NCBI RefSeq assembly: GCF_004115975.1 | Contig: NZ_SDDZ01000008.1 | Span: forward strand, 62,001-126,000 | Length of the DNA: 64,000 nt | DNA from: Gelidibacter gilvus | GTDB lineage: Bacteria; Bacteroidota; Bacteroidia; Flavobacteriales; Flavobacteriaceae | Direction: 5' to 3' | In this document: one piece after another, positions 1-64,000 of the stretch | How positions within the stretch are numbered: position 1 is the first letter of the stretch | Layout of the letters: every line of letters starts with the position of its first letter | Notes under the pieces: generated by a model | Told to the model about the DNA's origin: nothing | Seen by the model: the letters and a program-made list of their open reading frames with translations, nothing else | Databases searched by the model: none | Position numbers and translations under genes: made by a program

Positions 1-2
1 TT

Positions 3-569
3 ATCGAAAAAGAGAAACAGATCCATCAGTTGAATATATTTTTCCTTTCCCGTATTGCCATTAAAAAGAATTTGTTAGGGGCACTTGACACCTTATCGAA
101 TATTAAAATCAATTCCAAAATTAGGTTTAACATTATTGGACCTATTGACGATAAAGTGTATTGGCAGAAATGTGGTAAATGGATCAAGTCTCTACCTGAA
201 AACATAAATGTGAACTACCTCGGTGCAATCCCTAATAGCGAATTACCTTTGATCTTAAAAGAGGAACATATCTTATTTTTACCAACCTATGGAGAGAATT
301 TTGGGCACGTGATCATGGAATCTTGGCAAAATGGGTGTCCAGTAATCATTTCAGATCAAACTCCGTGGCTTGACTTGGAATCTAATAAACTTGGTTTTGA
401 TATTTCACTAGAAAGAAATAAGAAGTTTATTGAGGCGATTGAACAGTTTTGCGATATGTCTGAAGCAGAATATAATGTGTGGTCAGCTTCCGCTTTCAAT
501 TATGCGAAAAAATTTGTAGAAAATCCGGAAGTGTTAGAGCAAAATAAAGCCTTATTTTTGAACGCTTAA
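3..569 (+). CDS. Glycosyltransferase, GT-B fold (GT1/GT4-like), C-terminal half; 5' end outside the window
   Basis: The reading frame is open to the left edge of the window, and residues before the first possible start (a TTG at 30) already look like family sequence, so the gene is cut by the window. What remains is the C-terminal nucleotide-sugar binding domain of a retaining GT-B glycosyltransferase. The segment LSRIAIKKN opens this domain, and PTYGENFGHVIMES carries the two glutamates spaced as EX7E that bind the donor sugar in GT4-like enzymes. It probably adds one sugar to a lipid-linked polysaccharide repeat at the inner face of the membrane. It lies 9 bp upstream of a UDP-xylose synthase gene in an exopolysaccharide cluster. 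The donor and acceptor cannot be told from sequence. Confidence 0.85.
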   Translation: MEKEKQIHQLNIFFLSRIAIKKNLLGALDTLSNIKINSKIRFNIIGPIDDKVYWQKCGKWIKSLPENINVNYLGAIPNSELPLILKEEHILFLPTYGENFGHVIMESWQNGCPVIISDQTPWLDLESNKLGFDISLERNKKFIEAIEQFCDMSEAEYNVWSASAFNYAKKFVENPEVLEQNKALFLNA

Positions 570-578
570 AAAAAAAAT

Positions 579-1523
579 ATGAAACGAATATTAATTACAG
601 GAGGTGCTGGTTTTGTGGGCTCTCATTTATGTGAACGCTTATTGAATGAAGGTAATGAAGTCATCTGTTTGGATAATTACTTTACAGGGAGTAAGAAGAA
701 TATTGAACATTTGATGGACCATCGCTATTTTGAGTTGGTAAGACATGATGTCATCAACCCATATATGATTGAGGTGGACGAAATCTACAATATGGCTTGT
801 CCTGCCTCCCCGGTACATTACCAATACAATCCCATAAAAACGATTAAAACCTCGGTGATGGGAGCCATCAATATGTTGGGGCTGGCAAAACGTGTTGGCG
901 CAAAAATTTTGCAGGCATCAACTAGTGAGGTTTATGGTGATCCAGCCGTGCATCCACAACCTGAAACGTATTGGGGCAATGTTAATCCAATCGGGTTACG
1001 TTCCTGTTATGATGAAGGAAAACGCTGTGCGGAAACCTTATTCATGGATTACCATATTCAGAATGAAGTTAAAATTAAAATTATTAGAATCTTTAATACC
1101 TACGGGCCAAATATGAATCCAAATGATGGCCGTGTTGTTTCTAATTTTATCGTGCAAGCCTTACAAGGAAAAGACATCACAATTTTTGGTGAGGGGACGC
1201 AAACGCGGAGCTTTCAATACGTCGATGACTTAGTGGAAGGCACCATTAGAATGATGAACAGTAGGGATGGCTTTACAGGTCCGGTGAATATTGGTAATCC
1301 TGTAGAATTCACCATGTTGGAATTGGCTGAAAATGTCATCAAATTAACCAACTCCAAATCAAAATTGGTTTACATGCCTTTGCCACAAGATGATCCTTTG
1401 CAACGTCAGCCTATAATTGATTTAGCTAAAAAGGAATTGAATGGTTGGGAGCCAAAAGTACATCTGGAGGAAGGTTTGAAAAAGACGATTGGATATTTTG
1501 ATGACTTGTTGCAGAATAGATAG
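579..1523 (+). CDS. UDP-glucuronate decarboxylase / UDP-xylose synthase (extended SDR family)
   Basis: This 314-residue enzyme is predicted to convert UDP-glucuronate to UDP-xylose with a tightly bound NAD+. The Rossmann motif GGAGFVGSH is at residues 8-16, a catalytic-type Ser/Thr lies in STSEVYG near residue 113, and the Tyr-Lys pair is in YDEGK (about Y144 and K148). RSCYDEGKR and the segment IFNTYGPNM are typical of the UXS branch rather than of epimerases. The product would be a cytosolic sugar donor for the glycosyltransferases on either side. The start ATG follows an A-rich stretch and is close to the preceding gene, so co-transcription is likely. A related dTDP-glucose dehydratase is less likely given these motifs. 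Confidence 0.9.
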
Positions 1524-1581
1524 AAGGAAAGGTAATCTTTGAAAAGATAATACGATGAGAATGGACATAAGAAAATGCTTG

Positions 1582-1616
1582 GCTAATTCTTAATTCCTAA
1601 TCCCTCATGCCTAATC
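1582..1616. repeat. Heptamer tandem array, CCTAATn family (5 units)
   Basis: Five consecutive 7-bp units, GCTAATT, CTTAATT, CCTAATC, CCTCATG and CCTAATC, lie in the 150-bp gap between the UDP-xylose synthase and the WcaF-like gene. The same family recurs at 15005-15046 and, in reverse orientation, at 26877-26981. Confidence 0.75.
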
Positions 1617-1676
1617 TCTGAGCTACATATATCAATTTAAGCTAATATCCATGATTAAATATTTAATAACATACAT

Positions 1677-2225
1677 TTGAAAATCGATCTCTCTAAATAT
1701 AACAACAGTTGGTACCAACCTGGGTCTAAAGTCAAACGCTTGTTATGGTACTTTATCAATGAGTTGTTTCTGAAATGCAGTTTGAATCCTTCTTCAGGAC
1801 TCAAGATTTTTTGGTTAAAATGCTTTGGGGCTAAAATAGGAAATGGAGTTGTTATCAAACCAGGGATCAATATAAAGTATCCCTGGAAATTAACTATTGG
1901 CAATCATTGTTGGATAGGCGAGGAGGTTTGGATCGATAATCTAGATCAAGTGACTCTTGAAGATCACGTGTGCCTCTCGCAAGGCGCATTTTTACTTTGC
2001 GGCAATCATAACTATAAATCACCCGTTTTTGACCTCATGATTGCTCCAATAATTTTAAAAGAAGGAAGCTGGGTAGGCGCCAAAAGTATTGTTGGTCCGG
2101 GCGTGATCATGGAAAGCCATGCAGTGCTGTCTTTAGGTTCCATTACGAGCAGTAATTTAGATGCCTACGGGATTTACAGAGGAAATCCTGCGGTAAAGAT
2201 TAAGGAAAGAACAATAAACGATTAG
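1677..2225 (+). CDS. WcaF-like colanic-acid-type acetyltransferase (left-handed beta-helix)
   Basis: This 182-residue protein belongs to the hexapeptide acyltransferases and probably O-acetylates a sugar of the exopolysaccharide using acetyl-CoA. The N-terminus (KYNNSWYQPGSKVKRLLWY) is the conserved lead-in of the WcaF group. The rest has the imperfect hexapeptide repeats of a beta-helix (IGNGVVIKPGINI, IGNHCWIGEEVWI, WVGAKSIVGPGVIM). The histidine of CGNHNYKS is the likely catalytic base. The start is a TTG at 1677; no in-frame ATG upstream fits, and this start gives the family N-terminus. The stop codon is immediately followed by the ATG of the next glycosyltransferase, so the two are almost certainly translationally linked. 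Confidence 0.85.
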   Translation: MKIDLSKYNNSWYQPGSKVKRLLWYFINELFLKCSLNPSSGLKIFWLKCFGAKIGNGVVIKPGINIKYPWKLTIGNHCWIGEEVWIDNLDQVTLEDHVCLSQGAFLLCGNHNYKSPVFDLMIAPIILKEGSWVGAKSIVGPGVIMESHAVLSLGSITSSNLDAYGIYRGNPAVKIKERTIND

Positions 2226-2981
2226 ATGAAAATTTCAATTATAACTGCAACTTACAACAGCGCCAAAACTTTGGAGGTCTGTATGGATTCTGTGTTACAA
2301 CAATCGTATAAAGACATTGAATACATTATTATTGACGGTAGTTCCAAAGACGATACCCTTAGTTTAGTAAAATCGAAAGTAGAAAAGCACTCCAATATTA
2401 TTGTTGTTTCTGAACCTGATAATGGCATTTATGATGCTTTAAACAAAGGGATTGCCAAAGCTACCGGTGATATTATTGGGTTTGTGCATTCGGATGATTT
2501 TCTCGCAGACCAAACAGTCATTTCACAAATTGCTGAAGCTTTTGAATCTCAGGCTATTGACGGCATTTACGGCAATCTCCATTATGTACAGTTTGATGAC
2601 ACTTCTAAAATTGTGCGGAACTGGGTGAGCCAGCCCTTCTATCCAAAATTATTGAACCGTGGTTGGATGCCCGCACATCCGACACTGTTCTTGAAAAGAG
2701 AGGTGTATGCAAAGTACGGGCAATTTAATTTGAACTATAAAATCGCTGCCGATTATGATTTTATTCTTCGCGTCTTTAAACAAGAGCAACATCGGTTTAA
2801 ATTTTTACCCTTGACCATTACAAAAATGAGAGTAGGTGGGGCTAGTAATAGAAGTCTTAAGAATCTCTATCAAAAAACTAAGGAAGATTATAATGCTGCC
2901 TATATTAATAAAATACGCTTCCCGCTGAGGGTCATCTTATCAAAAAACCTCTCAAAAATTCCACAATGGTTTTTTAAATAA
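2226..2981 (+). CDS. Glycosyltransferase family 2 (WcaA-like)
   Basis: This 251-residue inverting GT-A glycosyltransferase begins with the family-2 opening MKISIITATYNSAKTLE. The first nucleotide-binding Asp is in IIIDGSSKDDT and the metal/nucleotide motif is in VHSDDFLAD near residue 90. The segment AADYDFILRVF matches the acceptor-side region of WcaA-type enzymes. There are no clear membrane helices, so it probably acts at the cytoplasmic face on a lipid-linked intermediate. It starts directly after the WcaF-like stop codon and is the last gene before a 200-bp promoter-bearing gap, so it may end one transcript of the polysaccharide cluster. The sugar it transfers is not predictable. Confidence 0.88.
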   Translation: MKISIITATYNSAKTLEVCMDSVLQQSYKDIEYIIIDGSSKDDTLSLVKSKVEKHSNIIVVSEPDNGIYDALNKGIAKATGDIIGFVHSDDFLADQTVISQIAEAFESQAIDGIYGNLHYVQFDDTSKIVRNWVSQPFYPKLLNRGWMPAHPTLFLKREVYAKYGQFNLNYKIAADYDFILRVFKQEQHRFKFLPLTITKMRVGGASNRSLKNLYQKTKEDYNAAYINKIRFPLRVILSKNLSKIPQWFFK

Positions 2982-3038
2982 GAACTGATATCATAAAACA
3001 TTTATTGATTAGAGTTAATAAAATATTAAATAGGGCGC

Positions 3039-3046
3039 TATTTTTG
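3039..3046 (+). promoter_or_regulatory. Bacteroidota -7 element (distal promoter of the sugar-phosphate transferase gene)
   Basis: TATTTTTG matches the TAnnTTTG -7 consensus exactly. No good -33 TTG is visible. A transcript from here would include the dyad at 3079-3099. Confidence 0.4.
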
Positions 3047-3078
3047 TCGACGTTGTAAATTGCAAAGTTAATGCTAGC

Positions 3079-3099
3079 GTATTTTATAATCTAAAATAC
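3079..3099. promoter_or_regulatory. Perfect dyad (possible operator or leader hairpin)
   Basis: GTATTTTA and TAAAATAC form a perfect 8-bp inverted repeat around a 5-base loop. It is extended by the imperfect outer pair GCTAGC (3073-3078) and GTTAGC (3107-3112). It lies between two -7 elements and covers the position where the -33 region of the downstream promoter should be. It could be a repressor site or a hairpin in the leader of the distal transcript. Confidence 0.4.
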
Positions 3100-3122
3100 T
3101 GTGAATGTTAGCACTTTAAGCG

Positions 3123-3130
3123 TATCTTTG
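3123..3130 (+). promoter_or_regulatory. Bacteroidota -7 element (proximal promoter)
   Basis: TATCTTTG is an exact TAnnTTTG match about 50 bp upstream of the ATG at 3182. The -33 region is poor and overlaps the dyad, which would suit regulated expression. Confidence 0.5.
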
Positions 3131-3181
3131 CCGAAAATTTACTTTAGAAATACACCCAAGACTACTTAAGCGTAAATTGCT

Positions 3182-4312
3182 ATGATCCAAGAACTTCTCA
3201 CTTATTTTAACCCCCTTGATTATGTGGTCATTTGGTTGGTTGTAGCATTTCTCATTGCGCTCTATGTCTCATTTAACACGTTTCCAGCCATTTTTATGAT
3301 ATCGGTAAAGAAACAGCTGATGGACGAACCCGGTTCAAGAAGTGTTCACTCAAAACGAACGCCTACCCTAGGCGGGATTGCTATTTTTATGAGTTTAGTG
3401 GTGGTCATCACCACACTTGGTGCTTTACTGAATACGAAGGTGCTCTTGTTGCTTTTAGGTGGAATGTCCATCTTGTTCTTTTTAGGTCTTAAGGATGACC
3501 TATTGGTATTGTCGCCTAAGAAAAAATTCCTGGGGCAGCTGCTGGCAGCCTTGGTGCTAATTATTTTTACCGACACAAGGATCGTAGGCTTTTTTGGGAT
3601 TTTTGGGATCACCACCTTGCCGTATTGGTTCTCTGTACTATTCACTTTGTTTGTCTATGTGTTGATCATTAATGCCTATAACCTTATCGATGGTGTTGAC
3701 GGCCTTGCAGGAAGTTTAGCCCTATTTGCCTGTGCGGCTTTTACCTATATTTTTCTAAAAACACAAGATATCAGTATGGCTACCATAGCCGTAGCGACTA
3801 TAGGATCACTGATCCCCTTTTTGAGATTGAATTTTGCTAAAAAAAGAAAAATATTTATGGGCGATACAGGTTCCATGATCATAGGCTTTCTGCTTTCCTT
3901 TTTTGTGGTTAGATTTCTCAGTGAAGCACAGATTTATCGCACCTCAATATTCTATAATTCGGCCCCGATATTGGCGCTTGCCATTGTGTTTTTTCCGCTA
4001 CTGGATACCTTTCGCGTCTTTTTTATACGTATCGTATTCCACAGAAAAAGCCCGTTTCATGCCGATCAAAACCACTTGCACCATGGTTTCCTTAGATTGG
4101 GGTATTCGCATATTCAAACTACGACATGTATCGTGATCATTAATGTGATCTTGTTTGTATTGGCACTTTTGTTTAAGGATTTTGAGATCCATCTGCAATT
4201 GATTCTTTTGCTTTCTATTGGAACTATATTATATTCTACAGTTTTTCTATACCATTGGATTTTAAATTCAAAATCCAAGTCTGAAATTAACAGAAGAGAT
4301 ACGCTTATTTAG
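3182..4312 (+). CDS. Polyprenyl-phosphate sugar-1-phosphate transferase (MraY/WecA/TagO family)
   Basis: This 376-residue multi-spanning inner-membrane protein should start lipid-linked polysaccharide synthesis by moving a HexNAc-1-phosphate from a UDP-sugar to undecaprenyl phosphate. The family marks appear in order: the N-terminal segment DEPGSRSVHSKRTPTLGG, the Asp pair in GLKDDLL near residue 103, NAYNLIDGVDGLAG near residue 161, FMGDTGSM near residue 225, and the histidine-rich cytoplasmic loop HADQNHLHHG near residue 290. About ten hydrophobic helices surround these. The HADQNHLHHG loop is typical of WecA/TagO-type rather than MraY enzymes, although the sugar is not certain. Two -7 elements and a dyad precede the gene, and the wza-like and wzc-like genes follow, so it heads the export part of the cluster. 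Confidence 0.9.
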   Translation: MIQELLTYFNPLDYVVIWLVVAFLIALYVSFNTFPAIFMISVKKQLMDEPGSRSVHSKRTPTLGGIAIFMSLVVVITTLGALLNTKVLLLLLGGMSILFFLGLKDDLLVLSPKKKFLGQLLAALVLIIFTDTRIVGFFGIFGITTLPYWFSVLFTLFVYVLIINAYNLIDGVDGLAGSLALFACAAFTYIFLKTQDISMATIAVATIGSLIPFLRLNFAKKRKIFMGDTGSMIIGFLLSFFVVRFLSEAQIYRTSIFYNSAPILALAIVFFPLLDTFRVFFIRIVFHRKSPFHADQNHLHHGFLRLGYSHIQTTTCIVIINVILFVLALLFKDFEIHLQLILLLSIGTILYSTVFLYHWILNSKSKSEINRRDTLI

Positions 4313-4334
4313 TACCATTTATAAAAAAAGAGCT

Positions 4335-4342
4335 TACTTTTG
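4335..4342 (+). promoter_or_regulatory. Bacteroidota -7 element upstream of the wza-like gene
   Basis: TACTTTTG matches TAnnTTTG exactly and lies 23 bp before the ATG at 4365. It suggests that the export genes can be transcribed separately from the transferase gene. No -33 TTG is seen at the expected distance. Confidence 0.45.
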
Positions 4343-4364
4343 CACTTCAAATGTATAAAGCTTT

Positions 4365-5156
4365 ATGTTTAAAGATCTCAAGACTAATTTAATGAAGTAC
4401 ATATTATTAGGATTGGTAACATTGTTCTTATTGAATTCTTGTGCCACAAAAAAGGAAATTCTTTATTTTCAGGATTCTGAACAATATAATAATACGCCCA
4501 TTAGTTATATCAGACCCTCTATTCAGCCTAACGACATTTTAAAAATTACGGTAGGTGCCCTTGTTGAAGATTTGGCAAGACCTTACAATATAACAACTGG
4601 AGGTAGTTCACAAGGCGGTGGTAATGTCGACATGATGAAGCTTCAAGGTTATTTGGTTACTGAAAACCATACTATTAATTTTCCTCAATTGGGAGTCATA
4701 TCCACAAAGAATAAAACAACCCAGCAATTTGAACAAGAATTGACCCGGATGTTGGAAGATGGAGGCCATCTCAAAAACCCAACCGTTAGTGTGAGGCTAT
4801 TGAACGCCAAAGTCACTGTCTTAGGCGAAGTTAGCGGTCCCGGAACCTATGATTTTACAGAAGGAAGTATCACTTTGTTGCAAGCTATAGGTCTAGCCGG
4901 AGATTTGACCATAAATGGGAAACGAGAAGATATCCTATTGGTAAGAGAATCGGAGGGTGTTTATAAAACAGCACATCTTGATTTGACTTCTGCACAGGTA
5001 TTAACCAGCCCTTACTTTTTAATAAAACCAAATGACGTGATCATGGTTAATCCTAATGGACCAAAAATTAAAAGTTCAGGGTTTGTCGGCAATGTAGGAA
5101 CCTTCATTTCAGTATTTTCTATCGTATTGAGTACTGTGCTTTTAATAACCAGATAA
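4365..5156 (+). CDS. Polysaccharide export outer-membrane lipoprotein (Wza/BexD-like)
   Basis: This 263-residue protein has a lipoprotein signal peptide ending in the lipobox LLNSC, with the lipidated Cys near residue 26. The polysaccharide export domain begins around residue 50 (IQPNDILKITVG), and a SLBB-type segment follows (AKVTVLGEVSGPGTYDF). A short hydrophobic helix lies at the C-terminus (FISVFSIVLSTVLLI). It is expected to form the outer-membrane part of the channel and to contact the Wzc-like kinase encoded 2 bp downstream. A further ATG at 4351 is out of frame. The very tight spacing to the kinase gene supports a two-gene export unit. Confidence 0.9.
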   Translation: MFKDLKTNLMKYILLGLVTLFLLNSCATKKEILYFQDSEQYNNTPISYIRPSIQPNDILKITVGALVEDLARPYNITTGGSSQGGGNVDMMKLQGYLVTENHTINFPQLGVISTKNKTTQQFEQELTRMLEDGGHLKNPTVSVRLLNAKVTVLGEVSGPGTYDFTEGSITLLQAIGLAGDLTINGKREDILLVRESEGVYKTAHLDLTSAQVLTSPYFLIKPNDVIMVNPNGPKIKSSGFVGNVGTFISVFSIVLSTVLLITR

Positions 5157-5158
5157 TA

Positions 5159-7501
5159 ATGAACGAAGAAAGAGTGAAAACTGTCACAGGAAAAACTGAT
5201 CAAGGAGAGCAGATAAAATACGAGCTTAGGAAATATCTACGCTATTGGTTTTGGTTTGTAATTGGAATAATGATTGCTTTGGTTGCTGCCTTTTTATATT
5301 TGAGGTATACCCCCAATATTTATAACAGCTCCTCCAAAATTCAAATTTTAAATAAAAGTAAAGGTATTGAGATGCCCTCTTCAGCTTTTATTTTTAATAG
5401 ATCGACTATTAACCTTGAAAACGAAATCGAGGTTATTAAATCGTTACGGATCAGTGAACAGGTGGTTAGAAATCTTGACTTGACCATGGCTTTCTATGAA
5501 GAAGGGAATGTAAGAACAACTGAAATTGCTGGGTTTCCATTCGTGCTTACTAAAACAATTCCAAACGACAGTATCAAGTCCCATGAATCCTTTAAAATCC
5601 AAATTAAGGATACAGGTTTTGAAGTTTTTAGAGGAACATCAGATAAGGCCATCGTTTTCCCTAATTATAGCTCTTATAATGTGAGTCATGATCTTCCATT
5701 TGAATTAGAGGCGGGCAACCTAAATAACATCAAACAAAATAAGGGAAAAACATATATTTTCAGACTGATTCCAGTAACTTCTGCGGCGAAAAGTTTGAAA
5801 AGCAAGATAGGTGTTTCATTCGTAGGTAAAGGGAGTGAGTTGCTACAGTTGAATTATTCGGGAGAAAATAAGTCGCGATCAGAACAAATCCTTAATGAAT
5901 TGATGTCGGTTTTTAACTTAGATGGAATTATAGACCGCCAAGAAGTCTCTAAAAGAACCATTGCTTTTATTGACGATCGATTTGAATTGTTGGCTGGAGA
6001 ATTGGATTCTATCGAAGGGAACAAACAGGATTATAAGCAGAATAATAATTTTTTCGATGTTAAATCGGATGCCGCCTTAGGGATAAGCCAACGCACTGCA
6101 TCCGAGAACGAAGTGTTTGCAATTGAGGGTCAAATTTTGCTTTCTAATATGTTGGTGGAGTCTCTCAATATTAAAAATAATGAGTATGACCTATTACCTG
6201 CAAATATTGGTATTACCAGTGTTAATACTAATGAACTTATAGGAGCTTATAACACTTTGGTTTTTGAACGTGATAATTATTTGACCAGTGGCGGTGAAAA
6301 TAATCCTATGGTACAAACGATTAATGAAAAACTAAATGAACTGGCTAAGAATATCAACAGCTCGTTAAATGCGTACAAATCACAATTGCAGGCTTCTAAA
6401 AATCAATTGGTCAAAAGGAATGATAAATTCGTATCCCAAGTCTCTGCTATTCCTGCGAAGGAGAAAATTATGCGTTCTATTGAACGGCAGCAAGCCATCA
6501 AGGAAACCTTGTATTTATTTTTACTTCAGAAGCGTGAAGAAGCGGCTATCAATTTGGCGATTACAGAGCCTTCCTTAAAAGTGGTTGAATACGCTATTTC
6601 AGGAGGAGCGCCGATATCCCCAAATAAAAAAAACATCTACCTTATGGCCTTAGTTGGGGGTTTACTGATTCCATTTGGAATTATATATGCATCTATTTTA
6701 TTGGATACTAAAATTAAAGGTAGAAACGACGTGAAATTAAGAGCAGGTCAAATACCCATATTGGCTGAAATACCAAAAACGGATGATATGAATGTCGTCT
6801 TTACTGATCCTACCGAAAGGAGCGCGCAGGCGGAGGCGTTTAGAATTCTGAGTTCTAACGTCAGTTATATATTGACTACTGGAAAGGATGCCAAAGGCAA
6901 GATTATTTATGTGACTTCTACAATCAAAGGTGAAGGTAAAACTTATGTGGGCCTTAATCTTTCCTTGGCACTATCTAGTCTGAACAAAAAAGTGTTATTG
7001 ATTGGGGCCGATTTAAGAAACCCACAAATCCATCATTATACTCAGCCTGAATCGGACAAAAATCTACCCGGATTATCCAATTATTTACATGACGAGACGT
7101 TTAGTTGGAAAGATGCCTTAATCAAAGGATTCTCTATGCATCCGAACCACGACATTTTAATTGCAGGTGCTATTCCTCCAAATCCAGCTCATCTTTTAAC
7201 TAATGGTCGATTCGAGCGGCTTCTCAATGAAGCGAAAGAGGAATATGATTATATCATCGTTGACACCGCACCCACCATATTGGTGACCGACACCTTGTTG
7301 ATTTCTGAATTTGCAGATGCTACTTTATATTTAGTTAGAGCTGAAGTGACAGAAAAAACATTGTTGGATTTCTCCAAAGATCTTTACGATTCTGGACGTA
7401 TGAAGAATATGGCCTATATTATTAATGGCGTAGGAGCTAGTAAGTCTTATGGATATAGCTATAATTATGGCTATGGTTACGGCTATGGTATCAAAGAATA
7501 G
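5159..7501 (+). CDS. Wzc-like polysaccharide co-polymerase and bacterial tyrosine autokinase
   Basis: This 780-residue inner-membrane protein controls chain length and export of the polysaccharide through cycles of tyrosine phosphorylation. It has a first transmembrane helix near residues 28-50, a large periplasmic Wzz-type region with coiled-coil stretches, and a second helix near residues 495-520. The cytoplasmic BY-kinase domain has Walker A in STIKGEGKT (about 587-595), Walker A' in LLIGADLRNP (about 618-627) and Walker B in IIVDTAP (about 698-704). The C-terminus is a tyrosine cluster in which seven Tyr alternate with other residues, mostly Gly, the expected autophosphorylation tail. It follows the export lipoprotein gene by 2 bp. 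No separate tyrosine phosphatase gene is visible here. Confidence 0.93.
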   Translation: MNEERVKTVTGKTDQGEQIKYELRKYLRYWFWFVIGIMIALVAAFLYLRYTPNIYNSSSKIQILNKSKGIEMPSSAFIFNRSTINLENEIEVIKSLRISEQVVRNLDLTMAFYEEGNVRTTEIAGFPFVLTKTIPNDSIKSHESFKIQIKDTGFEVFRGTSDKAIVFPNYSSYNVSHDLPFELEAGNLNNIKQNKGKTYIFRLIPVTSAAKSLKSKIGVSFVGKGSELLQLNYSGENKSRSEQILNELMSVFNLDGIIDRQEVSKRTIAFIDDRFELLAGELDSIEGNKQDYKQNNNFFDVKSDAALGISQRTASENEVFAIEGQILLSNMLVESLNIKNNEYDLLPANIGITSVNTNELIGAYNTLVFERDNYLTSGGENNPMVQTINEKLNELAKNINSSLNAYKSQLQASKNQLVKRNDKFVSQVSAIPAKEKIMRSIERQQAIKETLYLFLLQKREEAAINLAITEPSLKVVEYAISGGAPISPNKKNIYLMALVGGLLIPFGIIYASILLDTKIKGRNDVKLRAGQIPILAEIPKTDDMNVVFTDPTERSAQAEAFRILSSNVSYILTTGKDAKGKIIYVTSTIKGEGKTYVGLNLSLALSSLNKKVLLIGADLRNPQIHHYTQPESDKNLPGLSNYLHDETFSWKDALIKGFSMHPNHDILIAGAIPPNPAHLLTNGRFERLLNEAKEEYDYIIVDTAPTILVTDTLLISEFADATLYLVRAEVTEKTLLDFSKDLYDSGRMKNMAYIINGVGASKSYGYSYNYGYGYGYGIKE

Positions 7502-7598
7502 AATCTTACCCTTTCAACAGTTTAGGGAGGTGATAATTATCATGCTTTACTTTATTATAAAGGAATATATTTATCATTGAAATATAAAACTAAGAATC

Positions 7599-8015
7599 AT
7601 GAAAAATATCCAACTTGTATCGGCAATAATGACCACTAAAATTGTCAAACTCAAAAAAGGCGATGATCTCGAGAGGGCGGAATATTTATTTAAAAAACAT
7701 AAGATCAGACATATCCCTGTGGTTGAAGGGAAGTCCATTATCGGGATGTTGAGCTACACCGATTTATTGCGGATTAGTTTCGTAGACGCTGTGGATGATG
7801 ATGGGGAAATTGAAAGCTTGGTCTATAATATGTTCACCATAGAACAAGTGATGGCCAAAAATATCGTCTCGGTATCTTCAACAACAAGCATCAAAGAGGT
7901 CGCACAAATTTTGGCTAAAAAAGAATTTCACGCTTTACCAGTGGTTGATGATGGTGAATTGGTGGGTATGGTGACGACTACGGATTTGATTAATTTTTTG
8001 ATTATTCATTTATAG
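7599..8015 (+). CDS. Tandem CBS-domain protein
   Basis: This 138-residue soluble protein consists only of two CBS domains, about residues 6-60 and 72-135. Each starts with a VSAIMTTKIVKLKK- or QVMAKNIVSVSS-like strand and has the IPVVEGKSIIGMLSYTDLL or LPVVDDGELVGMVTTTDLI core. Such stand-alone pairs usually bind adenine nucleotides and act as sensors. The partner is not evident, because the gene lies alone between the polysaccharide cluster and repetitive DNA. A regulatory link to the kinase upstream is possible only by position. Confidence 0.88.
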   Translation: MKNIQLVSAIMTTKIVKLKKGDDLERAEYLFKKHKIRHIPVVEGKSIIGMLSYTDLLRISFVDAVDDDGEIESLVYNMFTIEQVMAKNIVSVSSTTSIKEVAQILAKKEFHALPVVDDGELVGMVTTTDLINFLIIHL

Positions 8016-8072
8016 GGGGAGTGTGGGCAGTTGGCAGTCTTCCCGCCTTAGTGAAATAGTGCGGACAGGAAG

Positions 8073-8100
8073 GCAGTTGGCAGTCCGTAGGTAGCAGTCT
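8073..8100. repeat. Heptamer array, CAGTnnn family (4 units)
   Basis: The units are GCAGTTG, GCAGTCC, GTAGGTA and GCAGTCT, with two further units at 8027-8040. The same family is found at 10423-10450. Confidence 0.6.
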
Positions 8101-8360
8101 GAACTTGCCTGAATAGCATTCACTATTTAAATAGAAATCCAAGGTTTCATGAATTTTAAGGAAACAAAGATTCGAGGTTTCTATGTCTCAGAATCAGGTC
8201 AAAAAGGTTCCACAAAGTGCCACAAAGTAGACACAAAGATCCACAAAGGAAGTTGGAATTAAAGATATCAGATTCTGCCCTTTGATATTAGATGGTCATT
8301 GTTTGGTATTAGGAACTTTATTTGTAGGGTAGAGGTGAGAGGTGAGAGGTGTGTTCGTGA

Positions 8361-8423
8361 TCAACAATCTTCAATCTTCAATCGTAAATCAAAAATCGTT
8401 AATCGTTAATCGTCAATCGTTAA
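8361..8423 (+). repeat. Heptamer array, TCGTnAA family (9 units)
   Basis: Nine contiguous 7-bp units share TC at the start and AA at the end, for example TCAACAA, TCTTCAA, TCGTAAA and TCGTTAA. Shorter or related runs of the same family are at 8859-8886 and 9125-9180. Confidence 0.85.
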
Positions 8424-9011
8424 TCACGTCTTAACGGTTAGCCAGGTCCGACTTTAAAAATCAAAATTTCTAATATATTAGAACTTAAACTTCGAAATTC
8501 GATATTTGTCGGTCATTGTTCGATATTCAAACCTTTCTGCATCTGTTGAGGGAAGAGAATACAAGATTTTGCAGCTGCTTGTGACTAAGTTGTTTCAACT
8601 TGAATTTCGAGTTCAACTTCAACTTTCCGCCTTCGATGAATCTTCGGACGGACAAGCAATTTCCTGACCGTCCCTGCCCGACATAGTCATTCAGGCGGGC
8701 GGCGGGCAATTTCAATTTCTCCCTCTAACTTCAGTAATTCATACCGCCCTTGAACCTGCAGAAGTGAACTCAGCCCGCCGTAATCAACAATCTTCAACCC
8801 GCCCGTACTGACGGTCTATGGGAATTCCGCCGATAAGGAAACTGTACGTTCGGGCAGGTCGTAAATCAACAATCGTCAATCGTTAATCACGTCTTAACGG
8901 TTAGCCAGGTCCACAAAGTAAGTTGGATTAAAGATATCAGATTCTGGCCTTTGATATTCGATGGTCATGGTTTGGTATTAGGAATTTTCTTTGTAGAGTA
9001 TTGCGTATAGG

Positions 9012-9118
9012 GTAGAGGTGAGAGGTGAGAGGTGAGAGGAGTGAGAGGTGAGAGGTGAGAGGTGGGGAGTGAGAGGTGAGAGGTGAGAGGTGAGAGGTGA
9101 GAGGTGTGAGAGGTGTGT
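9012..9118 (+). repeat. Heptamer array, TGAGAGG family (about 14 units)
   Basis: This purine-rich run has a basic 7-bp unit TGAGAGG, with three 9-bp or variant units interspersed (AGTGAGAGG, TGGGGAG, TGTGAGAGG). The equivalent place in the first 670-bp unit has only about three units, so the array length has changed since the duplication. Confidence 0.85.
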
Positions 9119-9615
9119 ATCAGATCAACAATCTTCAATCGTCAATCGTAAATCAAAAATCGTTAAGCGTCAATCTTTAATCACGTCTGAACGGTTAGCC
9201 AGGTCCGACTTTAAAAATCAAAATTTCTAATATATTAGAACTTAAACTTCGAAATTAGATATTTGTCGGTCATTGTTGGATATTCAAACCTTTCTGCATC
9301 TGTTGAGGGAAGAGAATACTAGATTTTGCAGCTTCTAGTGATTAAGTTGTTTCAACTTGAATTTCGAGTTCAACTTCAACTTTCCGCCTTCGATGAATCT
9401 TCGGACGGACAAGCAACTTCCTGACCTTCCCTGCCCGACATAGTCATTCAGGCGGGCGGCGGGCAATTTCAATTTCGCCCTCTAACTTCAGGAATTCATA
9501 CCTCCCTTGAACCTGCAGAAGTGAACTCAGCCTGCCGTAATCAACAATCTTCAACCCGCCCGTACTGACGGTCTATGGGGATTCCGCCGATAAGGAAACG
9601 GTACGTTCGGGCAGG

Positions 9616-9706
9616 TCGTAAATCAAAAATCGTCAATCGTTAATCGTTAATCGTAAATCAACAATCAACAATCCTCAATCGTAAATCAACAATCGTCAAT
9701 CGTAAA
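9616..9706 (+). repeat. Heptamer array, TCGTnAA family (13 units), abutting the rpe 3' end
   Basis: Thirteen uninterrupted 7-bp units (TCGTAAA, TCAAAAA, TCGTCAA, TCGTTAA, TCAACAA, TCCTCAA and repeats of these) end only 7 bp before the rpe stop codon on the opposite strand. No other terminator for rpe is visible, so the array is the immediate downstream region of that gene. Confidence 0.88.
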
Positions 9707-9713
9707 TCTGCCT

Positions 9714-10376
9714 TTATGAATTGGCCAATTCCCGTAAAGTTTTAATAGTTGCCGTCGGATTGTCGCTTCCAAAGACATGGCTTCCGGCCACAAAAGTATC
9801 TGCGCCAGCTTCAACCAATCTCTGGATGTTTTGGTCTGTGACACCGCCATCAATTTCAATCCGCGTGTCCAAGCCTTGGGCATCGATCATTTGACGAAGA
9901 TTTTTGATGCGTTTGTAAGTAACATCTTCAAATTTCTGACCGCCAAATCCCGGGTTGATGGACATTAAAAGTACCATGTAACATTCAGGTAAGATATCTT
10001 CTAAAACCACCAGAGGAGTCGTTATATTGAGTACAACGCCCGCTTTACAACCTGCATCCTTAATTTGTCTTAAAGTTCTATGTAAATGAACGGTTGATTC
10101 ATAATGGACCGTAATGATATCGGCGCCAACTTTAGCGAATTCTTCAATATAGCGTTCTGGTTTTTCAATCATTAAATGGACATCCAAGGGCTTTGTGGCA
10201 TGTTTTTTAATGGCGGCAATTACGGGCATTCCGTAAGATATGTTGGGTACGAAATGACCATCCATAACGTCAATATGAAACCAATCGGCCTCACTATTGT
10301 TGACCATTTCGATATCACGTTGAAGATTGCCGAAATCGGCGGCTAAAATTGAAGGGGCAATGAGTTTTGAAGACAT
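9714..10376 (-). CDS. rpe: Ribulose-phosphate 3-epimerase
   Basis: This 220-residue TIM-barrel enzyme interconverts ribulose-5-phosphate and xylulose-5-phosphate in the pentose phosphate pathway. The family features are the opening KLIAPSILAADFGNL, the metal-binding histidines and aspartate of WFHIDVMDGHFVPN near residues 32-45, MLIEKPERYIEEF-like DVHLMIE near residue 72, and EIDGGV near residue 175. The start was set at the ATG at 10376: it gives the usual N-terminus, and a -7 promoter element at 10401-10408 overlaps the upstream alternative start. The gene stands alone, with repetitive DNA on both sides. Confidence 0.95.
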   Translation of the reverse strand: MSSKLIAPSILAADFGNLQRDIEMVNNSEADWFHIDVMDGHFVPNISYGMPVIAAIKKHATKPLDVHLMIEKPERYIEEFAKVGADIITVHYESTVHLHRTLRQIKDAGCKAGVVLNITTPLVVLEDILPECYMVLLMSINPGFGGQKFEDVTYKRIKNLRQMIDAQGLDTRIEIDGGVTDQNIQRLVEAGADTFVAGSHVFGSDNPTATIKTLRELANS

Positions 10377-10400
10377 ACAGTGTTGTTGTAAAGTTTTTTG

Positions 10401-10408
10401 CAAAGATA
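10401..10408 (-). promoter_or_regulatory. Bacteroidota -7 element of rpe
   Basis: On the minus strand the sequence is TATCTTTG, an exact TAnnTTTG match 25 bp before the rpe ATG. It decides the start at 10376, because a longer reading frame would begin inside the promoter. Confidence 0.6.
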
Positions 10409-10422
10409 GGGAAAAAAGTCCT

Positions 10423-10450
10423 CAGTCAGCAGTATTCAGTTGGCAGTCTC
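10423..10450. repeat. Heptamer array, CAGTnnn family (4 units)
   Basis: CAGTCAG, CAGTATT, CAGTTGG and CAGTCTC follow one another without gaps just upstream of the rpe promoter. A related stretch occurs near 11475-11505. Confidence 0.7.
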
Positions 10451-10470
10451 AGTCTCAGTTTTCCCCTCTG

Positions 10471-11476
10471 TTCATGCCTAAATATCATTCGAATATTTAT
10501 ACCAAATTCAAGGTTTCCTAAACTTTGATAGAACTCCTAAGTGACAAAGCTATAATACAAAGCTCCACAAAGGAACGCAGATTTAAATTATATGAGAATC
10601 TAAACTTCGGCGTTCGGTGTTCGAAATTCGTCATTCGGCGTTCAGTCTTTCTGCCTCCGAAAATAATACCTCTCCGCTAAAGCTCATGTCGGGTAGGCAA
10701 GCTTCATCTTTGTTCATGCCTAAATATCATTCGATTATTTATACCAAATTCAAGGTTTCCTAAACTTTATAAGAACTCCTAAGTGACCAAGCTATAACAC
10801 AAAGTTCCACAAAGTATTCTCAAAGCTCCACAAAGAATCCCAGATTTAAATGTCAAGAGAATCTAAACTTCGGCGTTCGGTGTTCGAAATTCGTCATTCT
10901 GCGTTCAGTCTTTCTGACTCCGAAAATAATACCTCTCCGCTAAAGCTCATGTCGGGTAGGCAAGCTTCATGTTTGTTCATGCCTAAATATCATTTGATTA
11001 TTTATACAAAATTCAAGGTTTCCTAAACTTTGACAGAACTAATAATTGACAAAGCTATAACACAAAGTTCCACAAAGTATTCCCAAAGCTCCACAAAGGA
11101 CCCCAGATTTAAATTTCATTAGAATCTAAACTTCTGCGTTCGGTGTTCGAAATTCGTCATTCAGCGTTCAGTTTTCCCGCCTCAGTAAATAATACCTCAC
11201 TCCGCTAAAGCTCATGTCGGGTAGGCAAGCTTCCTGTTTGTTCATGCCTAAATATCATTCGATTATTTATACAAAATTCAACGATTCCTATACTTTGACA
11301 GAACTCCTAAGTGACCAAGCTATAACACAAAGTTCCACAAAGTATTCTCAAAGCTCCACAAAGGAACGCAGATTTAAATTTCATGGGAATCTAAACTTCG
11401 GCGTTCGGTGTTCGAAATTCGTCATTCGGCGTTCAGTCTTCCCGCCTTCGCTAAAGCTATGGATGGGCAGGCAGTT
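10471..11476 (+). repeat. Four direct repeats of about 240-265 bp
   Basis: Copies begin with ttcatgcctaaatatcat at 10471, 10713, 10976 and 11241. Each contains the same order of parts: an AT-rich lead with ttcaaggtttcctaaact, one or two copies of a CCACAAAG motif, a TTCGnnn heptamer run (for example 10606-10647: TTCGGCG, TTCGGTG, TTCGAAA, TTCGTCA, TTCGGCG, TTCAGTC), and a ctaaagctcatgtcgggtaggcaagcttc tail (split here as ctaaagctcatgtc and gggtaggcaagcttc). The copies differ by point changes and small indels. Short ORFs inside them recur with disruptions and are not taken as genes. Confidence 0.9.
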
Positions 11477-11606
11477 TCAGTTGGCAGTCTCAGTCTCAAG
11501 CGCAGTTTTCAGGGCACAGATGATATTGGGTATAGGATAGTGCGAGAATTTGACGATTTAGACTGATTTTCTTTCAATTTCATCTTCAATTTCAACTTTA
11601 AAAAGT

Positions 11607-11633
11607 GAACCCCCGGTAATCAGCCGAGGGTTC
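11607..11633 (-). terminator. Hairpin downstream of rpoD (distal)
   Basis: The minus strand reads GAACCCTCGG, a 7-base loop, and CCGGGGGTTC, followed by ACTTTTTAAAG. This is a 10-bp stem with one T-G pair and a short T run. Confidence 0.6.
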
Positions 11634-11652
11634 TTTCATCAATCAAAAAACG

Positions 11653-11692
11653 AACAGTTTAATACCCACGAAAGTGGGTATCTTATACTGTT
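11653..11692 (-). terminator. Hairpin terminator of rpoD (proximal)
   Basis: The inner stem ATACCCAC-GAAA-GTGGGTAT and the outer pairing AACAGT/ACTGTT form a long hairpin. On the minus strand six T residues follow after a short spacer. It lies 90 bp after the rpoD stop. Confidence 0.7.
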
Positions 11693-11703
11693 TGTTACTT
11701 TTA

Positions 11704-11738
11704 AATTCCAAGAATCAAAATCCAAATTCCAAAGAATA
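11704..11738. repeat. Heptamer run, AATTCCA family (5 units)
   Basis: AATTCCA, AGAATCA, AAATCCA, AATTCCA and AAGAATA are contiguous between the rpoD terminator and its stop codon. This run is more degenerate than the others. Confidence 0.5.
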
Positions 11739-11781
11739 AGATTGGAATTTGGTGCTTGCCTATTGAAATTTTTATTTATCC

Positions 11782-12645
11782 CTACCCTAAGTAGGTTTTT
11801 AATATTTTGCTTCGTGAGGTATGTTTCAGCCTACGGATTGCTTTTTCTTTAATCTGGCGCACACGTTCACGCGTTAAGTCGAATGTTTCACCAATTTCTT
11901 CTAAGGTCATCGGGTGTTGATCTCCCAAACCAAAGTATAAACGGATGACATCAGCCTCACGAGGAGTCAATGTTTCCAACGCACGCTCAATTTCCGTACG
12001 CAATGATTCATGCAACAAATCCTTATCTGGATTTGGAGATTCTCCAGAGCGTAAAACGTCATACAAGTTGGAATCTTCTCCTTCAACCAAAGGCGCATCC
12101 ATGGATACGTGACGGCCAGAGTTTTTCATGGACTCTTTCACATCATTGATGGTCATGTCCAATTCTTTGGCAATCTCTTCAGCACTTGGCGGACGCTCAT
12201 GACTTTGCTCTAAAAAGGCAAAAGTCTTGTTGATCTTGTTGATGGAGCCAATTTTATTCAGTGGCAAACGCACAATACGGGATTGCTCAGCTAAGGCTTG
12301 TAGAATGGATTGACGAATCCACCATACCGCATATGAAATAAATTTGAACCCACGAGTTTCATCAAAACGTTGTGCTGCTTTAATAAGACCTAAATTACCT
12401 TCATTGATTAAATCCGGTAAGGTCAAGCCTTGATTTTGATATTGTTTTGCTACCGAAACAACAAAACGTAAATTGGCCTTGGTCAATTTCTCTAAAGCCA
12501 GTTGATCTCCAGCTTTAATACGTTGTGCCAATTCTACTTCCTCGTCTGCGGTAATTAAGTCAACTTTTCCAATTTCTTGGAGATACTTGTCTAGCGAAGC
12601 CGTTTCCCTATTGGTAACTTGCTTCGTAATTTTGAGTTGTCTCAT
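11782..12645 (-). CDS. rpoD: Primary RNA polymerase sigma factor (RpoD/SigA)
   Basis: This 287-residue sigma-70 factor is the short Bacteroidota form, without region 1.1 or the large non-conserved region of enterobacterial RpoD. Region 1.2 is at residues 15-45 ([20 protein letters not shown]). Region 2 includes [18 protein letters not shown] and the promoter-melting segment [13 protein letters not shown]. Region 3 is around residues 130-180. Region 4 has the helix-turn-helix in [20 protein letters not shown] near residues 247-266. It should recognise the TAnnTTTG promoters found throughout this window. Two hairpins follow the gene, and a -7 element lies upstream at 12733-12740. Confidence 0.96.
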
Positions 12646-12732
12646 TTAAATGTGCCTCTTTAATTTAAAATAGTGAATAATCCTTTCGTAAGTAATTATA
12701 CGTAAAAGATACTCAAAATGTTACAAGAAAGT

Positions 12733-12740
12733 CAAAATTA
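12733..12740 (-). promoter_or_regulatory. Possible -7 element of rpoD
   Basis: The minus strand reads TAATTTTG, an exact TAnnTTTG match 88 bp upstream of the rpoD ATG. A near match (TATCTTTT) lies closer to the gene, so the main start point is uncertain. Confidence 0.4.
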
Positions 12741-12871
12741 ATTTTAATTGAGAGGATATTTCGATGGATTTAAACCTCCGATTACATCGGATTGATTTCA
12801 AGTTCTCGCACTAGGCTATCCTTTTTGAGAGGTTGGAATTGCCTTTTAGTGATTTTGGTTGGAACAAAAAA

Positions 12872-12905
12872 AAAAGGTTTTTGGTCTGAGGACTAAAAAC
12901 CTTTT
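12872..12905 (-). terminator. Rho-independent terminator of the small unknown gene
   Basis: On the minus strand AAAAGGTTTTTAGTC and GACCAAAAACCTTTT form a stem with one mismatch around a 4-base loop, continuing into a run of T residues. It lies 6 bp after the stop codon at 12911. Confidence 0.8.
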
Positions 12906-12910
12906 CGTAA

Positions 12911-13285
12911 TTAAAGTTTGATTAATTTTTTATCTGTCAAATTGATGGCTTCAAGCATCTCATTTGTAAACTTGTAATGTCCACGGGTTGTTATAATTTT
13001 AAATCGGGCAGAACGCATGGCGCTTAGGGTATTTAAAAATAACCATTTTGATTTTAACAAGCGCGTTTTATCCGATTTTAAGCTCAATTCAAAATAGTGC
13101 TTTCTGCCTTCCTTTTCTGCTACAATATCGGGTGTAATATTAATGTCACTACCTTTTTGGAGGTATGATTTTGGGGTTTCGTAACCCTCTGCGTCTGCTT
13201 TGATATTCTCAAAACCGATGTTTTCTAAGTAAGCTAATGATGTACTTAAAACTTCCGTATACTTTTCTTTATCTGTATGAATCAT
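12911..13285 (-). CDS. Conserved small protein, possibly restriction-endonuclease-like fold
   Basis: I do not recognise a named function for this 124-residue soluble protein, although a similar protein is common in Flavobacteriia. The central part (residues 48-72) reads PDIV, ten residues, then YFELSLK. The spacing of an Asp after Pro and a Glu in a second hydrophobic strand resembles a PD-(D/E)XK nuclease core, but the expected Lys two residues after Glu is a Ser and a Lys comes two residues later. The C-terminus is basic and could bind nucleic acid. It has its own terminator and is separated from proA by a palindrome, so it is probably transcribed alone. The nuclease idea is tentative. Confidence 0.7.
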   Translation of the reverse strand: MIHTDKEKYTEVLSTSLAYLENIGFENIKADAEGYETPKSYLQKGSDINITPDIVAEKEGRKHYFELSLKSDKTRLLKSKWLFLNTLSAMRSARFKIITTRGHYKFTNEMLEAINLTDKKLIKL

Positions 13286-13400
13286 AAGCTATAAATTAGT
13301 CAAATTTTTGACAATTCCAAGTTTTTGTGAACATTTAACTATTTCAGGTTCAGGGTTCTAAATTATGAGAGGTGAGTGGGGAGAGGGTAGTGGATGATAT

Positions 13401-13435
13401 GAATTCTAGAGTCTAGATTCTAGACTCTAGAATTC
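13401..13435. repeat. Perfect 35-bp palindrome built from nTCTAGA heptamers, just after proA
   Basis: GAATTCTAGAGTCTAGA, a single T, and TCTAGACTCTAGAATTC form a perfect inverted repeat with 17-bp arms. The same bases also read as tandem 7-bp units TTCTAGA, GTCTAGA, TTCTAGA, CTCTAGA and ATTCAGA (13404-13438). It starts about 10 bp after the proA stop on the minus strand. It could act as a 3' hairpin but lacks a T run. Confidence 0.85.
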
Positions 13436-13445
13436 AGAGTCTCAA

Positions 13446-14645
13446 TTATACACGCACATGCCCATCACCAAACACATAATACTTATTGGTGACCAATTGT
13501 TTTAATCCCAATGGCCCTCTGTGGTGTAATTTATCTGTGCTGATGGCTAATTCTGCTCCAACGCCCATTTGTCCGCCGTCAGTGAAGCGTGTGGAAGCGT
13601 TATGGTATACTGCAGCACTATCTACTTGCTCCATAAATTTTTGTGCCAATGTTTTGTCCTCTGTTAAAATGGAAGCTGAATGTCCGCCAGAATAGGTGTT
13701 GATCATCTCAATGGCAACATCTTCATTTGCGGCTTCGGCAACTAAAATTTTCATGGCCAAAAACTCTTCGTACCAAGTGTCTTCATTATCAATCTGAGTT
13801 TCGTCGGAAAGAATTTTTCCAACCTTATTATCGACAAGGAGTTCAACGCCCAAATTATGTAAAATGGCTTGAAGATCTTTCAGCTTCGTTTCGTAATTAG
13901 GAATGTTTTTGTCGATCAAGACTTTATCCAAAGCGTTACATCCTGAAATCTTATCGGTTTTGGCATTGACGATCACTTTGACAGTTTTCTCCCAATCGGC
14001 GTTTTTGGCAACATAGAGGAAGTTATTCCCTCTACCGCTGATTAATACCGCACAAGTGGCGTGGTCTTTTACGAATTTAATTAAACGTTCGCCGCCTCTT
14101 GGGACAATCAAATCAATCTTTTCTGTCGGATTCTTTAAAAACTCTTGTGTTTCTTCACGTTGCAGATGTAAGAGTTTGATCCAATCTTTGGAAAGTCCGT
14201 TTTCCTCCAAAGCTTGGTGCCAACATTTTTCGAGGATAAGATTACTGTTCAGGGCCTCTTTTCCGCCTTTTAAAAGAATTTTATTGTTCGCTTTGAAGGC
14301 TAGAACAGCAGCTTCAATGGTGACATCCGGTCGCGATTCGTAAATGATCATGATCGTACCAAAAGGTGCCGTTTTATTGGTGATCTGTAAACCGCTGTCC
14401 AAGGTTAAATCTGAGATTTCTTTTCCAACCGGATCTTCCTGGGCTTTTACTTCTGATATGGCCGTAATCATCCCATCAATTTTGGAATCATCCACCACCA
14501 ATCGGTCGTAAAGAGCTTGATCGGTTTTGTCAAAGGCATCCAAGTCTTTCTGGTTTCCTTTTAAAATGTTGTTTCGCTCTTTATCGATAATAGTCATCAT
14601 CGATTGGAGCACTTTATTTTTTATATCTGTGTTTAATAGTTTCAT
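13446..14645 (-). CDS. proA: Glutamate-5-semialdehyde dehydrogenase (gamma-glutamyl phosphate reductase)
   Basis: This 399-residue enzyme reduces gamma-glutamyl phosphate to glutamate-5-semialdehyde with NADPH, the second step of proline synthesis. It belongs to the aldehyde dehydrogenase superfamily. Recognisable segments are APFGTIMIIYESRPDVT near residues 94-110, ILLKGGKEALNSN near 123, DLIVPRGGERLIKFV near 178, SGCNALDKVLID with the catalytic-type Cys near 235, and the ending HHRGPLGLKQLVTNKY. It is the last gene of a proC-proB-proA order on the minus strand but is separated from proB by 413 bp of repeats, so it may need its own promoter. Confidence 0.95.
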   Translation of the reverse strand: MKLLNTDIKNKVLQSMMTIIDKERNNILKGNQKDLDAFDKTDQALYDRLVVDDSKIDGMITAISEVKAQEDPVGKEISDLTLDSGLQITNKTAPFGTIMIIYESRPDVTIEAAVLAFKANNKILLKGGKEALNSNLILEKCWHQALEENGLSKDWIKLLHLQREETQEFLKNPTEKIDLIVPRGGERLIKFVKDHATCAVLISGRGNNFLYVAKNADWEKTVKVIVNAKTDKISGCNALDKVLIDKNIPNYETKLKDLQAILHNLGVELLVDNKVGKILSDETQIDNEDTWYEEFLAMKILVAEAANEDVAIEMINTYSGGHSASILTEDKTLAQKFMEQVDSAAVYHNASTRFTDGGQMGVGAELAISTDKLHHRGPLGLKQLVTNKYYVFGDGHVRV

Positions 14646-14737
14646 AATTTTTGTTTTATTTAAATGATTTCACCTGTATAAGGTTTGTAACCCTTCCGTC
14701 TTCAATTCCTTTTCTGGAATTGAAGGCACCTTTCCTT

Positions 14738-14829
14738 CATTTCGACAAGCTCAATGACAACATTTCGACAAGCTCAATGCGAACATTTCGACAAGCTCAA
14801 TGCCAACATTTCGACATGCTCAACGGGCG
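14738..14829 (+). repeat. 23-bp tandem repeat, four units
   Basis: Units begin with CATTTCGACAAGCTCAATG at 14738, 14761 and 14784, and with the variant CATTTCGACATGCTCAACG at 14807. The spacing is exactly 23 bp. The motif resembles a short sequence often seen scattered in flavobacterial genomes. Confidence 0.9.
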
Positions 14830-15004
14830 AGGAAGGAATTTTTTAATTTGAGCGTGTTTAAATTTTGTTAGAATTTTTAACTTCCCGCTTCCAACTTCAT
14901 GCCTCAAGCTTTCCGTTTCCGTGGGATGAATTTGAAAAAAGGGATGGATTTTTTTTACTTCGGCATATTTGAAAATTCGTCAAGAAATAACTCTCTCATT
15001 TCCA

Positions 15005-15046
15005 CCTAATCCCTAATCCCTCATTCCTCATGTCTATTGCCTAATT
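15005..15046 (+). repeat. Heptamer array, CCTAATn family (6 units)
   Basis: CCTAATC, CCTAATC, CCTCATT, CCTCATG, TCTATTG and CCTAATT are contiguous and end 12 bp before the proB stop codon on the opposite strand. Confidence 0.85.
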
Positions 15047-15058
15047 CCGCCTTCTTTT

Positions 15059-15829
15059 CTAAGAAATAAACTTCGTACCAACTTCTTTGTTGTCAATGAT
15101 ATCAACAATTACATTCTCCCGTTTCCCGTTGGCGATGTAGGTAGGGATGTTTTTTAGGGCAGCTCCTTTGGCAATCTTTAATTTTGAAGCCATTCCGCCG
15201 CGTCCTTCGCCTTCCTTTTTGTTGGAAGCCATGACGTATTGTTCTACAGCCTGGTTTACCGTAACTTCTTTCAATTGTGTGGAATTCTCATCATCGGGAT
15301 GTCCGGTATACAAACCGTTGGTATCTGAAAGAATGATCAATCGGTCAACATCCAATAACTCGGCTACCAAACTGGCCAGTTCATCATTATCAGAGAACAT
15401 GGACATGGTTAGAGATGTGGCGTCATCCTCATTGGCAATAGGAGTAATGCCTTCTGAAAGGAGACCCTCGTAACAGTTGATCATATTTTCACGGTGTTTG
15501 CCACGGTCAAAATCACGTTTAGTGGCCAAAACCTGTGCGCACCGCATTCCATAATCATGAAATAAACTGTAATAATGGCGCATCATCCGCGGTTGCCCTA
15601 CAGAAGAATACACTTGTCTTCTGATGGATGGGTCTTGAATACTCGTTTCGCCTAAAATTTCTTTTCCGGCAATTGCCGATCCGGAAGAGACGAGAATCAC
15701 CTCGATGTCCCTTTCGTTTAAAACAGATATTTGTCTTACCAATTCCCTTAAAACGGGACCTAAAATTCTATTGTCTTTATTTGTTAGTACGTTGGTACCA
15801 ACTTTTACTACTATTCGTTTTGTTTCCAT
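15059..15829 (-). CDS. proB: Glutamate 5-kinase, short form without PUA domain
   Basis: This 256-residue amino-acid kinase phosphorylates glutamate with ATP to start proline synthesis and is normally feedback-inhibited by proline. The N-terminal RIVVKVGTNVLT is the phosphate-binding strand. VILVSSGSAIAGKE is near residue 45, NEDDATSL near residue 138 is in the substrate/metal region, and GRGGMASKLKIAKGA near residue 210 is the ATP-binding part. Many bacterial ProB proteins are about 370 residues because of a C-terminal PUA domain, which is absent here. Its ATG overlaps the proC stop by one base (TAATG), showing translational coupling. Confidence 0.95.
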   Translation of the reverse strand: METKRIVVKVGTNVLTNKDNRILGPVLRELVRQISVLNERDIEVILVSSGSAIAGKEILGETSIQDPSIRRQVYSSVGQPRMMRHYYSLFHDYGMRCAQVLATKRDFDRGKHRENMINCYEGLLSEGITPIANEDDATSLTMSMFSDNDELASLVAELLDVDRLIILSDTNGLYTGHPDDENSTQLKEVTVNQAVEQYVMASNKKEGEGRGGMASKLKIAKGAALKNIPTYIANGKRENVIVDIIDNKEVGTKFIS

Positions 15830-16635
15830 TATTGTTTTTTTCCCAATTCGACGGCCCTGTCAAATGCGGCATAGGCTGCGTCCTGAATGAGTTGTTTTAC
15901 ATTATTATCGTCCATGGAGTCTATGGCTGCTTGGGTTGTACCCCCTTTTGAAGCTACTTTTTCAATCCATGATTTTGGTGAGATGTCATTCTGATTAAAG
16001 AGTTCAATCGCACCTTCAAAGGTGTTGCTGACCAAGACTTTAGAATCGTATTCTGAAAAGCCCATTTTCAGGGCGGCATCCAGCATGGATTGCATAAAGT
16101 AGAATACATAGGCCGGTCCACTTCCTGAGATTCCTGTGGAGGCATCAATGAAGTTTTCTGAAACGACATGTATTGACGTTCCTGTGGTATCCAAAAGATT
16201 TCTTACCATGAGTAATTCTATTCTTGAAACCGTTTTGGATGCGGTGTAGGAGGTGACGCCTTTCCCAACTTGAGCTGGAAGATTTGGCATGGTCCTTACC
16301 ACTTTGTTTTTGCCCAAGTTTTGCTGGATGGTTTCTATGGTCACGCCAGCCATTAACGATACGAAAATCTGATCGTCGTTGAGCATTGGTTTCATGATCT
16401 CAAATAAATTGGCACTATGAAAAGGCTTTACGGCTATAAATACGAGGTCTGCTTTCGGCAGACAATCCTCAAGCGTGTCATAAACATCAAATTGAGGTTG
16501 TTGTCTTAATGTTTCAATCTTTTTTGGATCCGTGTCAAAAATCCGGAGTTTATGTTTTTTGAGCAAGGGTGAGTTTGCCATGCCTTCTGCATAGGTCAAT
16601 CCCATATTTCCTGCTCCAATGACTAATACTTTCAT
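15829..16635 (-). CDS. proC: Pyrroline-5-carboxylate reductase
   Basis: This 268-residue enzyme reduces 1-pyrroline-5-carboxylate to proline, the final biosynthetic step, using NAD(P)H. The Rossmann motif VIGAGNMGLTYA is at residues 4-15. The dimer-forming substrate domain has SGSGPAYVFYFMQSMLDAA near residue 168 and ASKGGTTQAAIDSM near residue 228, both hallmarks of ProC. It is the first gene of the proC-proB unit, in which the stop and start codons overlap. The gap upstream contains no clear -7 element. Confidence 0.95.
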   Translation of the reverse strand: MKVLVIGAGNMGLTYAEGMANSPLLKKHKLRIFDTDPKKIETLRQQPQFDVYDTLEDCLPKADLVFIAVKPFHSANLFEIMKPMLNDDQIFVSLMAGVTIETIQQNLGKNKVVRTMPNLPAQVGKGVTSYTASKTVSRIELLMVRNLLDTTGTSIHVVSENFIDASTGISGSGPAYVFYFMQSMLDAALKMGFSEYDSKVLVSNTFEGAIELFNQNDISPKSWIEKVASKGGTTQAAIDSMDDNNVKQLIQDAAYAAFDRAVELGKKQ

Positions 16636-16940
16636 TCTTTAAGTTATTGATTATCACTATTAATTTCAATTATAGCTGCAAGGATTGTACGGAAGTCCGG
16701 TTTAAAAAGATTAATTTGAAGATTCATCAATTTGATAATCAGGAGTGGCATGAGTTCCATATTTGGGAATTATGAAGGGTGAACCTTGCCATATTCTCAA
16801 TTGTTAAAATCTGGGAAGGTGACAGGTTGTCGGGATTTTGCAAGTTTGTCGGGTTGTTACCTCAAAAATGGGCATAAAAAAACCTCTCAGGTTTTTAAAA
16901 CCTGAGAGGTTGGTAATGTATTAAGACTATAAATCAGAAA
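16636..16940. other. 305-bp gap upstream of proC and downstream of pnp
   Basis: Apart from the pnp terminator palindrome at 16881-16911, I see no gene, array or convincing promoter. The region must contain the proC promoter, but it has no exact TAnnTTTG on the minus strand. Confidence 0.5.
16881..16911 (-). terminator. Terminator of pnp, a strong palindrome
   Basis: AACCTCTCAGG, a TTTTTAAAA centre and CCTGAGAGGTT form a perfect long stem. On the minus strand it runs into seven T residues. A very similar palindrome occurs at 60882-60914. Confidence 0.88.
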
Positions 16941-19223
16941 TTAATCTTCTTTTTTATCTTCTCTTGGTTTACGATCATCACGACGGTCATCACGACCTCT
17001 ATTGTCACGAGATCCACGGTTGTCGCGACTATCGCGTCCGCCGTTTCTATTATCTCTACTGTCTCTACTATTATCTCTTGGTGGTCTGGCTACATAACCT
17101 TCTGGTTTATCCAACAACGCCTTACGAGATACTTTTTCCTTACGTGTCTTAGGATCTACTCCGAAGTATTTCACTTCAAAAATATCACCCATATTCACTA
17201 CGTCTGTAACATTCTCAGTACGTTCCCATGCTAATTCACTTACGTGTAATAACACTTCGTTTCCTGGAGCATCTTCATATTCAACTACAGCACCAAAATC
17301 AAGCATTTTAATTACTTTTACTAAGTAAGATCCACCAACGGTTGGTTTGAACAATAACGAATCGATTTTAGTCAATACCGCATCAATACCTTCTTGATTG
17401 GTACCTAAAATTTCCACAATACCTTCTTCAGTAATAGGATCTTCGTTGATAACAATCGTAGTTTTTGTTGCTTTTTGTAATTCTTGAATCACTTTTCCAC
17501 CAGGTCCAATCAATGCACCAATGAATTCATTAGGAATCACACGGGTAATCATTTTTGGAGCATGAGCTTTAACATCAGCATTTGGCTCTGCGATAGTTTC
17601 TACCAATTTCTCAAGTATATGTAAACGACCTTCACGTGCTTGCTTTAAAGCATTCACTAAAATTTCGTAACCTAAACCCTTTACTTTAATGTCCATCTGG
17701 CAGGCGGTTATACCATCTGCAGTACCAGTAACTTTAAAGTCCATATCGCCTAAGTGATCTTCATCACCAAGAATATCAGAAAGCACTGCATATTTTCCAG
17801 AATCTGAATCAGATATCAAGCCCATTGCAATTCCAGAAACTGGTTTCTTTAATTGAACCCCAGCATCCATCAAAGCCATAGTACCAGCACATACCGTTGC
17901 CATAGAAGACGAACCGTTAGACTCCAATACTTCAGATACCACTCTTACAGTGTAAGGACACTCGTCAGGAACCATTCCTTTTAAGGCACGTTGTGCCAAG
18001 TTTCCATGACCTACTTCACGACGAGATGTGCCACGAATTGGACGTGCTTCACCAGTTGAAAAAGGAGGGAAGTTATAATGTAAATAGAAACGCTCTTCAC
18101 CTTCAAAAGATGGCATGTCTATTTGGTTGGCTTCTCTAGAAGTTCCTAAAGTAACTGTCGCCAAGGCTTGAGTTTCTCCACGTGTAAAAAGAGCAGAACC
18201 GTGTGTAGATGGTAAATAATCGACCTCACACCAGATTGGTCTGATCTCGTCTGTTTTTCTTCCATCTAAACGCAAACCTTCATTTAAGGTTAAATCACGA
18301 ATCGCATCTTTTTCGGCTTTATAATAGTAATTAGATACCATCCCGCCATAATCCGCCAATTCTTCTTCAGAAAAACTCGCTTTGATCTCTTCTTTAATAG
18401 CATCAAAGGCAGCACTTCTTTCATGTTTAGCTGATCCAGCTTTAGCAATGGCGTACACTTTATCGTATGCCATATCATGAATTTTCTTTGCTAAGTCTTC
18501 GTCAGTTCTTTCTGGTTCATACTCACGAACAGTTTTCTTTCCAAATGCTTCAGCTAATCTTACCTGAGCAGCACATTGTACTTTAATGGCTTCGTGAGCA
18601 AATTTAATGGCTTCTGCCATTTCTTCTTCAGAAATTTCATCCATTTCACCTTCAACCATCATCACTGAGTCTGCTGAAGCACCAATCATCATATCAATAT
18701 CAGATTCTAATAATTGTGCACGGGTTGGATTGATGATGAATTCACCGTTAATACGACCAACTCTAGCTTCAGAGATAGCACATTCAAAAGGGAAATCTGA
18801 TAACTGAATCGCAGCAGATGCGGCTAATCCAGCCATAGCATCAGGCATAACATCTTCGTCATGAGACATCAACTGAATCATTACTTGCGTTTCTGCGTGG
18901 TAATCACTTGGGAATAATGGACGCAATACACGGTCCACTAAACGCATGGTCAATACTTCGCCATCACTTGGCCGTGCTTCTCTTTTAAAGAAACCACCAG
19001 GATAACGTCCCGCAGCAGCAAATTTCTCTCTATAGTCTACTGTTAACGGTAAAAAGTCAACATCACTTTGTTTGTAATTGGAAACAACCGTACATAATAA
19101 CATACATTTTCCCGATTGCACAACAACCGAACCATGAGCTTGTTTAGCCAATTTTCCGGTTTCGATGGAGATTGTACGTCCATCACCAAGGTCAATGACC
19201 TCTTTAAAAACTTTTGGAATCAT
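16941..19223 (-). CDS. pnp: Polyribonucleotide nucleotidyltransferase (PNPase)
   Basis: This 760-residue phosphorolytic 3'-to-5' exoribonuclease degrades RNA and can add nucleotides. Two RNase PH-type domains occupy residues 1-220 and about 300-540. The second holds the active-site region ([23 protein letters not shown], given here in part as [14 protein letters not shown]). A KH domain follows ([18 protein letters not shown] near 565), then an S1 domain ([20 protein letters not shown] near 630). The last 50 residues are rich in Arg, Asp, Asn and Gly, a low-complexity tail likely to bind RNA. It lies downstream of rpsO on the same strand, the usual bacterial order, with a terminator and a structured element in the gap. 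Confidence 0.97.
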
Positions 19224-19361
19224 AAATTTTTTAATTCTAAATTAAACAATGGTCGTTGTGTTGTTGTGTAGTGTTGTGTGTTGACCAATGAAAAACCTTT
19301 AGTCCCGGGCTTGCTCCGGGATCTAGCTTCTTCTAATTCGATAGTATTCTTTTTTTTATTT

Positions 19362-19447
19362 GGGCGCTACCCTAAAAAGGGTCGGGCTTTCCGCTGTATC
19401 TTTTTTGTGAAAAACAAAAAAGGATGCCGCTACAATCCCTAGCGCAA
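19362..19447. ncRNA. Compact multi-stem intergenic element (unassigned)
   Basis: An outer pairing GCGCTA/TAGCGC encloses at least two internal hairpins. One is ACCC-TAAAAA-GGGT. The other is a longer stem of ATCTTTTTTGT with ACAAAAAAGGAT that has one bulged base. The block has sharp ends and a GC-rich frame in an AT-rich gap between rpsO and pnp. From memory, similar blocks are common between flavobacterial genes. Whether it is a transcribed RNA, a repeat element or an RNA-processing site is unknown, and the type label here is provisional. Confidence 0.4.
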
Positions 19448-19470
19448 AAGAGAGCTAACGCAAACAAAAA

Positions 19471-19490
19471 ACCACGCTGAAAGGCGTGGT
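19471..19490 (-). terminator. Terminator of rpsO
   Basis: On the minus strand ACCACGC, a 6-base loop and GCGTGGT are followed directly by TTTTTTG, 11 bp after the rpsO stop. Confidence 0.85.
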
Positions 19491-19501
19491 CTTAATAGTG
19501 A

Positions 19502-19771
19502 TTATTTTCTTAATCCTAATTCTTTTACGATGGCACGATATCTTAATACATCTTTCTTAGTTAAGTAATCAAGTAATGCACGACGCTTACCAACTAACAT
19601 GACCAATGAACGCTCTGTGTTAAAATCTTTACGATTTTGCTTTAAGTGTCCTGTTAAATGATTGATTCTGTAAGTAAACAAAGCAATTTGCCCTTCTGCA
19701 GAACCTGTGTCTTTTGCACCTTTACCGTGTTTTGTAAAGATGGCTTCTTTTTCTTTTTGATCTAAATACAT
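19502..19771 (-). CDS. rpsO: 30S ribosomal protein S15
   Basis: This 89-residue protein binds 16S rRNA early in small-subunit assembly. The sequence shows the family landmarks GSAEGQIALFTYRINHLTGHLK near residues 23-44 (part: GSAEGQIALFTYRINHL), the HLK-x-N-x-KDFNTERSL region, and GKRRALLDYLTKKD near residues 61-74. Length is as expected. It has a promoter -7 element 57 bp upstream and its own terminator, so pnp is probably read only partly from this promoter. Confidence 0.98.
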   Translation of the reverse strand: MYLDQKEKEAIFTKHGKGAKDTGSAEGQIALFTYRINHLTGHLKQNRKDFNTERSLVMLVGKRRALLDYLTKKDVLRYRAIVKELGLRK

Positions 19772-19827
19772 GCTAATATTATTGTAAATGATTGTTATGT
19801 ACGCGCCTCGGTTTTCGATTCACGGTG

Positions 19828-19835
19828 CAAAGATA
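19828..19835 (-). promoter_or_regulatory. Bacteroidota -7 element of rpsO
   Basis: The minus strand reads TATCTTTG, an exact TAnnTTTG match. The 50-base leader that would follow is long enough for autoregulation by S15, but no specific structure is evident. Confidence 0.5.
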
Positions 19836-19947
19836 GGGATTATATTTACATGAATTATGCTGCTGATAAAAAATAATTTAGAGTTGTTTTATTTCAAATA
19901 GGATATAAATATTTGTTAACAGGTTAATTATATGGCTTAATCTCAGC

Positions 19948-19955
19948 TATTTTTG
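19948..19955 (+). promoter_or_regulatory. Bacteroidota -7 element of the histidine kinase gene
   Basis: TATTTTTG matches TAnnTTTG exactly. The possible TTG start at 19953 lies within this element, which supports the ATG at 19980 as the true start. Confidence 0.55.
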
Positions 19956-19979
19956 ATATTCAATTATAGAATAAATAGA

Positions 19980-21077
19980 ATGCCAACACATTTAGTAAAT
20001 ATTAAGGATAAGCTTTTTGAAAATATTTTCGAAAACGCTCCAAACGGAATAGCCATTGTAGGATTAGATTACAGATGGGTTAAGGTCAATCGTAGCTTAA
20101 TAGAACTCTTAGGGTATTCAGAAACGGAGTTTTACAGTATGAAATTTCCAGACATCACTCATAAAGATGATATGGATGTTGATGTAGAGCAACTTAATAG
20201 ATTGGTGAATCGGGACATAGAAAGTTATCAAATTGAAAAACGTTATTTCCATAAAAACGGAAATATAGTATGGACCTTATTGTCCGTTTCCATGGAACTC
20301 CATATTGATGGAAGTCCGCTCTACTTCATTTCGCAAGTGGTGGACATCACTAAACAAAAGGAGATCTTATGGGAAATGAATTCCATTAAAGAAATTGCGA
20401 AAAATCAAAATGATAAGTTGTTGAATTTTGCACATATTGCAACTCATGACATCCGAAGCCACATTGGTAACTTAGGTATGATTACGGACTTTATGGAGGA
20501 AGAGACCGAAGGCATCAAGGATGACGAGAATTTTAAGATGCTTAAAGAATCGTTATCCCAGTTAGAAGTCACTATCTCCAATCTTAATGAGGTTAGGAAC
20601 GATGATTTTTCCCTGCATACCAATTTGGCACCAAAAAATTTAAAGCTTTTTGTAGATAACGCTATGTATAATATGAACGCCATAGCTAAGAACGAACAAT
20701 GTCAAGTTATTAATGAGGTTGCCGATGATGTCAGTGTATTGGGAGTTTCTGTCTATTTAGATAGTATTATCCTTAATTTTTTAACCAACGCCATCAAATA
20801 CAGGTGCAAAGAACGAAACTCTTTTGTCAGATTCCGAAGCTTAGTTCAAGACGGCTTCGTCATTTTAGAAATCCAAGACAATGGTCTGGGTATCGATTTG
20901 GAGGCGCATAGGAGTGATTTATACCAATTTAGAAAAACGTTCCACCAATTGTCAGATTCAAGGGGTGTTGGCCTGTTCATCACTAAAAACCATGTTGAAA
21001 GAATGGGAGGACGCATAGAGGTTGAAAGCGAAGTCAATGTAGGCACCACCTTTAAAGTCTATTTTCAGAAAGCTTAA
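19980..21077 (+). CDS. PAS-domain sensor histidine kinase
   Basis: This 365-residue soluble kinase has a PAS domain at about residues 8-125 (FENAPNGIAIVGLDYRWVKVN at its start, and a PAC-like IDGSPLYFISQVVDITKQK end). A phosphoacceptor helix follows with HDIRSHIGNL (His near residue 155), then an HATPase domain with the N-box ILNFLTNAIKY, the G1 box IQDNGLGID and the G2 box RGVGLFITKNHVERMGG. No membrane helix is present, so it senses a cytoplasmic cue. No response regulator gene is adjacent, making it an orphan kinase. The ATG at 19980 was chosen over an upstream TTG because that TTG is part of the promoter. Confidence 0.9.
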   Translation: MPTHLVNIKDKLFENIFENAPNGIAIVGLDYRWVKVNRSLIELLGYSETEFYSMKFPDITHKDDMDVDVEQLNRLVNRDIESYQIEKRYFHKNGNIVWTLLSVSMELHIDGSPLYFISQVVDITKQKEILWEMNSIKEIAKNQNDKLLNFAHIATHDIRSHIGNLGMITDFMEEETEGIKDDENFKMLKESLSQLEVTISNLNEVRNDDFSLHTNLAPKNLKLFVDNAMYNMNAIAKNEQCQVINEVADDVSVLGVSVYLDSIILNFLTNAIKYRCKERNSFVRFRSLVQDGFVILEIQDNGLGIDLEAHRSDLYQFRKTFHQLSDSRGVGLFITKNHVERMGGRIEVESEVNVGTTFKVYFQKA

Positions 21078-21160
21078 GTAGCGGTTACATGAATTTAAAA
21101 TGCCACGAACACACAGATAGTTATTTAAACATCGTGTATTCGTGGCAAATTTATTTTTGA

Positions 21161-22018
21161 TTAAACCCTTAGTGGTTGATTGGTGATCAAATCAATATAA
21201 AGGTTGATTTTGTTCTTTAAATCCTTTCGTTCTGTAATGAAATCTAAGAACCCGTGTTCCAATAGAAATTCTGCAGTTTGGAAATTTTCAGGTAATTCTT
21301 GTCCTGTTGTATCTCTCACTACGCGCGGTCCTGCAAAGCCAATCAAAGCTCCTGGTTCACTGATGTTAATATCACCCAACATGGCAAAGGAGGCTGTTGT
21401 GCCACCGGTTGTTGGATCTGTACTTAAGGAAATGTAAGGAATGCTTGCATCGGCCAACTGTGCCAATTTAGCTGCGGTTTTTGCTAATTGCATCAACGAT
21501 AATGCAGCTTCCTGCATTCGTGCGCCTCCCGATTTTGAAATGATGACAAACGGCAGTTTTTTCTTTAAAGCATAGTCTCCAGCGCGTGCAATCTTTTCAC
21601 CTACTACGCTACCCATGGAACCTCCAATGAATGCAAAGTCCATACAAGCCACCACAATGTTTTTTCCTTTGGATTTTCCAACGGCACAGCGTACGGCATC
21701 TTTAAGTTTGGTTTTTTCTTCAGCAGCCTTTAAACGGTCCGGATAGGTTTTGGTATCCACAAATTTCAAGGGGTCTTTTGAAGACAAATTGGCGTCCAAT
21801 TCCTTGAATTTGTTATCATCAAAGAGTATCTGAAAATACTCCTTGCTGCCAATTCTTACGTGGTATCCATCTTCAGGGCTGACAAAAAAGTTCTTCTCAA
21901 GCTCTTCAGTATCTATAATTTTACCCGTTGGAGATTTGTACCACAAGCCTTTTGGCGTGTCTTTCTTCTCCTCTGTAGTAGTGGTGATTCCTTTTGTTTT
22001 TCTTTTAAACCAAGACAT
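21161..22018 (-). CDS. accD: Acetyl-CoA carboxylase carboxyltransferase subunit beta
   Basis: This 285-residue subunit pairs with AccA to transfer the carboxyl group from biotin to acetyl-CoA in fatty acid synthesis. The carboxyltransferase core spans about residues 100-275, with [33 protein letters not shown] and the oxyanion-hole region [16 protein letters not shown]. In E. coli AccD the N-terminus is a four-Cys zinc ribbon; the aligned region here (about residues 26-52) has WYKSPTGK and FVSPEDGYH and contains no cysteines. This loss is, as far as I recall, typical of Flavobacteriia. A heptamer array lies directly upstream. Confidence 0.95.
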
Positions 22019-22020
22019 AT

Positions 22021-22058
22021 TGATTTACGATTTTAGATTAACGATTAACGATTTTTGA
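22021..22058 (-). repeat. Heptamer array, TCGTnAA family in reverse, directly upstream of accD
   Basis: Plus-strand units TTTACGA, TTTTAGA, TTAACGA, TTAACGA and TTTTTGA are the reverse complement of the family seen at 8361, 9125 and 9616. The array begins within a few bases of the accD ATG and so would lie in its 5' untranslated region or promoter. Confidence 0.75.
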
Positions 22059-22095
22059 GTTTCAAAACCGTAATCGATAGTTAGTTTTATTAAAG

Positions 22096-22253
22096 GCAAA
22101 GTTATAAAGTATTTACGTTATTTAAATTATCATAAACCTTATTCCGGCGCAGGCAGGAATCTTATGATTAGAAAATATCTTATAATTTATTTAGAGATAT
22201 TAAAATATCCTAAAACCTCCTGCAAAGTTATAAGGTATTTACGTTATTTAAAT
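22096..22253. repeat. Duplicated fbaA 3' end: two 32-bp direct repeats 126 bp apart
   Basis: The 32-bp sequence beginning gcaaagttataa at 22096 recurs at 22222 with one difference in 32 bases. The copy at 22222 contains the fbaA stop codon and last eight codons. The other lies downstream of the gene. The 94 bp between them include the motif gcgcaggcaggaatc, which also occurs after nqrF at 58417. Confidence 0.85.
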
Positions 22254-23295
22254 CTTCAAAGGCCTTTTTTAATCTTTCCACAAAGGTTTCCTCACCCTTT
22301 CTAAGCCAGACACGTGGATCATAATACTTTTTGTTTGGGGAATCCTCTCCGTCAGGACTTCCAATTTGAGACTGTAAATACCCCTCATGTGCTTTAAAGT
22401 AGTCACGAATTCCACCCATAAATGCATATTGCATATCAGTGTCGATATTCATTTTTATCACACCATAACCGATGGCTTCTCTTATTTCTTCTACACTTGA
22501 TCCTGATCCGCCGTGGAATACAAAATCAATATGATTGTGTGGTAAATTATATTTTTTGGATAAAAATTCCTGAGAGTTTTTAAGGATTTTTGGAGTTAAC
22601 TTTACGTTTCCAGGTTTGTAAACTCCGTGCACGTTTCCAAAAGCGGCGGCAATTGTAAATTGATCACTTACCTTGCTTAATTCTTCATATGCATAAGCCA
22701 CTTCCGAAGGTTGTGTGTATAGTTTGGAATCGTCTACATCGGTGTTGTCCACGCCATCTTCTTCGCCACCAGTAATGCCCAATTCAATCTCTAAAGTCAT
22801 TCCCATTTTGCTCATGCGTGTCAAATAGTCCTTACAGATTTGGATGTTTTCTTCAAGAGGTTCTTCAGAAAGATCAATCATATGTGAACTGTATAGCGGT
22901 TTGCCGGTTTCCTCAAAATGTTTTTCACTGGCATCTAATAGGCCATCTATCCAAGGAAGCAGTTTTTTCGCACAGTGGTCAGTATGTAAAATTACAGGCA
23001 CACCATAAGCTTCAGACATAAGATGTACGTGTTTAGCGCCTGCAATGGCACCTGCAATTGCCGCTTTTTGTCCGTCATTACTTAATCCTTTCCCTGCATT
23101 GAAAATAGCACCACCATTAGAAAACTGAATGATGACTGGTGCGTTAAGTTTCGCTGCAGTTTCTAATACGCCATTGATTGTGTTAGATCCAATAACATTG
23201 ACAGCAGGTAGCGCGAAGTTTTTTTCTTTTGCAAGTTTAAAAATGGCTTGTACCTCTTTGCCGGTAGCAACACCTGGTTTTATGTTGTGACTCAT
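22228..23295 (-). CDS. fbaA: Class II fructose-bisphosphate aldolase
   Basis: This 355-residue zinc enzyme cleaves fructose-1,6-bisphosphate to dihydroxyacetone phosphate and glyceraldehyde-3-phosphate. The zinc/substrate motif HTDHCAKKLLPW is near residues 107-118, ELGITGGEEDGVD near 177, the zinc histidine in FGNVHGVYKPGN near 222, FVFHGGSGSS near 262, and the phosphate-binding MNIDTDMQYAF near 288. It matches the long class IIA form. The 3' end of the gene is duplicated downstream. A -7 element lies at 23322-23329. Confidence 0.96.
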   Translation of the reverse strand: MSHNIKPGVATGKEVQAIFKLAKEKNFALPAVNVIGSNTINGVLETAAKLNAPVIIQFSNGGAIFNAGKGLSNDGQKAAIAGAIAGAKHVHLMSEAYGVPVILHTDHCAKKLLPWIDGLLDASEKHFEETGKPLYSSHMIDLSEEPLEENIQICKDYLTRMSKMGMTLEIELGITGGEEDGVDNTDVDDSKLYTQPSEVAYAYEELSKVSDQFTIAAAFGNVHGVYKPGNVKLTPKILKNSQEFLSKKYNLPHNHIDFVFHGGSGSSVEEIREAIGYGVIKMNIDTDMQYAFMGGIRDYFKAHEGYLQSQIGSPDGEDSPNKKYYDPRVWLRKGEETFVERLKKAFEDLNNVNTL

Positions 23296-23321
23296 AATGA
23301 TTTTGTTGTTTTAATTAATTT

Positions 23322-23329
23322 CAAAAATA
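23322..23329 (-). promoter_or_regulatory. Bacteroidota -7 element of fbaA
   Basis: The minus strand reads TATTTTTG, an exact TAnnTTTG match 27 bp upstream of the ATG. No -33 TTG is present at the usual distance. Confidence 0.45.
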
Positions 23330-23504
23330 ATGAAATTAAAGCAAAATTAAGGTTTTGGCCGTATTGTTTTTATGAACAGAGGCTGTGCATACGGCTATAA
23401 CCTTATAGTTTGGAGGCATTTCTTGAATATCCTGATGAAACTGGATTGGTCTTTTGATATTTAGTGTTTTTTGTGAATTTTAAAAACACGATCGGAAGCT
23501 GTTC

Positions 23505-26039
23505 CTAAAAAGGGTAGTTAATACCAATATTATAAACAGCATTTGCAAAGTTGTAATCCTTAAACCATCGGTTTCCTAAGTCATAAGACGGATCATAGGT
23601 TTTAAAGCCAACATCCAAACGGAGTACAAAAAAGCTAAAATCGTAGCGCATACCAAAACCGGAACCAACGGCGATATCCTTTAAAGAGCTGAAACTGTCA
23701 AAGGTTTGTGCCGGGTCAGTGACATTATCAAACACGTTCCAGATGTTTCCAGCGTCCACAAAAAAGGCACCGTAAACAGAGCCGAAAAGATTAAAGCGTT
23801 GTTCCGCACTAAAATGAAGTTTAAAATTAGCTTCGTTGAATTCGTTGGTTGATTTCGTGCTTCCAGGACCAAGATTGTAAGCCGTCCAAGCGCGATTGTC
23901 ATTTGGCCCGCCTCCAAAGAAACTCTTAGAAAACGGAATACTATTTGAATTGCCATAAGGCACCGCAATTCCTACATAACTACGAACCGCAAAAACACTT
24001 TTTTTACCTAGATCCCAATATTTTACATAATCAACTTCTGCCTTGGAATATTGTGAGAAGGCCACTCCGAAAATATCATAGCGATCATTATCATTTTTTT
24101 TCGCGTTGGTCAGTTTTGAAAGGCTGGTCAGAATATTTCCTGCAAATTCTACCCTAAATCTTATTGTTGAAAAATCATTGTCAAATATATTTTCACGTCT
24201 GGTCTTTACATAATTGAAACTTGAGGAAATGATGAGGTTGTTTTCAGACAATCTTGTTTTCCTTTGATCAATATTGCTAACATTCTGATAATTTGGATCT
24301 GTTGGCGCTAAGGACGTGTTGTCGTTTAAAACATCATATATAAATTGATCTGCACCATCAGGAATCGATAAATTATCGGTGTTGTCTATATAATTAATGT
24401 TTTTTGCAATGCTATTAAGACTATTGTATGAATTCTCATAAACCCCAAAATAATTATCGACATTTAAGTTTTTCACGTATTGTGCATTAAAGAGATCAAG
24501 CGTATTGGTGACTTTTTTATTGGGATACCAATTGTAGCTCAAGTTCCCGGTAAAGGTTTGCTTGTCGAGGCCAATGTTGCGCTGACTTGTAGCTGCAGCA
24601 CTAATTCTGGTGCTTGGCGACATGTATTTTGGAATGACCTTATCCGTATTTAATGGGAAAAATAAACGTGGAATGGTGAGCTTGACCGTAGATCCCACTT
24701 CAGTGATGTCAAAAAACACATCCTTTTTGATTCCTGAATCTTTTGAAGAACCAATAGCGGCCAGTCCAGAAACCTCCAGAGTTTCGGCACCCCTAAAAAC
24801 ATTCCTGATCAGGAGTCCGCCGCTGAAGCCAAGGCCTATGGTTTGAATGTTACTTTGCGAGATTTCAGTATTAAAATTCAGTCCAAATTTCTTTTTGGGA
24901 ATCAAATAAATATTAGTGGTCAACGTGGTGTCTTCCACATTTTCCACATATTCAATATTTGGGTATTTAAAGGTCTGTAATTCGCTTAAATAACGGTAGG
25001 TGCGCGTGCGGTTGATGTCTTTGAAGATGTCTCCTTTCGTAATGAAGATGGCATCTGTTAGTGCCTTTGCCCGGTACTTGGATTTCCCGTAGCTGTAAAT
25101 ATTAAACCCTTTATAATTTATGGTATCTGTAGGCTTGATATTTATATTTTGATAGGTATCATCCGTAAAGATATTAACATCCTTAATGGTGTAAATCTTA
25201 AATGGCCTTACCTGAACGGAATCGTCATATCTAATTGTCCTATTTTGGATAATAAGATCTGTATTTACTTTTTTGTTGGTGCCAATGGTATCAATTTCAA
25301 AGGTGATATAGTCCTGGGCAAAATGATAAAGTCCAGAGTTTCGCAATTCTGTTGTTAAACGCTCGCGCTCATTGGTCAAATTGGCTTCCTTAAATTGTTC
25401 TCCTTTAACGAGCAATGAATTTTTTTTAAGGCTTTTGTACAGTGTGTCTATAACAGGTGACGCTATTCTGGTACTTATGGAATCCATATAATAAGGATCG
25501 CCAGTATTTATATAATAGTTCATTTTTGCCCTTTGTGCGTCCACTGTGTCTATTTTGTAGGACGCAGTGGCATTGAACCACCCATGTTTATAGTAGTAAG
25601 TTTTAAGATTGGTTGCCGACTTTTCAGTCCTTAGACTATTGATTACCACTGGAGGTTCCCCCGTTTTTTTTAGCCACGTATTGAAATTCTTCCTTGAGTT
25701 GATGAGGGCTTCGTATTGTTTTAAGGAAATAAAATTCTTGAGGCCCGTTTTTGGGTCTTCAGGATTTCTATATTTGGCGACCAAGATAGAATCAATGTTT
25801 GGTCGTGCCAGATTATAAATATGTAATCGTATTGGGATGCCAAATAACGGAAACTTACCGTTAGGCTTTTGAAACAATAAATTGTTAAGCGCGTCAGTAT
25901 TGTTCTTTTTGTCGTTGACGTAAACGGTATTGTCCATTAGCAAATGTTCATCCTTGCCAACACGTTTTACAGCGTTACAAGAGGATAGCAATATGAATAT
26001 TGCCATAATAAGTGATATTTTTGCTACCTTAACTTTCAA
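23505..26039 (-). CDS. Omp85-family outer-membrane assembly lipoprotein (TamA/BamA-like)
   Basis: This large protein (844 residues from the chosen start) has a lipoprotein signal peptide with the lipobox LLSSC near residue 20. A periplasmic region with POTRA-like segments is followed by a C-terminal 16-strand-type barrel ending in an aromatic residue (INYPF). The barrel contains FGGGPNDNRAWTAYNLGPG, equivalent to the conserved substrate-interacting loop of Omp85 proteins, and the region FVDAGNIWN. It probably helps insert or assemble outer-membrane proteins. A longer frame starts with ATG at 26129, but a good promoter puts the transcript start near 26131, so I prefer the TTG at 26039, which gives a normal signal peptide. 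A divergent methyltransferase gene lies upstream. Confidence 0.85.
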   Translation of the reverse strand: MKVKVAKISLIMAIFILLSSCNAVKRVGKDEHLLMDNTVYVNDKKNNTDALNNLLFQKPNGKFPLFGIPIRLHIYNLARPNIDSILVAKYRNPEDPKTGLKNFISLKQYEALINSRKNFNTWLKKTGEPPVVINSLRTEKSATNLKTYYYKHGWFNATASYKIDTVDAQRAKMNYYINTGDPYYMDSISTRIASPVIDTLYKSLKKNSLLVKGEQFKEANLTNERERLTTELRNSGLYHFAQDYITFEIDTIGTNKKVNTDLIIQNRTIRYDDSVQVRPFKIYTIKDVNIFTDDTYQNINIKPTDTINYKGFNIYSYGKSKYRAKALTDAIFITKGDIFKDINRTRTYRYLSELQTFKYPNIEYVENVEDTTLTTNIYLIPKKKFGLNFNTEISQSNIQTIGLGFSGGLLIRNVFRGAETLEVSGLAAIGSSKDSGIKKDVFFDITEVGSTVKLTIPRLFFPLNTDKVIPKYMSPSTRISAAATSQRNIGLDKQTFTGNLSYNWYPNKKVTNTLDLFNAQYVKNLNVDNYFGVYENSYNSLNSIAKNINYIDNTDNLSIPDGADQFIYDVLNDNTSLAPTDPNYQNVSNIDQRKTRLSENNLIISSSFNYVKTRRENIFDNDFSTIRFRVEFAGNILTSLSKLTNAKKNDNDRYDIFGVAFSQYSKAEVDYVKYWDLGKKSVFAVRSYVGIAVPYGNSNSIPFSKSFFGGGPNDNRAWTAYNLGPGSTKSTNEFNEANFKLHFSAEQRFNLFGSVYGAFFVDAGNIWNVFDNVTDPAQTFDSFSSLKDIAVGSGFGMRYDFSFFVLRLDVGFKTYDPSYDLGNRWFKDYNFANAVYNIGINYPF

Positions 26040-26137
26040 GAGGAAATTGACATAAGTATTGATGGGCTCAAATTTACTGTTTTTATAGGTGGTAAAACAA
26101 TCATAAAAAAAATCGTTGATAGGAATCAATAACGTAA

Positions 26138-26166
26138 CAAAAGTAAATACATTTTAATGTTAACAA
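26138..26166 (-). promoter_or_regulatory. Complete Bacteroidota promoter of the Omp85 gene
   Basis: On the minus strand a -33 TTG (26164-26166) and a -7 TACTTTTG (26138-26145) are separated by 18 bases, matching the consensus. Its -33 part lies inside the first codons of the divergent TrmH-type gene. The start point would be near 26131, almost on top of the ATG at 26129. Confidence 0.65.
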
Positions 26167-26882
26167 AGAATGAAATTAAATTAATTGCAAGCTTAGGACA
26201 AAAGAAACAGCGATTAAAACACCGGTTATTTACCGTAGAAGGGAAAAAGACTGTCGCTGAGTTTTTAAAGTCGCATTTTAAGCTCCATCATCTATACGCT
26301 CTCAGTGATGATTATATTTGTCCTCGTGAAAAATTCAGCCTCGTTACGGAAGCTGAACTCAAAAAAATCAGTGCCTTGACGACGCCGCAACAGGTAGTGG
26401 CTGTTTTTGAAATCCCGAATGCAAATGAGATAGTGAGCGATAAATTAATTCTCGCCTTGGATGCCGTACGCGATCCTGGAAATTTAGGGACGATAATTAG
26501 ACTGTGCGATTGGTTTGGAATCGAGCATTTGGTATGCAGTGAAACCACGGTAGATTGCTACAATCCAAAGGTTGTTCAGGCGACCATGGGATCTTTGACA
26601 CGTGTAAACGTCAGTTATCTGAACTTGGAGGAATTTCTAAAAACTTCAACCGTTCAAAAATTTGGTGCTTTTATGGATGGTACAAACATTTATGAAAGTA
26701 CGCTGCCAAAACAAGGTATTTTGATTATGGGCAATGAAGCCAACGGAATCTCTACTGAAATTGAAGCACTTATTGAAAACAGACTGGGCATTCCGCACTT
26801 TAGCGCACATCAAGAGACGGAAAGTTTGAACGTAGCAACGGCAACAGCTATTTTATTGAGTGAGTTTAAGAGGCGGGATTAG
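26157..26882 (+). CDS. TrmH/SpoU-family RNA 2'-O-methyltransferase
   Basis: This 241-residue enzyme has a knotted SPOUT fold and methylates a ribose in rRNA or tRNA with S-adenosylmethionine. The N-terminal 90 residues are an L30e-like substrate-binding domain (GQKKQRLKHRLFTVEGKK). The catalytic motifs are DAVRDPGNLGTIIR near residues 102-115, ILIMGNEANGIS near 185-196, and IPHFSAHQETESLNVATA near 212-229. The exact target (such as 23S G2251 for RlmB) cannot be told. The stop codon TAG is part of the first unit of a 15-unit heptamer array. Confidence 0.92.
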   Translation: MLTKNEIKLIASLGQKKQRLKHRLFTVEGKKTVAEFLKSHFKLHHLYALSDDYICPREKFSLVTEAELKKISALTTPQQVVAVFEIPNANEIVSDKLILALDAVRDPGNLGTIIRLCDWFGIEHLVCSETTVDCYNPKVVQATMGSLTRVNVSYLNLEEFLKTSTVQKFGAFMDGTNIYESTLPKQGILIMGNEANGISTEIEALIENRLGIPHFSAHQETESLNVATATAILLSEFKRRD

Positions 26883-26981
26883 GGATTAGGAATGAGGTAG
26901 GAGGAGTGAGGTATGAGGAGTGAGGTAGGAGGGATTAGTTAGTAGGCATTGGGTATTAGGCATTAGGCATTAGGGATTAGT
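26877..26981 (+). repeat. Heptamer array, nATTAGG family (15 units), beginning in the stop codon of the methyltransferase gene
   Basis: Fifteen uninterrupted 7-bp units run from GATTAGG at 26877 to GATTAGT at 26981, with internal variants such as AATGAGG, TAGGAGG, AGTGAGG and CATTAGG. It is the longest clean array in the window and the reverse complement of the CCTAATn family at 1582 and 15005. Confidence 0.92.
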
Positions 26982-27030
26982 GGATTGATTAAATAATGAA
27001 AATCAGTTAGTTATCCGAGAGTTCTGCGGG

Positions 27031-27058
27031 AAACTAGAAACTTCAAACGAGAAACGCC
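27031..27058 (+). repeat. Heptamer run, AAACnnn family (4 units)
   Basis: AAACTAG, AAACTTC, AAACGAG and AAACGCC are contiguous, 73 bp before the porT stop codon on the opposite strand. Confidence 0.6.
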
Positions 27059-27130
27059 TCTTTTTAGATATTTCTATTAATTTATATCAGTCGGCAATCT
27101 GAGAAAATCTGCGGTATCTGCGGGAAACTT

Positions 27131-27877
27131 TTATTGAAACGTGAAATTCACAAAAACGCCACGTGTTTTCATGGAGGCAATGTTATCGGTCCAAGGGCTT
27201 GTATCCGGATGTTCAACACGATCTCTAACCAATTCATCATTAATTGCGAAAACCCCTCTAATGGATGGGCTAAACTTGAACCACTCCAAATAAAAGTCAA
27301 TTCCAAAACCAACTTCATAAAAAAGCATGCTTTTTTGGGTACGGAACTTACCAGCGCTATTGTCATCACCATCCTGGTTGCTGGACAAATTTAAAGCGGT
27401 AGAAAAACCACCTACAACAAAAGGTTTAAAATTATTGATGCGCTTGGTACTGGCCTTTAATAATAAAGGGAAATGAATATAAGTAGAGTTCACTTCTCTA
27501 ATCAAATCTGAACTATTGAAGGGTTGGCCCCCAAAATAACTCTCATCATATTTTAGCTCTCTTCGGCTAATATAAAGGCCAGGTTCAAAACGAAGGTTGA
27601 AATAATCATTGATTCGGAGATCTCCTACCAGGCCTACATTAAATCCTATATTGGTTTTCACTAAAATATCATGGTAGGCACGATTTTCGTCTACCGTATA
27701 GTAGTCATACTCATATTCAAACTTAAAGTCATAGCTATTAAAGCCTAAAAAATAGCCCCAGGTCAATCGATCCTTATCAAAATTCTCTTGATTTTTAACT
27801 CTCTCTTTCGTGAATAATTGTGCTGATGCCGAATTGCAAATCAGTAAAAATAGAATGATGATGCCAGTTCTTTTCAT
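27131..27877 (-). CDS. porT: PorT/SprT-like outer-membrane barrel protein of the type IX secretion system
   Basis: This 248-residue protein has an N-terminal signal peptide (cleavage likely after CNSASA) and alternating aromatic beta-strands typical of a small outer-membrane barrel. Segments such as FEPGLYISRRELKY and the aromatic C-terminus (FVNFTFQ) support this. Length, motif pattern and the position directly downstream of ubiE agree with PorT (SprT in Flavobacterium), which is needed for type IX secretion. Two other T9SS-related genes are in this window: a cargo protein at 46444 and a plug protein at 50849. A generic PorT-family barrel with another role cannot be excluded. Confidence 0.82.
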   Translation of the reverse strand: MKRTGIIILFLLICNSASAQLFTKERVKNQENFDKDRLTWGYFLGFNSYDFKFEYEYDYYTVDENRAYHDILVKTNIGFNVGLVGDLRINDYFNLRFEPGLYISRRELKYDESYFGGQPFNSSDLIREVNSTYIHFPLLLKASTKRINNFKPFVVGGFSTALNLSSNQDGDDNSAGKFRTQKSMLFYEVGFGIDFYLEWFKFSPSIRGVFAINDELVRDRVEHPDTSPWTDNIASMKTRGVFVNFTFQ

Positions 27878-27909
27878 TGTATTGAGGTTCTAGGTCAATT
27901 AATTTGGGG

Positions 27910-28641
27910 TTATTGCTTGGTTGCCGTATAAATGGTAGCGACGCCAAAGGTTTGAGGTAAATCCTTAACATTAGTAAACCCAATTTGTCTTAAAATATTG
28001 TTTAAGGCTTCACCATAAGGAAAAACAGATGCCGATTCGCTTAAATAAGAATAGGCCACCCGATCTTTTGAAAACACTTTTCCAATGGTTGGTAAAATAT
28101 ATTTAGAATAGAATTTGTAACCTTGTTTGAACGGCGTTTTGATTGGGACAGACGTTTCTAAAATCACAAAAGTTCCGTTGGGTTTTAAAACGCGTAAGAT
28201 TTCGGAAAGTCCTTTCTCTAGGTCTTCAAAATTCCGAACCCCAAAAGCGACGGTAATCGCATCAAAACTGTTGTCCTCAAAAGGGAGGTTTTCAGAATCA
28301 CCCAACGTCATTTTAATCTTGTTGTCTAGCTTCTTATCAGTAATTTTTTTTCTTCCTACCTCAAGCATGCCATCGCTTATGTCCAACCCGATGATTTCCT
28401 CTGCATCTGTTTCTGCCAGATTAATGGCTAAATCTCCAGTTCCAGTAGCAATATCGAGGATGCGTTTGGGTTGGGTTTTTGCAATAATAGCCACAACTTT
28501 TTTCCGCCATTTTACGTCAATTCCAAATGAAATGACGCGGTTAAGGCCATCGTATTCCTTAGAGATAGTGTCAAACATTTTGGTCACTTGTTCCTTCTTG
28601 TTCAACTGACTATCCTTGTATGGTTTTACTTTTTCAGACAT
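27910..28641 (-). CDS. ubiE: Demethylmenaquinone / benzoquinol C-methyltransferase
   Basis: This 243-residue SAM-dependent methyltransferase carries out the last step of menaquinone synthesis. The N-terminal [17 protein letters not shown] is the UbiE signature, the SAM motif is [13 protein letters not shown] near residues 60-72, and [20 protein letters not shown] and [18 protein letters not shown] are the later conserved parts. In this respiratory chain menaquinone is the electron acceptor of NQR, encoded at 52-58 kb. PorT follows 32 bp downstream, so the two are probably one transcript. Confidence 0.95.
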
Positions 28642-28654
28642 TGCAATATTTTTG

Positions 28655-28662
28655 GCAAAACT
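28655..28662 (-). promoter_or_regulatory. Bacteroidota -7 element of ubiE-porT
   Basis: The minus strand reads TAGTTTTG, an exact TAnnTTTG match 14 bp upstream of the ATG. A TTG lies 25 bases further upstream, slightly beyond the usual spacing. Confidence 0.5.
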
Positions 28663-28817
28663 ACATATTTTTTCAATGGAAATTTGTCAATATGATGTGA
28701 AAAGCTAAAAAATGTTAGGGATTCTCAATGCTGTAAGATGGCGCTAAATAGTTTATTTTGAATTCAAAGAAATCCATTATATCCTTTCTAAATTAAATAG
28801 GAGACTGTTAAATAACT

Positions 28818-28825
28818 TATATTTG
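28818..28825 (+). promoter_or_regulatory. Bacteroidota -7 element of trkA-trkH
   Basis: TATATTTG matches TAnnTTTG exactly, 27 bp upstream of the trkA ATG. Confidence 0.5.
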
Positions 28826-28851
28826 TATCACTTTTTGAATAGCTGTATTAA

Positions 28852-30201
28852 ATGAAAATAATCATTTCAGGTGCTGGTGAAGTTGGATTTCATTTGGCGA
28901 AATTACTATCCTATGAATCCCAGGAAATTACTTTAATAGATACGAAAAAGGAAAGTTTGGTATATGCCATTGACCATTTGGATATCAGGGTGATCAAAGG
29001 CGACACCACTTCCATTGGTGTTTTAAAGGATGCCAGAGTTGAAAATTCAGATTTGTTTATAGCCGTAACTTCTTCAGAAACCACAAATATTACGGCATGC
29101 GTGCTGGCGAAAGAACTTGGAGCTAGACGCACCATTGCACGAATCTCCAATACAGAGTTTATTGATCAGAAAGATAACTTTGGTTTCTCAAAATTTGGGA
29201 TTGACGAGTTGATTTCGCCGGAGTCCTTAGCCGCTGGAGAGATAGAACTGCTTTTAAATCAGTATGGTTTTGATGACGGCTACGAATTTGAGCAAGGCGC
29301 CTTGACCATGTTGAGCTTAAGGTTGTCCAAAACCGCAGCTTTTGTGGGTAAGACAGTTCAGGAGGCTGCAGAAGTGTTTCCCCAACTTCATTTTGTACCC
29401 ATCGCCATTCAGCGGTTTGGAACCCAATACACTATAATTCCGCGTGGCGATACCGAGTTTAAGGAAGGTGATAAGGTGATTTTTGTGACCTCAAAAGGTG
29501 GGAGCGAGGAATTGTTCGAACTCTCTGGAAAAATGAGGTTAGATGTTAAAAACGTAATGATTCTTGGGGGCAGTAAAATTGGTCATAAAACCGCCAAGGA
29601 TTTATGCGCTTCCAATTTCAACGTCAAGTTGATTGAAAGTGATAAGGACGTGGCCTTTGAGTTGGCTGACGATATGCCCAAGGTGTTGATCATCAATGGC
29701 GATGGGCGTAACGTGGACCTTTTGGAGGAAGAAAATATTGGCAGTATGGATGCTTTTATTGCAGTAACCGGAAATTCGGAAACCAACATCATGTCTTGTT
29801 TGGTGGCGAAATCTAAAGGCGTAAAAAAAACCATTGCCCTAGTAGAAAACATGGATTATTATCAGATTTCCGAATCTATTGGGATTGATACCTTGATCAA
29901 TAAAAAACTTTTGGCGGCCAATAATATTTTTAGATATATCCGTAAAGGAGAAGTGGTAGCAATGACCAAGCTCAATAATATGAATGCTGAGCTGCTCGAA
30001 TTTGAAGTTAAAAACAGATCTAAAATCACAGAAAAAATGATAAAAGATCTCGAATTCCCGCGCTCTGCGATTATCGGTGGCATCATAAGACATGGCAAAG
30101 GGATTATCCCTTTAGGGGACTTTAAAGTACAGGGTGGGGATAGAGTGGTGGTTTGCTGTTTGCCAAAGGCGATAACCGAAGTAGAGAAATTATTCTTTTA
30201 A
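28852..30201 (+). CDS. trkA: Trk potassium transporter NAD-binding subunit
   Basis: This 449-residue cytoplasmic subunit gates the TrkH channel in response to nucleotides. It has two RCK units. The first Rossmann motif is ISGAGEVGFHLAKLL (residues 4-18) with the ribose-binding acidic residue in LIDTK. The second is MILGGSKIGHKTAKDL near residue 227 with LIESDK. Each is followed by an RCK-C domain, the last one containing GGDRVVVCCLP at the C-terminus. It is followed 88 bp later by trkH and should be co-transcribed with it. Confidence 0.95.
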   Translation: MKIIISGAGEVGFHLAKLLSYESQEITLIDTKKESLVYAIDHLDIRVIKGDTTSIGVLKDARVENSDLFIAVTSSETTNITACVLAKELGARRTIARISNTEFIDQKDNFGFSKFGIDELISPESLAAGEIELLLNQYGFDDGYEFEQGALTMLSLRLSKTAAFVGKTVQEAAEVFPQLHFVPIAIQRFGTQYTIIPRGDTEFKEGDKVIFVTSKGGSEELFELSGKMRLDVKNVMILGGSKIGHKTAKDLCASNFNVKLIESDKDVAFELADDMPKVLIINGDGRNVDLLEEENIGSMDAFIAVTGNSETNIMSCLVAKSKGVKKTIALVENMDYYQISESIGIDTLINKKLLAANNIFRYIRKGEVVAMTKLNNMNAELLEFEVKNRSKITEKMIKDLEFPRSAIIGGIIRHGKGIIPLGDFKVQGGDRVVVCCLPKAITEVEKLFF

Positions 30202-30289
30202 AAACATAAAATGTTCGAAAACAATCTTGAATGATTAAGGCGCATCATAAAAAACAGCTTTGAATCCTTATGAATTTGTGTGAAATGCT

Positions 30290-31783
30290 ATGAAAATCAA
30301 CTACCAAATCGTTTTTTATTTTTTTGGATTGTTATTGCTGTTCAATGGCGGGTTTATGCTTTTGGCCACTTTAGTCAGTCTTATATATGATGATGGTGTT
30401 ACTTTAAAACTTTTTCTTTCTGGGCTTGCCGTCCTGTTGATTGGCATTGTTTTGATGATGGCCACCAAAAAGCACAGTAAGGAAATGAACAAACGCGAAG
30501 GCTATATGGTGGTGACCTTTGGTTGGGTTGTCATGGCCATTTCCGGTGCTTTACCTTATATGGTCACCGACGTCATTCCGAGTTTTACAAGTGCTTTTTT
30601 TGAGACCATGTCCGGATATACCACTACTGGAGCTACCATAATAAATGATATTGAGGCCGTGCCAAAAGGTGTTTTATTTTGGAGAAGTACAACCCACTGG
30701 ATTGGCGGGATGGGAATTATTGTTTTGGCAATTGCCATCTTGCCCTTATTGGGCATTGGCGGAATGCAATTGTTTGCTGCAGAAGCACCAGGTCCAAGTG
30801 CTGATAAATTACATCCTCGTATTACGGATACTGCAAAGCGATTATGGTTAATTTATTTTGGTTACACCGCAGCAGAGACCATATTGTTAAAGGCGGCAGG
30901 GATGTCCTTTTTTGACGCTATCAATCACGCCATGAGCACCTTGTCTACGGGGGGCTTTTCTACAAAAAATGCGAGTGTTGCTTATTGGAACGATATGCCA
31001 CTTATCCAATATATTATCATCACTTTTATGTTTTTGGCCGGAACAAACTTTGTTTTGAGTTATTATGCTTTCAAAGGAAAAGTTCAAAAAGCGTTAAGCG
31101 ATGAGGAGCTCCGTTGGTATTTCAGGTTCATTGCAACGTTTACGATTATTTCGGCACTGATCATCTATTTTAGAGCAGATTTGTCGCTTTCTACAATTGA
31201 GCATCCAATGGTTTGGGGGAAGGCTGAAAGTGCTTTTAGACATGCTTTGTTTCAAGTTGTAACCGTCATTACCACAACAGGTTTCATTACTGCTGATTAT
31301 ACATTATGGACACCATTTTTGATGATATTATTTTTTGGGATTATGTTTTTGGGTGGCTCTGCCGGAAGTACTTCAGGGGGTGTCAAAGTGATGCGCCATC
31401 TGATCTTGATAAAAAACGGATTTTTGGAATTTAAACGGGCAATCCATCCTAATGCAGTGTTACCAGTACGTTATAATTCAAAAGCTATAACAGGACAGGT
31501 AGTGTACAATATACTCGGATTTTTTATTCTCTACATGATTTCCTTTATAGTGGGTGCCTTGGTGTTTTCAATGTTCGAGATTGATTTTAAGTCTGCTATA
31601 GGCTTGTCGGCATCTGCTTTGGGCAATATTGGACCGGCTTTAGGTAGTTTTGGTCCAGTAAATAATTATGCGTCATTACCACCGTTAGCGCAGTGGTGGG
31701 CTTCATTTTTAATGCTCATTGGACGTTTGGAACTGTTTACCGTATTGATTTTATTGACGCCTTTCTTTTGGAGAAATAGGTAA
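30290..31783 (+). CDS. trkH: Trk potassium uptake channel subunit
   Basis: This 497-residue inner-membrane protein imports K+. It has about ten to twelve hydrophobic helices and four pore loops. Recognisable selectivity-filter regions include MSGYTTTGATI near residue 106, LSTGGFSTKNA near residue 220, TTTGFITADY near residue 330 and SALGNIGPALG near residue 445, each with the filter glycine. The long segment GGSAGSTSGGVKVMRHLI after the third pore is typical of TrkH and carries the intramembrane gating loop. The partner TrkA is encoded upstream. Na+ circulation by NQR could supply part of the driving force indirectly. Confidence 0.95.
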   Translation: MKINYQIVFYFFGLLLLFNGGFMLLATLVSLIYDDGVTLKLFLSGLAVLLIGIVLMMATKKHSKEMNKREGYMVVTFGWVVMAISGALPYMVTDVIPSFTSAFFETMSGYTTTGATIINDIEAVPKGVLFWRSTTHWIGGMGIIVLAIAILPLLGIGGMQLFAAEAPGPSADKLHPRITDTAKRLWLIYFGYTAAETILLKAAGMSFFDAINHAMSTLSTGGFSTKNASVAYWNDMPLIQYIIITFMFLAGTNFVLSYYAFKGKVQKALSDEELRWYFRFIATFTIISALIIYFRADLSLSTIEHPMVWGKAESAFRHALFQVVTVITTTGFITADYTLWTPFLMILFFGIMFLGGSAGSTSGGVKVMRHLILIKNGFLEFKRAIHPNAVLPVRYNSKAITGQVVYNILGFFILYMISFIVGALVFSMFEIDFKSAIGLSASALGNIGPALGSFGPVNNYASLPPLAQWWASFLMLIGRLELFTVLILLTPFFWRNR

Positions 31784-32074
31784 ATCAGGGAAGTTTTAGA
31801 TTAATCCAAATCAACTCTTGCACCATTTTTAAAATGCTCTACCCACTAATCTATCAATCTTATATACGTACCTTTTTACTCCATAACTCAAGATGTTGTT
31901 TGGGCGCTTAGTGATGTATTATTAAAATTTCTTTGTGGATTAACTTTTTATCTGTGGAAATTGGCATGACAACTCTTTTTTCCGGCAGAATCAGATGCTG
32001 GTTTGTAGGATTAATCTAATTGACCCAAGGTTTAAGGTATGGATAAATAGACTTATTTGACTTTCATAATTTAG

Positions 32075-32242
32075 GTGAATTATCTAATCGAACCCATAAT
32101 TCAAAAGTTAGATTGCGCTATTAGAAGTGGCTATCTGGATTGGTATTGCTACAGTTCCACCGTAAAGAAGGGTGTGGTTGCCATTTTTATTTTTCCAATG
32201 GAAAATCTTACTCCTGATTTAATCAAGAATATTAGTAAGTAA
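32075..32242 (+). pseudogene. Possible decayed ORF (55 codons, GTG start)
   Basis: An open frame from a GTG after a TAG stop reads as ordinary protein-like sequence, including KLDCAIRSGYLDWYCYSS and ENLTPDLIKNISK. It has no match I can name. No promoter or ribosome signal is evident. It may be the remaining end of a lost gene or simply chance. Confidence 0.25.
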
Positions 32243-32266
32243 CCGCCGAAGGCAATAATTGAAAAA

Positions 32267-32294
32267 GGAGCTAAGAAAATATTTTCTTAACTCC
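32267..32294 (-). terminator. Terminator of the first susC-susD operon
   Basis: GGAG-C-TAAGAAAAT and ATTTTCTTA-A-CTCC form an almost perfect 14-bp stem with A runs on the left and T runs on the right, so it can work in both directions. Confidence 0.75.
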
Positions 32295-32360
32295 TTTTTG
32301 TATGTGTTATTCTTGAATGTGAATAACTGTAATTTCACTTAGATCTTAACGGATGACGGA

Positions 32361-33896
32361 CTAATCAATCAACTCGTTATTATCTGTTTCTCTTTGTGGC
32401 GTTTTCCAAGTCCATTTGTTTTTTTCGTCAGGTCCAATTGTTACAGCTAGAGATGGCAAGAAGTTCCCTCCATCGTCTACACCATGTCGTACGATAGGAT
32501 CATTCCAACGCTTATAATCAAACCAGTCAAAACCTTCGCCCCATAATTCTATAGCACGGTATTTTTTAATCTCTGTTAACAAATCGCTTCCTGTAGCAGT
32601 AACCGTATAATCTGGATCTCTACCAGAACTTGCCGTCAACTCTTCAAGTAGCTCAGCAATTCTTGGGTCTTGAGAATTTATAAAATATCTTGCTTCCGCT
32701 TCTATTAAATACATCTCTGATGAGCGGAAATGATTTAGATTTCCTACCCCTGGCATATCATTTGCATCCACTTTAAATTGCATATGTGCAAATATGGTGG
32801 CGTTACTTTTAATTTCTGGGTAGCGACTACGAGCATTGCTAATTAGATCAGCGCCCGCGGCACCAGTCGCAGCATTAAAGGAAAATCCTTCTGGATTAAG
32901 AAATAAATCTTTACGAATATCTGTATCAGGTATTTGATCATATAATTCTTTACTGATCCGTTTTGGATAAGTTCTAACCGCACTTGCCGAAGAGTTATAT
33001 GCCATATATGCAAAGTATGAATAGAAATATAAAGTTTCATCCAAAGCGCCATAACTACTCCAAATCCATTCTTTGTTAGGATTAGAAAAACCAGCTTTAT
33101 ATTCTGATACACTCATCAAGGCGTGATTTACTCTAGCCGCTTCGGCATGAGTCATCGCTTTTGGATAATCTTCCCTAGTTATAGCTGCACGGGCATAAAC
33201 GGCATGGGTAACACTCTTGTCGATTTCAAAATTGGTGCCTGCAGGACGCGTATAGCCTGAAGCATCAAATAATGAGAGTGCAAGATCTAAATCTACATAA
33301 ATTTGAGCATATACGTCTCCTAAAGAAGCAAGCGGCATAGGATCATTTGTAGGTTCTAGACGAAGAACAAGTGCTTTAGTAGCACCGTTGTTTGAGTCAC
33401 TCCAACGATTACCGTAAATCTGAGATAACATGGTATAGCTGTAAGCTCTATAGGTAAGTGCTTGCGCTTTAATATAATCTCTCTCGGTTTGAGGGCCTGC
33501 AGAACCATCTATATTATGAATAATTTCATTGGCATTCGCGATTAATTTATAGTAATAATGCCATGGATAATAGTTGTAAACGCTTGTCACATTCTCATGG
33601 TAATCACTATTAATTATGGAAGCCCATCCTGGAAGCGCTACCACAAAATCATTACCTGGATAATTCCCATAGTACATTTTAATAGTGCCTTCCCCATTAA
33701 AACCTTGGGAACCTAAATGTTGGTTTGTCATGATTCTCGCTATCCCATTGATGGCGAGTTTAGCATTTGCTGTCGATTCAAAGACCGTTTCAACTCCAGT
33801 GGAGTCGGTTGGTGCAGTTTCAAGGAAGTCATCACTACATGATGTTAATAGCAATACTCCTGATAAGGTGATATATTTTAATATATTAAGTTTCAT
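32361..33896 (-). CDS. SusD/RagB-family nutrient-binding outer-membrane lipoprotein (first pair)
   Basis: This 511-residue surface lipoprotein starts with a signal peptide ending in the lipobox LLTSC near residue 19. It has the SusD fold: a helical TPR-like scaffold in the N-terminal half (ANEIIHNIDG, AQALTYRAYSYTMLSQIYG) and the conserved RSSEMYLIEAEARYF segment near residue 400. The ending includes ELWGEGFDWFDYKRW near residue 460, which is highly characteristic. It caps the SusC transporter encoded 12 bp upstream and captures its substrate. No carbohydrate enzyme is encoded nearby, so the ligand (glycan or peptide) cannot be inferred. Confidence 0.95.
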   Translation of the reverse strand: MKLNILKYITLSGVLLLTSCSDDFLETAPTDSTGVETVFESTANAKLAINGIARIMTNQHLGSQGFNGEGTIKMYYGNYPGNDFVVALPGWASIINSDYHENVTSVYNYYPWHYYYKLIANANEIIHNIDGSAGPQTERDYIKAQALTYRAYSYTMLSQIYGNRWSDSNNGATKALVLRLEPTNDPMPLASLGDVYAQIYVDLDLALSLFDASGYTRPAGTNFEIDKSVTHAVYARAAITREDYPKAMTHAEAARVNHALMSVSEYKAGFSNPNKEWIWSSYGALDETLYFYSYFAYMAYNSSASAVRTYPKRISKELYDQIPDTDIRKDLFLNPEGFSFNAATGAAGADLISNARSRYPEIKSNATIFAHMQFKVDANDMPGVGNLNHFRSSEMYLIEAEARYFINSQDPRIAELLEELTASSGRDPDYTVTATGSDLLTEIKKYRAIELWGEGFDWFDYKRWNDPIVRHGVDDGGNFLPSLAVTIGPDEKNKWTWKTPQRETDNNELID

Positions 33897-33908
33897 AAAT
33901 GTGTTTTT

Positions 33909-36900
33909 TTACAGTCCAACATTAACTCCAAAAGTGAATATTCTCGGGGTAACAAAAGCGTTCACGCTACTTCCTGCGAACGATTGTTGAGGGTTCATAC
34001 CTTTGAGTTTTGTAAAGGTTGCTAAGTTTTCTACTCCAACAGAAAAGTTCATTGATTTTAAAGTCATTTTATCGACAATTTGTCTTGGAAGTTTATAGCT
34101 CAAATTGATGTTTTTGATTACTAAATAAGAACCATCTTGTAAGAATCTGTTAGAAGTGGCATTATTATAAGAACTTCTTGAAAAGTCAACTACTGGGGTT
34201 CCTTTAGGGTCAATTCTGTTTGTAGAGGTATCTGTCATACCATCTGGTACGCCGTTCCACGATTTTAGAATATCAACATGCAGAGCACTTGGTGCGCCAG
34301 ATATAGCCATTAAAGAGGAGTAAGAGCTGTCATAAGTCTTACCTCCTATACTATAGGTAAACAAACCACTCAAACTAAAGTTTTTCCACCCTATTTCAGT
34401 ATTGAAACTTCCAAAGACATCAGGAATGGCACTACCAGACCAATCTCTTATACCATAAGTTGTATTAGTGGTATAGTATTCTCCATTAATCTCTGTTAAA
34501 AAATTAGCTGGAATTGGATCAGCCTCAGGGTTAGATCCATTTACATTATAAATTTCTGTATCCGGTTTATATAGCGCATTTCCAGTCATTTGATCCACTC
34601 CGACAAACTGATATGTATAGAAGTCATAGATACTGCGGCCTTCCATGCGTTTAAAATTACCACTAATCAATCCATTTTCACGATTCTCTTCTGGTAATCT
34701 AACAATCTTATTTTTCATAAAAGTTGCATTTGCACCTACTTTCCAGCGCCAATCTTGGTTGCGGACTACGTCTACATCAAAGGTAAGTTCCAAACCACTA
34801 TTAGAGATGGTTCCAATATTTTTGGTAATTGTAGATGTTGCTGATCCCGTTGAGGTAGAACCTGAAGAGAGTGGCAAATTAATATCAAATAATAAGTTGT
34901 CTGAACGTTTGTCAAAATACTCAATAATAAAGTTTACTCTGTCAAATGCACGGCCTTCTAATGCAGCGCCAATTGAGGAAGAAGTTTCCCACATTAAATC
35001 TTCCGCTCCATTTTGTTCTTTGTAAAGTGCGGCTAAATTTGCGTTTTGTGCGATATTATATAATGCATGATAGGCATATTTTCCAGCCCCCATATCACTT
35101 CCAACTTGACCATAGGAAGCTCTTAATTTAAGATCATCAATTGACTCTACGTTAAAGAAATCCTCTTTAGATATAATCCAGCTTGCACCAACTGACCAAA
35201 AATTTCCCCAACGTTTTTGTTTAGAGAATTTAGAAGAGCCATCACGTCTAAAGGAAGCTTCACCATAATATTTATTATTAAAGTTGTATTTAGCTCTACT
35301 AAAATACCCTTCGGTTGTATAAGTTACTCCGTAATCATATAACTGGGTAATTTCAGTGAAATTTATTAAATCTTCTTTGCCAGCAAAGGTTTCGGTAGTT
35401 TTATACCCATATAAATAATTGTAATTGTCATAGAAACTTTCGTGACCAGCAATTACCTCAACGTTATGGTCACCAAAACTTCTGCCCCAATTCAATATTT
35501 GCTGAGCCGTATAGTTTTTATATCTATAGATACTTCTCGAGGCTCTACCTCCGTTTCCTGCACCGTCACCAATAATAGCATTGTTATAGCTTTGGTTTTC
35601 TTCGTTTCGTACGTTCAAGTCGCCACGAATTGTAAAAGTAAAGTCGCTTAAAAAATTAAAATCAGCAAATACCTGTCCATGAAGGGTGTTTCTAAAAGAA
35701 CTTTGACTGTTCAATTCGTTCTCCCAAACCGTATGCCTTCCAACATATTGACCTCTTGTGTTTTCTCCTCCATCATATAATTTGTTTCCTTGCTCATCTA
35801 AAAGATACTCTCCCGTAACTGGATCGTGCAAATGTACAGGGTATATTGGTGCAATGTTTCTTGCATACATAAATGGATTTACAAATGAAGCAGAGCTTCC
35901 AGTTGTGGCTGAAAGAGAACTAGATTTTTGATGAGATCCGTCTAGACTTAAACCATATTTCAACCAATCATTTGGTCTATAATCGGCATTCATTCTCGCA
36001 GTAAAACGATCGAAGTCCGATTTTTTTATGTAGCCATCTTCACTCAAGTATCCCGCAGAATAATATATCCCACCTTTATCGTTAGAATTTCTTGCGTTAA
36101 CATTATATTCTTGACGATATCCAACACGTTCAATACCATCATACCAGTTTAAATCACCGGCATAACCTGGAAGTATTTGAGCATTTGGGTTTAATTTTCC
36201 ATCAGCAGTATACAATTGATCTTTAGGAACATTATAGATGTTTAGTTTTAAGCTCTCATCAAAAAGATTTCCGGAAGCTAAAGCATTGGCTTCTGATACA
36301 GTTAAGGTTGGTCTGTCGGTCAAAAGTGCATTTCTATAGCCTTTCCACATCGTTTCCATAAAATCGTCTGGACCTATTCGATCATATTCAGGGATTCCAC
36401 GATTAAAGAACCCTTGTTTTACAGATAAATTCATGTTGCTTTCTCCTTTTCCACTTTTGGTTTGAATCATTACGACCCCGTTAGAAGCGCGGTTACCATA
36501 TAGTGTTGAAGCAGAGGCGTCTTTTAAAACAGACATACTTTCGATATCCGATGGGTTTATGTCCGATAAATTCCCCCCAAAAGGCACACCATCAACAACA
36601 ATTAGAGGTGAATTACTTCCATTGATTGTGGTAAAACCACGGATGCGAATGGAGACACCATCACCTGGTTGTCCAGAAGTATTGTTAACTTGTATTCCTG
36701 CTGCTGAACCTTCTAAAGCAGCTGCGGCATTACTAACAGGTCTTATTGCTATCGCTTCAGATTTTACTGATGAAATAGAGCCAGTAATAGATTCTTTACT
36801 AGCTGTTCCATAAGCAACTACCACTACTTCATCTAATAAACTATTGTCGATACTTAACTCAATTAAGTAATTGTCTTTAGAATCGATAGTGATAGTTTGA

Positions 36901-37139
36901 GTAGAATAGCCAACATAAGAGATTTCTAATTTATCTCCAGTTTTTGCCTCGATTTTGAAATTACCATCAAAATCTGTACTAACGCCCTTATTTGTGCCTA
37001 CTATTATTACAGTAGCACCAGGCAAGGATTCTCCTCCAGGTTCTTTCACAGTCCCTGTAATGCTTTTGTTCTGCGCAAAAGTAAATTGCACTACTAACAT
37101 CGCTAGGAATGTTAACATACTTCGTAATTTTACATTCAT
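33909..37139 (-). CDS. SusC/RagA-family TonB-linked outer-membrane transporter (first pair)
   Basis: This 1076-residue protein imports oligomers through the outer membrane with energy from TonB. Order of parts: signal peptide (MLVVQFTFAQ end), carboxypeptidase-regulatory-like beta-sandwich (ITGTVKEPGGESLPGATVII), a TonB-box-like DEVVVVAYG near residue 105, plug domain (LIVVDGVPFGG, DASASTLYGNRASNGVV), and a 22-strand barrel ending FTFGVNVGL. The plug and the NPSDIESMSVLKDASA segment are typical of SusC. It is the first gene of a two-gene unit. The gap upstream contains a decayed gene fragment, and no regulator such as an ECF sigma/anti-sigma pair is nearby. Confidence 0.96.
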   Translation of the reverse strand: MNVKLRSMLTFLAMLVVQFTFAQNKSITGTVKEPGGESLPGATVIIVGTNKGVSTDFDGNFKIEAKTGDKLEISYVGYSTQTITIDSKDNYLIELSIDNSLLDEVVVVAYGTASKESITGSISSVKSEAIAIRPVSNAAAALEGSAAGIQVNNTSGQPGDGVSIRIRGFTTINGSNSPLIVVDGVPFGGNLSDINPSDIESMSVLKDASASTLYGNRASNGVVMIQTKSGKGESNMNLSVKQGFFNRGIPEYDRIGPDDFMETMWKGYRNALLTDRPTLTVSEANALASGNLFDESLKLNIYNVPKDQLYTADGKLNPNAQILPGYAGDLNWYDGIERVGYRQEYNVNARNSNDKGGIYYSAGYLSEDGYIKKSDFDRFTARMNADYRPNDWLKYGLSLDGSHQKSSSLSATTGSSASFVNPFMYARNIAPIYPVHLHDPVTGEYLLDEQGNKLYDGGENTRGQYVGRHTVWENELNSQSSFRNTLHGQVFADFNFLSDFTFTIRGDLNVRNEENQSYNNAIIGDGAGNGGRASRSIYRYKNYTAQQILNWGRSFGDHNVEVIAGHESFYDNYNYLYGYKTTETFAGKEDLINFTEITQLYDYGVTYTTEGYFSRAKYNFNNKYYGEASFRRDGSSKFSKQKRWGNFWSVGASWIISKEDFFNVESIDDLKLRASYGQVGSDMGAGKYAYHALYNIAQNANLAALYKEQNGAEDLMWETSSSIGAALEGRAFDRVNFIIEYFDKRSDNLLFDINLPLSSGSTSTGSATSTITKNIGTISNSGLELTFDVDVVRNQDWRWKVGANATFMKNKIVRLPEENRENGLISGNFKRMEGRSIYDFYTYQFVGVDQMTGNALYKPDTEIYNVNGSNPEADPIPANFLTEINGEYYTTNTTYGIRDWSGSAIPDVFGSFNTEIGWKNFSLSGLFTYSIGGKTYDSSYSSLMAISGAPSALHVDILKSWNGVPDGMTDTSTNRIDPKGTPVVDFSRSSYNNATSNRFLQDGSYLVIKNINLSYKLPRQIVDKMTLKSMNFSVGVENLATFTKLKGMNPQQSFAGSSVNAFVTPRIFTFGVNVGL

Positions 37140-37326
37140 TGGTTTAAATTTTAGTTAATATAAGGGGCTAACATAAAAAATTTTTTAAACTTTTTAACAT
37201 TTCTACTGTATTTAACGTTTCAAAATAGAACAATCAACAAGTATTTTGAAACTAGCTATTGAAATATGCATTTTAATAGAATTGTTTGAATTATGGGTGT
37301 AGGATCGAGGGTTTAGGTTATGTGAT

Positions 37327-37532
37327 CTAAACTTTTGACCCAATTTTTAAACCTAAATGGTGGAAGTCATGATCCTTGGTTAATGGTAGTTTTTTAAGTC
37401 CTCCTGGATTCATTACATGGGGGTGGTAAATACCGGATCAAGTCTATAATACTTATAAAAATGTAGCGGATAGTCCTGAAAGAACTTTACAGTTCTTTCT
37501 TCATGTTCGAAATACTTATTATAGTCATCCAT
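37327..37532 (-). pseudogene. Frameshifted remnant of an unknown protein C-terminus
   Basis: On the minus strand an ATG at 37532 opens a 39-codon frame ending at 37413. Its first 33 residues (MDDYNKYFEHEERTVKFF onward to YYRLDP) continue sensibly in the next frame as GIYHPHVMNPGGLKKLPL and on to LGLKIGSKV with a stop at 37327. Adding one base at the CCGG near 37434 gives one uninterrupted 68-residue protein. The frame upstream of the ATG is closed by a stop, so this is only the end of a lost gene. I do not recognise the family. Confidence 0.5.
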
Positions 37533-37702
37533 TTTAAATGACTCCAGAACTTATTGTGTTGCCCCTAATTATTTTCAGGCTAGTTCTTGTCATTTTTAAG
37601 AAGATCTTCTTTTTGTATGTTTAATCTTAGCAGTTTCGTGATGGTCTTGCATTCGCAGATTTTATCTATTTTGATAACAATTGGATAGCATATAAAACAA
37701 AA

Positions 37703-37730
37703 AAAACCGCCTCTAGATCGAGACGGTTTT
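37703..37730 (-). terminator. Terminator of the second susC-susD operon
   Basis: AAAACCGCCTC and GAGACGGTTTT pair around a 6-base centre, with T runs following on the minus strand. Confidence 0.82.
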
Positions 37731-37787
37731 ATTTTTAGCTGAACTTTTTTATTTTACAGCTAGTATTTATAGACTAACATAAATTAA

Positions 37788-39353
37788 TTACCAGCCTGGA
37801 TTTTGTTCTTTTGCCAAGGTTGGGTTTGAATTCAGCTCTCGCTGTGGAATTGGCCATAAAAATCTGTAATCACTTCCAGGAATGGCAGCTTCACCAAAAG
37901 GACCAGTGTAAGGTGTTCCTAAAATGTAGTCTGAGGCCTTAGGGCTCGAATTTGCATATTTTGCTGGAATACCGTCCATTGGGACTAAATCATCCCCTTG
38001 AAGCCTGTGGATATCTGACCAACGTCTGCCTTCCATCAAAAACTCAATTCTGCGTTCTTTTATTATAGCGCCCACCATGGTTGCTGGCGTAGTAAATGAT
38101 GCTGCTGTATATGCTTCTGTTGTTGGATCTGCTAGAGATCTATTTCTAACCATATTTAGCAAGGTTAAAGATTCAGTTAAGTCTGGTGACGCCATTCTTG
38201 CGTGCGCTTCTGCCATGCTTAATAGAACTTCTGCGTAACGTATTATTGGAGCATAGTCAGTATAACTAATTATATCTTTATACTTGTTCGTGTATTTTCT
38301 ACCTCCAAACTCAAAAACCATCCCTGTTGGATCTAGTTTCTTAGCTTCGTCTTTGTAAGTTTCAGTTCTTCGTTTGTCAGTTGGCAACCAACTTGGGTCT
38401 CTCCAAATAATAGGGCTGATACTCACCAATTTTCTATTATTATATTGTGAAGCTAAAGCAGCATTCACACCAGGGTTATTACTTGCGGACATTAAAAGAG
38501 AGAAAATAGATTCACTATTACCAGAGTTGTCTAAAAAGACACCATTAGGATCGTCAGTTAAGCTATATTCACCAGCAAGTTTATTTCCCTCTGTTATAAC
38601 CTTCTCCCAATCTCTCATGTGAAGATATACACGTGTTTTAAAAGCAATGGCAGCATTTTTTGATGCTTTTATCAACTCAGTATTGGTTATTAAGTTTTCG
38701 GCATCATTTAAATCTTCTAACACTTTTTGATAGACTTCTGCTACCGTATTTCTGCCTTTTAGGATCTCGGCATCAATTTCTTCTTGCGTATCAACAGCTA
38801 CTACTCTATAAGGGATACCTGGATGGGTAGCTCCTGCAGAAAAATTGTATGGTCTTGCAAAGAAATTCAACAATTCAAAATGTGTAATGGCTCGTAAAAA
38901 TTTGGCTTGACCGATATAGTCATCAGCTTTTTCTTGAGTAATAATGCCACTCTCAACTGCTTTGGTAACACCATCTATAACAAGGTTTGCACGGCTGATT
39001 AATCTGTAACCATCAATCCAATAATACACGTTGTTTGCCGTTGAAGGGTTATAGGTTGATTGATAGGTAAATGCATAAAAGGACGCTTCGTTAACGACAT
39101 CTTCACCTCTGTTATCACCTTGCTCCACAAAGGCTGCTCCCCAGACATAACCACGAGGGTTGCCATCATACTCACCAAGGGCTGCGGCATTATACATTCC
39201 GTTGATGGAGCTTTCAATTAATGAAGGCGTAGAATAGGCTTGATCAATTGGAATATTATTGATGGGGCTCAAGTTTAAAAGAGCATCTTCTGAACATGAA
39301 ACCATTCCGATTCCAATGACAGTTACTGCTAAATATTTGAATATATTTTTCAT
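37788..39353 (-). CDS. SusD/RagB-family nutrient-binding outer-membrane lipoprotein (second pair)
   Basis: This 521-residue lipoprotein has the lipobox GMVSC near residue 21 when started at the ATG at 39353. That start avoids an overlap with the upstream susC stop and removes a non-signal N-terminal extension. The scaffold segments ANLVIDGVTKAVES and QAKFLRAITHFELLNFFARPY, IIRYAEVLLSMAEAHARM near residue 380, and KERRIEFLMEGRRWSDIHRL near residue 437 are all SusD landmarks. Together with the SusC encoded 10 bp upstream it forms a second importer. Sequence divergence from the first SusD suggests a different ligand. Confidence 0.95.
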   Translation of the reverse strand: MKNIFKYLAVTVIGIGMVSCSEDALLNLSPINNIPIDQAYSTPSLIESSINGMYNAAALGEYDGNPRGYVWGAAFVEQGDNRGEDVVNEASFYAFTYQSTYNPSTANNVYYWIDGYRLISRANLVIDGVTKAVESGIITQEKADDYIGQAKFLRAITHFELLNFFARPYNFSAGATHPGIPYRVVAVDTQEEIDAEILKGRNTVAEVYQKVLEDLNDAENLITNTELIKASKNAAIAFKTRVYLHMRDWEKVITEGNKLAGEYSLTDDPNGVFLDNSGNSESIFSLLMSASNNPGVNAALASQYNNRKLVSISPIIWRDPSWLPTDKRRTETYKDEAKKLDPTGMVFEFGGRKYTNKYKDIISYTDYAPIIRYAEVLLSMAEAHARMASPDLTESLTLLNMVRNRSLADPTTEAYTAASFTTPATMVGAIIKERRIEFLMEGRRWSDIHRLQGDDLVPMDGIPAKYANSSPKASDYILGTPYTGPFGEAAIPGSDYRFLWPIPQRELNSNPTLAKEQNPGW

Positions 39354-39363
39354 TTTTTTAATA

Positions 39364-42300
39364 TTATAAATTAACATTTAATCCTACGGATAAAATTCTA
39401 GCTCTAGGAGTTCCGTTATAATCCACGCCTCCAGTTTCCATTTCTGGGTTTAAACCTTTGTAGTCAGTTATGCTCAGTAAATTTTGTCCTTGAACAAAGA
39501 TTCTGAACATGTCAACTTTAATTCTGTCCGTAAATGACTTTGGAACTTGATAACCTAAAGTTAGGTTGTCCAAGTTGATGAAATCACCATTTTCAACAAA
39601 CCTTGTAGTTGCACTACCTGCAAAATTGATGAAATTGGCTTTGCCAGCCCATAATTTAGGCGTCACACCATCTCCTGGGTTTTCTGGGCTTTGCCATCTT
39701 CCTAACATCTCTTTGCTACTGTTATTTAATGATTGGTTGGCCAATTCTCTACGTGTCGCGTTGAAAACCTTGTTACCACCACTAAAACGGAACATAAAGC
39801 TTAAGTCAAAACTTTTGTAAGTGAATTTATTAATAAGTGCGCCATAATAGGTTGGAATCGTAGTTCCTAAAATCACACGATCTTCACTCGCACTCAATGA
39901 TGCTGATGTGGTTACATCAGTAGGGTTGCTAGGGTCGAAAACATAATATTGACTATTCGTTATATTTGCTTGAACCAAAGTGCCATTAGTTTTATGGTAT
40001 ACTGGGTTTCCATTGGATGGGTTCACCCCCCAATATCTATAACCATAAAGAGAGTTAAGAGACTCACCTTCTCTAATAAGCAGGTTCTCTCCAATTATTC
40101 CGCCAAATGTTCCTCCTGGAATGTCTTGACCTTTTGGAGTGCTCACCACTTTATTTTTATCTAAAGTTAAATTGGCAGTAATGTTCCAGCTGAAATTTTC
40201 GTTGGAAACTGCTCTGTAGTCTACCCCAAATTCGTAGCCTTTGTTGCTCATGGAGCCAATGTTCTGTTTGATTCTATTGTCAGGAATACCTAAGGATTCA
40301 GGAATTGGAACGTTAAGGATTAAGCCGTCAATATCATTGTTATAGTAATCGAAATTGACTCTAAGTTTATTATTGAATAATGCAAGGTCTAAACCAAAAT
40401 CCGTCTTTTGACTAGTTTCCCAAAGTAACTCTCCACTACCTAATTGTGAGAACACAATGCCGTTCATATTACCATATTTTGATGCTCTTGCCAAATTTAA
40501 GTAAGGATAACTTCCAATTTCCGTGTTTCCTACTTCTGAATAAGAACCTCTTATTTTAAATTCGTTAATGGTGCCTCTCAAATTACTGAAAAATTCCTCA
40601 TTGGCAATATTCCATCCCGCAGAGTAACCGGTGAAGTTATGCCACCTTGTTTCTGGGCTCAGTTTTGAAATCCCATCACGTCTAATAGATCCTTGAAGAA
40701 AGTATTTTTGTTTGTAGTTATAGCTCAATCGACCTATGTATGACATTATACCATTTTCAGTTACCCCACCTCCAGATTCTTGCGTACCGTAAGCGTTTGA
40801 AACAAGATTTTGATTGTAAAATTCATCTAACAAATTTGTTCCTGTTCCAAAAAACGATTCATTTCTATCCTTTTGGTATTCGGCAACTAGGGTTAGGCCA
40901 AAATTATGCGCATCATTGAATGATTTATTATAACTTAAAATGTTTTGGATGTTCCAACGCATCAAATCATTATGATTATTTGTAAGAAGACCATTGGCGC
41001 CTCGGCCGTCACCATGTTTAGGGTTTCTATATTGGAATCCTTTTGTTAATGGATTATCGGCACTGGCTTGAAATCTGTAATTTAATCCTTCAAATAAATC
41101 GATTGAAGCAAATGTGTTTACAATCGTTCTACTTACTCTAGATTGAATTTTGTTGTATGCCAATACATAAGCAATGTTTGGAATGTTATCTCCCACTGGT
41201 GCTAAGTTATCCCAAGGGCCAACATTGCCGCCATCTGCAGAGAAGTTATAACCTGAAGCACTGTTAGGATCAAAAATCGGCGTGTTTGGTAGTTGTCTGA
41301 TCGCGTTAAATATATTTCCCGACAAAGAGTTGAGGCCTGTATTTAAACCAGTATAGGACGTTCTCGTAACAGCAATGCTACCACCAATTGTTAGCCATTT
41401 ATTGACTTTGTGCTCTAAGTTTGATCTTAAATTATAACGGGTCATACCGTTAGCTACCGCAACCCCTTGTTGGTCAGTATAGCCCATTGAGAAAAAGTAT
41501 TTAGTGCTTTCTGTGCCTCCATTAAATGAAAGATTATGATCGGTTTGAAAGGCGCTATTATTTAAAACAGCCTTTTGCCAATCTGTATTATAAACACTAC
41601 CAACTGCCCAAGGAGTTTGGTTTGCATTGGTACGCTTTTCATTGGCAATAACTAAAAAGTCTGGAGTTTCCAAAAGATCGAAAGTTTTCACAGCTGCGGC
41701 GAAACCGGTAACATTACTGTAGCTTACTTTCATGTCCCCTAACTTTCCTTTTTTAGTAGTAATTAAGATTACCCCATTGGCAGCTCTTGATCCATAAATT
41801 GCTGTTGCTGCACCATCCTTTAAGATTTCGAAAGATTCAATGTCATTTGGATTGATGTCTGCTAAGCCGTTTGTTGAGGTAGAGCCTCCAATATCACCTG
41901 AATAAATAGGCATCCCATCAACAACAATAAGCGGAGAGGTACCAGAACCAATAGAGGAAATGCCTCTAATTCTGACTCTTGGTGCCTCACCGATAATTCC
42001 GTTGTTGGCAGTTACTTGAACCCCAGCAGCTCTACCTGCAAGTTGCGACTCAAAACTTGGCGTTACCAAGCCTTGGATGTCAGATCCAGAGATACTTGAA
42101 ATAGCACCGGTTACTTCAGATTTCTTTTGGACACCGTAACCTACAACGATGACTTCATCCAAAACTGCGGCGTCTTCCGCCATGGTCACATTGATTGTGT
42201 TTGATGCTCCCACGGTCGCTTCTTGAGCTTTTAATCCCACATAAGTGAATGAAAGAATATCACCCGCTTTTGCGTTTATAGAATACTTACCGTCAAAATC

Positions 42301-42465
42301 GGTTTGTGTTCCAGAGGTTGTTCCCTTGACCAAGATGTTTACTCCAGGCAATGGTAAACCAGATTCATCAGAAACTGTACCTGATATGGATTTTTGTTGC
42401 GCAAATGCTATCTGTGCAACGAACACTAAACAAAGTGTTAAAATTAGACTGATTTTTGTTTTCAT
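39364..42465 (-). CDS. SusC/RagA-family TonB-linked outer-membrane transporter (second pair)
   Basis: This 1033-residue transporter has a signal peptide ending near QIAFA, a carboxypeptidase-regulatory-like domain (SISGTVSDESGLPLPGVNIL), the TonB-box-like DEVIVVGYG near residue 102, and the plug with PLIVVDGMPIYSG and AATAIYGSRAANGVI. The barrel ends ILSVGLNVNL. It is encoded immediately upstream of its SusD partner. It is a paralogue of, but clearly divergent from, the SusC at 33909. The region upstream is 862 bp long and contains decayed coding sequence. Confidence 0.96.
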   Translation of the reverse strand: MKTKISLILTLCLVFVAQIAFAQQKSISGTVSDESGLPLPGVNILVKGTTSGTQTDFDGKYSINAKAGDILSFTYVGLKAQEATVGASNTINVTMAEDAAVLDEVIVVGYGVQKKSEVTGAISSISGSDIQGLVTPSFESQLAGRAAGVQVTANNGIIGEAPRVRIRGISSIGSGTSPLIVVDGMPIYSGDIGGSTSTNGLADINPNDIESFEILKDGAATAIYGSRAANGVILITTKKGKLGDMKVSYSNVTGFAAAVKTFDLLETPDFLVIANEKRTNANQTPWAVGSVYNTDWQKAVLNNSAFQTDHNLSFNGGTESTKYFFSMGYTDQQGVAVANGMTRYNLRSNLEHKVNKWLTIGGSIAVTRTSYTGLNTGLNSLSGNIFNAIRQLPNTPIFDPNSASGYNFSADGGNVGPWDNLAPVGDNIPNIAYVLAYNKIQSRVSRTIVNTFASIDLFEGLNYRFQASADNPLTKGFQYRNPKHGDGRGANGLLTNNHNDLMRWNIQNILSYNKSFNDAHNFGLTLVAEYQKDRNESFFGTGTNLLDEFYNQNLVSNAYGTQESGGGVTENGIMSYIGRLSYNYKQKYFLQGSIRRDGISKLSPETRWHNFTGYSAGWNIANEEFFSNLRGTINEFKIRGSYSEVGNTEIGSYPYLNLARASKYGNMNGIVFSQLGSGELLWETSQKTDFGLDLALFNNKLRVNFDYYNNDIDGLILNVPIPESLGIPDNRIKQNIGSMSNKGYEFGVDYRAVSNENFSWNITANLTLDKNKVVSTPKGQDIPGGTFGGIIGENLLIREGESLNSLYGYRYWGVNPSNGNPVYHKTNGTLVQANITNSQYYVFDPSNPTDVTTSASLSASEDRVILGTTIPTYYGALINKFTYKSFDLSFMFRFSGGNKVFNATRRELANQSLNNSSKEMLGRWQSPENPGDGVTPKLWAGKANFINFAGSATTRFVENGDFINLDNLTLGYQVPKSFTDRIKVDMFRIFVQGQNLLSITDYKGLNPEMETGGVDYNGTPRARILSVGLNVNL

Positions 42466-43036
42466 TTATAAAATGGTTAGAATTATGGCAACAAATGAAC
42501 AGAATAATTATATATAAAACAATAGCTAATGTTAATTAACTGTAAAAACTACATGCCCAAATGTTAAAAACAGTTAATTCCTTAATTTATAAAATCATAT
42601 ATTAAGTTTTAAGGCGTTAAAAACCAGATAGTTGAGTATAATTATTTTGATTTGGTTACAAAGATGTTAAAGCTTTGTAATTGTTGATATGTTTTTTAAT
42701 TTTTTATATTGTATTGATAATCAATTATATAAGTTGAATTATAATAAGTTTCGTTTATTGTGATGTTTTAGTATAAAGAAACAGAATTCATTAACCTCGT
42801 AGTCAGATCATTAGGTGGTTCATGCTCCTTACGGACTTCCTGTTATTGTGTTGATTAAGCAACAAATAGCATTGGTAGTTTAATATAGATCCTTGTTAGA
42901 TTAACATGATTTGAAGTTAATACTAGCCCTATTATACTTATTAATGATATGGATAATTAGCATTATATTGATTTATTAGCCTTTATATTGGAATTATAGT
43001 GATTTTGAAATGGTCTTTTTAATAAAATGGTAATGA

Positions 43037-43254
43037 TTAATTTGTGGAGTTGAAGTTGACTACTCTGAAAAGGCATATAATTATGAGATCGATAAATCCG
43101 AAGAATTCAATTAGTTATATAGAGAAAAGTTCGAAATAGGAAAGGTATTGAATTCTACATAATGCGAGACTTATATAATGATAGCGTTAGATCTAAAGTT
43201 TCTCAGGGAATTAAAGCTAAAGATATTGTGGGCGTCTGGTCTTTAGGGTTGTAG
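43037..43254 (+). pseudogene. Decayed ORF, possibly the C-terminus of a DUF1343-type (exo-N-acetylmuramidase-like) protein
   Basis: Two fragments in different frames read as protein. The first is GVEVDYSEKAYNYEIDKSEEF (21 residues in two parts: GVEVDYSEKAY and NYEIDKSEEF), ended by TAG. The second begins about 43123 and ends at 43254 with the segment DSVRSKVSQGIKAKDIVGVW. The pattern of an Arg, a Gly seven residues later, then a hydrophobic-acidic stretch and Trp recalls the end of DUF1343 proteins. This is from memory and weak. The frames contain stops and no intact gene is possible. Confidence 0.35.
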
Positions 43255-43277
43255 ATTACTTGTGAAGAATAAAAAAA

Positions 43278-43297
43278 GCCACTTAACTAAAGTGGCT
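43278..43297 (-). terminator. Terminator of the aminotransferase gene
   Basis: AGCCACTT and AAGTGGCT pair around a 4-base loop, and seven T residues follow on the minus strand, 30 bp after the stop. Confidence 0.8.
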
Positions 43298-43327
43298 ATT
43301 AATATATTTATTTGGTCGCTATGTTAT

Positions 43328-44512
43328 TTAATTAACTGCAGCTTTGATGCGTGCCATCGCTTCCACAATCTGATCTTGTGAAGCTGCGTAAGAAAGTCTG
43401 ATGCAATCTGGATTTCCGAATGCACCGCCGTCAACTGTGGCTACAAGTGCTTCTTCGAGCAAATACAAAGAGAAATCGGCAGCATTATTAATAGTTTTCC
43501 CTCTCAATGTCTTGCCAAAATAATAGGATATATTTGGAAATACATAAAATGCGCCTTCAGGGATGTTGGTTTTAAAACCTTCAACGTCTTTAAGTAAATC
43601 AAGAACCAGATCACGACGAACTTTAAATTCGTCAATCATAAACTGAACTCTAGATGGCGACTCATTTAAAGCGGTAATAACAGCCCGTTGGGCAATGCTA
43701 TTGGCACCACTGGTTATTTGACCTTGCATTTTATTGCAGGCACGTGCAAATATTTCAGGACCTCCCATATACCCAATCCGCCATCCGGTCATAGCAAATG
43801 CTTTTGAAACGCCGTTAATGGTAATCGTACGGTCGTACATATCTTCAAATCCTGCCATGCTTGCATGTTTGCCGACAAAATTGATGTGTTCATAAATTTC
43901 GTCAGAGACTACAATAATATGAGGATGTTTTAACAAGACATCGGCTAATCCACGTAATTCTTCCTTGCTATACACAGAACCACTCGGGTTGCACGGCGAA
44001 CTGTACCAAAGCATTTTTGTTTTAGGCGTAATGGCAGCCTCCAATTGCTCTGGTGTCATCTTAAAATCAGTGGCAATAGTTGTGGGTACTTCAACAGGTA
44101 TGCCGTCATTTAGTTTTACCAAATCGGCATAGCTCACCCAATACGGACAAGGGATAATCACCTCGTCACCCTTATTGATTAATATGGCAGCAACATTTGC
44201 AAGCGATTGTTTGGCGCCTGTTGATACTACAATTTGACTGCGATTGTACGTTAGACCATTGTCGCGCTTGAACTTTTTGATGATGGCATCTTTAAGCTCT
44301 ACATAACCGTCCACTGGCGTGTAGGAGCTGTAGTTGTCATGGATGGCTTGTATGGCGGCCTCTTTTATATAGTCTGGCGTATTGAAATCTGGTTCGCCTA
44401 AGCTTAAACCAATGATGTCTTTTCCTTCTGCCCTTAATTCTCTGGCTTTAGCGGCCATTTCTAAAGTTGCAGAGGTAGACATGTTTAGAATTCTATCTGA
44501 AAGTAAGTTCAT
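43328..44512 (-). CDS. Aspartate-type aminotransferase (class I, pyridoxal phosphate)
   Basis: This 394-residue enzyme transfers amino groups between aspartate-like amino acids and 2-oxoglutarate. The N-terminal half has LSLGEPDFNTPDYI near residue 36 and the cofactor-binding STGAKQSLANV near residue 101. YSSPCNPSG near residue 170 and the Schiff-base lysine in GVSKAFAMTGWRIGYMGG near residue 236 follow. A C-terminal Arg in CIRLSYAAS binds the carboxylate. This is the AspC/PatA subgroup Ib, which in some bacteria also acts on prephenate. It is the downstream neighbour of a desaturase gene, 13 bp away, though a metabolic link is not obvious. Confidence 0.9.
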   Translation of the reverse strand: MNLLSDRILNMSTSATLEMAAKARELRAEGKDIIGLSLGEPDFNTPDYIKEAAIQAIHDNYSSYTPVDGYVELKDAIIKKFKRDNGLTYNRSQIVVSTGAKQSLANVAAILINKGDEVIIPCPYWVSYADLVKLNDGIPVEVPTTIATDFKMTPEQLEAAITPKTKMLWYSSPCNPSGSVYSKEELRGLADVLLKHPHIIVVSDEIYEHINFVGKHASMAGFEDMYDRTITINGVSKAFAMTGWRIGYMGGPEIFARACNKMQGQITSGANSIAQRAVITALNESPSRVQFMIDEFKVRRDLVLDLLKDVEGFKTNIPEGAFYVFPNISYYFGKTLRGKTINNAADFSLYLLEEALVATVDGGAFGNPDCIRLSYAASQDQIVEAMARIKAAVN

Positions 44513-44525
44513 TTAAAAGTAGTGA

Positions 44526-45626
44526 TTAAGCTTGTATTGCAGGTTTTAGTCCCATTTCTTTTAAGTGTCTGAAATGTGCTATGATTGCTTTGCGTGTAGT
44601 TTCGTACTCTTTGTACGGAAGATCAAATTCTAGCGCAGTCGCTTTGACTATTTTTGAAATATTAGAATAGTGAACGTGACTGATGTGTGGGAAAATATGA
44701 TGTTCTACTTGATGGTTCAACCCACCAGTAAACCAGTTTACAATTTTATTGTTAGTACCAAAATTGACAGTAGTCAATAATTGATGGATTGCCCAAGTGT
44801 TTTTCATGGTACCATTTTCTGCCGGTAGAGGCATTTCAGCATCTTCCATAACATGCGCCAACTGAAACACAACACTTAAAATAAGTCCAGCAACATAGTG
44901 CATTACAAAGAATCCGAGCAATACTTTCCACCAGGCAATGTCCGTAAATACCAATGGAACAACAATCCAGATGGAAACGTAAATTATTTTTGAAATAACC
45001 AATTTGCTCCATTCCGTTGCAGGATTAGGGAATTTACCGTATGATAATTTACGCTTCATATAGCGCTTCATTTGAAGAAAATCAGTAGTAATGGCCCAGT
45101 TTATGGTCAAGAGGCCGTAAAGTAATACCGAATAATAATGTTGGAATTTGTGATGTTTGTGCCATTTGGCATGCTTTGAAAAACGTAAGATTCTCCCTGC
45201 TTCCAAATCTTCATCATGTCCGTGAATGTTGGTGTATGTGTGATGGAGTACATTATGTTGAACCTTCCAATTGTAAACGTTTCCAGCCAAAATGTAAATG
45301 CTGCTTCCCATTAAACGGTTGATCCATTCTTTGTTTGAAAAGGCACCGTGATTGCCATCGTGCATCACATTCATGCCAACTCCGGCCATTCCAATACCCA
45401 TGACAATCGTTAACAACAACATTGACCATCCTGGTAAATCAAGTGTAAGGATTAAAAAATAAGGCGTTAGAAACAGGGTAAACATCACCACCGTTTTTAC
45501 CCATATTTTCCAGTTTCCAGTTCGTCTTATATTGTTGTCTTTGAAGTAATCATTGACGCGTTTGTTAAGTGTTCTGAAAAACTTTGTAGAATCATTTCTA
45601 GAGAAGGATAGAGTTTGTTGTGTCAT
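44526..45626 (-). CDS. Acyl-CoA/acyl-lipid fatty acid desaturase
   Basis: This 366-residue di-iron membrane enzyme introduces a double bond into fatty acyl chains, adjusting membrane fluidity. It has two pairs of hydrophobic helices and three histidine boxes. These are HDGNHG near residue 93, HHTYTNIHGHDED near residue 127, and QVEHHIFPHISHVHY near residue 305 (the H/QXXHH type typical of front-end or linoleoyl-type desaturases). I chose the ATG at 45626 (MTQQTLSF) over the one at 45662 because a -7 element at 45681-45688 leaves a more normal leader. Confidence 0.9.
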   Translation of the reverse strand: MTQQTLSFSRNDSTKFFRTLNKRVNDYFKDNNIRRTGNWKIWVKTVVMFTLFLTPYFLILTLDLPGWSMLLLTIVMGIGMAGVGMNVMHDGNHGAFSNKEWINRLMGSSIYILAGNVYNWKVQHNVLHHTYTNIHGHDEDLEAGRILRFSKHAKWHKHHKFQHYYSVLLYGLLTINWAITTDFLQMKRYMKRKLSYGKFPNPATEWSKLVISKIIYVSIWIVVPLVFTDIAWWKVLLGFFVMHYVAGLILSVVFQLAHVMEDAEMPLPAENGTMKNTWAIHQLLTTVNFGTNNKIVNWFTGGLNHQVEHHIFPHISHVHYSNISKIVKATALEFDLPYKEYETTRKAIIAHFRHLKEMGLKPAIQA

Positions 45627-45680
45627 GGTATTATATTTTGCTATGATAAGGTCAAAAATCACGCCATCATATTAATTGAG

Positions 45681-45688
45681 CAAAGATA
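45681..45688 (-). promoter_or_regulatory. Bacteroidota -7 element of the desaturase gene
   Basis: The minus strand reads TATCTTTG, an exact TAnnTTTG match 54 bp upstream of the chosen ATG. It lies in a short divergent region shared with rsmG. Confidence 0.5.
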
Positions 45689-45746
45689 ATCAATTATTGT
45701 TTTGCACTTGGTGCTAATATGCTAAAAATATCCATGTAAAAATGAC

Positions 45747-45754
45747 TAATTTTG
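45747..45754 (+). promoter_or_regulatory. Bacteroidota -7 element of rsmG
   Basis: TAATTTTG is an exact TAnnTTTG match. It lies after the ATG at 45742, which therefore should not be the start. The next ATG at 45772 fits. Confidence 0.5.
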
Positions 45755-45771
45755 TTGAAAATTTAGAAATA

Positions 45772-46401
45772 ATGCAATTAATTAGAAATTATTTTCCTGA
45801 GTTATCTGAACTTCAATTACATCAGTTTGAGCAGTTGGAGGATCTTTATAAAGATTGGAACCTTAAAATAAACGTGGTATCACGTAAGGATATTGACGAA
45901 TTGTATTTGCGCCATGTCCTGCATTCCCTGGCTATTGCTAAGTTGGTTTCCTTTAAACCTGGATCTCAAGTGATGGACGTTGGCACGGGTGGAGGTTTTC
46001 CTGGAATACCTTTGGCCATTATGTTTCCGGAAACCAATTTTCATTTGGTGGATAGTATTGCTAAAAAACTAAAAGTTGTCAATGAGGTGGTTGAAGGATT
46101 GGAATTGACCAATGTGAAAACTTCTCACAGTAGAGTGGAAGAATTAGATGGTACCTACGATTTTATCGTAAGTAGAGCTGTAGCGGCAATGCCAACCTTT
46201 GTGCATTGGGTAAAAGGTAAAGTTGCCAAAAAGCAAAAACACGAACTCAAAAATGGAATCATTTATTTAAAAGGTGGCGATTTGGCTGAAGAATTGCAGG
46301 ACTTCCCAAAGGCCAAGGTGTATGAGCTCTCTGATTTTTACAAAGAAGAGTTCTTTGAAACAAAAAAACTGGTGCATTTGCCCATAAAATATAAAGGCTG
46401 A
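45772..46401 (+). CDS. rsmG: 16S rRNA guanine-N7 methyltransferase
   Basis: This 209-residue SAM-dependent enzyme makes m7G at position 527 (E. coli numbering) in the decoding region of 16S rRNA. Signature parts are LEDLYKDWNLKINVVSRKD near residue 24, LHSLAIAKL, the SAM motif VMDVGTGGGFPGIPLAIMFP near residues 67-86 (20 residues), and FIVSRAVAAMPTF near residue 137. The ATG at 45772 was chosen because it gives the usual N-terminus and the promoter lies downstream of the earlier ATG. The stop codon is inside the terminator stem. Confidence 0.93.
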   Translation: MQLIRNYFPELSELQLHQFEQLEDLYKDWNLKINVVSRKDIDELYLRHVLHSLAIAKLVSFKPGSQVMDVGTGGGFPGIPLAIMFPETNFHLVDSIAKKLKVVNEVVEGLELTNVKTSHSRVEELDGTYDFIVSRAVAAMPTFVHWVKGKVAKKQKHELKNGIIYLKGGDLAEELQDFPKAKVYELSDFYKEEFFETKKLVHLPIKYKG

Positions 46402-46419
46402 ATTAAAAATTCAGCCTTT
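46393..46419 (+). terminator. Terminator of rsmG, including its stop codon
   Basis: AAAGGCTGAATT, a 3-base loop and AATTCAGCCTTT form a perfect 12-bp stem followed by GGTTTTTT. The rsmG TGA is within the left arm. The hairpin can also serve the convergent gene at 46444. Confidence 0.85.
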
Positions 46420-46443
46420 GGTTTTTTATAAGTGATCGTAGAA

Positions 46444-48108
46444 TTATTTTACAAGAAGCTTGGTGTTGAAAACAAATCCATTCTCGGTTTGAACATTCAG
46501 TAAGTATAAGCCGGTTTCCAAGTTAAAAGGAATTGTTGTGCTTTTAGAAAGCGAAGTACGTGAACTTAAAACTAATTTCCCCGTAAGATCAACAATTGAA
46601 ACCTTTACATTTGTGAAATCAGTAGAGCTCAACAAAGTCATTGAATTATAAACTGGATTCTTTTGCAGTTTGATTTTATGGGTACTAGAGAAATCAATGG
46701 TTCCAAGAGTGCCTTGAAGGATTTCGGCCAATGTAAAGGCGACATTTCCTTCAGTTAGCGTAACGTGCGGCTCATTGTCTGTTGGAATATAAGTGCTGGC
46801 AAATGGCGAATTGTTGATATCTGGATTCGCATACCAATTGGGTTGGTTGTTTATAGCCAATCCGCTGAGCGTTGGAATAAAACTGAAATATTGCGAATTT
46901 AAATTGTTGAAAAAATCCGAAACTAAAGGATTGGAACCATCGTCAAAAGAAAATAAATCAAATTGACCTCCAGGAGCGCTGTCCAAGCCATCGGACGTTG
47001 CGGTTGATTGTGCAGATGCAGTAAAATTAAGAGCCGTTATCCAAGGACCAAAAGGTAATAACCTTATCTCTCCAGTAAAATTTGACACATTAATGTTTTC
47101 ATTGGCAACTGGTGCAAAATGTACGGCGACCAGGGCTCTAGAATAAACTGGTAGTCCTCCAATATCGATGGTTCCCATATCAAAGGTGTGGTTGATAAGT
47201 TCCATTCCTGGAGTACCTGTCATCTGTCCAACACCGCTACCGTTTGTGATGGCGACGTTTCTTGTGTTTTGTGGAAAACCCATAGCGTCAAGTTCAGTTT
47301 GAAACGCATCCCTAAAATCAGGCGCGCCTTTAGGTGTATGGGTTGAATTATCTTGACTAACCCCATTTGCGGCTACATGGCCTAAATAATGGTCGATCAA
47401 CATTTGTTTAGCTGCCGGACTATTCAATAGACCGTTTACTAAAGGTTCGGCTTCTGTAATTCCAGGTTCACCATTGACCATATAATTAAATAGATATTGC
47501 ATGCCAATTGGCACATTGGCTCCCCTATGTGGTGCATCAAACGAGATGTGCAATCGTGTATCGTGATCCATTGTATTCTGTTCCATATAACGTAGCGCAT
47601 ATCTAGAGATGAGACCACCCATACTTGGTCCGATGACCACGTTTTGTTCAGACCCTATTTTCATACTGTTTATGGTATTTATAAGTTCCACTAATGTCAG
47701 GGCGTTGCGTTGTATAAAATCCGCACCTCCCATAAGTATGGTGCCATCCGTAGGGCTTGGATAGGCTGCTTCAAAATTTAAAACCACGAGGTCATAGCCC
47801 TCATCTCTTATTAAATCGGCCAGGTTCATTCCGGAATTTCCGTAATTTAAAAGTGCATATACGGCTGGGATGTCTCTTGAATCGTTTGGATCGAAACCAT
47901 CAATCAGAAAGATGGGTTTGTCCAATACACCATCAACATTGTCATAATAAATTTTATACTGGGCAGAACCCAATAAAGGAATAGCTTCGTCAAATCCTTG
48001 ATAAGGGATGCTGGCGTCAACGGTCATAACAGGGCTTTCACTACCGGGAGTTTGGGCAAATAAGAAAGCACTGGTTAATAATAAAGGTAGAAAGTAGATT
48101 TTTTTCAT
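46444..48108 (-). CDS. Secreted lipase-like alpha/beta-hydrolase with type IX secretion sorting domain
   Basis: This 554-residue protein has a signal peptide (MKKIYFLPLLLTSAFLFA) and a hydrolase-like domain. IFLIDGFDPNDSR is near residue 62, and the nucleophile elbow GPSMGG is near residue 160 followed by LISRYALRYME, as in lipases. SFDAPHRGANVPIG comes later. The last 80 residues are a type A sorting domain (KLQKNPVYNSMTLLS, VDLTGKLVLSS, GLYLLNVQTENG, ending KLLVK), which directs secretion and surface attachment through the T9SS. The substrate is unknown. Candidates are lipids or polyesters. The gene is convergent with rsmG and probably monocistronic. Confidence 0.85.
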   Translation of the reverse strand: MKKIYFLPLLLTSAFLFAQTPGSESPVMTVDASIPYQGFDEAIPLLGSAQYKIYYDNVDGVLDKPIFLIDGFDPNDSRDIPAVYALLNYGNSGMNLADLIRDEGYDLVVLNFEAAYPSPTDGTILMGGADFIQRNALTLVELINTINSMKIGSEQNVVIGPSMGGLISRYALRYMEQNTMDHDTRLHISFDAPHRGANVPIGMQYLFNYMVNGEPGITEAEPLVNGLLNSPAAKQMLIDHYLGHVAANGVSQDNSTHTPKGAPDFRDAFQTELDAMGFPQNTRNVAITNGSGVGQMTGTPGMELINHTFDMGTIDIGGLPVYSRALVAVHFAPVANENINVSNFTGEIRLLPFGPWITALNFTASAQSTATSDGLDSAPGGQFDLFSFDDGSNPLVSDFFNNLNSQYFSFIPTLSGLAINNQPNWYANPDINNSPFASTYIPTDNEPHVTLTEGNVAFTLAEILQGTLGTIDFSSTHKIKLQKNPVYNSMTLLSSTDFTNVKVSIVDLTGKLVLSSRTSLSKSTTIPFNLETGLYLLNVQTENGFVFNTKLLVK

Positions 48109-48196
48109 GTAAGATTTATTTTTAGTTGATTTAAAGATACAAAGTTTTGACTTCCTGAGGTTAAGTAAAATAATTATTTATCTAAAAGGGCAAAAA

Positions 48197-48224
48197 AAAT
48201 CCCCAAACGCTAGTTTGAGGATTT
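48197..48224 (-). terminator. Terminator of pruA
   Basis: On the minus strand AAATCCTCAAAC, a 4-base loop and GTTTGGGGATTT with one T-G pair are followed by more than four T residues, 18 bp after the stop. Confidence 0.8.
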
Positions 48225-48242
48225 ATTTTTGTTATGATAAGA

Positions 48243-49868
48243 TTATCCTAAAAACGGATAACGGTAATCTGTTGGTGTGACAAAAGTTTCCTTAACCAAT
48301 CTCGGAGAGATCCAACGTAAAAGGTTTTGTAAACTACCAGCTTTGTCATTGGTTCCTGAAGCTCTTGCGCCACCAAAAGGTTGTTGCCCAACTACGGCAC
48401 CTGTTGGTTTATCATTGATGTAAAAGTTTCCAGCCGAGTTTTGTAGGGCTTTGGTCGCTTCATCAATTGCATATCTGTCCGTTGCCATAATAGCGCCTGT
48501 CAGTGCATATTCACTGGTTTCATCTACTAACTTTAAGGTTTTGCTAAAATCTTTATCGTCATATACATAAACCGTCATTACAGGACCGAAAAGTTCTGTG
48601 CACATCGTTGAGTATTTCGGATCAGTGGTTTCAATAACCGTTGGTTCTATAAAATAACCTTTACTCTTATCGTAATTTCCACCGGCAATAATAGTAGCTG
48701 TCTTATCTTTTTTAGCTTGGTCAATATAGCTAGCCAACTTATCAAAAGAAGCTTCATGGATGACTGCAGTAACAAAATTATTCATGTCTTCAGGAGAACC
48801 CATTTTTACGGTTTCTAGATCTTCAATAACATATTTCTTGACATCACTCCAAATGCTTTTTGCAATATAGGCCCTTGAAGCTGCACTACATTTTTGACCT
48901 TGAAATTCGAAGGCACCCCTAACAATTGCGGTTGCTACTTGTCTGGCATCGGCAGTTTTGTGGGCAACAATAAAGTCTTTCCCTCCAGTTTCTCCTACAA
49001 TTCGTGGATAGGTTTTATAATTTGCGATATTATTTCCGATTTTTTTCCATAAGCTTTGAAAAACGGAAGTTGATCCTGTATAGTGTAATCCAGAAAAATC
49101 CGGACTGGCCATAATGGTGTCTGTAATCATCGCAGCATCACCAAAAACAACGTTGATAACTCCTGCAGGAACTCCAGCTTCTTCAAAGACATCCATAATC
49201 ACTTTAGCAGAATAGATTTGGTGGTTGCTTGGCTTCCAAATCACCACATTTCCCATTAAAGCCATACATGATGGTAAGTTACCTGCAATGGCAGTGAAGT
49301 TAAATGGCGTCACTGCATAAGTGAAGCCTTCTAAAGGTCTGTACTCGACCCTGTTCCATGCATCACTTGTGCTTTGAGGTTGATCATGGTATATTTCAGT
49401 CATAAACTGAACATTGAATCTCAAGAAATCAATCAGCTCACAAGCCGAATCAATTTCAGCTTGATGGATGGTTTTCGATTGCGCAATCATTGTCGCGGCG
49501 TTGATTTTTGCTCTGTATGGACCAGCAAGCAATTCGGCAGCTTTAAGAAAAATACCGGCGCGATGTTCCCAAGGCATTTGAGACCATGTCTTTCTAGCTT
49601 CAAGTGCGGTGGCAATGGCATCCTCAACGTGGTTTTTATCTGCCAAATGATAGGTTCCAACCACATGCTTATGATCATGGGGCGGGGACATGGTTTTGGT
49701 GTTTTTAGTTGTGACATACTTGCCATTGATATAAAGAGGTACATCAACTTTACTTCTGAACATTTTAGAGTATTCCGCTATCACTGCCTCACGTTCTGGA
49801 GATCCTGGAGCGTAAGTTTTTACAGGTTCATTGACCGCTACCGGTACCTTGAAAAATCCTTTTCCCAT
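48243..49868 (-). CDS. pruA: L-glutamate gamma-semialdehyde dehydrogenase (1-pyrroline-5-carboxylate dehydrogenase)
   Basis: This 541-residue aldehyde dehydrogenase oxidises glutamate semialdehyde to glutamate with NAD+, the final step of proline breakdown. The catalytic Glu lies in VGETGGKDF near residue 290 and the catalytic Cys in GQKCSAASRAY near residue 326. FNFTAIAGNLPS and the ending LRWISPRLVKETFV are typical of the stand-alone PruA group. It has no proline dehydrogenase domain, and no proline dehydrogenase gene occurs in the window. Proline synthesis genes (proABC) are at 13-17 kb. Confidence 0.95.
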   Translation of the reverse strand: MGKGFFKVPVAVNEPVKTYAPGSPEREAVIAEYSKMFRSKVDVPLYINGKYVTTKNTKTMSPPHDHKHVVGTYHLADKNHVEDAIATALEARKTWSQMPWEHRAGIFLKAAELLAGPYRAKINAATMIAQSKTIHQAEIDSACELIDFLRFNVQFMTEIYHDQPQSTSDAWNRVEYRPLEGFTYAVTPFNFTAIAGNLPSCMALMGNVVIWKPSNHQIYSAKVIMDVFEEAGVPAGVINVVFGDAAMITDTIMASPDFSGLHYTGSTSVFQSLWKKIGNNIANYKTYPRIVGETGGKDFIVAHKTADARQVATAIVRGAFEFQGQKCSAASRAYIAKSIWSDVKKYVIEDLETVKMGSPEDMNNFVTAVIHEASFDKLASYIDQAKKDKTATIIAGGNYDKSKGYFIEPTVIETTDPKYSTMCTELFGPVMTVYVYDDKDFSKTLKLVDETSEYALTGAIMATDRYAIDEATKALQNSAGNFYINDKPTGAVVGQQPFGGARASGTNDKAGSLQNLLRWISPRLVKETFVTPTDYRYPFLG

Positions 49869-50267
49869 GATTATTTTTATTTTGAATGTTTAAAATTTTA
49901 AGATGCGAAGGTACGAAATTTTGAAACCTATTACATGCGATATTCTCCTAAAACCACGTTAAATGTCGCGTCTATTTTCAGGAATAACTTATCTGTCAAT
50001 TGTAGCTAAGTGTCTGAACGATAAAATGCAGGTTTTTGAAATCCATCTTGTTGTTTTCCAATTCAGAATCCAGATTTAGATTTCTGAAAGGATAGGACAG
50101 TGGGTTTTGAAGAGGTTAGTAGAGCTATTTTGAAAATAACGCTTGATGGTTTTTTGTTGACCTAAATGCCAAATGGAATGCTCTCTGCTCAGACATTAAT
50201 TTAGAAACATCAAAGAAACTAAAGTCGGGCACACGATTTTAAAGATAAAAACAGACCGACATTTGGT
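49869..50267. other. 399-bp gap between pruA and apaG
   Basis: No gene, array or RNA was recognised. A -7-like TACCTTCG lies on the minus strand about 40 bp upstream of pruA (one mismatch to TAnnTTTG). A weak GTCGG/CCGAC pair near 50225-50262 could be the apaG 3' hairpin. Confidence 0.5.
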
Positions 50268-50654
50268 TTAATTCAAAGCAAAAGGAGCACTCAATTTAAA
50301 TGACGGAATGTAAACCTTGAATTTATTGGTGGTGGTAAAGTTGACCATATTGTAGTGGCCGTGCATTGCGCCAAAAGGAGATGATAGCAAACACCCTGAA
50401 GTATACGTATGTGACTCTCCCGGTTTTAAGACTGGTTTTTTGCCAATGACGCCTTCGCCTTCAATAATTTCAATATTATTAAGGGCATCATAAATTTTCC
50501 AATGGCGAGAATTCAATTGTACAGCGCCTTTACTCTGATTTTCAATGGTCACTTTATATCCAAAAGCGAAATGGACTTTATAGTTTTTATAAAAAGTGCC
50601 CTCAAAAGTAGTCTGTACACTTATCTTAATACCACTTGTAACTTGCTGGACCAT
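50268..50654 (-). CDS. apaG: ApaG-family protein
   Basis: This 128-residue protein is a single immunoglobulin-like ApaG/DUF525 domain. The conserved parts are FAFGYKVTIENQS near residue 30, QLNSRHWKIYDALN near residue 45, GEGVIGKKPVLKPGESHTYTSGCLL near residue 62 (parts GEGVIGKKPVLKPGE and HTYTSGC), and a GAMHGHYNMV motif near residue 98. ApaG proteins have been linked to cobalt resistance and magnesium efflux, but their biochemical role is unsettled. It sits alone between pruA and the T9SS plug gene. Confidence 0.92.
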   Translation of the reverse strand: MVQQVTSGIKISVQTTFEGTFYKNYKVHFAFGYKVTIENQSKGAVQLNSRHWKIYDALNNIEIIEGEGVIGKKPVLKPGESHTYTSGCLLSSPFGAMHGHYNMVNFTTTNKFKVYIPSFKLSAPFALN

Positions 50655-50848
50655 AATATTAGAATGTTTAGATTAGTGCTAAAATAGGACAATTTAGAAG
50701 ATTTTAATAATTTATTTGATTCAAGATGTAACGCTATCCCTATTTTTACAGCTATTTAACACTGAATTAGGAGTTTATAGCTTTGAGTGTCAGCTGAACG
50801 CCGGCTTTTTAAAATAATCTTGAGTAACTTATTCTGGTTATAAGGAAT

Positions 50849-52099
50849 TTAATTCGAAATATTGACTGAAGACCCTTCGCCCATGCCAATCAATCGGTCA
50901 TAACGTGCACCCAAATCTCTATAGTAGACCAATACTTTATAGTTGTTTTCGGTTTGGTAGAAGTTACCGCTAATCGCGCCTTCATTCAGAGTGCCGTTTT
51001 TATCGGTTATCACATATTTGTAATTGTAAAACCCTTGTTTTAGACGGAATGCTATTTCATATAATCCAGTTTTCGCATTAAATTGAAGCTCGTTATCGGG
51101 TTCAAGCGCATAATTATTGAAATTTCCATAGACATATACGGAACTGCCATCTGTCAATTCGGGGTATTGCAACGCAAAATGGATCATGGTATAATCGGCT
51201 TCAATGGACACGTCTTGTGCATCTATGGCGGTAATTAAAAAATTACCATTGATATCAGGATTGTAAGTGTAGAGCTGATTGGCTCTTGAGGTATTGACAA
51301 AAAGATAGTTGTGATAAATATCTTTTAATTCGATAAACTGAACGCCTACGTTGGCGGCCCGTACATCTTTGTTTTCAAAATAAAGATACTCATTGCCACC
51401 CCAAAAACTGGTTTCTGAAGTGTATTTGTAAATCAACTGATTTCCTAACAGATACTGTGGTTTTACGTCGGAAATTGCCGTATTGAGATTGTTATTTTGG
51501 ATGATTAGGCTCTTGACATTTTCCAAAGGATTGTTGAAGTTGATATTTCTGCTATTGATAACAATGTCCACCGATTGCTTTGTATCAATATCCTTGACAT
51601 CACGCGAACGCTTGAGGGCAACGCCAACATTCACAAGATCCTCATAAATCATAAATTTTCTTGAGAATACCAATTCATCATCATCGTTAAAAATGCTCAT
51701 GAGGTAATTTCCGGTCACCAATAATCCTTTGGTTTGTTGATTGGGAATTTGAAGCATATAATGCGAATAAATCTGATAGGTGTTGAATGAATTCTTATAG
51801 TCTTGAATCCGTTGGTTGTCAAAACCTCTCAAGTATTCAGATTTCACCAAATTGGAGCGCGTCCAATCGTAGTTAAAATGGTCAATAACATAATAAAAAT
51901 CAGGTTCAGTTCCGGTAAGCGCATCAAATTCCAAGAGCAAAGGTTCGCCTAATTTTAGGATGGGCAATTGACTTTCATTGGTGTTGCCTCTAAACATGAT
52001 TGTTTTTATATAGTTGGGCGGATTGACCTCTTCAATTTGCGAAAACACAAAAGCCGTAAAAAAAAACAATAAGAGAAAATATCTAAAACGTGAAGTCAT
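50849..52099 (-). CDS. DUF5103 protein, type IX secretion system plug-like
   Basis: This 416-residue exported protein has a signal peptide (LLLFFFTAFVFS) and two beta-rich parts. The first is near residues 25-140 (NPPNYIKTIMFRGNTNESQLP). The second has QYPELTDGSSVYVYGNFNNY near residues 310-330 and resembles a carbohydrate-binding-like or early-set beta-sandwich. This family was described as the plug that can close the lateral opening of the SprA translocon in the T9SS. That assignment rests on the family, not on the context here. The 178-bp region to nqrA is a divergent promoter region. Confidence 0.8.
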   Translation of the reverse strand: MTSRFRYFLLLFFFTAFVFSQIEEVNPPNYIKTIMFRGNTNESQLPILKLGEPLLLEFDALTGTEPDFYYVIDHFNYDWTRSNLVKSEYLRGFDNQRIQDYKNSFNTYQIYSHYMLQIPNQQTKGLLVTGNYLMSIFNDDDELVFSRKFMIYEDLVNVGVALKRSRDVKDIDTKQSVDIVINSRNINFNNPLENVKSLIIQNNNLNTAISDVKPQYLLGNQLIYKYTSETSFWGGNEYLYFENKDVRAANVGVQFIELKDIYHNYLFVNTSRANQLYTYNPDINGNFLITAIDAQDVSIEADYTMIHFALQYPELTDGSSVYVYGNFNNYALEPDNELQFNAKTGLYEIAFRLKQGFYNYKYVITDKNGTLNEGAISGNFYQTENNYKVLVYYRDLGARYDRLIGMGEGSSVNISN

Positions 52100-52210
52100 C
52101 TACATGTGGTTTGAGAGGTAAAGATAAACAAAAATTATACCTCATATTTTACGCAATCGTTAACGTATAAATTTTATGACAATTATTATGTAGACTGCAT
52201 AAATATTTCG

Positions 52211-52218
52211 TAAATTTG
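52211..52218 (+). promoter_or_regulatory. Bacteroidota -7 element of the nqr operon
   Basis: TAAATTTG matches TAnnTTTG exactly, 60 bp upstream of the nqrA ATG. It gives a leader of about 50 bases. Confidence 0.5.
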
Positions 52219-52277
52219 CACCGATTTTTACTGTGTAAAATCACATCATTGTAACTATTAACCAATAGACTTATAAT

Positions 52278-53633
52278 ATGTCAAACGACATTAAGATTAA
52301 AAAAGGTCTCGATATCAAACTTAAGGGAGGAGCTGAAAAAACCACTGAAAAGGCGGTTATAAGCAACTTTTATACGTTAAGACCAGAAGACTTCCACGCT
52401 GTTACTCCAAGGTTGATTTATAAAGAAGGTGCAAAGGTGAAAGCTGGAGAGCCTATCTTTCATGATAAATCCAATGAGGCGGTGAAATTTGTTTCACCAG
52501 TTTCAGGGGAGATTATTGAGATCGAACGCGGGGCGAAAAGACGCATTATGGGCATTAAAATTCAGGCTGATAAAGAGCAAACTTACCACGATTACGGTAA
52601 GCTGAATGTAGATGCTGTTGATGCTGAAACTATAAAAGCACATTTGTTGGCCTCTGGATGTTGGGCGTTTATCAAACAGCGTCCTTATGACATTATCGCA
52701 AAACCTGACCATACTCCTAAAGCAATTTTTATTTCTGGTTATGACAGCGCGCCTTTAGCTGCTGATCTTGACTATGTACTTCAGGGCAAAGAAGCTGAAT
52801 TGCAAGCTGCCATTACTGCCTTAGGTAAACTAACAGAAGGTAAAGTGCACGTGAGCGTTGGCGAAAAATCAAATTCTCCTTTAGCTGGACTTTCAGGAAT
52901 TACTTTGCATAAAGTATCCGGGCCGCATCCTTGTGGCAATGTGGGAACGCAAATCAATAAAATAAATCCTGTAAATAAAGGGGAAACCGTTTGGACCATT
53001 AACCCACAAGACTTAGTAATCATTGGTGAGTTATTGCTTACCGGTAAATTCAATGCTGAGCGTATTGTTGCCCTTGTTGGGTCTTCAGTTAAAAAACCAC
53101 GTTATTTTGTTACTAAAATAGCAAGCGAAGTAGCAACCATGGTTTATGACAATGGCGTTGAACAAGGCGGAAACGATCGGATCATTTCTGGGAACGTATT
53201 AAGTGGAAAACAAATAGCCCCTGATGGCTATTTAGGTTATTATAGCAATATCATTACAGTTATTCCTGAAGGTGATGATTATGAGTTGTTTGGATGGAAC
53301 AAGCCTATTTTTGATAAAATCTCTAATTCTAGAGCTTTAACTTTCTCGTGGTTGACTCCAAATAAGACTTATGATTTAGATACCAATATGAATGGTGAGC
53401 ACAGAAACTTTGTACTTACTGGTAATTACGAGGAGGTCTTTCCATTAGATATATATCCATTGCAAATCTTAAAATCATGTTTGTATAAAGATTTGGACGA
53501 AATGGAGGCTTTGGGAATGTATGAAGTAGCTCCAGAAGATTTTGCTTTAACAGAATTTATTTGTGTGTCTAAACAACCACATCAAAAAATTATTAGAGCA
53601 GGCTTGGATTTAATGATAGAAGAAATCGGTTAA
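52278..53633 (+). CDS. nqrA: Na+-translocating NADH:quinone reductase subunit A
   Basis: This 451-residue subunit is the peripheral, non-membrane part of the sodium-pumping NADH dehydrogenase. The N-terminus (IKIKKGLDIKLKGGAEK) and the region SPVSGEIIEIERGAKRR near residue 75 form a barrel-sandwich domain like RnfC. KVSGPHPCGNVGTQINKINP near residues 212-231 is a strong NqrA signature. It is the first gene of the nqrABCDEF operon, 10 bp before nqrB. A -7 element precedes it. Confidence 0.96.
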   Translation: MSNDIKIKKGLDIKLKGGAEKTTEKAVISNFYTLRPEDFHAVTPRLIYKEGAKVKAGEPIFHDKSNEAVKFVSPVSGEIIEIERGAKRRIMGIKIQADKEQTYHDYGKLNVDAVDAETIKAHLLASGCWAFIKQRPYDIIAKPDHTPKAIFISGYDSAPLAADLDYVLQGKEAELQAAITALGKLTEGKVHVSVGEKSNSPLAGLSGITLHKVSGPHPCGNVGTQINKINPVNKGETVWTINPQDLVIIGELLLTGKFNAERIVALVGSSVKKPRYFVTKIASEVATMVYDNGVEQGGNDRIISGNVLSGKQIAPDGYLGYYSNIITVIPEGDDYELFGWNKPIFDKISNSRALTFSWLTPNKTYDLDTNMNGEHRNFVLTGNYEEVFPLDIYPLQILKSCLYKDLDEMEALGMYEVAPEDFALTEFICVSKQPHQKIIRAGLDLMIEEIG

Positions 53634-53643
53634 TATAGAGACA

Positions 53644-54870
53644 ATGGGTTTAAAACAGAACTTACATAAATTAAAAGAGAAGTATAGAGGGACTAAAATG
53701 GCACCTGCCTTTAATGCCTTGCATACTTTTCTATATACGCCTAATGATACCGCACAAGGAGGCACGCACATTAAATCGGCTGACGATTTAAAGCGTACCA
53801 TGAATACGGTAATTATGGCATTGATTCCGTGTTTGATTTTCGGAATGTTTAATGCCGGGTATCAGCATTATTTGGCTGTAGGAGACATCCAGGCGGTAAC
53901 AAACGGATTTTTCAGCAGTGAATTTTGGAACTTGCAAAACTTTATTTTAGGCTTTTGGAAAATTCTACCTTTAGTCATCATCTCTTATGGTGTTGGATTG
54001 GGAATTGAATTTTTATTTGCCGTTATTAAAGGTCATGAAGTTGAAGAAGGTTATTTGGTAACCGGGATGCTTGTGCCTTTAATTGTACCCATTGATATTC
54101 CTTGGTGGATGTTAATCGTGGCCGTTGCATTTGGTGTGGTTATCGGTAAAGAAGTGTTTGGTGGAACGGGAATGAATATTCTGAACCCCGCTTTGACCAT
54201 TAGAGCATTTTTGTTCTTTGCTTATCCAACGTGGATGAGTGGAGATAAAGTTTGGGTTGAAGGTGCAGTAGAAAGAACTAAAGAAATTGCAAATGGCTCT
54301 ACAGCCGATGCCATTTCTGGTGAAACCATATTAGGTAGCTTGGCACAATCACATCCTGTTGATTATTCTGTATTGGATATGTTTTATGGCTTTATCCCGG
54401 GCTCCGTTGGTGAAACTTCTACGCTGTTAATTCTCTTAGCAGGGTTATTCCTTATCTTCACAAAGATAGGAAGCTGGAGAATTATGTTAAGTGCCACTCT
54501 TGGTGCTTTGGTAATGGGCTATATTTTTAATATGGTGGTTGACGCCGGATGGATTACAGAAACGAGTAAGTTTTATGGATTAATGAGTACTGAGTTTTGG
54601 CATCATTTGATAATTGGTGGAATGGCATTTGGTATTGTATATATGGCAACAGATCCGGTAACGGGTTCCCAAACTAATAGAGGAAAATGGATTTACGGTT
54701 TCTTAATTGGATTTATATCCATTATGATCCGCGTATTTAACCCAGCTTATCCAGAAGGCGTGATGTTAGCTATATTGTTAATGAATGTATTTGCACCAAC
54801 TATAGATCATTATGTAGTTCAGGGCAATGTGAAGAAGAGATTAAAACGAGGAAAATTAAAAACAGCTTAA
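53644..54870 (+). CDS. nqrB: Na+-translocating NADH:quinone reductase subunit B
   Basis: This 408-residue membrane subunit has about ten helices, carries covalent FMN and riboflavin, and forms part of the sodium channel. The long N-terminal cytoplasmic arm, the LPLVIISYGVGLGIEFLFA helix and FGGTGMNILNPALTIRAFLFFAYP are characteristic. The FMN attachment site is DAISGETILG near residues 221-230: the acceptor Thr is present, but the usual SGAT is SGET here. Its flavin would be attached by the ApbE encoded at 62004. Confidence 0.96.
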   Translation: MGLKQNLHKLKEKYRGTKMAPAFNALHTFLYTPNDTAQGGTHIKSADDLKRTMNTVIMALIPCLIFGMFNAGYQHYLAVGDIQAVTNGFFSSEFWNLQNFILGFWKILPLVIISYGVGLGIEFLFAVIKGHEVEEGYLVTGMLVPLIVPIDIPWWMLIVAVAFGVVIGKEVFGGTGMNILNPALTIRAFLFFAYPTWMSGDKVWVEGAVERTKEIANGSTADAISGETILGSLAQSHPVDYSVLDMFYGFIPGSVGETSTLLILLAGLFLIFTKIGSWRIMLSATLGALVMGYIFNMVVDAGWITETSKFYGLMSTEFWHHLIIGGMAFGIVYMATDPVTGSQTNRGKWIYGFLIGFISIMIRVFNPAYPEGVMLAILLMNVFAPTIDHYVVQGNVKKRLKRGKLKTA

Positions 54871-54873
54871 ATT

Positions 54874-55623
54874 ATGGCGATCGATACAGATAAAAATAGT
54901 TATACCGTTATTTTTGCCATTGTTATGGTTATTGTGGTTGGTTCTATTCTTGCAGGACTGGCCCAAGGCTTAAAACCTTTGGTAAAAGCGAATGAGCGAT
55001 TTGAAATACAACAGAATATATTGTACGCCATGGGCATCAATGCCAATGAAGGACCAAGTGATGTTGAATTCATATCTGCCGACAAAGTAGAGGACGTATT
55101 CAATAGTACCATTACAAAACAATATATAGTTGAAGGTGATAAAGTGACTGAGGATGCTCAAGCTTACTTGCTAGATGTCAAAAAAGAAGAGGCAAAAGCG
55201 AAAGATCCTAACTACACACGTAAGTTGCCTTTGTTTGAAGGTGAAAAAGATGGAAATCCTATTTATGTCATGCCTATTAGAGGAAAAGGATTATGGGATG
55301 CCATTTGGGGTTTTGTAGCTGTAGACAAAGATATGGTGGTACAGGGTGTATTTTTTGATCATGCCGGAGAAACTCCTGGTTTAGGTAGTGAGATTAAACA
55401 GCGTTATTTTATGGACGATTTTGAAGGTGAACACCTTTTAAATGAATCTGGTGCTTTTAAAGGAATAACCGTAGCGAAAGGGAACGCAGATCCTAGGAAT
55501 GATAGAAAAACTGACAATGCGGTAGATGCAATTGCAGGGGCTACTATTACTGGAGACGGTGTTACTGCGATGATTAAAAAGGATTTAAGAATGTATGTGC
55601 CTTATTTCAAGACATTAAAATAA
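54874..55623 (+). CDS. nqrC: Na+-translocating NADH:quinone reductase subunit C
   Basis: This 249-residue protein has one N-terminal membrane helix (FAIVMVIVVGSILAGLA near residues 12-28) and a periplasmic FMN-binding domain. The covalent FMN site is DAIAGATITGDGV near residues 219-231, in which the Thr of AGAT is the acceptor. GLWDAIWGFVAVDKDM and HAGETPGLGSEI are further conserved parts. It follows nqrB by 3 bp and overlaps functionally with ApbE, which needs this motif. Confidence 0.96.
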   Translation: MAIDTDKNSYTVIFAIVMVIVVGSILAGLAQGLKPLVKANERFEIQQNILYAMGINANEGPSDVEFISADKVEDVFNSTITKQYIVEGDKVTEDAQAYLLDVKKEEAKAKDPNYTRKLPLFEGEKDGNPIYVMPIRGKGLWDAIWGFVAVDKDMVVQGVFFDHAGETPGLGSEIKQRYFMDDFEGEHLLNESGAFKGITVAKGNADPRNDRKTDNAVDAIAGATITGDGVTAMIKKDLRMYVPYFKTLK

Positions 55624-55629
55624 AATTGT

Positions 55630-56274
55630 ATGAGACTTTTATCAAAAAAAGATAGTAAACTAATCATGGATCCTTTGGCGGATAATAACCCTATTACCAT
55701 TCAGGTTTTAGGAATCTGTTCTGCCTTGGCTATTACTGCACAGTTAAAGCCATCTATAGTAATGGCTATTTCTGTAATATTTGTGTTAGGAGCCGGTAAC
55801 GTAGTTATTTCGTTAATGCGAAATATCATTCCTTCAAAAATCAGAATTATTGTACAACTCGTCGTAGTGGCAACCTTAGTAATTATTGTTGACCAGGTGT
55901 TGAAAGCTTATGCTTATAGTTTGAGTAAAGAGCTTTCTGTTTTCATCGGACTTATTATTACCAACTGTATTATTATGGGACGTTTTGAAGCTTTTGCTTT
56001 GGCAAACGGACCTTGGCAATCATTTTTGGATGGTGTTGGTAATGCTTTAGGTTATGGAGTTATTTTAGTTATTGTGGGCTTCTTTAGAGAGCTTTTAGGG
56101 TCAGGTACCTTGATGGGCTTTAAAGTTTTGGGAGACCCTGTTGAGAAAACCGGTCTATACGCTATCGGTTATGAAAATAACGGCTTCATGGTTCTACCTC
56201 CAATGGCATTGATAGTCATAGGTATTATCATTTGGGTACAAAGAAGCAAAAACAAAGAATTAATAGAAGACTAA
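55630..56274 (+). CDS. nqrD: Na+-translocating NADH:quinone reductase subunit D
   Basis: This 214-residue protein has six hydrophobic helices. The conserved cysteines in ICSALAIT near residue 29 and TNCIIMGR near residue 114 match those that, with the pair from NqrE, hold the iron centre in the membrane. MDPLADNNPITIQVLG near residue 13 and RELLGSGTLMG are other NqrD marks. It lies 6 bp after nqrC. An unusual 84-bp gap with a heptamer run follows before nqrE. Confidence 0.96.
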   Translation: MRLLSKKDSKLIMDPLADNNPITIQVLGICSALAITAQLKPSIVMAISVIFVLGAGNVVISLMRNIIPSKIRIIVQLVVVATLVIIVDQVLKAYAYSLSKELSVFIGLIITNCIIMGRFEAFALANGPWQSFLDGVGNALGYGVILVIVGFFRELLGSGTLMGFKVLGDPVEKTGLYAIGYENNGFMVLPPMALIVIGIIIWVQRSKNKELIED

Positions 56275-56320
56275 TTTAAATAGCCTGCAGTAAGCAGACA
56301 TCAGTAAGCAATAAAGCGCT

Positions 56321-56348
56321 ACTGAAGACTGTGGACTGAAGACTGAAG
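56321..56348 (+). repeat. Heptamer array, ACTGAAG family (4 units), between nqrD and nqrE
   Basis: ACTGAAG, ACTGTGG, ACTGAAG and ACTGAAG are contiguous and end 10 bp before the nqrE ATG. The other gaps in this operon are 3-10 bp, so the 84-bp gap is an insertion relative to the rest. Confidence 0.8.
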
Positions 56349-56358
56349 ACTATAAAAA

Positions 56359-57093
56359 ATGGAACATATAGAATTATTTTTCAAATCGATATTTGTAGAC
56401 AACATGATTTTCGCATACTTCTTGGGTATGTGTTCATATTTGGCTGTGTCTAAAAAAGTAGCTACTGCCGTTGGTCTTGGTGCTGCCGTCATCTTTGTTT
56501 TGGCGATTACAGTACCTTTAAACTGGTTGTTGGATCAATATTTACTACAAGAAGGCGCCTTGGTTTGGTTGGGACCAGAATATGCGGATTTTGACCTGAG
56601 CTTCTTATCCTTTATTATGTTTATTGCCACCATTGCAACCATGGTTCAACTTGTTGAAATTGTTGTTGAGAAATTTTCACCGGGATTATATAACTCCTTG
56701 GGTATATTTCTACCTTTGATTGCAGTAAACTGTGCTATTTTAGGAGGTTCTTTATTTATGCAGTCTCGTGAAATAGAAACTTTAGGTTTGGCACTTAATT
56801 ATGGTATAGGTTCAGGAATAGGTTGGTTTTTAGCTATTGTTGCCATCGCTGCCATTAGAGAGAAAATCAGATATAGTAATGTTCCTGCACCTTTAAGAGG
56901 ATTAGGGATTACATTTATAATCACGGGTTTAATGGCCATTGGGTTTATGAGTTTTGGTGGTATGTTAACTGGTGGAGATGATGAAGCTACAGAAGACAAT
57001 TTGGAAACCGTCGATGGTATGGTAACTGCCCAGAAAGATCACAAAACTTCTGATTTTGTGATTGAAGAAACAAACGATACAGATAATAAATAA
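56359..57093 (+). CDS. nqrE: Na+-translocating NADH:quinone reductase subunit E, with acidic C-terminal tail
   Basis: This 244-residue membrane subunit pairs with NqrD. It has six helices and the iron-centre cysteines in GMCSYLAVS near residue 25 and VNCAILGG near residue 120. It is longer than the usual approximately 200-residue NqrE because of an acidic, non-hydrophobic C-terminal tail of about 40 residues ([12 protein letters not shown] onward). From memory this extension is common in Bacteroidota. The 10 bp before its ATG adjoin a heptamer array. nqrF follows 8 bp downstream. Confidence 0.95.
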
Positions 57094-57101
57094 TAAAGAT
57101 T

Positions 57102-58409
57102 ATGATATTAGCAGCAAGCACATTAGGAACAGTCATTGTTACAGTTGTCGCGTTTTTAGTGGTTACTTTATTATTGGTAACGCTTTTACTTGTAGTGAAA
57201 CAAAAATTGTCTCCTTCAGGTCCGGTAACACTTACCATTAACGGTGAACGTAAATTGGAAGTCAGTTCAGGAAGCACCTTATTAAATACCTTATCAGCCC
57301 AGAAAATATTTTTACCATCCGCTTGTGGTGGTGGTGGAACTTGTATTCAGTGTGAGTGCCACGTACTATCAGGAGGCGGGGAAGCTTTACCTACAGAGAC
57401 ACCTCACTTCAGTAGAAGAGAGATTCAAGAAGGCATCCGTTTATCTTGTCAGGTAAGGGTAAAACAGGATATGGAAATTACCATTCCTGAAGAAATATTT
57501 GGAGTTAAGAAATGGGAAGCAACCGTGGTTAGAAACTACAACGTGGCCTCATTTATTAAGGAGTTTGTTGTTGAGATTGAGGAGGATATGGGCTACAAAG
57601 CAGGTGGTTATGTCCAAATTGAGATTCCAAAATGCGAAATTAAATTTTCGGATATGGACATCACAGCGCATCCAGAAGAACATGATACGCCAGATAAATT
57701 TCAGGCAGAATGGGACAAATTTAAGCTTTGGCCTTTGGTCATGAAAAACGACGAAACTGTAGAACGTGCTTACTCAATGGCTTCTTATCCAGCAGAAGGA
57801 CGTGAAATCATGTTAAACGTACGTATTGCAACACCGCCATTCGATCGTGCTAAAAACGGTTGGATGGATGTTAATCCAGGTATTGCATCATCTTATATAT
57901 TTGCTCAGAAACCAGGTGATAAGGTCGTTATTTCTGGACCTTTCGGAGAGTTCTTTATCAATGAGTCAGACAGTGAAATGTTGTACGTAGGTGGTGGAGC
58001 AGGAATGGCGCCAATGCGTTCTCACTTGTATCAACTTTTCAAAACCTTAAAAACAGGTCGTAAAGTAACGTATTGGTACGGTGGTCGTTCTAAGCGTGAG
58101 TTGTTCTATTTAGAGCATTTCCATGAGCTAGAGCGTGAGTTCCCTAACTTTAAGTTTTATATGGCATTATCTGAACCAATGGAAGAGGATAATTGGAAAA
58201 TAAAGGAAAACATTGACGCTCCAGGTGATGGTTTCGTAGGATTCATCCACAATTGTGTGATCGATAACTATTTGAATCACCATGATTCACCAGAAGATAT
58301 CGAATTGTATTTCTGTGGTCCACCATTAATGAACCAAGCAGTTCAAAAAATGGGAGAGGATTTCGGAATCCCTGATGAAAACATCAGATTTGACGACTTC
58401 GGAGGATAA
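57102..58409 (+). CDS. nqrF: Na+-translocating NADH:quinone reductase subunit F
   Basis: This 435-residue electron-entry subunit has one N-terminal membrane helix, a [2Fe-2S] ferredoxin domain and a ferredoxin-reductase-like FAD/NADH module. The four cluster cysteines are in CGGGGTCIQC (about residues 75, 81 and 84) and in RLSCQVRV (about 117). The FAD motif is RAYSMASYP near residue 224, and the NADH-binding part has GGGAGMAPMRSHL near residue 297 and FCGPPLMNQAV near residue 405. It is the last gene of the operon, followed by a strong terminator. Confidence 0.97.
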   Translation: MILAASTLGTVIVTVVAFLVVTLLLVTLLLVVKQKLSPSGPVTLTINGERKLEVSSGSTLLNTLSAQKIFLPSACGGGGTCIQCECHVLSGGGEALPTETPHFSRREIQEGIRLSCQVRVKQDMEITIPEEIFGVKKWEATVVRNYNVASFIKEFVVEIEEDMGYKAGGYVQIEIPKCEIKFSDMDITAHPEEHDTPDKFQAEWDKFKLWPLVMKNDETVERAYSMASYPAEGREIMLNVRIATPPFDRAKNGWMDVNPGIASSYIFAQKPGDKVVISGPFGEFFINESDSEMLYVGGGAGMAPMRSHLYQLFKTLKTGRKVTYWYGGRSKRELFYLEHFHELEREFPNFKFYMALSEPMEEDNWKIKENIDAPGDGFVGFIHNCVIDNYLNHHDSPEDIELYFCGPPLMNQAVQKMGEDFGIPDENIRFDDFGG

Positions 58410-58488
58410 AATTGCTGCGCAGGCAGGAATCCTTTAGGTTTAGCTTAGCGAATTTCTTTAGCGAAATTCAGTCAACTAATAAATAAAA

Positions 58489-58524
58489 AAAAGCCAGTAC
58501 TTTCATTAAGTCCTGGCTTTTTTT
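58489..58524 (+). terminator. Terminator of the nqr operon
   Basis: AAAAAGCCAG and CTGGCTTTTT pair with one internal loop and T runs follow, about 80 bp after nqrF. Just upstream, GAATTTC and GAAATTC form a smaller inverted repeat (58450-58468). Confidence 0.85.
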
Positions 58525-58629
58525 ATTTTTATGAAGCGAATAAAATCGAATAGATTTCAATTCTAGATTCCCTGCCCGCCGGCAAGTTCACTCTAAAAGC
58601 GAAGCGGTCTTGGTTCTAAATTAAAAAAC

Positions 58630-59352
58630 CTATTTGCCTTCATTCCAGTAATAACTATCGGGGTGTTCACGTTTCCCAAACACAGCGGTGCCAACCCTAA
58701 CCATAGTTGCTCCTTCTTCGATGGCAATTTCCAAGTCTCCACTCATGCCCATCGACAGTTCATTTGCCGGAATGCCTTTGTCAAGAAGTTGCAATTGTAC
58801 GTTTTTTAGCAATTTGAAACATCTCCGAACTTTTTCATGTTCGGCTGAAAATAAGCCGATGGTCATTAAACCTTTGATGTTGATGCGGTCAAACTGTTGG
58901 ACTTCCATAGCGAATTTTACGGCGTTGTCAGGATGCATTCCAAATTTACTTTCTTCAAACGAGGTATTAAATTGCAAATAGGCATCCATGGTTCTATCTT
59001 CATATTCCAACCGATTTTGTAGTTTTTCTGCCAATTTGAGCCTGTCTAAAGACTGAAGGCAATCCACATCATAACGTATCAATTCTTTTACCTTATTGGT
59101 CTGTAAGTGGCCTATAAAGTGCTTTTGATGGGCGAAGGGCTTTAAGCTCTCATACTTTTCTTTAATCTCTTGAATCTTATTTTCACCAATTAAGGTTTGA
59201 TGATTGGCAAAAGCAATTTTTATATTTTCCGCAGATACGGTTTTCGTAGCCAATAACAACTTTACGTCATCGGTATTTCGATTGGCATTTTTACAGGCGT
59301 TTTCAATTCTTTCAAGGATTTTTGCGATATTCTTCTGAATCGAATGTTCCAT
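58630..59352 (-). CDS. YggS-family pyridoxal phosphate homeostasis protein
   Basis: This 240-residue protein is a single alanine-racemase-type barrel that binds PLP and buffers its level. Key parts are VKLLLATKTVSAENI with the PLP lysine near residue 35, IGENKIQEIKEKYE near 58, HFIGHLQTNKVKEL near 80, SLDRLKLAEKL near 108, and ELSMGMSGDLEIAIEEGATMVRVGT near 200 (part: LSMGMSGDLEIAIEEGATM). Here the lysine motif LLATKT is slightly altered from the usual LVAVSK. The ATG at 59352 comes one base after the stop of the AAA ATPase gene, so the two are translationally coupled. Confidence 0.92.
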   Translation of the reverse strand: MEHSIQKNIAKILERIENACKNANRNTDDVKLLLATKTVSAENIKIAFANHQTLIGENKIQEIKEKYESLKPFAHQKHFIGHLQTNKVKELIRYDVDCLQSLDRLKLAEKLQNRLEYEDRTMDAYLQFNTSFEESKFGMHPDNAVKFAMEVQQFDRINIKGLMTIGLFSAEHEKVRRCFKLLKNVQLQLLDKGIPANELSMGMSGDLEIAIEEGATMVRVGTAVFGKREHPDSYYWNEGK

Positions 59353-59353
59353 A

Positions 59354-60400
59354 TTAAAACTCATTTTTTTCAATATAAACCCAGACTTCTACTCCTGAGT
59401 TGGTGGTTGCCAAAGCCCTTTTTGAATTAGTAACTGCAAGTTGATCAGTCAGTACAAGTTCTTCCCCTGTAATCTCGAACACCATCCCTTTTAATTTATC
59501 GCTCGGTTCTTTTGATTTTATGGCGATTTTAGGTGTTTTTGTTCTGTTGTTTTCAGACATAGAAACACCATTGAATTTTGAATCCTTTAATGTGTATCCA
59601 GATAAAGTGTCTTCAGTTCCTTGAAATTTTCTACCGTAATGTTGAAGCTGCAGGTCCTCGGATACGATAGTGTCATAAGAAAACAAAAGATGTTTTTTCT
59701 GTTTTTCAAACTGGATGACATTGGCTTTTATTTGTTGATGAATGCTATCTTTTGCCTCAGCATAAGAAATGCCATAACTTCTTTTAATAGTGTTGAGGTT
59801 TTTTGGAAAACCTGATAGTATCCTGTCGTAATAGGTGTCGAGATCTTCTTCGGTAGGTAAGGTGTATCTAAGTCTAATTTGAAACCGTCGCAATAAAGCC
59901 GTGTCAATAATATCTAAATGGTTTGTAGCACAAATTAATAGGGCATTATCTGGTAAATTATCGATCAATTGAAGCAAGGTGTTCACCAACCGCTTCATTT
60001 CACCTGAATCTTTCTCGTCATAATCTCTTAATTTACCTATAAAATCAAATTCATCTATAAATAAAATGGCGTCATCATTAGATGCTTTTTTGAAGAGTTC
60101 AGATAGATTTTTTGCTGTTTCCCCTAATTTAGACGATACGAATCCGCTTAAATTAATGGCAATGACCTTTTTGTTTAAGGCGTGTCCTATGGCGTAGGCC
60201 GTGGCTGTTTTTCCACATCCTGTATGGCCATATAACAAAATCTTATTGTCCACAGGAATGTTCAGGTTGTTGAGCGCATTGATATAGGTGAATTCTTCCA
60301 ATAACTGATTGATACGGACTCTGATGTCTTCATTGAGATGAAGTTGATCAAGTGGAATGACCTTGTGTTTTGGGTTTAAATAGGTGCTGTGATGTGCCAT
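59354..60400 (-). CDS. AAA-family ATPase with a C-terminal gamma-glutamylcyclotransferase-like region
   Basis: This 348-residue protein has an AAA module at about residues 20-225: Walker A GHTGCGKTA (57-65), Walker B ILFIDEFD (112-119), sensor 1 ICATNHLD, and an arginine-finger-like LLRRFQIRLRY. It should hydrolyse ATP and probably forms a ring. Residues 250-345 read like an AIG2/GGCT fold. LQHYGRKF recalls the LFVYGTLR opening, DKLKGMVFEITGEEL the GxVFEI core, and SGVEVWVYIE the last strand. Where that family has D-x-x-E the sequence is TDQLA, so the catalytic Glu is probably absent. The gene is the first of an operon with yggS. This domain reading is from pattern memory only. Confidence 0.8.
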   Translation of the reverse strand: MAHHSTYLNPKHKVIPLDQLHLNEDIRVRINQLLEEFTYINALNNLNIPVDNKILLYGHTGCGKTATAYAIGHALNKKVIAINLSGFVSSKLGETAKNLSELFKKASNDDAILFIDEFDFIGKLRDYDEKDSGEMKRLVNTLLQLIDNLPDNALLICATNHLDIIDTALLRRFQIRLRYTLPTEEDLDTYYDRILSGFPKNLNTIKRSYGISYAEAKDSIHQQIKANVIQFEKQKKHLLFSYDTIVSEDLQLQHYGRKFQGTEDTLSGYTLKDSKFNGVSMSENNRTKTPKIAIKSKEPSDKLKGMVFEITGEELVLTDQLAVTNSKRALATTNSGVEVWVYIEKNEF

Positions 60401-60940
60401 GTGATAGATCTTCTGAGGATTATAATTTCTGTTTCATTTTGGTTATATGTGAAACAATTGCATAAGAGCGCCAAATAATAGCGCCATTTGTGTCATTTAT
60501 AATAGAGTTCAAATTTACCTAATTCGAACAACTTTCCATATTCAAAACGCTAGCATTTCACGTCAAATGGAGTCAAGTCTCATGAGATGTCGATATAATG
60601 AGCTGTTTAAAAAGTTTCTCACTAGAAGGTCTTCTTGTTAAATTTTGCAATAGGAAGTCTAGATATAATGTGTGCTATACCACAAGGAGATTCACACTCT
60701 AAGTTTTTTGAAATAGGAAGTTAACAGCTTTGAAAGCTTCTTTATATGGCTAAGTATCATAAATTAAAACACTTTTAAGATGAAGAGTTTTTTAAATTAT
60801 TGGGTATTCTAGGTATTTTTCCAATAATTGAACACTGTTTTTAGGCTTTGATAATTTTTGCTTAATTAATTAACTAATGATTAAACCTTTGAGGTTTTCA
60901 AAACCTGAAAGGTTTATAGTATATCCTGCCCGACACTCGA
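60401..60940. other. 540-bp gap between the AAA ATPase gene and the Cys-rich small protein
   Basis: Mostly AT-rich unique sequence without a gene I can support. It contains a palindrome at 60882-60914. No heptamer array was seen. No exact -7 element for the AAA gene was found. Confidence 0.55.
60882..60914 (-). terminator. Palindrome after the Cys-rich gene, similar to the pnp terminator
   Basis: AAACCTTTGAGG and CCTGAAAGGTTT pair around a TTTTCAAAA centre with one mismatch. It matches the pnp terminator (16881-16911) at 27 of 31 bases. It lies 26 bp after the stop at 60941 but lacks a clean T run. Confidence 0.6.
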
Positions 60941-61402
60941 TTAAGTTAAGATCTCCTCCAGCTGGTGTCGCGGTTGGTCGTTGTCAAATTCAAAAAGTTT
61001 TGAATAATCCATGACGTTATCCACACCGTCCAAGGCGCATAAAAATGCCACAGTTTCACACAACCCATTAAAAAGAACGTTCTTGTCTTTTGGGTTTTTG
61101 GGTTTTTTTCCTTTTCGATTTAAAGGTAGGGCATACCCACATCCTTTAAGAAAACTGGCTTCTATTCGTAATAATTCGAGAGGTGAATACCCGCTAAACT
61201 TTCTACCTAAATTCTGATGGACCAGTCCCACATAATTCAATTGTAAAGAGCCATGACTATCTGAAAGATGTTTCCAGGCATCGTTATGATCTAAAATATT
61301 TCCGACAGCACATTGCTGACAACATTCTGGATGAAGTTCATTATTATGAAATGCTGCATATAATTTCTGAATGGCCTGATCTAATCGGTGTGAAGTCTTC
61401 AT
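60941..61402 (-). CDS. Small Cys-rich protein of unknown function, common near nqr genes in Flavobacteriia
   Basis: This 153-residue soluble protein has a CCQQC cluster (in HPECCQQCAVGN near residue 27) followed by WKHLSDSHGSLQLNYVGLVH near residue 43 and RKFSGYSPLELLRIEASFLK near residue 66. The ending is YSKLFEFDND. Some annotations call this family 'NQR subunit F', but it has no homology to NqrF that I can see: there is no ferredoxin or FAD motif. The cysteines could bind a metal or Fe-S cluster. I chose the ATG at 61402 over that at 61447 because it gives the usual length. Its neighbourhood (nqrF on one side, apbE on the other) suggests a role in NQR maturation, which is an inference. Confidence 0.75.
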   Translation of the reverse strand: MKTSHRLDQAIQKLYAAFHNNELHPECCQQCAVGNILDHNDAWKHLSDSHGSLQLNYVGLVHQNLGRKFSGYSPLELLRIEASFLKGCGYALPLNRKGKKPKNPKDKNVLFNGLCETVAFLCALDGVDNVMDYSKLFEFDNDQPRHQLEEILT

Positions 61403-61604
61403 AGCTTGAGATTTATGACTATTAAGGTACTGAAATTGATAATTCAAATGAAGAAATTTATTGGTTTTAACAAAATATAAATAGTGAATCTTAAGAGATT
61501 AAGTCCCGTTAGGTTAAAGTTTTCAATACAACGTTTTCGGTTAAGATTTTAAGTCATACAAATAATTTTCATTTTTCTTAAGAGCTTGATCATTGGTATT
61601 ATTG

Positions 61605-61612
61605 TATTTTTG
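61605..61612 (+). promoter_or_regulatory. Bacteroidota -7 element of the small gene at 61617
   Basis: TATTTTTG is an exact TAnnTTTG match only 5 bp before the ATG at 61617, implying a leaderless or nearly leaderless mRNA. It also rules out the in-frame ATG at 61593. Confidence 0.5.
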
Positions 61613-61616
61613 CAGC

Positions 61617-61994
61617 ATGAGAAAAGCACTTACAGAACAAGAAATGCACAACCTTGCCATGAATCATGTTGGAAAGGATCTGGAAGCTCGCGGATTTGAA
61701 TTTATAGCGATCAACAGCAAACTTAAAAAGCATCCGCAGTTTGTGTGCATAGATAAAACGAAACAGTATTTCTTCGTCATCGTGAGGTCGGTACTCCTTC
61801 CTGAAAATCCGAATAACTATGATATCATCTGGATGGAAAGCTTTAAAAAACATGCCCGAGAAAAAAATGCGAAAGTATTATATGCTGGTGTTGGCATAGG
61901 AAATCCAGACGGTGAAGATTTGCCGGTCTATTTAAATGAAGAATACTTGATTGAATACAATGGCATTCAGGTGATAGAAACCAATTTGAATTAG
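61617..61994 (+). CDS. Conserved small protein upstream of apbE, function unknown
   Basis: This 125-residue soluble protein has no motif that I recognise. It opens with MRKALTEQEMHNLAMNHVGK, has a central strand-rich part (FVCIDKTKQYFFVIVRSVLLP), and ends with IEYNGIQVIETNLN. The layout of basic and hydrophobic strands near residues 45-105 could be a small alpha/beta nuclease-like or binding fold, but nothing specific supports this. It precedes apbE by 9 bp, so the two are probably co-transcribed. That links it to flavin attachment only by position. Confidence 0.75.
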   Translation: MRKALTEQEMHNLAMNHVGKDLEARGFEFIAINSKLKKHPQFVCIDKTKQYFFVIVRSVLLPENPNNYDIIWMESFKKHAREKNAKVLYAGVGIGNPDGEDLPVYLNEEYLIEYNGIQVIETNLN

Positions 61995-62003
61995 AGAAAA
62001 CCT

Positions 62004-63065
62004 ATGACACGGAGTTGCCCAGAGAACTACAGAGGTTCACAGAGATTTACTTATAATTTTTCTAAAAAAACTCGTGTCTTCTTGACAACAGGAATAGGGA
62101 TCCTCTTGGTTTTTTGCACATTTTCATGCAAACAAGAGCCTATAAACACCAAAATGTCTGGCGAGGTTTTCGGAACCTCATACGGTGTCCAATATTATTC
62201 AGAAAAGAACAGAAGCTTCCAACGACAGTTTGATAGTTTATTTGATATCATCAATACCTCCATGTCTACGTATCAGAAGGACTCCGATATTTCTAAAATC
62301 AACCGAAATGAAGCTTTTACCATAGATGAACATTTTAAAAATGTATTTAGCGCTTCAAAAGAGATTTATGAAGCTACTGATGGTGTTTTTGATCCCACTA
62401 TAGGGGTTTTGGTCAACGCATGGGATTTTGGGCCAGAGGGAAAGGTTGTGGCCTTGGACAGTCTTAAAATAGATAGCTTGATGTTGTCTGTAGGATTGGA
62501 TAAAGTAACACTGAATAACAACACCATTACAAAGGAAAACCCAAATACGTTCATCGATTTCAACGCTATTGCCAAAGGTTATGGGGTGGATGTCATTGCT
62601 GATTTCTTGGAAAGTCAGAATATCAAAGATTATATTGTTGAAATAGGTGGGGAAATAAGATGTAAAGGGCAGAATTTTGAAAAACAAAAGCCCTGGAAAG
62701 TAGGTGTGGAGCTGCCCCATTTTGATATCGAACAATCTGTTTTAAAAACCATTTCATTATATGATGAAGCCATGGCAACATCAGGAACGTATCGAAAATT
62801 CAAAACCGATAGTTTGGGAAATCGGTATTCGCACATCTTGGATCCAATAACCGGCTACCCAAGTAAAACCAATTTATTGAGCATTTCAGTCATTGCTAAA
62901 GATTGTATGACTGCTGATGCTTATGCAACGGCATTTAAAGCTATGGGACTAGAGAAAGTGAAGGCTTTTTTAATAAACCATCCCGAATTAAAAGTGTTTT
63001 TGATTTTTGAAAATGATGATAGAGAATTGGAAACACTTTCTTTGAATGGTTTTCCTGAAGAGTGA
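62004..63065 (+). CDS. apbE: FAD:protein FMN transferase (ApbE), lipoprotein
   Basis: This 353-residue periplasmic enzyme attaches FMN from FAD to a Thr in Dxx(S/T)GAT-type motifs, here most likely of NqrC and NqrB. The lipobox FCTFSC is near residue 42. The catalytic parts are MSTYQKDSDISKINRN near residue 88, GVFDPTIGVLVNAWDFG near residue 128, DFNAIAKGYGVDVIADFL near residue 188, EIGGEIRCKG, ATSGTYRKF near residue 256, YSHILDPITGYPS near residue 272, and CMTADAYATAFKAMG. The first 18 residues before the signal peptide are encoded by a CACAGAG-type repeat and are probably not part of the mature design. An internal non-ATG start is possible. Confidence 0.94.
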   Translation: MTRSCPENYRGSQRFTYNFSKKTRVFLTTGIGILLVFCTFSCKQEPINTKMSGEVFGTSYGVQYYSEKNRSFQRQFDSLFDIINTSMSTYQKDSDISKINRNEAFTIDEHFKNVFSASKEIYEATDGVFDPTIGVLVNAWDFGPEGKVVALDSLKIDSLMLSVGLDKVTLNNNTITKENPNTFIDFNAIAKGYGVDVIADFLESQNIKDYIVEIGGEIRCKGQNFEKQKPWKVGVELPHFDIEQSVLKTISLYDEAMATSGTYRKFKTDSLGNRYSHILDPITGYPSKTNLLSISVIAKDCMTADAYATAFKAMGLEKVKAFLINHPELKVFLIFENDDRELETLSLNGFPEE

Positions 63066-63286
63066 GTTTTTAAGGACAGGTTATTTTTTTACACAGAGTT
63101 ACGCGGAGTTTTAAATAGAGTTTCAAAAAGCCAAATCCGACTTTAAAATCATTCTTCAAAACTTGTAATACACAGTTCCACAAAGAGAATTTAGCTGCAT
63201 ATATTTTTTTGAAGTTCCAAAAAACTCCGTGCATCTCCTTGATTCCTCTGTGTATCTCAGTGAAATAACATCTCTGCGAAATAGGC
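63066..63286. repeat. CACAGAG-type inverted-repeat element downstream of apbE
   Basis: Near its left end the gap reads acacagagttacgcggag (63092-63109) and near its right end ctccgtgcatctccttg followed by cctctgtgtatctcagtg. These are imperfect inverted repeats of each other. A related sequence (acacggagttgcccagag) lies at the start of apbE at about 62010-62027, so apbE is bordered by the same family on both sides. Confidence 0.55.
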
Positions 63287-64000
63287 TCACTTCCGCACCA
63301 AAGGAATAATCTCTCCCTCCGCCAAACAAAAACGAGTGGCATCCACATCAGATAATTTAGTCGTATAATCCACTTCCTCCACCTTAAAGCCAATAGAACG
63401 AAGTTTATCAAAATAATCCCGCCCATAAATTCGGACGTGATCATATTGCCCAAAGATTTTAGCGCGTTCTTTTCTGTCGGTTATGCTATCATCTTCAAAA
63501 GTTTTTGTCCTTGATAAATCTTGCGGAATCTGAAAAATCCCATAACCTCCAGGTTTCATAATTCGGTATAATTCTTGCATCGCTTTGGTGTCGTCAGGAA
63601 TATGTTCTAAAACATGATTACATAAAATGATGTCAAATTCGTTATCCTTAAACGGTAAATCGCAAACATCAGCTTTCACATCGGCTAATGGCGAATTTAA
63701 ATCGGTAGTGACATAGTCCAAATTCTTCATCTTCCGGAAACGTTTATAAAATGCCTGTTCCGGTGCAAAATGCAACACCTTTTTTGGAGCGGTAAAAAAA
63801 TCTGTTTCATTTTTAAGGTACAACCATAACAATCTGTGGCGTTCCAAACTCAATGTGGAAGGCGACAAAACGTTGTTGCGCTGATTCCCATATCCGTAAG
63901 GTAAAAACGATTTGAAACTTTTACCATCAATTGGATCTGTGAATTGATTGCCTTTTAAAAAGAATGCTAAAACAGGGCGTGCTATGTAACTCAACCTGAT
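63287..64000 (-). CDS. Class I SAM-dependent methyltransferase; 5' end outside the window
   Basis: At least 238 codons are open to the right edge of the window, so the start is probably beyond it. A TTG at 63994 is possible but gives no family N-terminus. The C-terminal 170 residues form a methyltransferase domain: VLHFAPEQAFYKRF (an unusual motif I with HFAPE in place of the glycine-rich loop), DLPFKDNEFDIILCNHVLEHIPDD, and MKPGGYGIFQIP. The HFAPE motif is typical of a group of glycan- or lipid-linked methyltransferases in Bacteroidota, but the substrate is not known. Confidence 0.85.
   Translation of the reverse strand: MRLSYIARPVLAFFLKGNQFTDPIDGKSFKSFLPYGYGNQRNNVLSPSTLSLERHRLLWLYLKNETDFFTAPKKVLHFAPEQAFYKRFRKMKNLDYVTTDLNSPLADVKADVCDLPFKDNEFDIILCNHVLEHIPDDTKAMQELYRIMKPGGYGIFQIPQDLSRTKTFEDDSITDRKERAKIFGQYDHVRIYGRDYFDKLRSIGFKVEEVDYTTKLSDVDATRFCLAEGEIIPLVRK

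Follow-up and report, generated by a model that had tools for sequence, protein, structure and literature searches.

Short tandem arrays of a 7-bp unit recur in the intergenic DNA of the window (the whole stretch analysed, 64,000 nt) and of its genome, and they are intergenic heptanucleotide members of the known long simple sequence repeats. The dominance of unit length 7 in bacteria has already been published, and what is added here is structure, namely a drift of the unit along the tract and a polarity relative to genes. In our best reading, to which we give about an even chance, these are 7-nt slippage tracts that started from seeds at the edges of genes and then lengthened away from them.

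The first-pass annotation had named 15 ranges of 7-bp units, and in all 15 the best lag among 4-12 was indeed 7, with a lag-7 identity of 0.52-0.83, although four of them are weak (Table 1). Scanning the window at lags 3-30 (match +1, mismatch -1.5, threshold 13; main setting) gave eight lag-7 segments, every one intergenic, with nothing at lags 3-6, 8-11 or 13, which bears out a strict 7-bp period across differing sequences. The same setting yielded 5, 5 and 4 segments at the multiples of seven (lags 14, 21 and 28), 1, 2 and 1 at lags 16, 23 and 30, and a single, genic segment at lag 12. Two alternative scoring settings returned 11 (10 intergenic) and 8 segments at lag 7 and at most one each at lags 8 and 9, while Markov-shuffled intergenic DNA gave about 0.007 segments per lag. 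The proposal of at least eight unrelated consensus sequences stands insofar as the sequences differ and is partly an over-count, because ACTGAAG and ATTAGGN are CAGT-NNN and CCTAATN on the other strand and because some arrays pass between motifs in one 7-bp phase. Such is the tract at 12517-12840 of locus L130 in genome G013, part of which overlaps an open reading frame (12583-12900). A palindromic element sits within CAGT tracts.

Table 1. Heptamer tracts of the window (strand is that of the named motif)
Tract	Position	Strand	Remarks
CCTAATN (ATTAGGN on minus strand)	1582..1616	-	identity 0.71 at lag 7, 0.38 at the runner-up lag; 58 and 61 nt to nearest called genes
CAGT-NNN, weak	8073..8100	+	lag-7 identity 0.52; 57 nt past stop of CBS-domain gene (Pfam CBS)
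AGAGGTG	8331..8351	+	3 exact copies
GATT-NNN (AATC-NNN on +)	8361..8425	-	lag-7 identity 0.80
GAGAGGT with phase shifts	8998..9118	+	~14 copies (13.6), score 66, identity 0.83
GATT-NNN (AATC-NNN on +)	9124..9183	-	identity 0.71
GATT-NNN, 13 units	9616..9708	-	identity 0.76; column test p 0.005; 5 nt from rpe stop; constant core, variable triplet
CAGT-NNN, weak	10423..10450	+	identity 0.57; 19 nt upstream of rpe start (rpe on -)
TTCG-NNN	10606..10647	+	identity 0.69; recurs within 263-bp tandem element
AATTCCA, weak	11704..11738	+	lag-7 identity 0.57 vs lag 6 0.52
TCTAGAN (self-complementary core)	13404..13442	.	identity 0.79; near stop (13446) of aldehyde-dehydrogenase-family gene (Pfam Aldedh)
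CCTAATN	15005..15046	-	13 nt from stop of gene at 15059
GATT-NNN	22021..22058	+	starts 2 nt from start codon of minus-strand gene 21161-22018
ATTAGGN/GAGTGAG	26875..26981	+	starts within stop codon region of SpoU-family methylase gene (Pfam SpoU_methylase)
AAAC-NNN, weak, 28 bp	27031..27058	+	identity 0.67
CAGT-NNN (ACTG-NNN on +)	56321..56351	-	7 nt before second Rnf/Nqr-family subunit gene (Pfam Rnf-Nqr)

Unit length 7 also exceeds its neighbouring lengths in a wider sample of the window's own genome (G000; 61 stretches, 1,242,717 bases, window included), as is characteristic of 7-nt long simple sequence repeats. Intergenic arrays numbered 61 at period 7, 10 at 14, 9 at 11, 7 at 6, 6 at 21, 4 at 25, 3 each at 12 and 18, and 0-1 at every remaining period, so that arrays of 6, 8 or 9 bp are far from being as common; this sample favours rich parts of the genome, as 20 of its 61 stretches were chosen mostly by AATC-pattern matches and the C24 part once matches there were known. 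Most of the 7-bp arrays (61 of 68) were intergenic, as long simple repeats mostly are. The arrays are patchy in the genome: the region least affected by picking (C33, 200-600 kb) held just four of period 7 in its 400 kb, with three each of periods 21 and 25 and one at the next. In other genera, 80 loci around rpoD (1.45 Mb) contained six intergenic 7-bp arrays, four of period 21 and three each of periods 8, 10 and 14, and 50 kb of E. coli K-12 contained no array of any period.

To look for fresh 7-bp duplications, a direct sign of mutational bias, we counted isolated two-copy runs. Lag-7 runs (at least 8) numbered 10, 12 and 6 in three sets from the genus, many of them from shared word families; other lags between 5 and 20 mostly gave 0-8, with lag 12 reaching 12 in one set, and the seven lag-7 runs in the 80 other-genus loci were no excess over other lags. 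Isolated lag-21 runs were just as common in the genus sets (14, 8 and 8; part degenerate 7-phase, part true 21-bp repeats), and pooled intergenic autocorrelation was higher at lag 21 (0.2989) than at lag 14 (0.2949), both of which point toward the selected 21-bp helical phase that had been suggested at first. The identity within long arrays, however, falls smoothly at unit distances 1, 2 and 3 (0.81, 0.75 and 0.69), which lends such a phase no support.

Adjacent units are the most alike, and in long tracts the likeness decays steadily with unit distance: identities at distances 1-8 were 0.813, 0.747, 0.694, 0.660, 0.629, 0.595, 0.563 and 0.555 (53 arrays of at least 7 units, five genomes of the genus). 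This neighbour likeness and its decay fit slippage as the cause. Repeated 7-nt duplication by slippage of DNA synthesis, with the neighbouring unit as template of the new one, would duplicate point changes after they arise, and the wording would drift along the tract at a constant 7-bp phase. Changes cluster in certain columns (summed statistic 488 vs 244 expected; p<0.05 in 15 of 50 arrays, these being the ones among the 68 with enough units and changes). The triplets of GATT-NNN resemble samples from one word list of the whole genome more than copies of the adjacent unit, which counts against slippage, their adjacent identity being 0.257 vs 0.200 (sd 0.022) after within-locus shuffling. A simple rule behind this GATT-NNN word list was looked for and none was found, and the idea of free independent triplet positions was tried via their mutual information (0.10-0.20 bits, raw values that may carry small-sample bias) and dropped.

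Different loci have heptamer classes in common, with 135 sharing pairs vs 10.9 expected (maximum 24), some of the pairs stemming from duplicated stretches. Slippage that started from independent seeds would not lead one to expect this. Such sharing, together with triplets common across genera and the palindromic element of the CAGT tracts, would fit a dispersal in which recombination copies tracts between loci or a mobile element carries them. Multi-unit words common to loci showed no clear excess over within-locus shuffles, though (2-unit 89 vs 74.8 +- 8.9; 3-unit 10 vs 6.7 +- 2.5; 4-unit 1 vs 0.3); block copying between loci was rejected on this ground, and we regard dispersal as quite improbable.

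At the orthologous intergenic regions of three relatives (G150, G151 and G152), tracts differ in length, differ in words or are absent. G150 has a TTAATAC tract in the region of 15005..15046 and a tract of 623 bp in its rpoD-rpe region. About two units of the tract at the start of gene 21161-22018 are retained in G151 and G152, and the tract after gene 26157-26882 is shorter in G150 and G151 and a single unit in G152; at both sites, judged by eye, the units next to the gene are similar across species, and away from the gene the window's genome has the longer tract. From these few orthologous sites, growth would appear to run outward from a gene-side seed, 5' to 3' of the GATT/CAGT/TTAG strand. 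Growth on the gene side would be stopped by coding DNA, as inserting 7 bp there changes the reading frame. Gene-side and far halves show no significant difference in homogeneity (0.796 vs 0.822; 25 arrays, p 0.21), so outward growth is unconfirmed by a homogeneity gradient.

Gene calls relied on a simple ORF rule (at least 90-100 aa, first ATG), and start positions are therefore rough. The observation that arrays adjoin gene ends is borne out at stops, with 34 of 86 lying within 10 nt vs 10.2 expected (maximum 18 in 1000 random placements in the same intergenic region), but not at starts, where 11 of 66 arrays were near vs 6.8 expected, within chance (maximum 14); both counts pool five genomes of the genus and, like every count here over several species, include orthologous sites. 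Taking one tract per intergenic region and all three cores together, the 5' side of the GATT, CAGT or TTAG strand was the one closer to a gene in 43 regions out of 48 in the window's genome (p 1.4e-8); the per-core sums of 47:6 double-count some regions, as GATTAGG contains both GATT and TTAG, and the CAGT pattern loci overlap sites of this genome in part. A pooled set of TTAG tracts, drawn from 12 other genera, showed the same polarity (18 of 21), and with a gene within 20 nt, 14 tracts had it on the 5' side, yet 5 on the 3' side as well. ATTC was non-polar (8:7), and GAGG (7:6), TTCG (1:2) and AAAC (4:8) were non-polar or too few. That tracts tend to begin at the gene edge and to point outward suggests one directional copying process; simple slippage gives no ground for the polarity, which counts against the slippage reading.

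The tracts could serve as tandem stop codons, as a unit with TAA, TAG or TGA that recurs at 7-nt intervals shuts every frame inside 21 nt. Closure of the three frames within 24 nt past the stop is seen for 13 of 39 tract-bearing genes vs 67 of 928 without a tract, and 158 of 187 GATT-NNN units carry a stop on the GATT strand against 69 on the other. This candidate, promising by eye and for GATT, proved weak over all arrays and was rejected: in 41 arrays at stops, the fraction of units with a stop was 0.65 in sense, 0.55 in antisense and 0.57 after column permutation, sense being higher in 19, lower in 11 and tied in 11. It is contradicted by CAGT, which is the sense strand after stops and yet carries a stop in 12 of 87 units vs 56 on the other strand. 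Starts, moreover, show the identical polarity. We consider tandem stops highly unlikely.

The polarity of the GATT/CAGT/TTAG tracts is the same at gene starts and gene stops, so that RNA entering a gene from outside would read C-rich and G-poor (AATC, ACTG, CTAA) and RNA leaving it G-rich, as would suit selected boundary elements acting as one-way, Rho-like transcription filters or as unstructured leaders before start codons. For tracts no more than 15 nt from a start, the sense strand read AATC or ACTG in all 9 cases of the genus, and AATC in all 8 from other genera; the CAGT/ACTG tracts there had ACTG as sense in 4 of 4, but 10 such tracts follow stops. Initiation in F. johnsoniae is aided by A at -3, -6, -12 and -13, according to PMC6847099, and the Rnf/Nqr tract at 56321..56351 has an equal unit number in four species. 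That tract, however, lies between close same-direction genes that probably form an operon, and a filter there would stop the operon's own mRNA; tracts are also gained and lost at sites between species. All seven relatives examined have ACTG-NNN-ACTG in the 220 nt upstream of rpe. ACTG tracts before rpe are missing from all 53 loci outside the genus that have an rpe match among the 80 rpoD loci. We hold selected boundary elements to be unlikely.

Oppositely oriented tracts in the genus stretches face each other ('><') in nine cases vs one of '<>', and same-core blocks form 10 facing pairs to 0. Facing pairs and outward polarity would result if each 3' end after an intergenic break were lengthened in 7-nt G-rich steps and the ends were joined. 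Ku was found in 12 of 149 genomes, and 8 of these 12 were tract-rich (10 or more pattern matches) vs 31 of 137 without Ku (Fisher p 0.0026), but the link is absent at a 1-match threshold (p 1.0) and gone without the window's genus (p 0.27), and four tract-rich genomes (G138, G141, G077 and G096) have no Ku match. Reverse transcriptases showed no association (p 0.81-0.85). Ku and reverse transcriptase were dropped as causes because the association did not last, and we know of no enzyme for 7-nt extension of broken ends here. We regard this explanation as very unlikely. There is a faint chance that several phyla have an activity extending DNA 3' ends, telomere-like, in 7-nt G-biased steps leaving genes; the tracts would then be scars and the facing pairs rejoined breaks.

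For slippage outward from gene edges, the preference for 7 might most simply be a property of a replication or repair polymerase, as the literature proposes for bacteria at large. A protein that copies in 7-nt steps, as had been suggested at first, may also be involved. The 7-nt excess has been on record since 2007, with just a proposal on its cause in the literature covered. The strand-and-boundary rule applies to several words, and it is seen in this genus, in a pool of loci of 17 other genera belonging to one family and, as we read the published numbers, in Xanthomonas. It narrows the causes to those that depend neither on a single sequence nor on G-quadruplexes, nor on start and stop codons as such, and it makes the question testable, namely which tract end grows.

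Heptad repeats are familiar from the cyanobacterial STRRs, which are short tandem heptamers between genes, and from the omega repressor, a protein bound to heptad operators. The tracts here resemble the STRRs, by description, as short intergenic tandem heptamers. The first impression that no such system is named in Flavobacteriaceae was correct only in part: Mrazek 2007, as quoted in PMC4679880, reported that heptanucleotide repeats outnumber the other classes in most genomes, PMC4692102 credits a 2007 work with the same dominance, and Gramella, Aequorivita and Elizabethkingia carry TAACTGA arrays with other heptamers beside them (MacGregor 2015, PMC4679880). The repeats of Mrazek 2007, as quoted there, are alike in that unit 7 is favoured and scattered over lineages; that work, in the parts quoted, counts repeats, and drift, column pattern and polarity are described here for Flavobacteriaceae. 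Polymerase contact was proposed as the cause of the excess (PMC4679880). TAACTGA repeats, known from Beggiatoaceae, cyanobacteria and five Bacteroidetes (MacGregor 2015, PMC4679880), include heptamers directly before start codons with the sense strand reading ACTG, a placement that four CAGT/ACTG tracts here have, while 10 follow stops; the exact TAACTGA class is absent among exact doublets of the 1.24-Mb sample, and one heptamer dominates the Beggiatoaceae genome, unlike the many cores here. Compared with the Xanthomonas and Nostoc repeats, too, the cores here are many and mostly without G-runs, and motifs drift in one phase. GATT and CAGT contain no GGG, and the GGGAATC class is absent among exact doublets of that sample; as most cores lack G-runs, quadruplexes cannot be the common cause. 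Only few paired repeats are reported for the Nostoc GGGGA(T/C)T (PMC4692102). Xanthomonas GGGAATC, with positions 1-4 and 6 conserved, lies on average 28 nt from its 5' neighbour and 160 nt from the downstream one and forms convergent pairs in 70 cases (Xcc) and 75 cases (Xac) (PMC4692102), which we read as the same layout as here, with the core strand nearer its 5' gene and convergent pairs.

Intergenic tandem repetition in the window is dominated by a period of 7 bp. Each lag was scored by its own matches, so the chance expectation is equal for all lags. At the main setting, the scan returned eight intergenic segments at lag 7, one genic segment at lag 12, and none at lags 3-6, 8-11 and 13. 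Lags 14, 21 and 28, the multiples of 7, gave 5, 5 and 4 segments, and lags 16, 23 and 30 gave 1, 2 and 1, while shuffled intergenic DNA gave about 0.007 segments per lag. For the 15 ranges that the first-pass annotation had listed with a 7-bp period, we found that 7 was indeed the best lag among 4-12 in every case, weakly in four. A 1.24-Mb sample of the same genome (61 stretches, 172 kb of it intergenic) gave 61 arrays of period 7 and no more than 10 of any other single period, periods 14 and 21 contributing 10 and 6 of the non-7 arrays; it is biased to rich places in that 20 stretches were chosen mostly by AATC matches and the part from contig C24 once matches there were known. Contig C33 from 200 to 600 kb alone held 4 seven-bp arrays in its 54 kb of intergenic DNA, and 80 rpoD loci of other genera held 6 in 154 kb. 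Judged by the sigma factor, the nearest named relatives belong to Flavobacteriaceae. As an exception to the rule of 7, 6-bp arrays of the TTGAAG/TTGAAA kind share the rpoD-rpe interval with heptamers in some species (loci L156-L158).

Many tracts combine a fixed letter block with a variable remainder. Of 68 arrays, 50 had sufficient units and changes for a test of columns; their summed column spread of deviations was 488 versus 244 expected, with p<0.05 in 15 of the 50. In a sample including AATC-picked stretches, GATT recurred at spacing 7 in 339 places versus 86-132 at spacings 5, 6 and 8-12, and CAGT in 109 versus 14-38. Some tracts switch motif with the 7-bp phase kept, locus L130 among them (see table). 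Unit identity fell with distance, from 0.81 for adjacent units to 0.56 for units eight apart (53 arrays of at least seven units), as is expected from local copying with change. A partial exception is found in the GATT-NNN triplets, which in 43 tracts resemble draws from a list (AAC, GAT, TTT, GAC, GTT, TAC, GAA, AGG, GAG and others), neighbouring triplets being only mildly alike (0.257 versus 0.200 when shuffled).

Stretches read from three other genomes of the genus (G150, G151 and G152) mostly share the window's gene order, and between the same gene pairs the tracts vary in length and wording or are absent. One tract, which precedes the second Rnf/Nqr-family subunit gene, has the units ACTGAAG ACTGTGG ACTGAAG ACTGAAG in all four genomes, save that the first unit differs at one or two positions. 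In 7 of 7 relatives whose rpoD-rpe interval was read (G151 is not among them), ACTG-NNN-ACTG lies no more than 220 nt upstream of rpe; none of 53 loci from beyond the genus has it. Across the genome of the window, (AATC-NNN)3-AATC had 107 matches and its reversed control 12, the control word CTAA-NNN being itself frequent in several other genera; the pattern matched in all nine searched genomes of the genus and in 63 of the 149 genomes of the family, and CAGT tracts occurred in 9 of 9 genus genomes. Heptamer classes common to different tracts of this genome made 135 pairs versus 10.9 for random intergenic 7-mers (maximum 24), part of the sharing stemming from duplicated regions.

Other elements were also observed. 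The RNA-like element 3' of the sigma factor gene contains CTGTTCGTTTTTTGATTGATGA, unchanged in 20 of 20 aligned sequences and flanked on one side by an ACAGT..ACTGT pair and on the other by a GC-rich terminator-like hairpin. The loci retrieved hold 34 distinct sequences of the element, 2 of its 8 predicted consensus pairs have changes on both sides, and no Rfam family scored above its threshold.

Tracts and other elements by location (window coordinates unless a locus or contig is named)
Location	Strand	Feature	Observation
7501-7599		Interval	Tract only in G151, 133 bp, (GGTTGTC)n
13285-13446		Interval	Window: GAGAGGT-like and TCTAGA words; G150: CAGT, then CTCTCAC, then CCCTCAT; G151: CAGT and AATC; G152: bare, 111 bp
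L130 (G013, same genus) 12517-12840		Tract, ~46 units	CAGT-NNN, TTCG-NNN, TCACCAA, TCCAACT, then back; partly overlapped by an open reading frame
L119 16883; L119 16936; L147 6501		Short dispersed motif TCTTGATTCTTGATTCTA	7-bp doublet within a longer common word
8038-8080; 11438-11490		Palindromic element, CTTGCCCGTCCGC..GCGGAGGCGGGAAG type	Within CAGT/ACTG tracts; also in the rpoD-rpe interval of L156, L158, L159 and L164; REP-like in appearance
10558-11447		263-bp unit	3.4 tandem copies, 91 per cent matches; contains TTCG-NNN tracts and period-10 CACAAAG runs
11595-11695	minus	Conserved RNA-like element	Directly 3' of rpoD-type sigma factor gene
14738-14823		23-bp tandem CATTTCGACAAGCTCAATGCCAA	3.7 copies
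19376-19448 and 19769-19835	minus	Flavo-1 RNA and Flavobacteria S15 leader	Rfam matches
C40 (same genome) 42804-43421 and 83834-84370		Reverse transcriptase and Ku	One match to each; Ku found in 12 of 149 family genomes

The arrays had been described as adjoining gene ends, which held for stops, where 34 of 86 lay within 10 nt (10.2 expected); for starts, 11 of 66 (6.8 expected) could be due to chance. The direction of the arrays is fixed. In the first 15 nt after stops the sense strand reads GATT (10:1) and CAGT (10:0), and within 15 nt before starts AATC (5:0, and 8:0 in other genera) and ACTG (4:0); in short, GATT, CAGT or TTAG is read on the strand running 5' to 3' out of the gene. Counting one tract per intergenic region of the genome, the nearer gene was on the 5' side for GATT in 23 of 24, for CAGT in 16 of 18, for TTAG in 8 of 11 and for the union of these cores in 43 of 48 regions (p 1.4e-8), and in 17 of 19 for the window, C24 and C33 only. 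Pooled loci gave 18 of 21 for TTAG in 12 other genera and 17 of 22 for GATT in five further genera. Six tetramer classes are represented by 12 or more regions, and five of them are polar, ATTC being the sole exception. When arrays are taken regardless of wording, the strand richer in G runs out of the nearest gene in 49 of 63 cases at stops and in only 16 of 30 at starts, so the start-side rule depends on the GATT and CAGT families. In tract-free genes such a skew is absent after stops (G 0.158, C 0.163), and before starts it is slight (G 0.122, C 0.158). Where adjacent tracts in the genus stretches differ in sign, they point towards one another 9:1.

This polarity is the part of interest to specialists, and it matters because it is common to several words and to both kinds of gene edge. 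We found no statement of this boundary rule for Bacteroidota in open-licence papers. The likeliest reading, for which we judge the case evenly balanced, is that the tracts arise by slippage and are fixed at one end, on the gene side. The main rival, that the tracts have a selected boundary role, seems improbable to us. In the boldest reading, which we judge very unlikely, the tracts would reflect break-end extension.

These tracts can be set beside published heptamers. According to passages of PMC4679880, Mrazek 2007 found 7 to be the commonest repeat unit length in most genomes and proposed that a stretch of 7 nt may be what contacts the polymerase, and passages of PMC4692102 cite 2007 work for the over-representation of heptamers. 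The latter passages also describe Xanthomonas GGGAATC repeats, 'almost exclusively' laid out with the 5' neighbour at a mean of 28 nt and the downstream one at 160 nt, with flanking genes in either direction, convergent pairs included, and give no cause for this layout. From these published numbers, we read the layout of the Xanthomonas repeats as the same as that of the polar tracts here.
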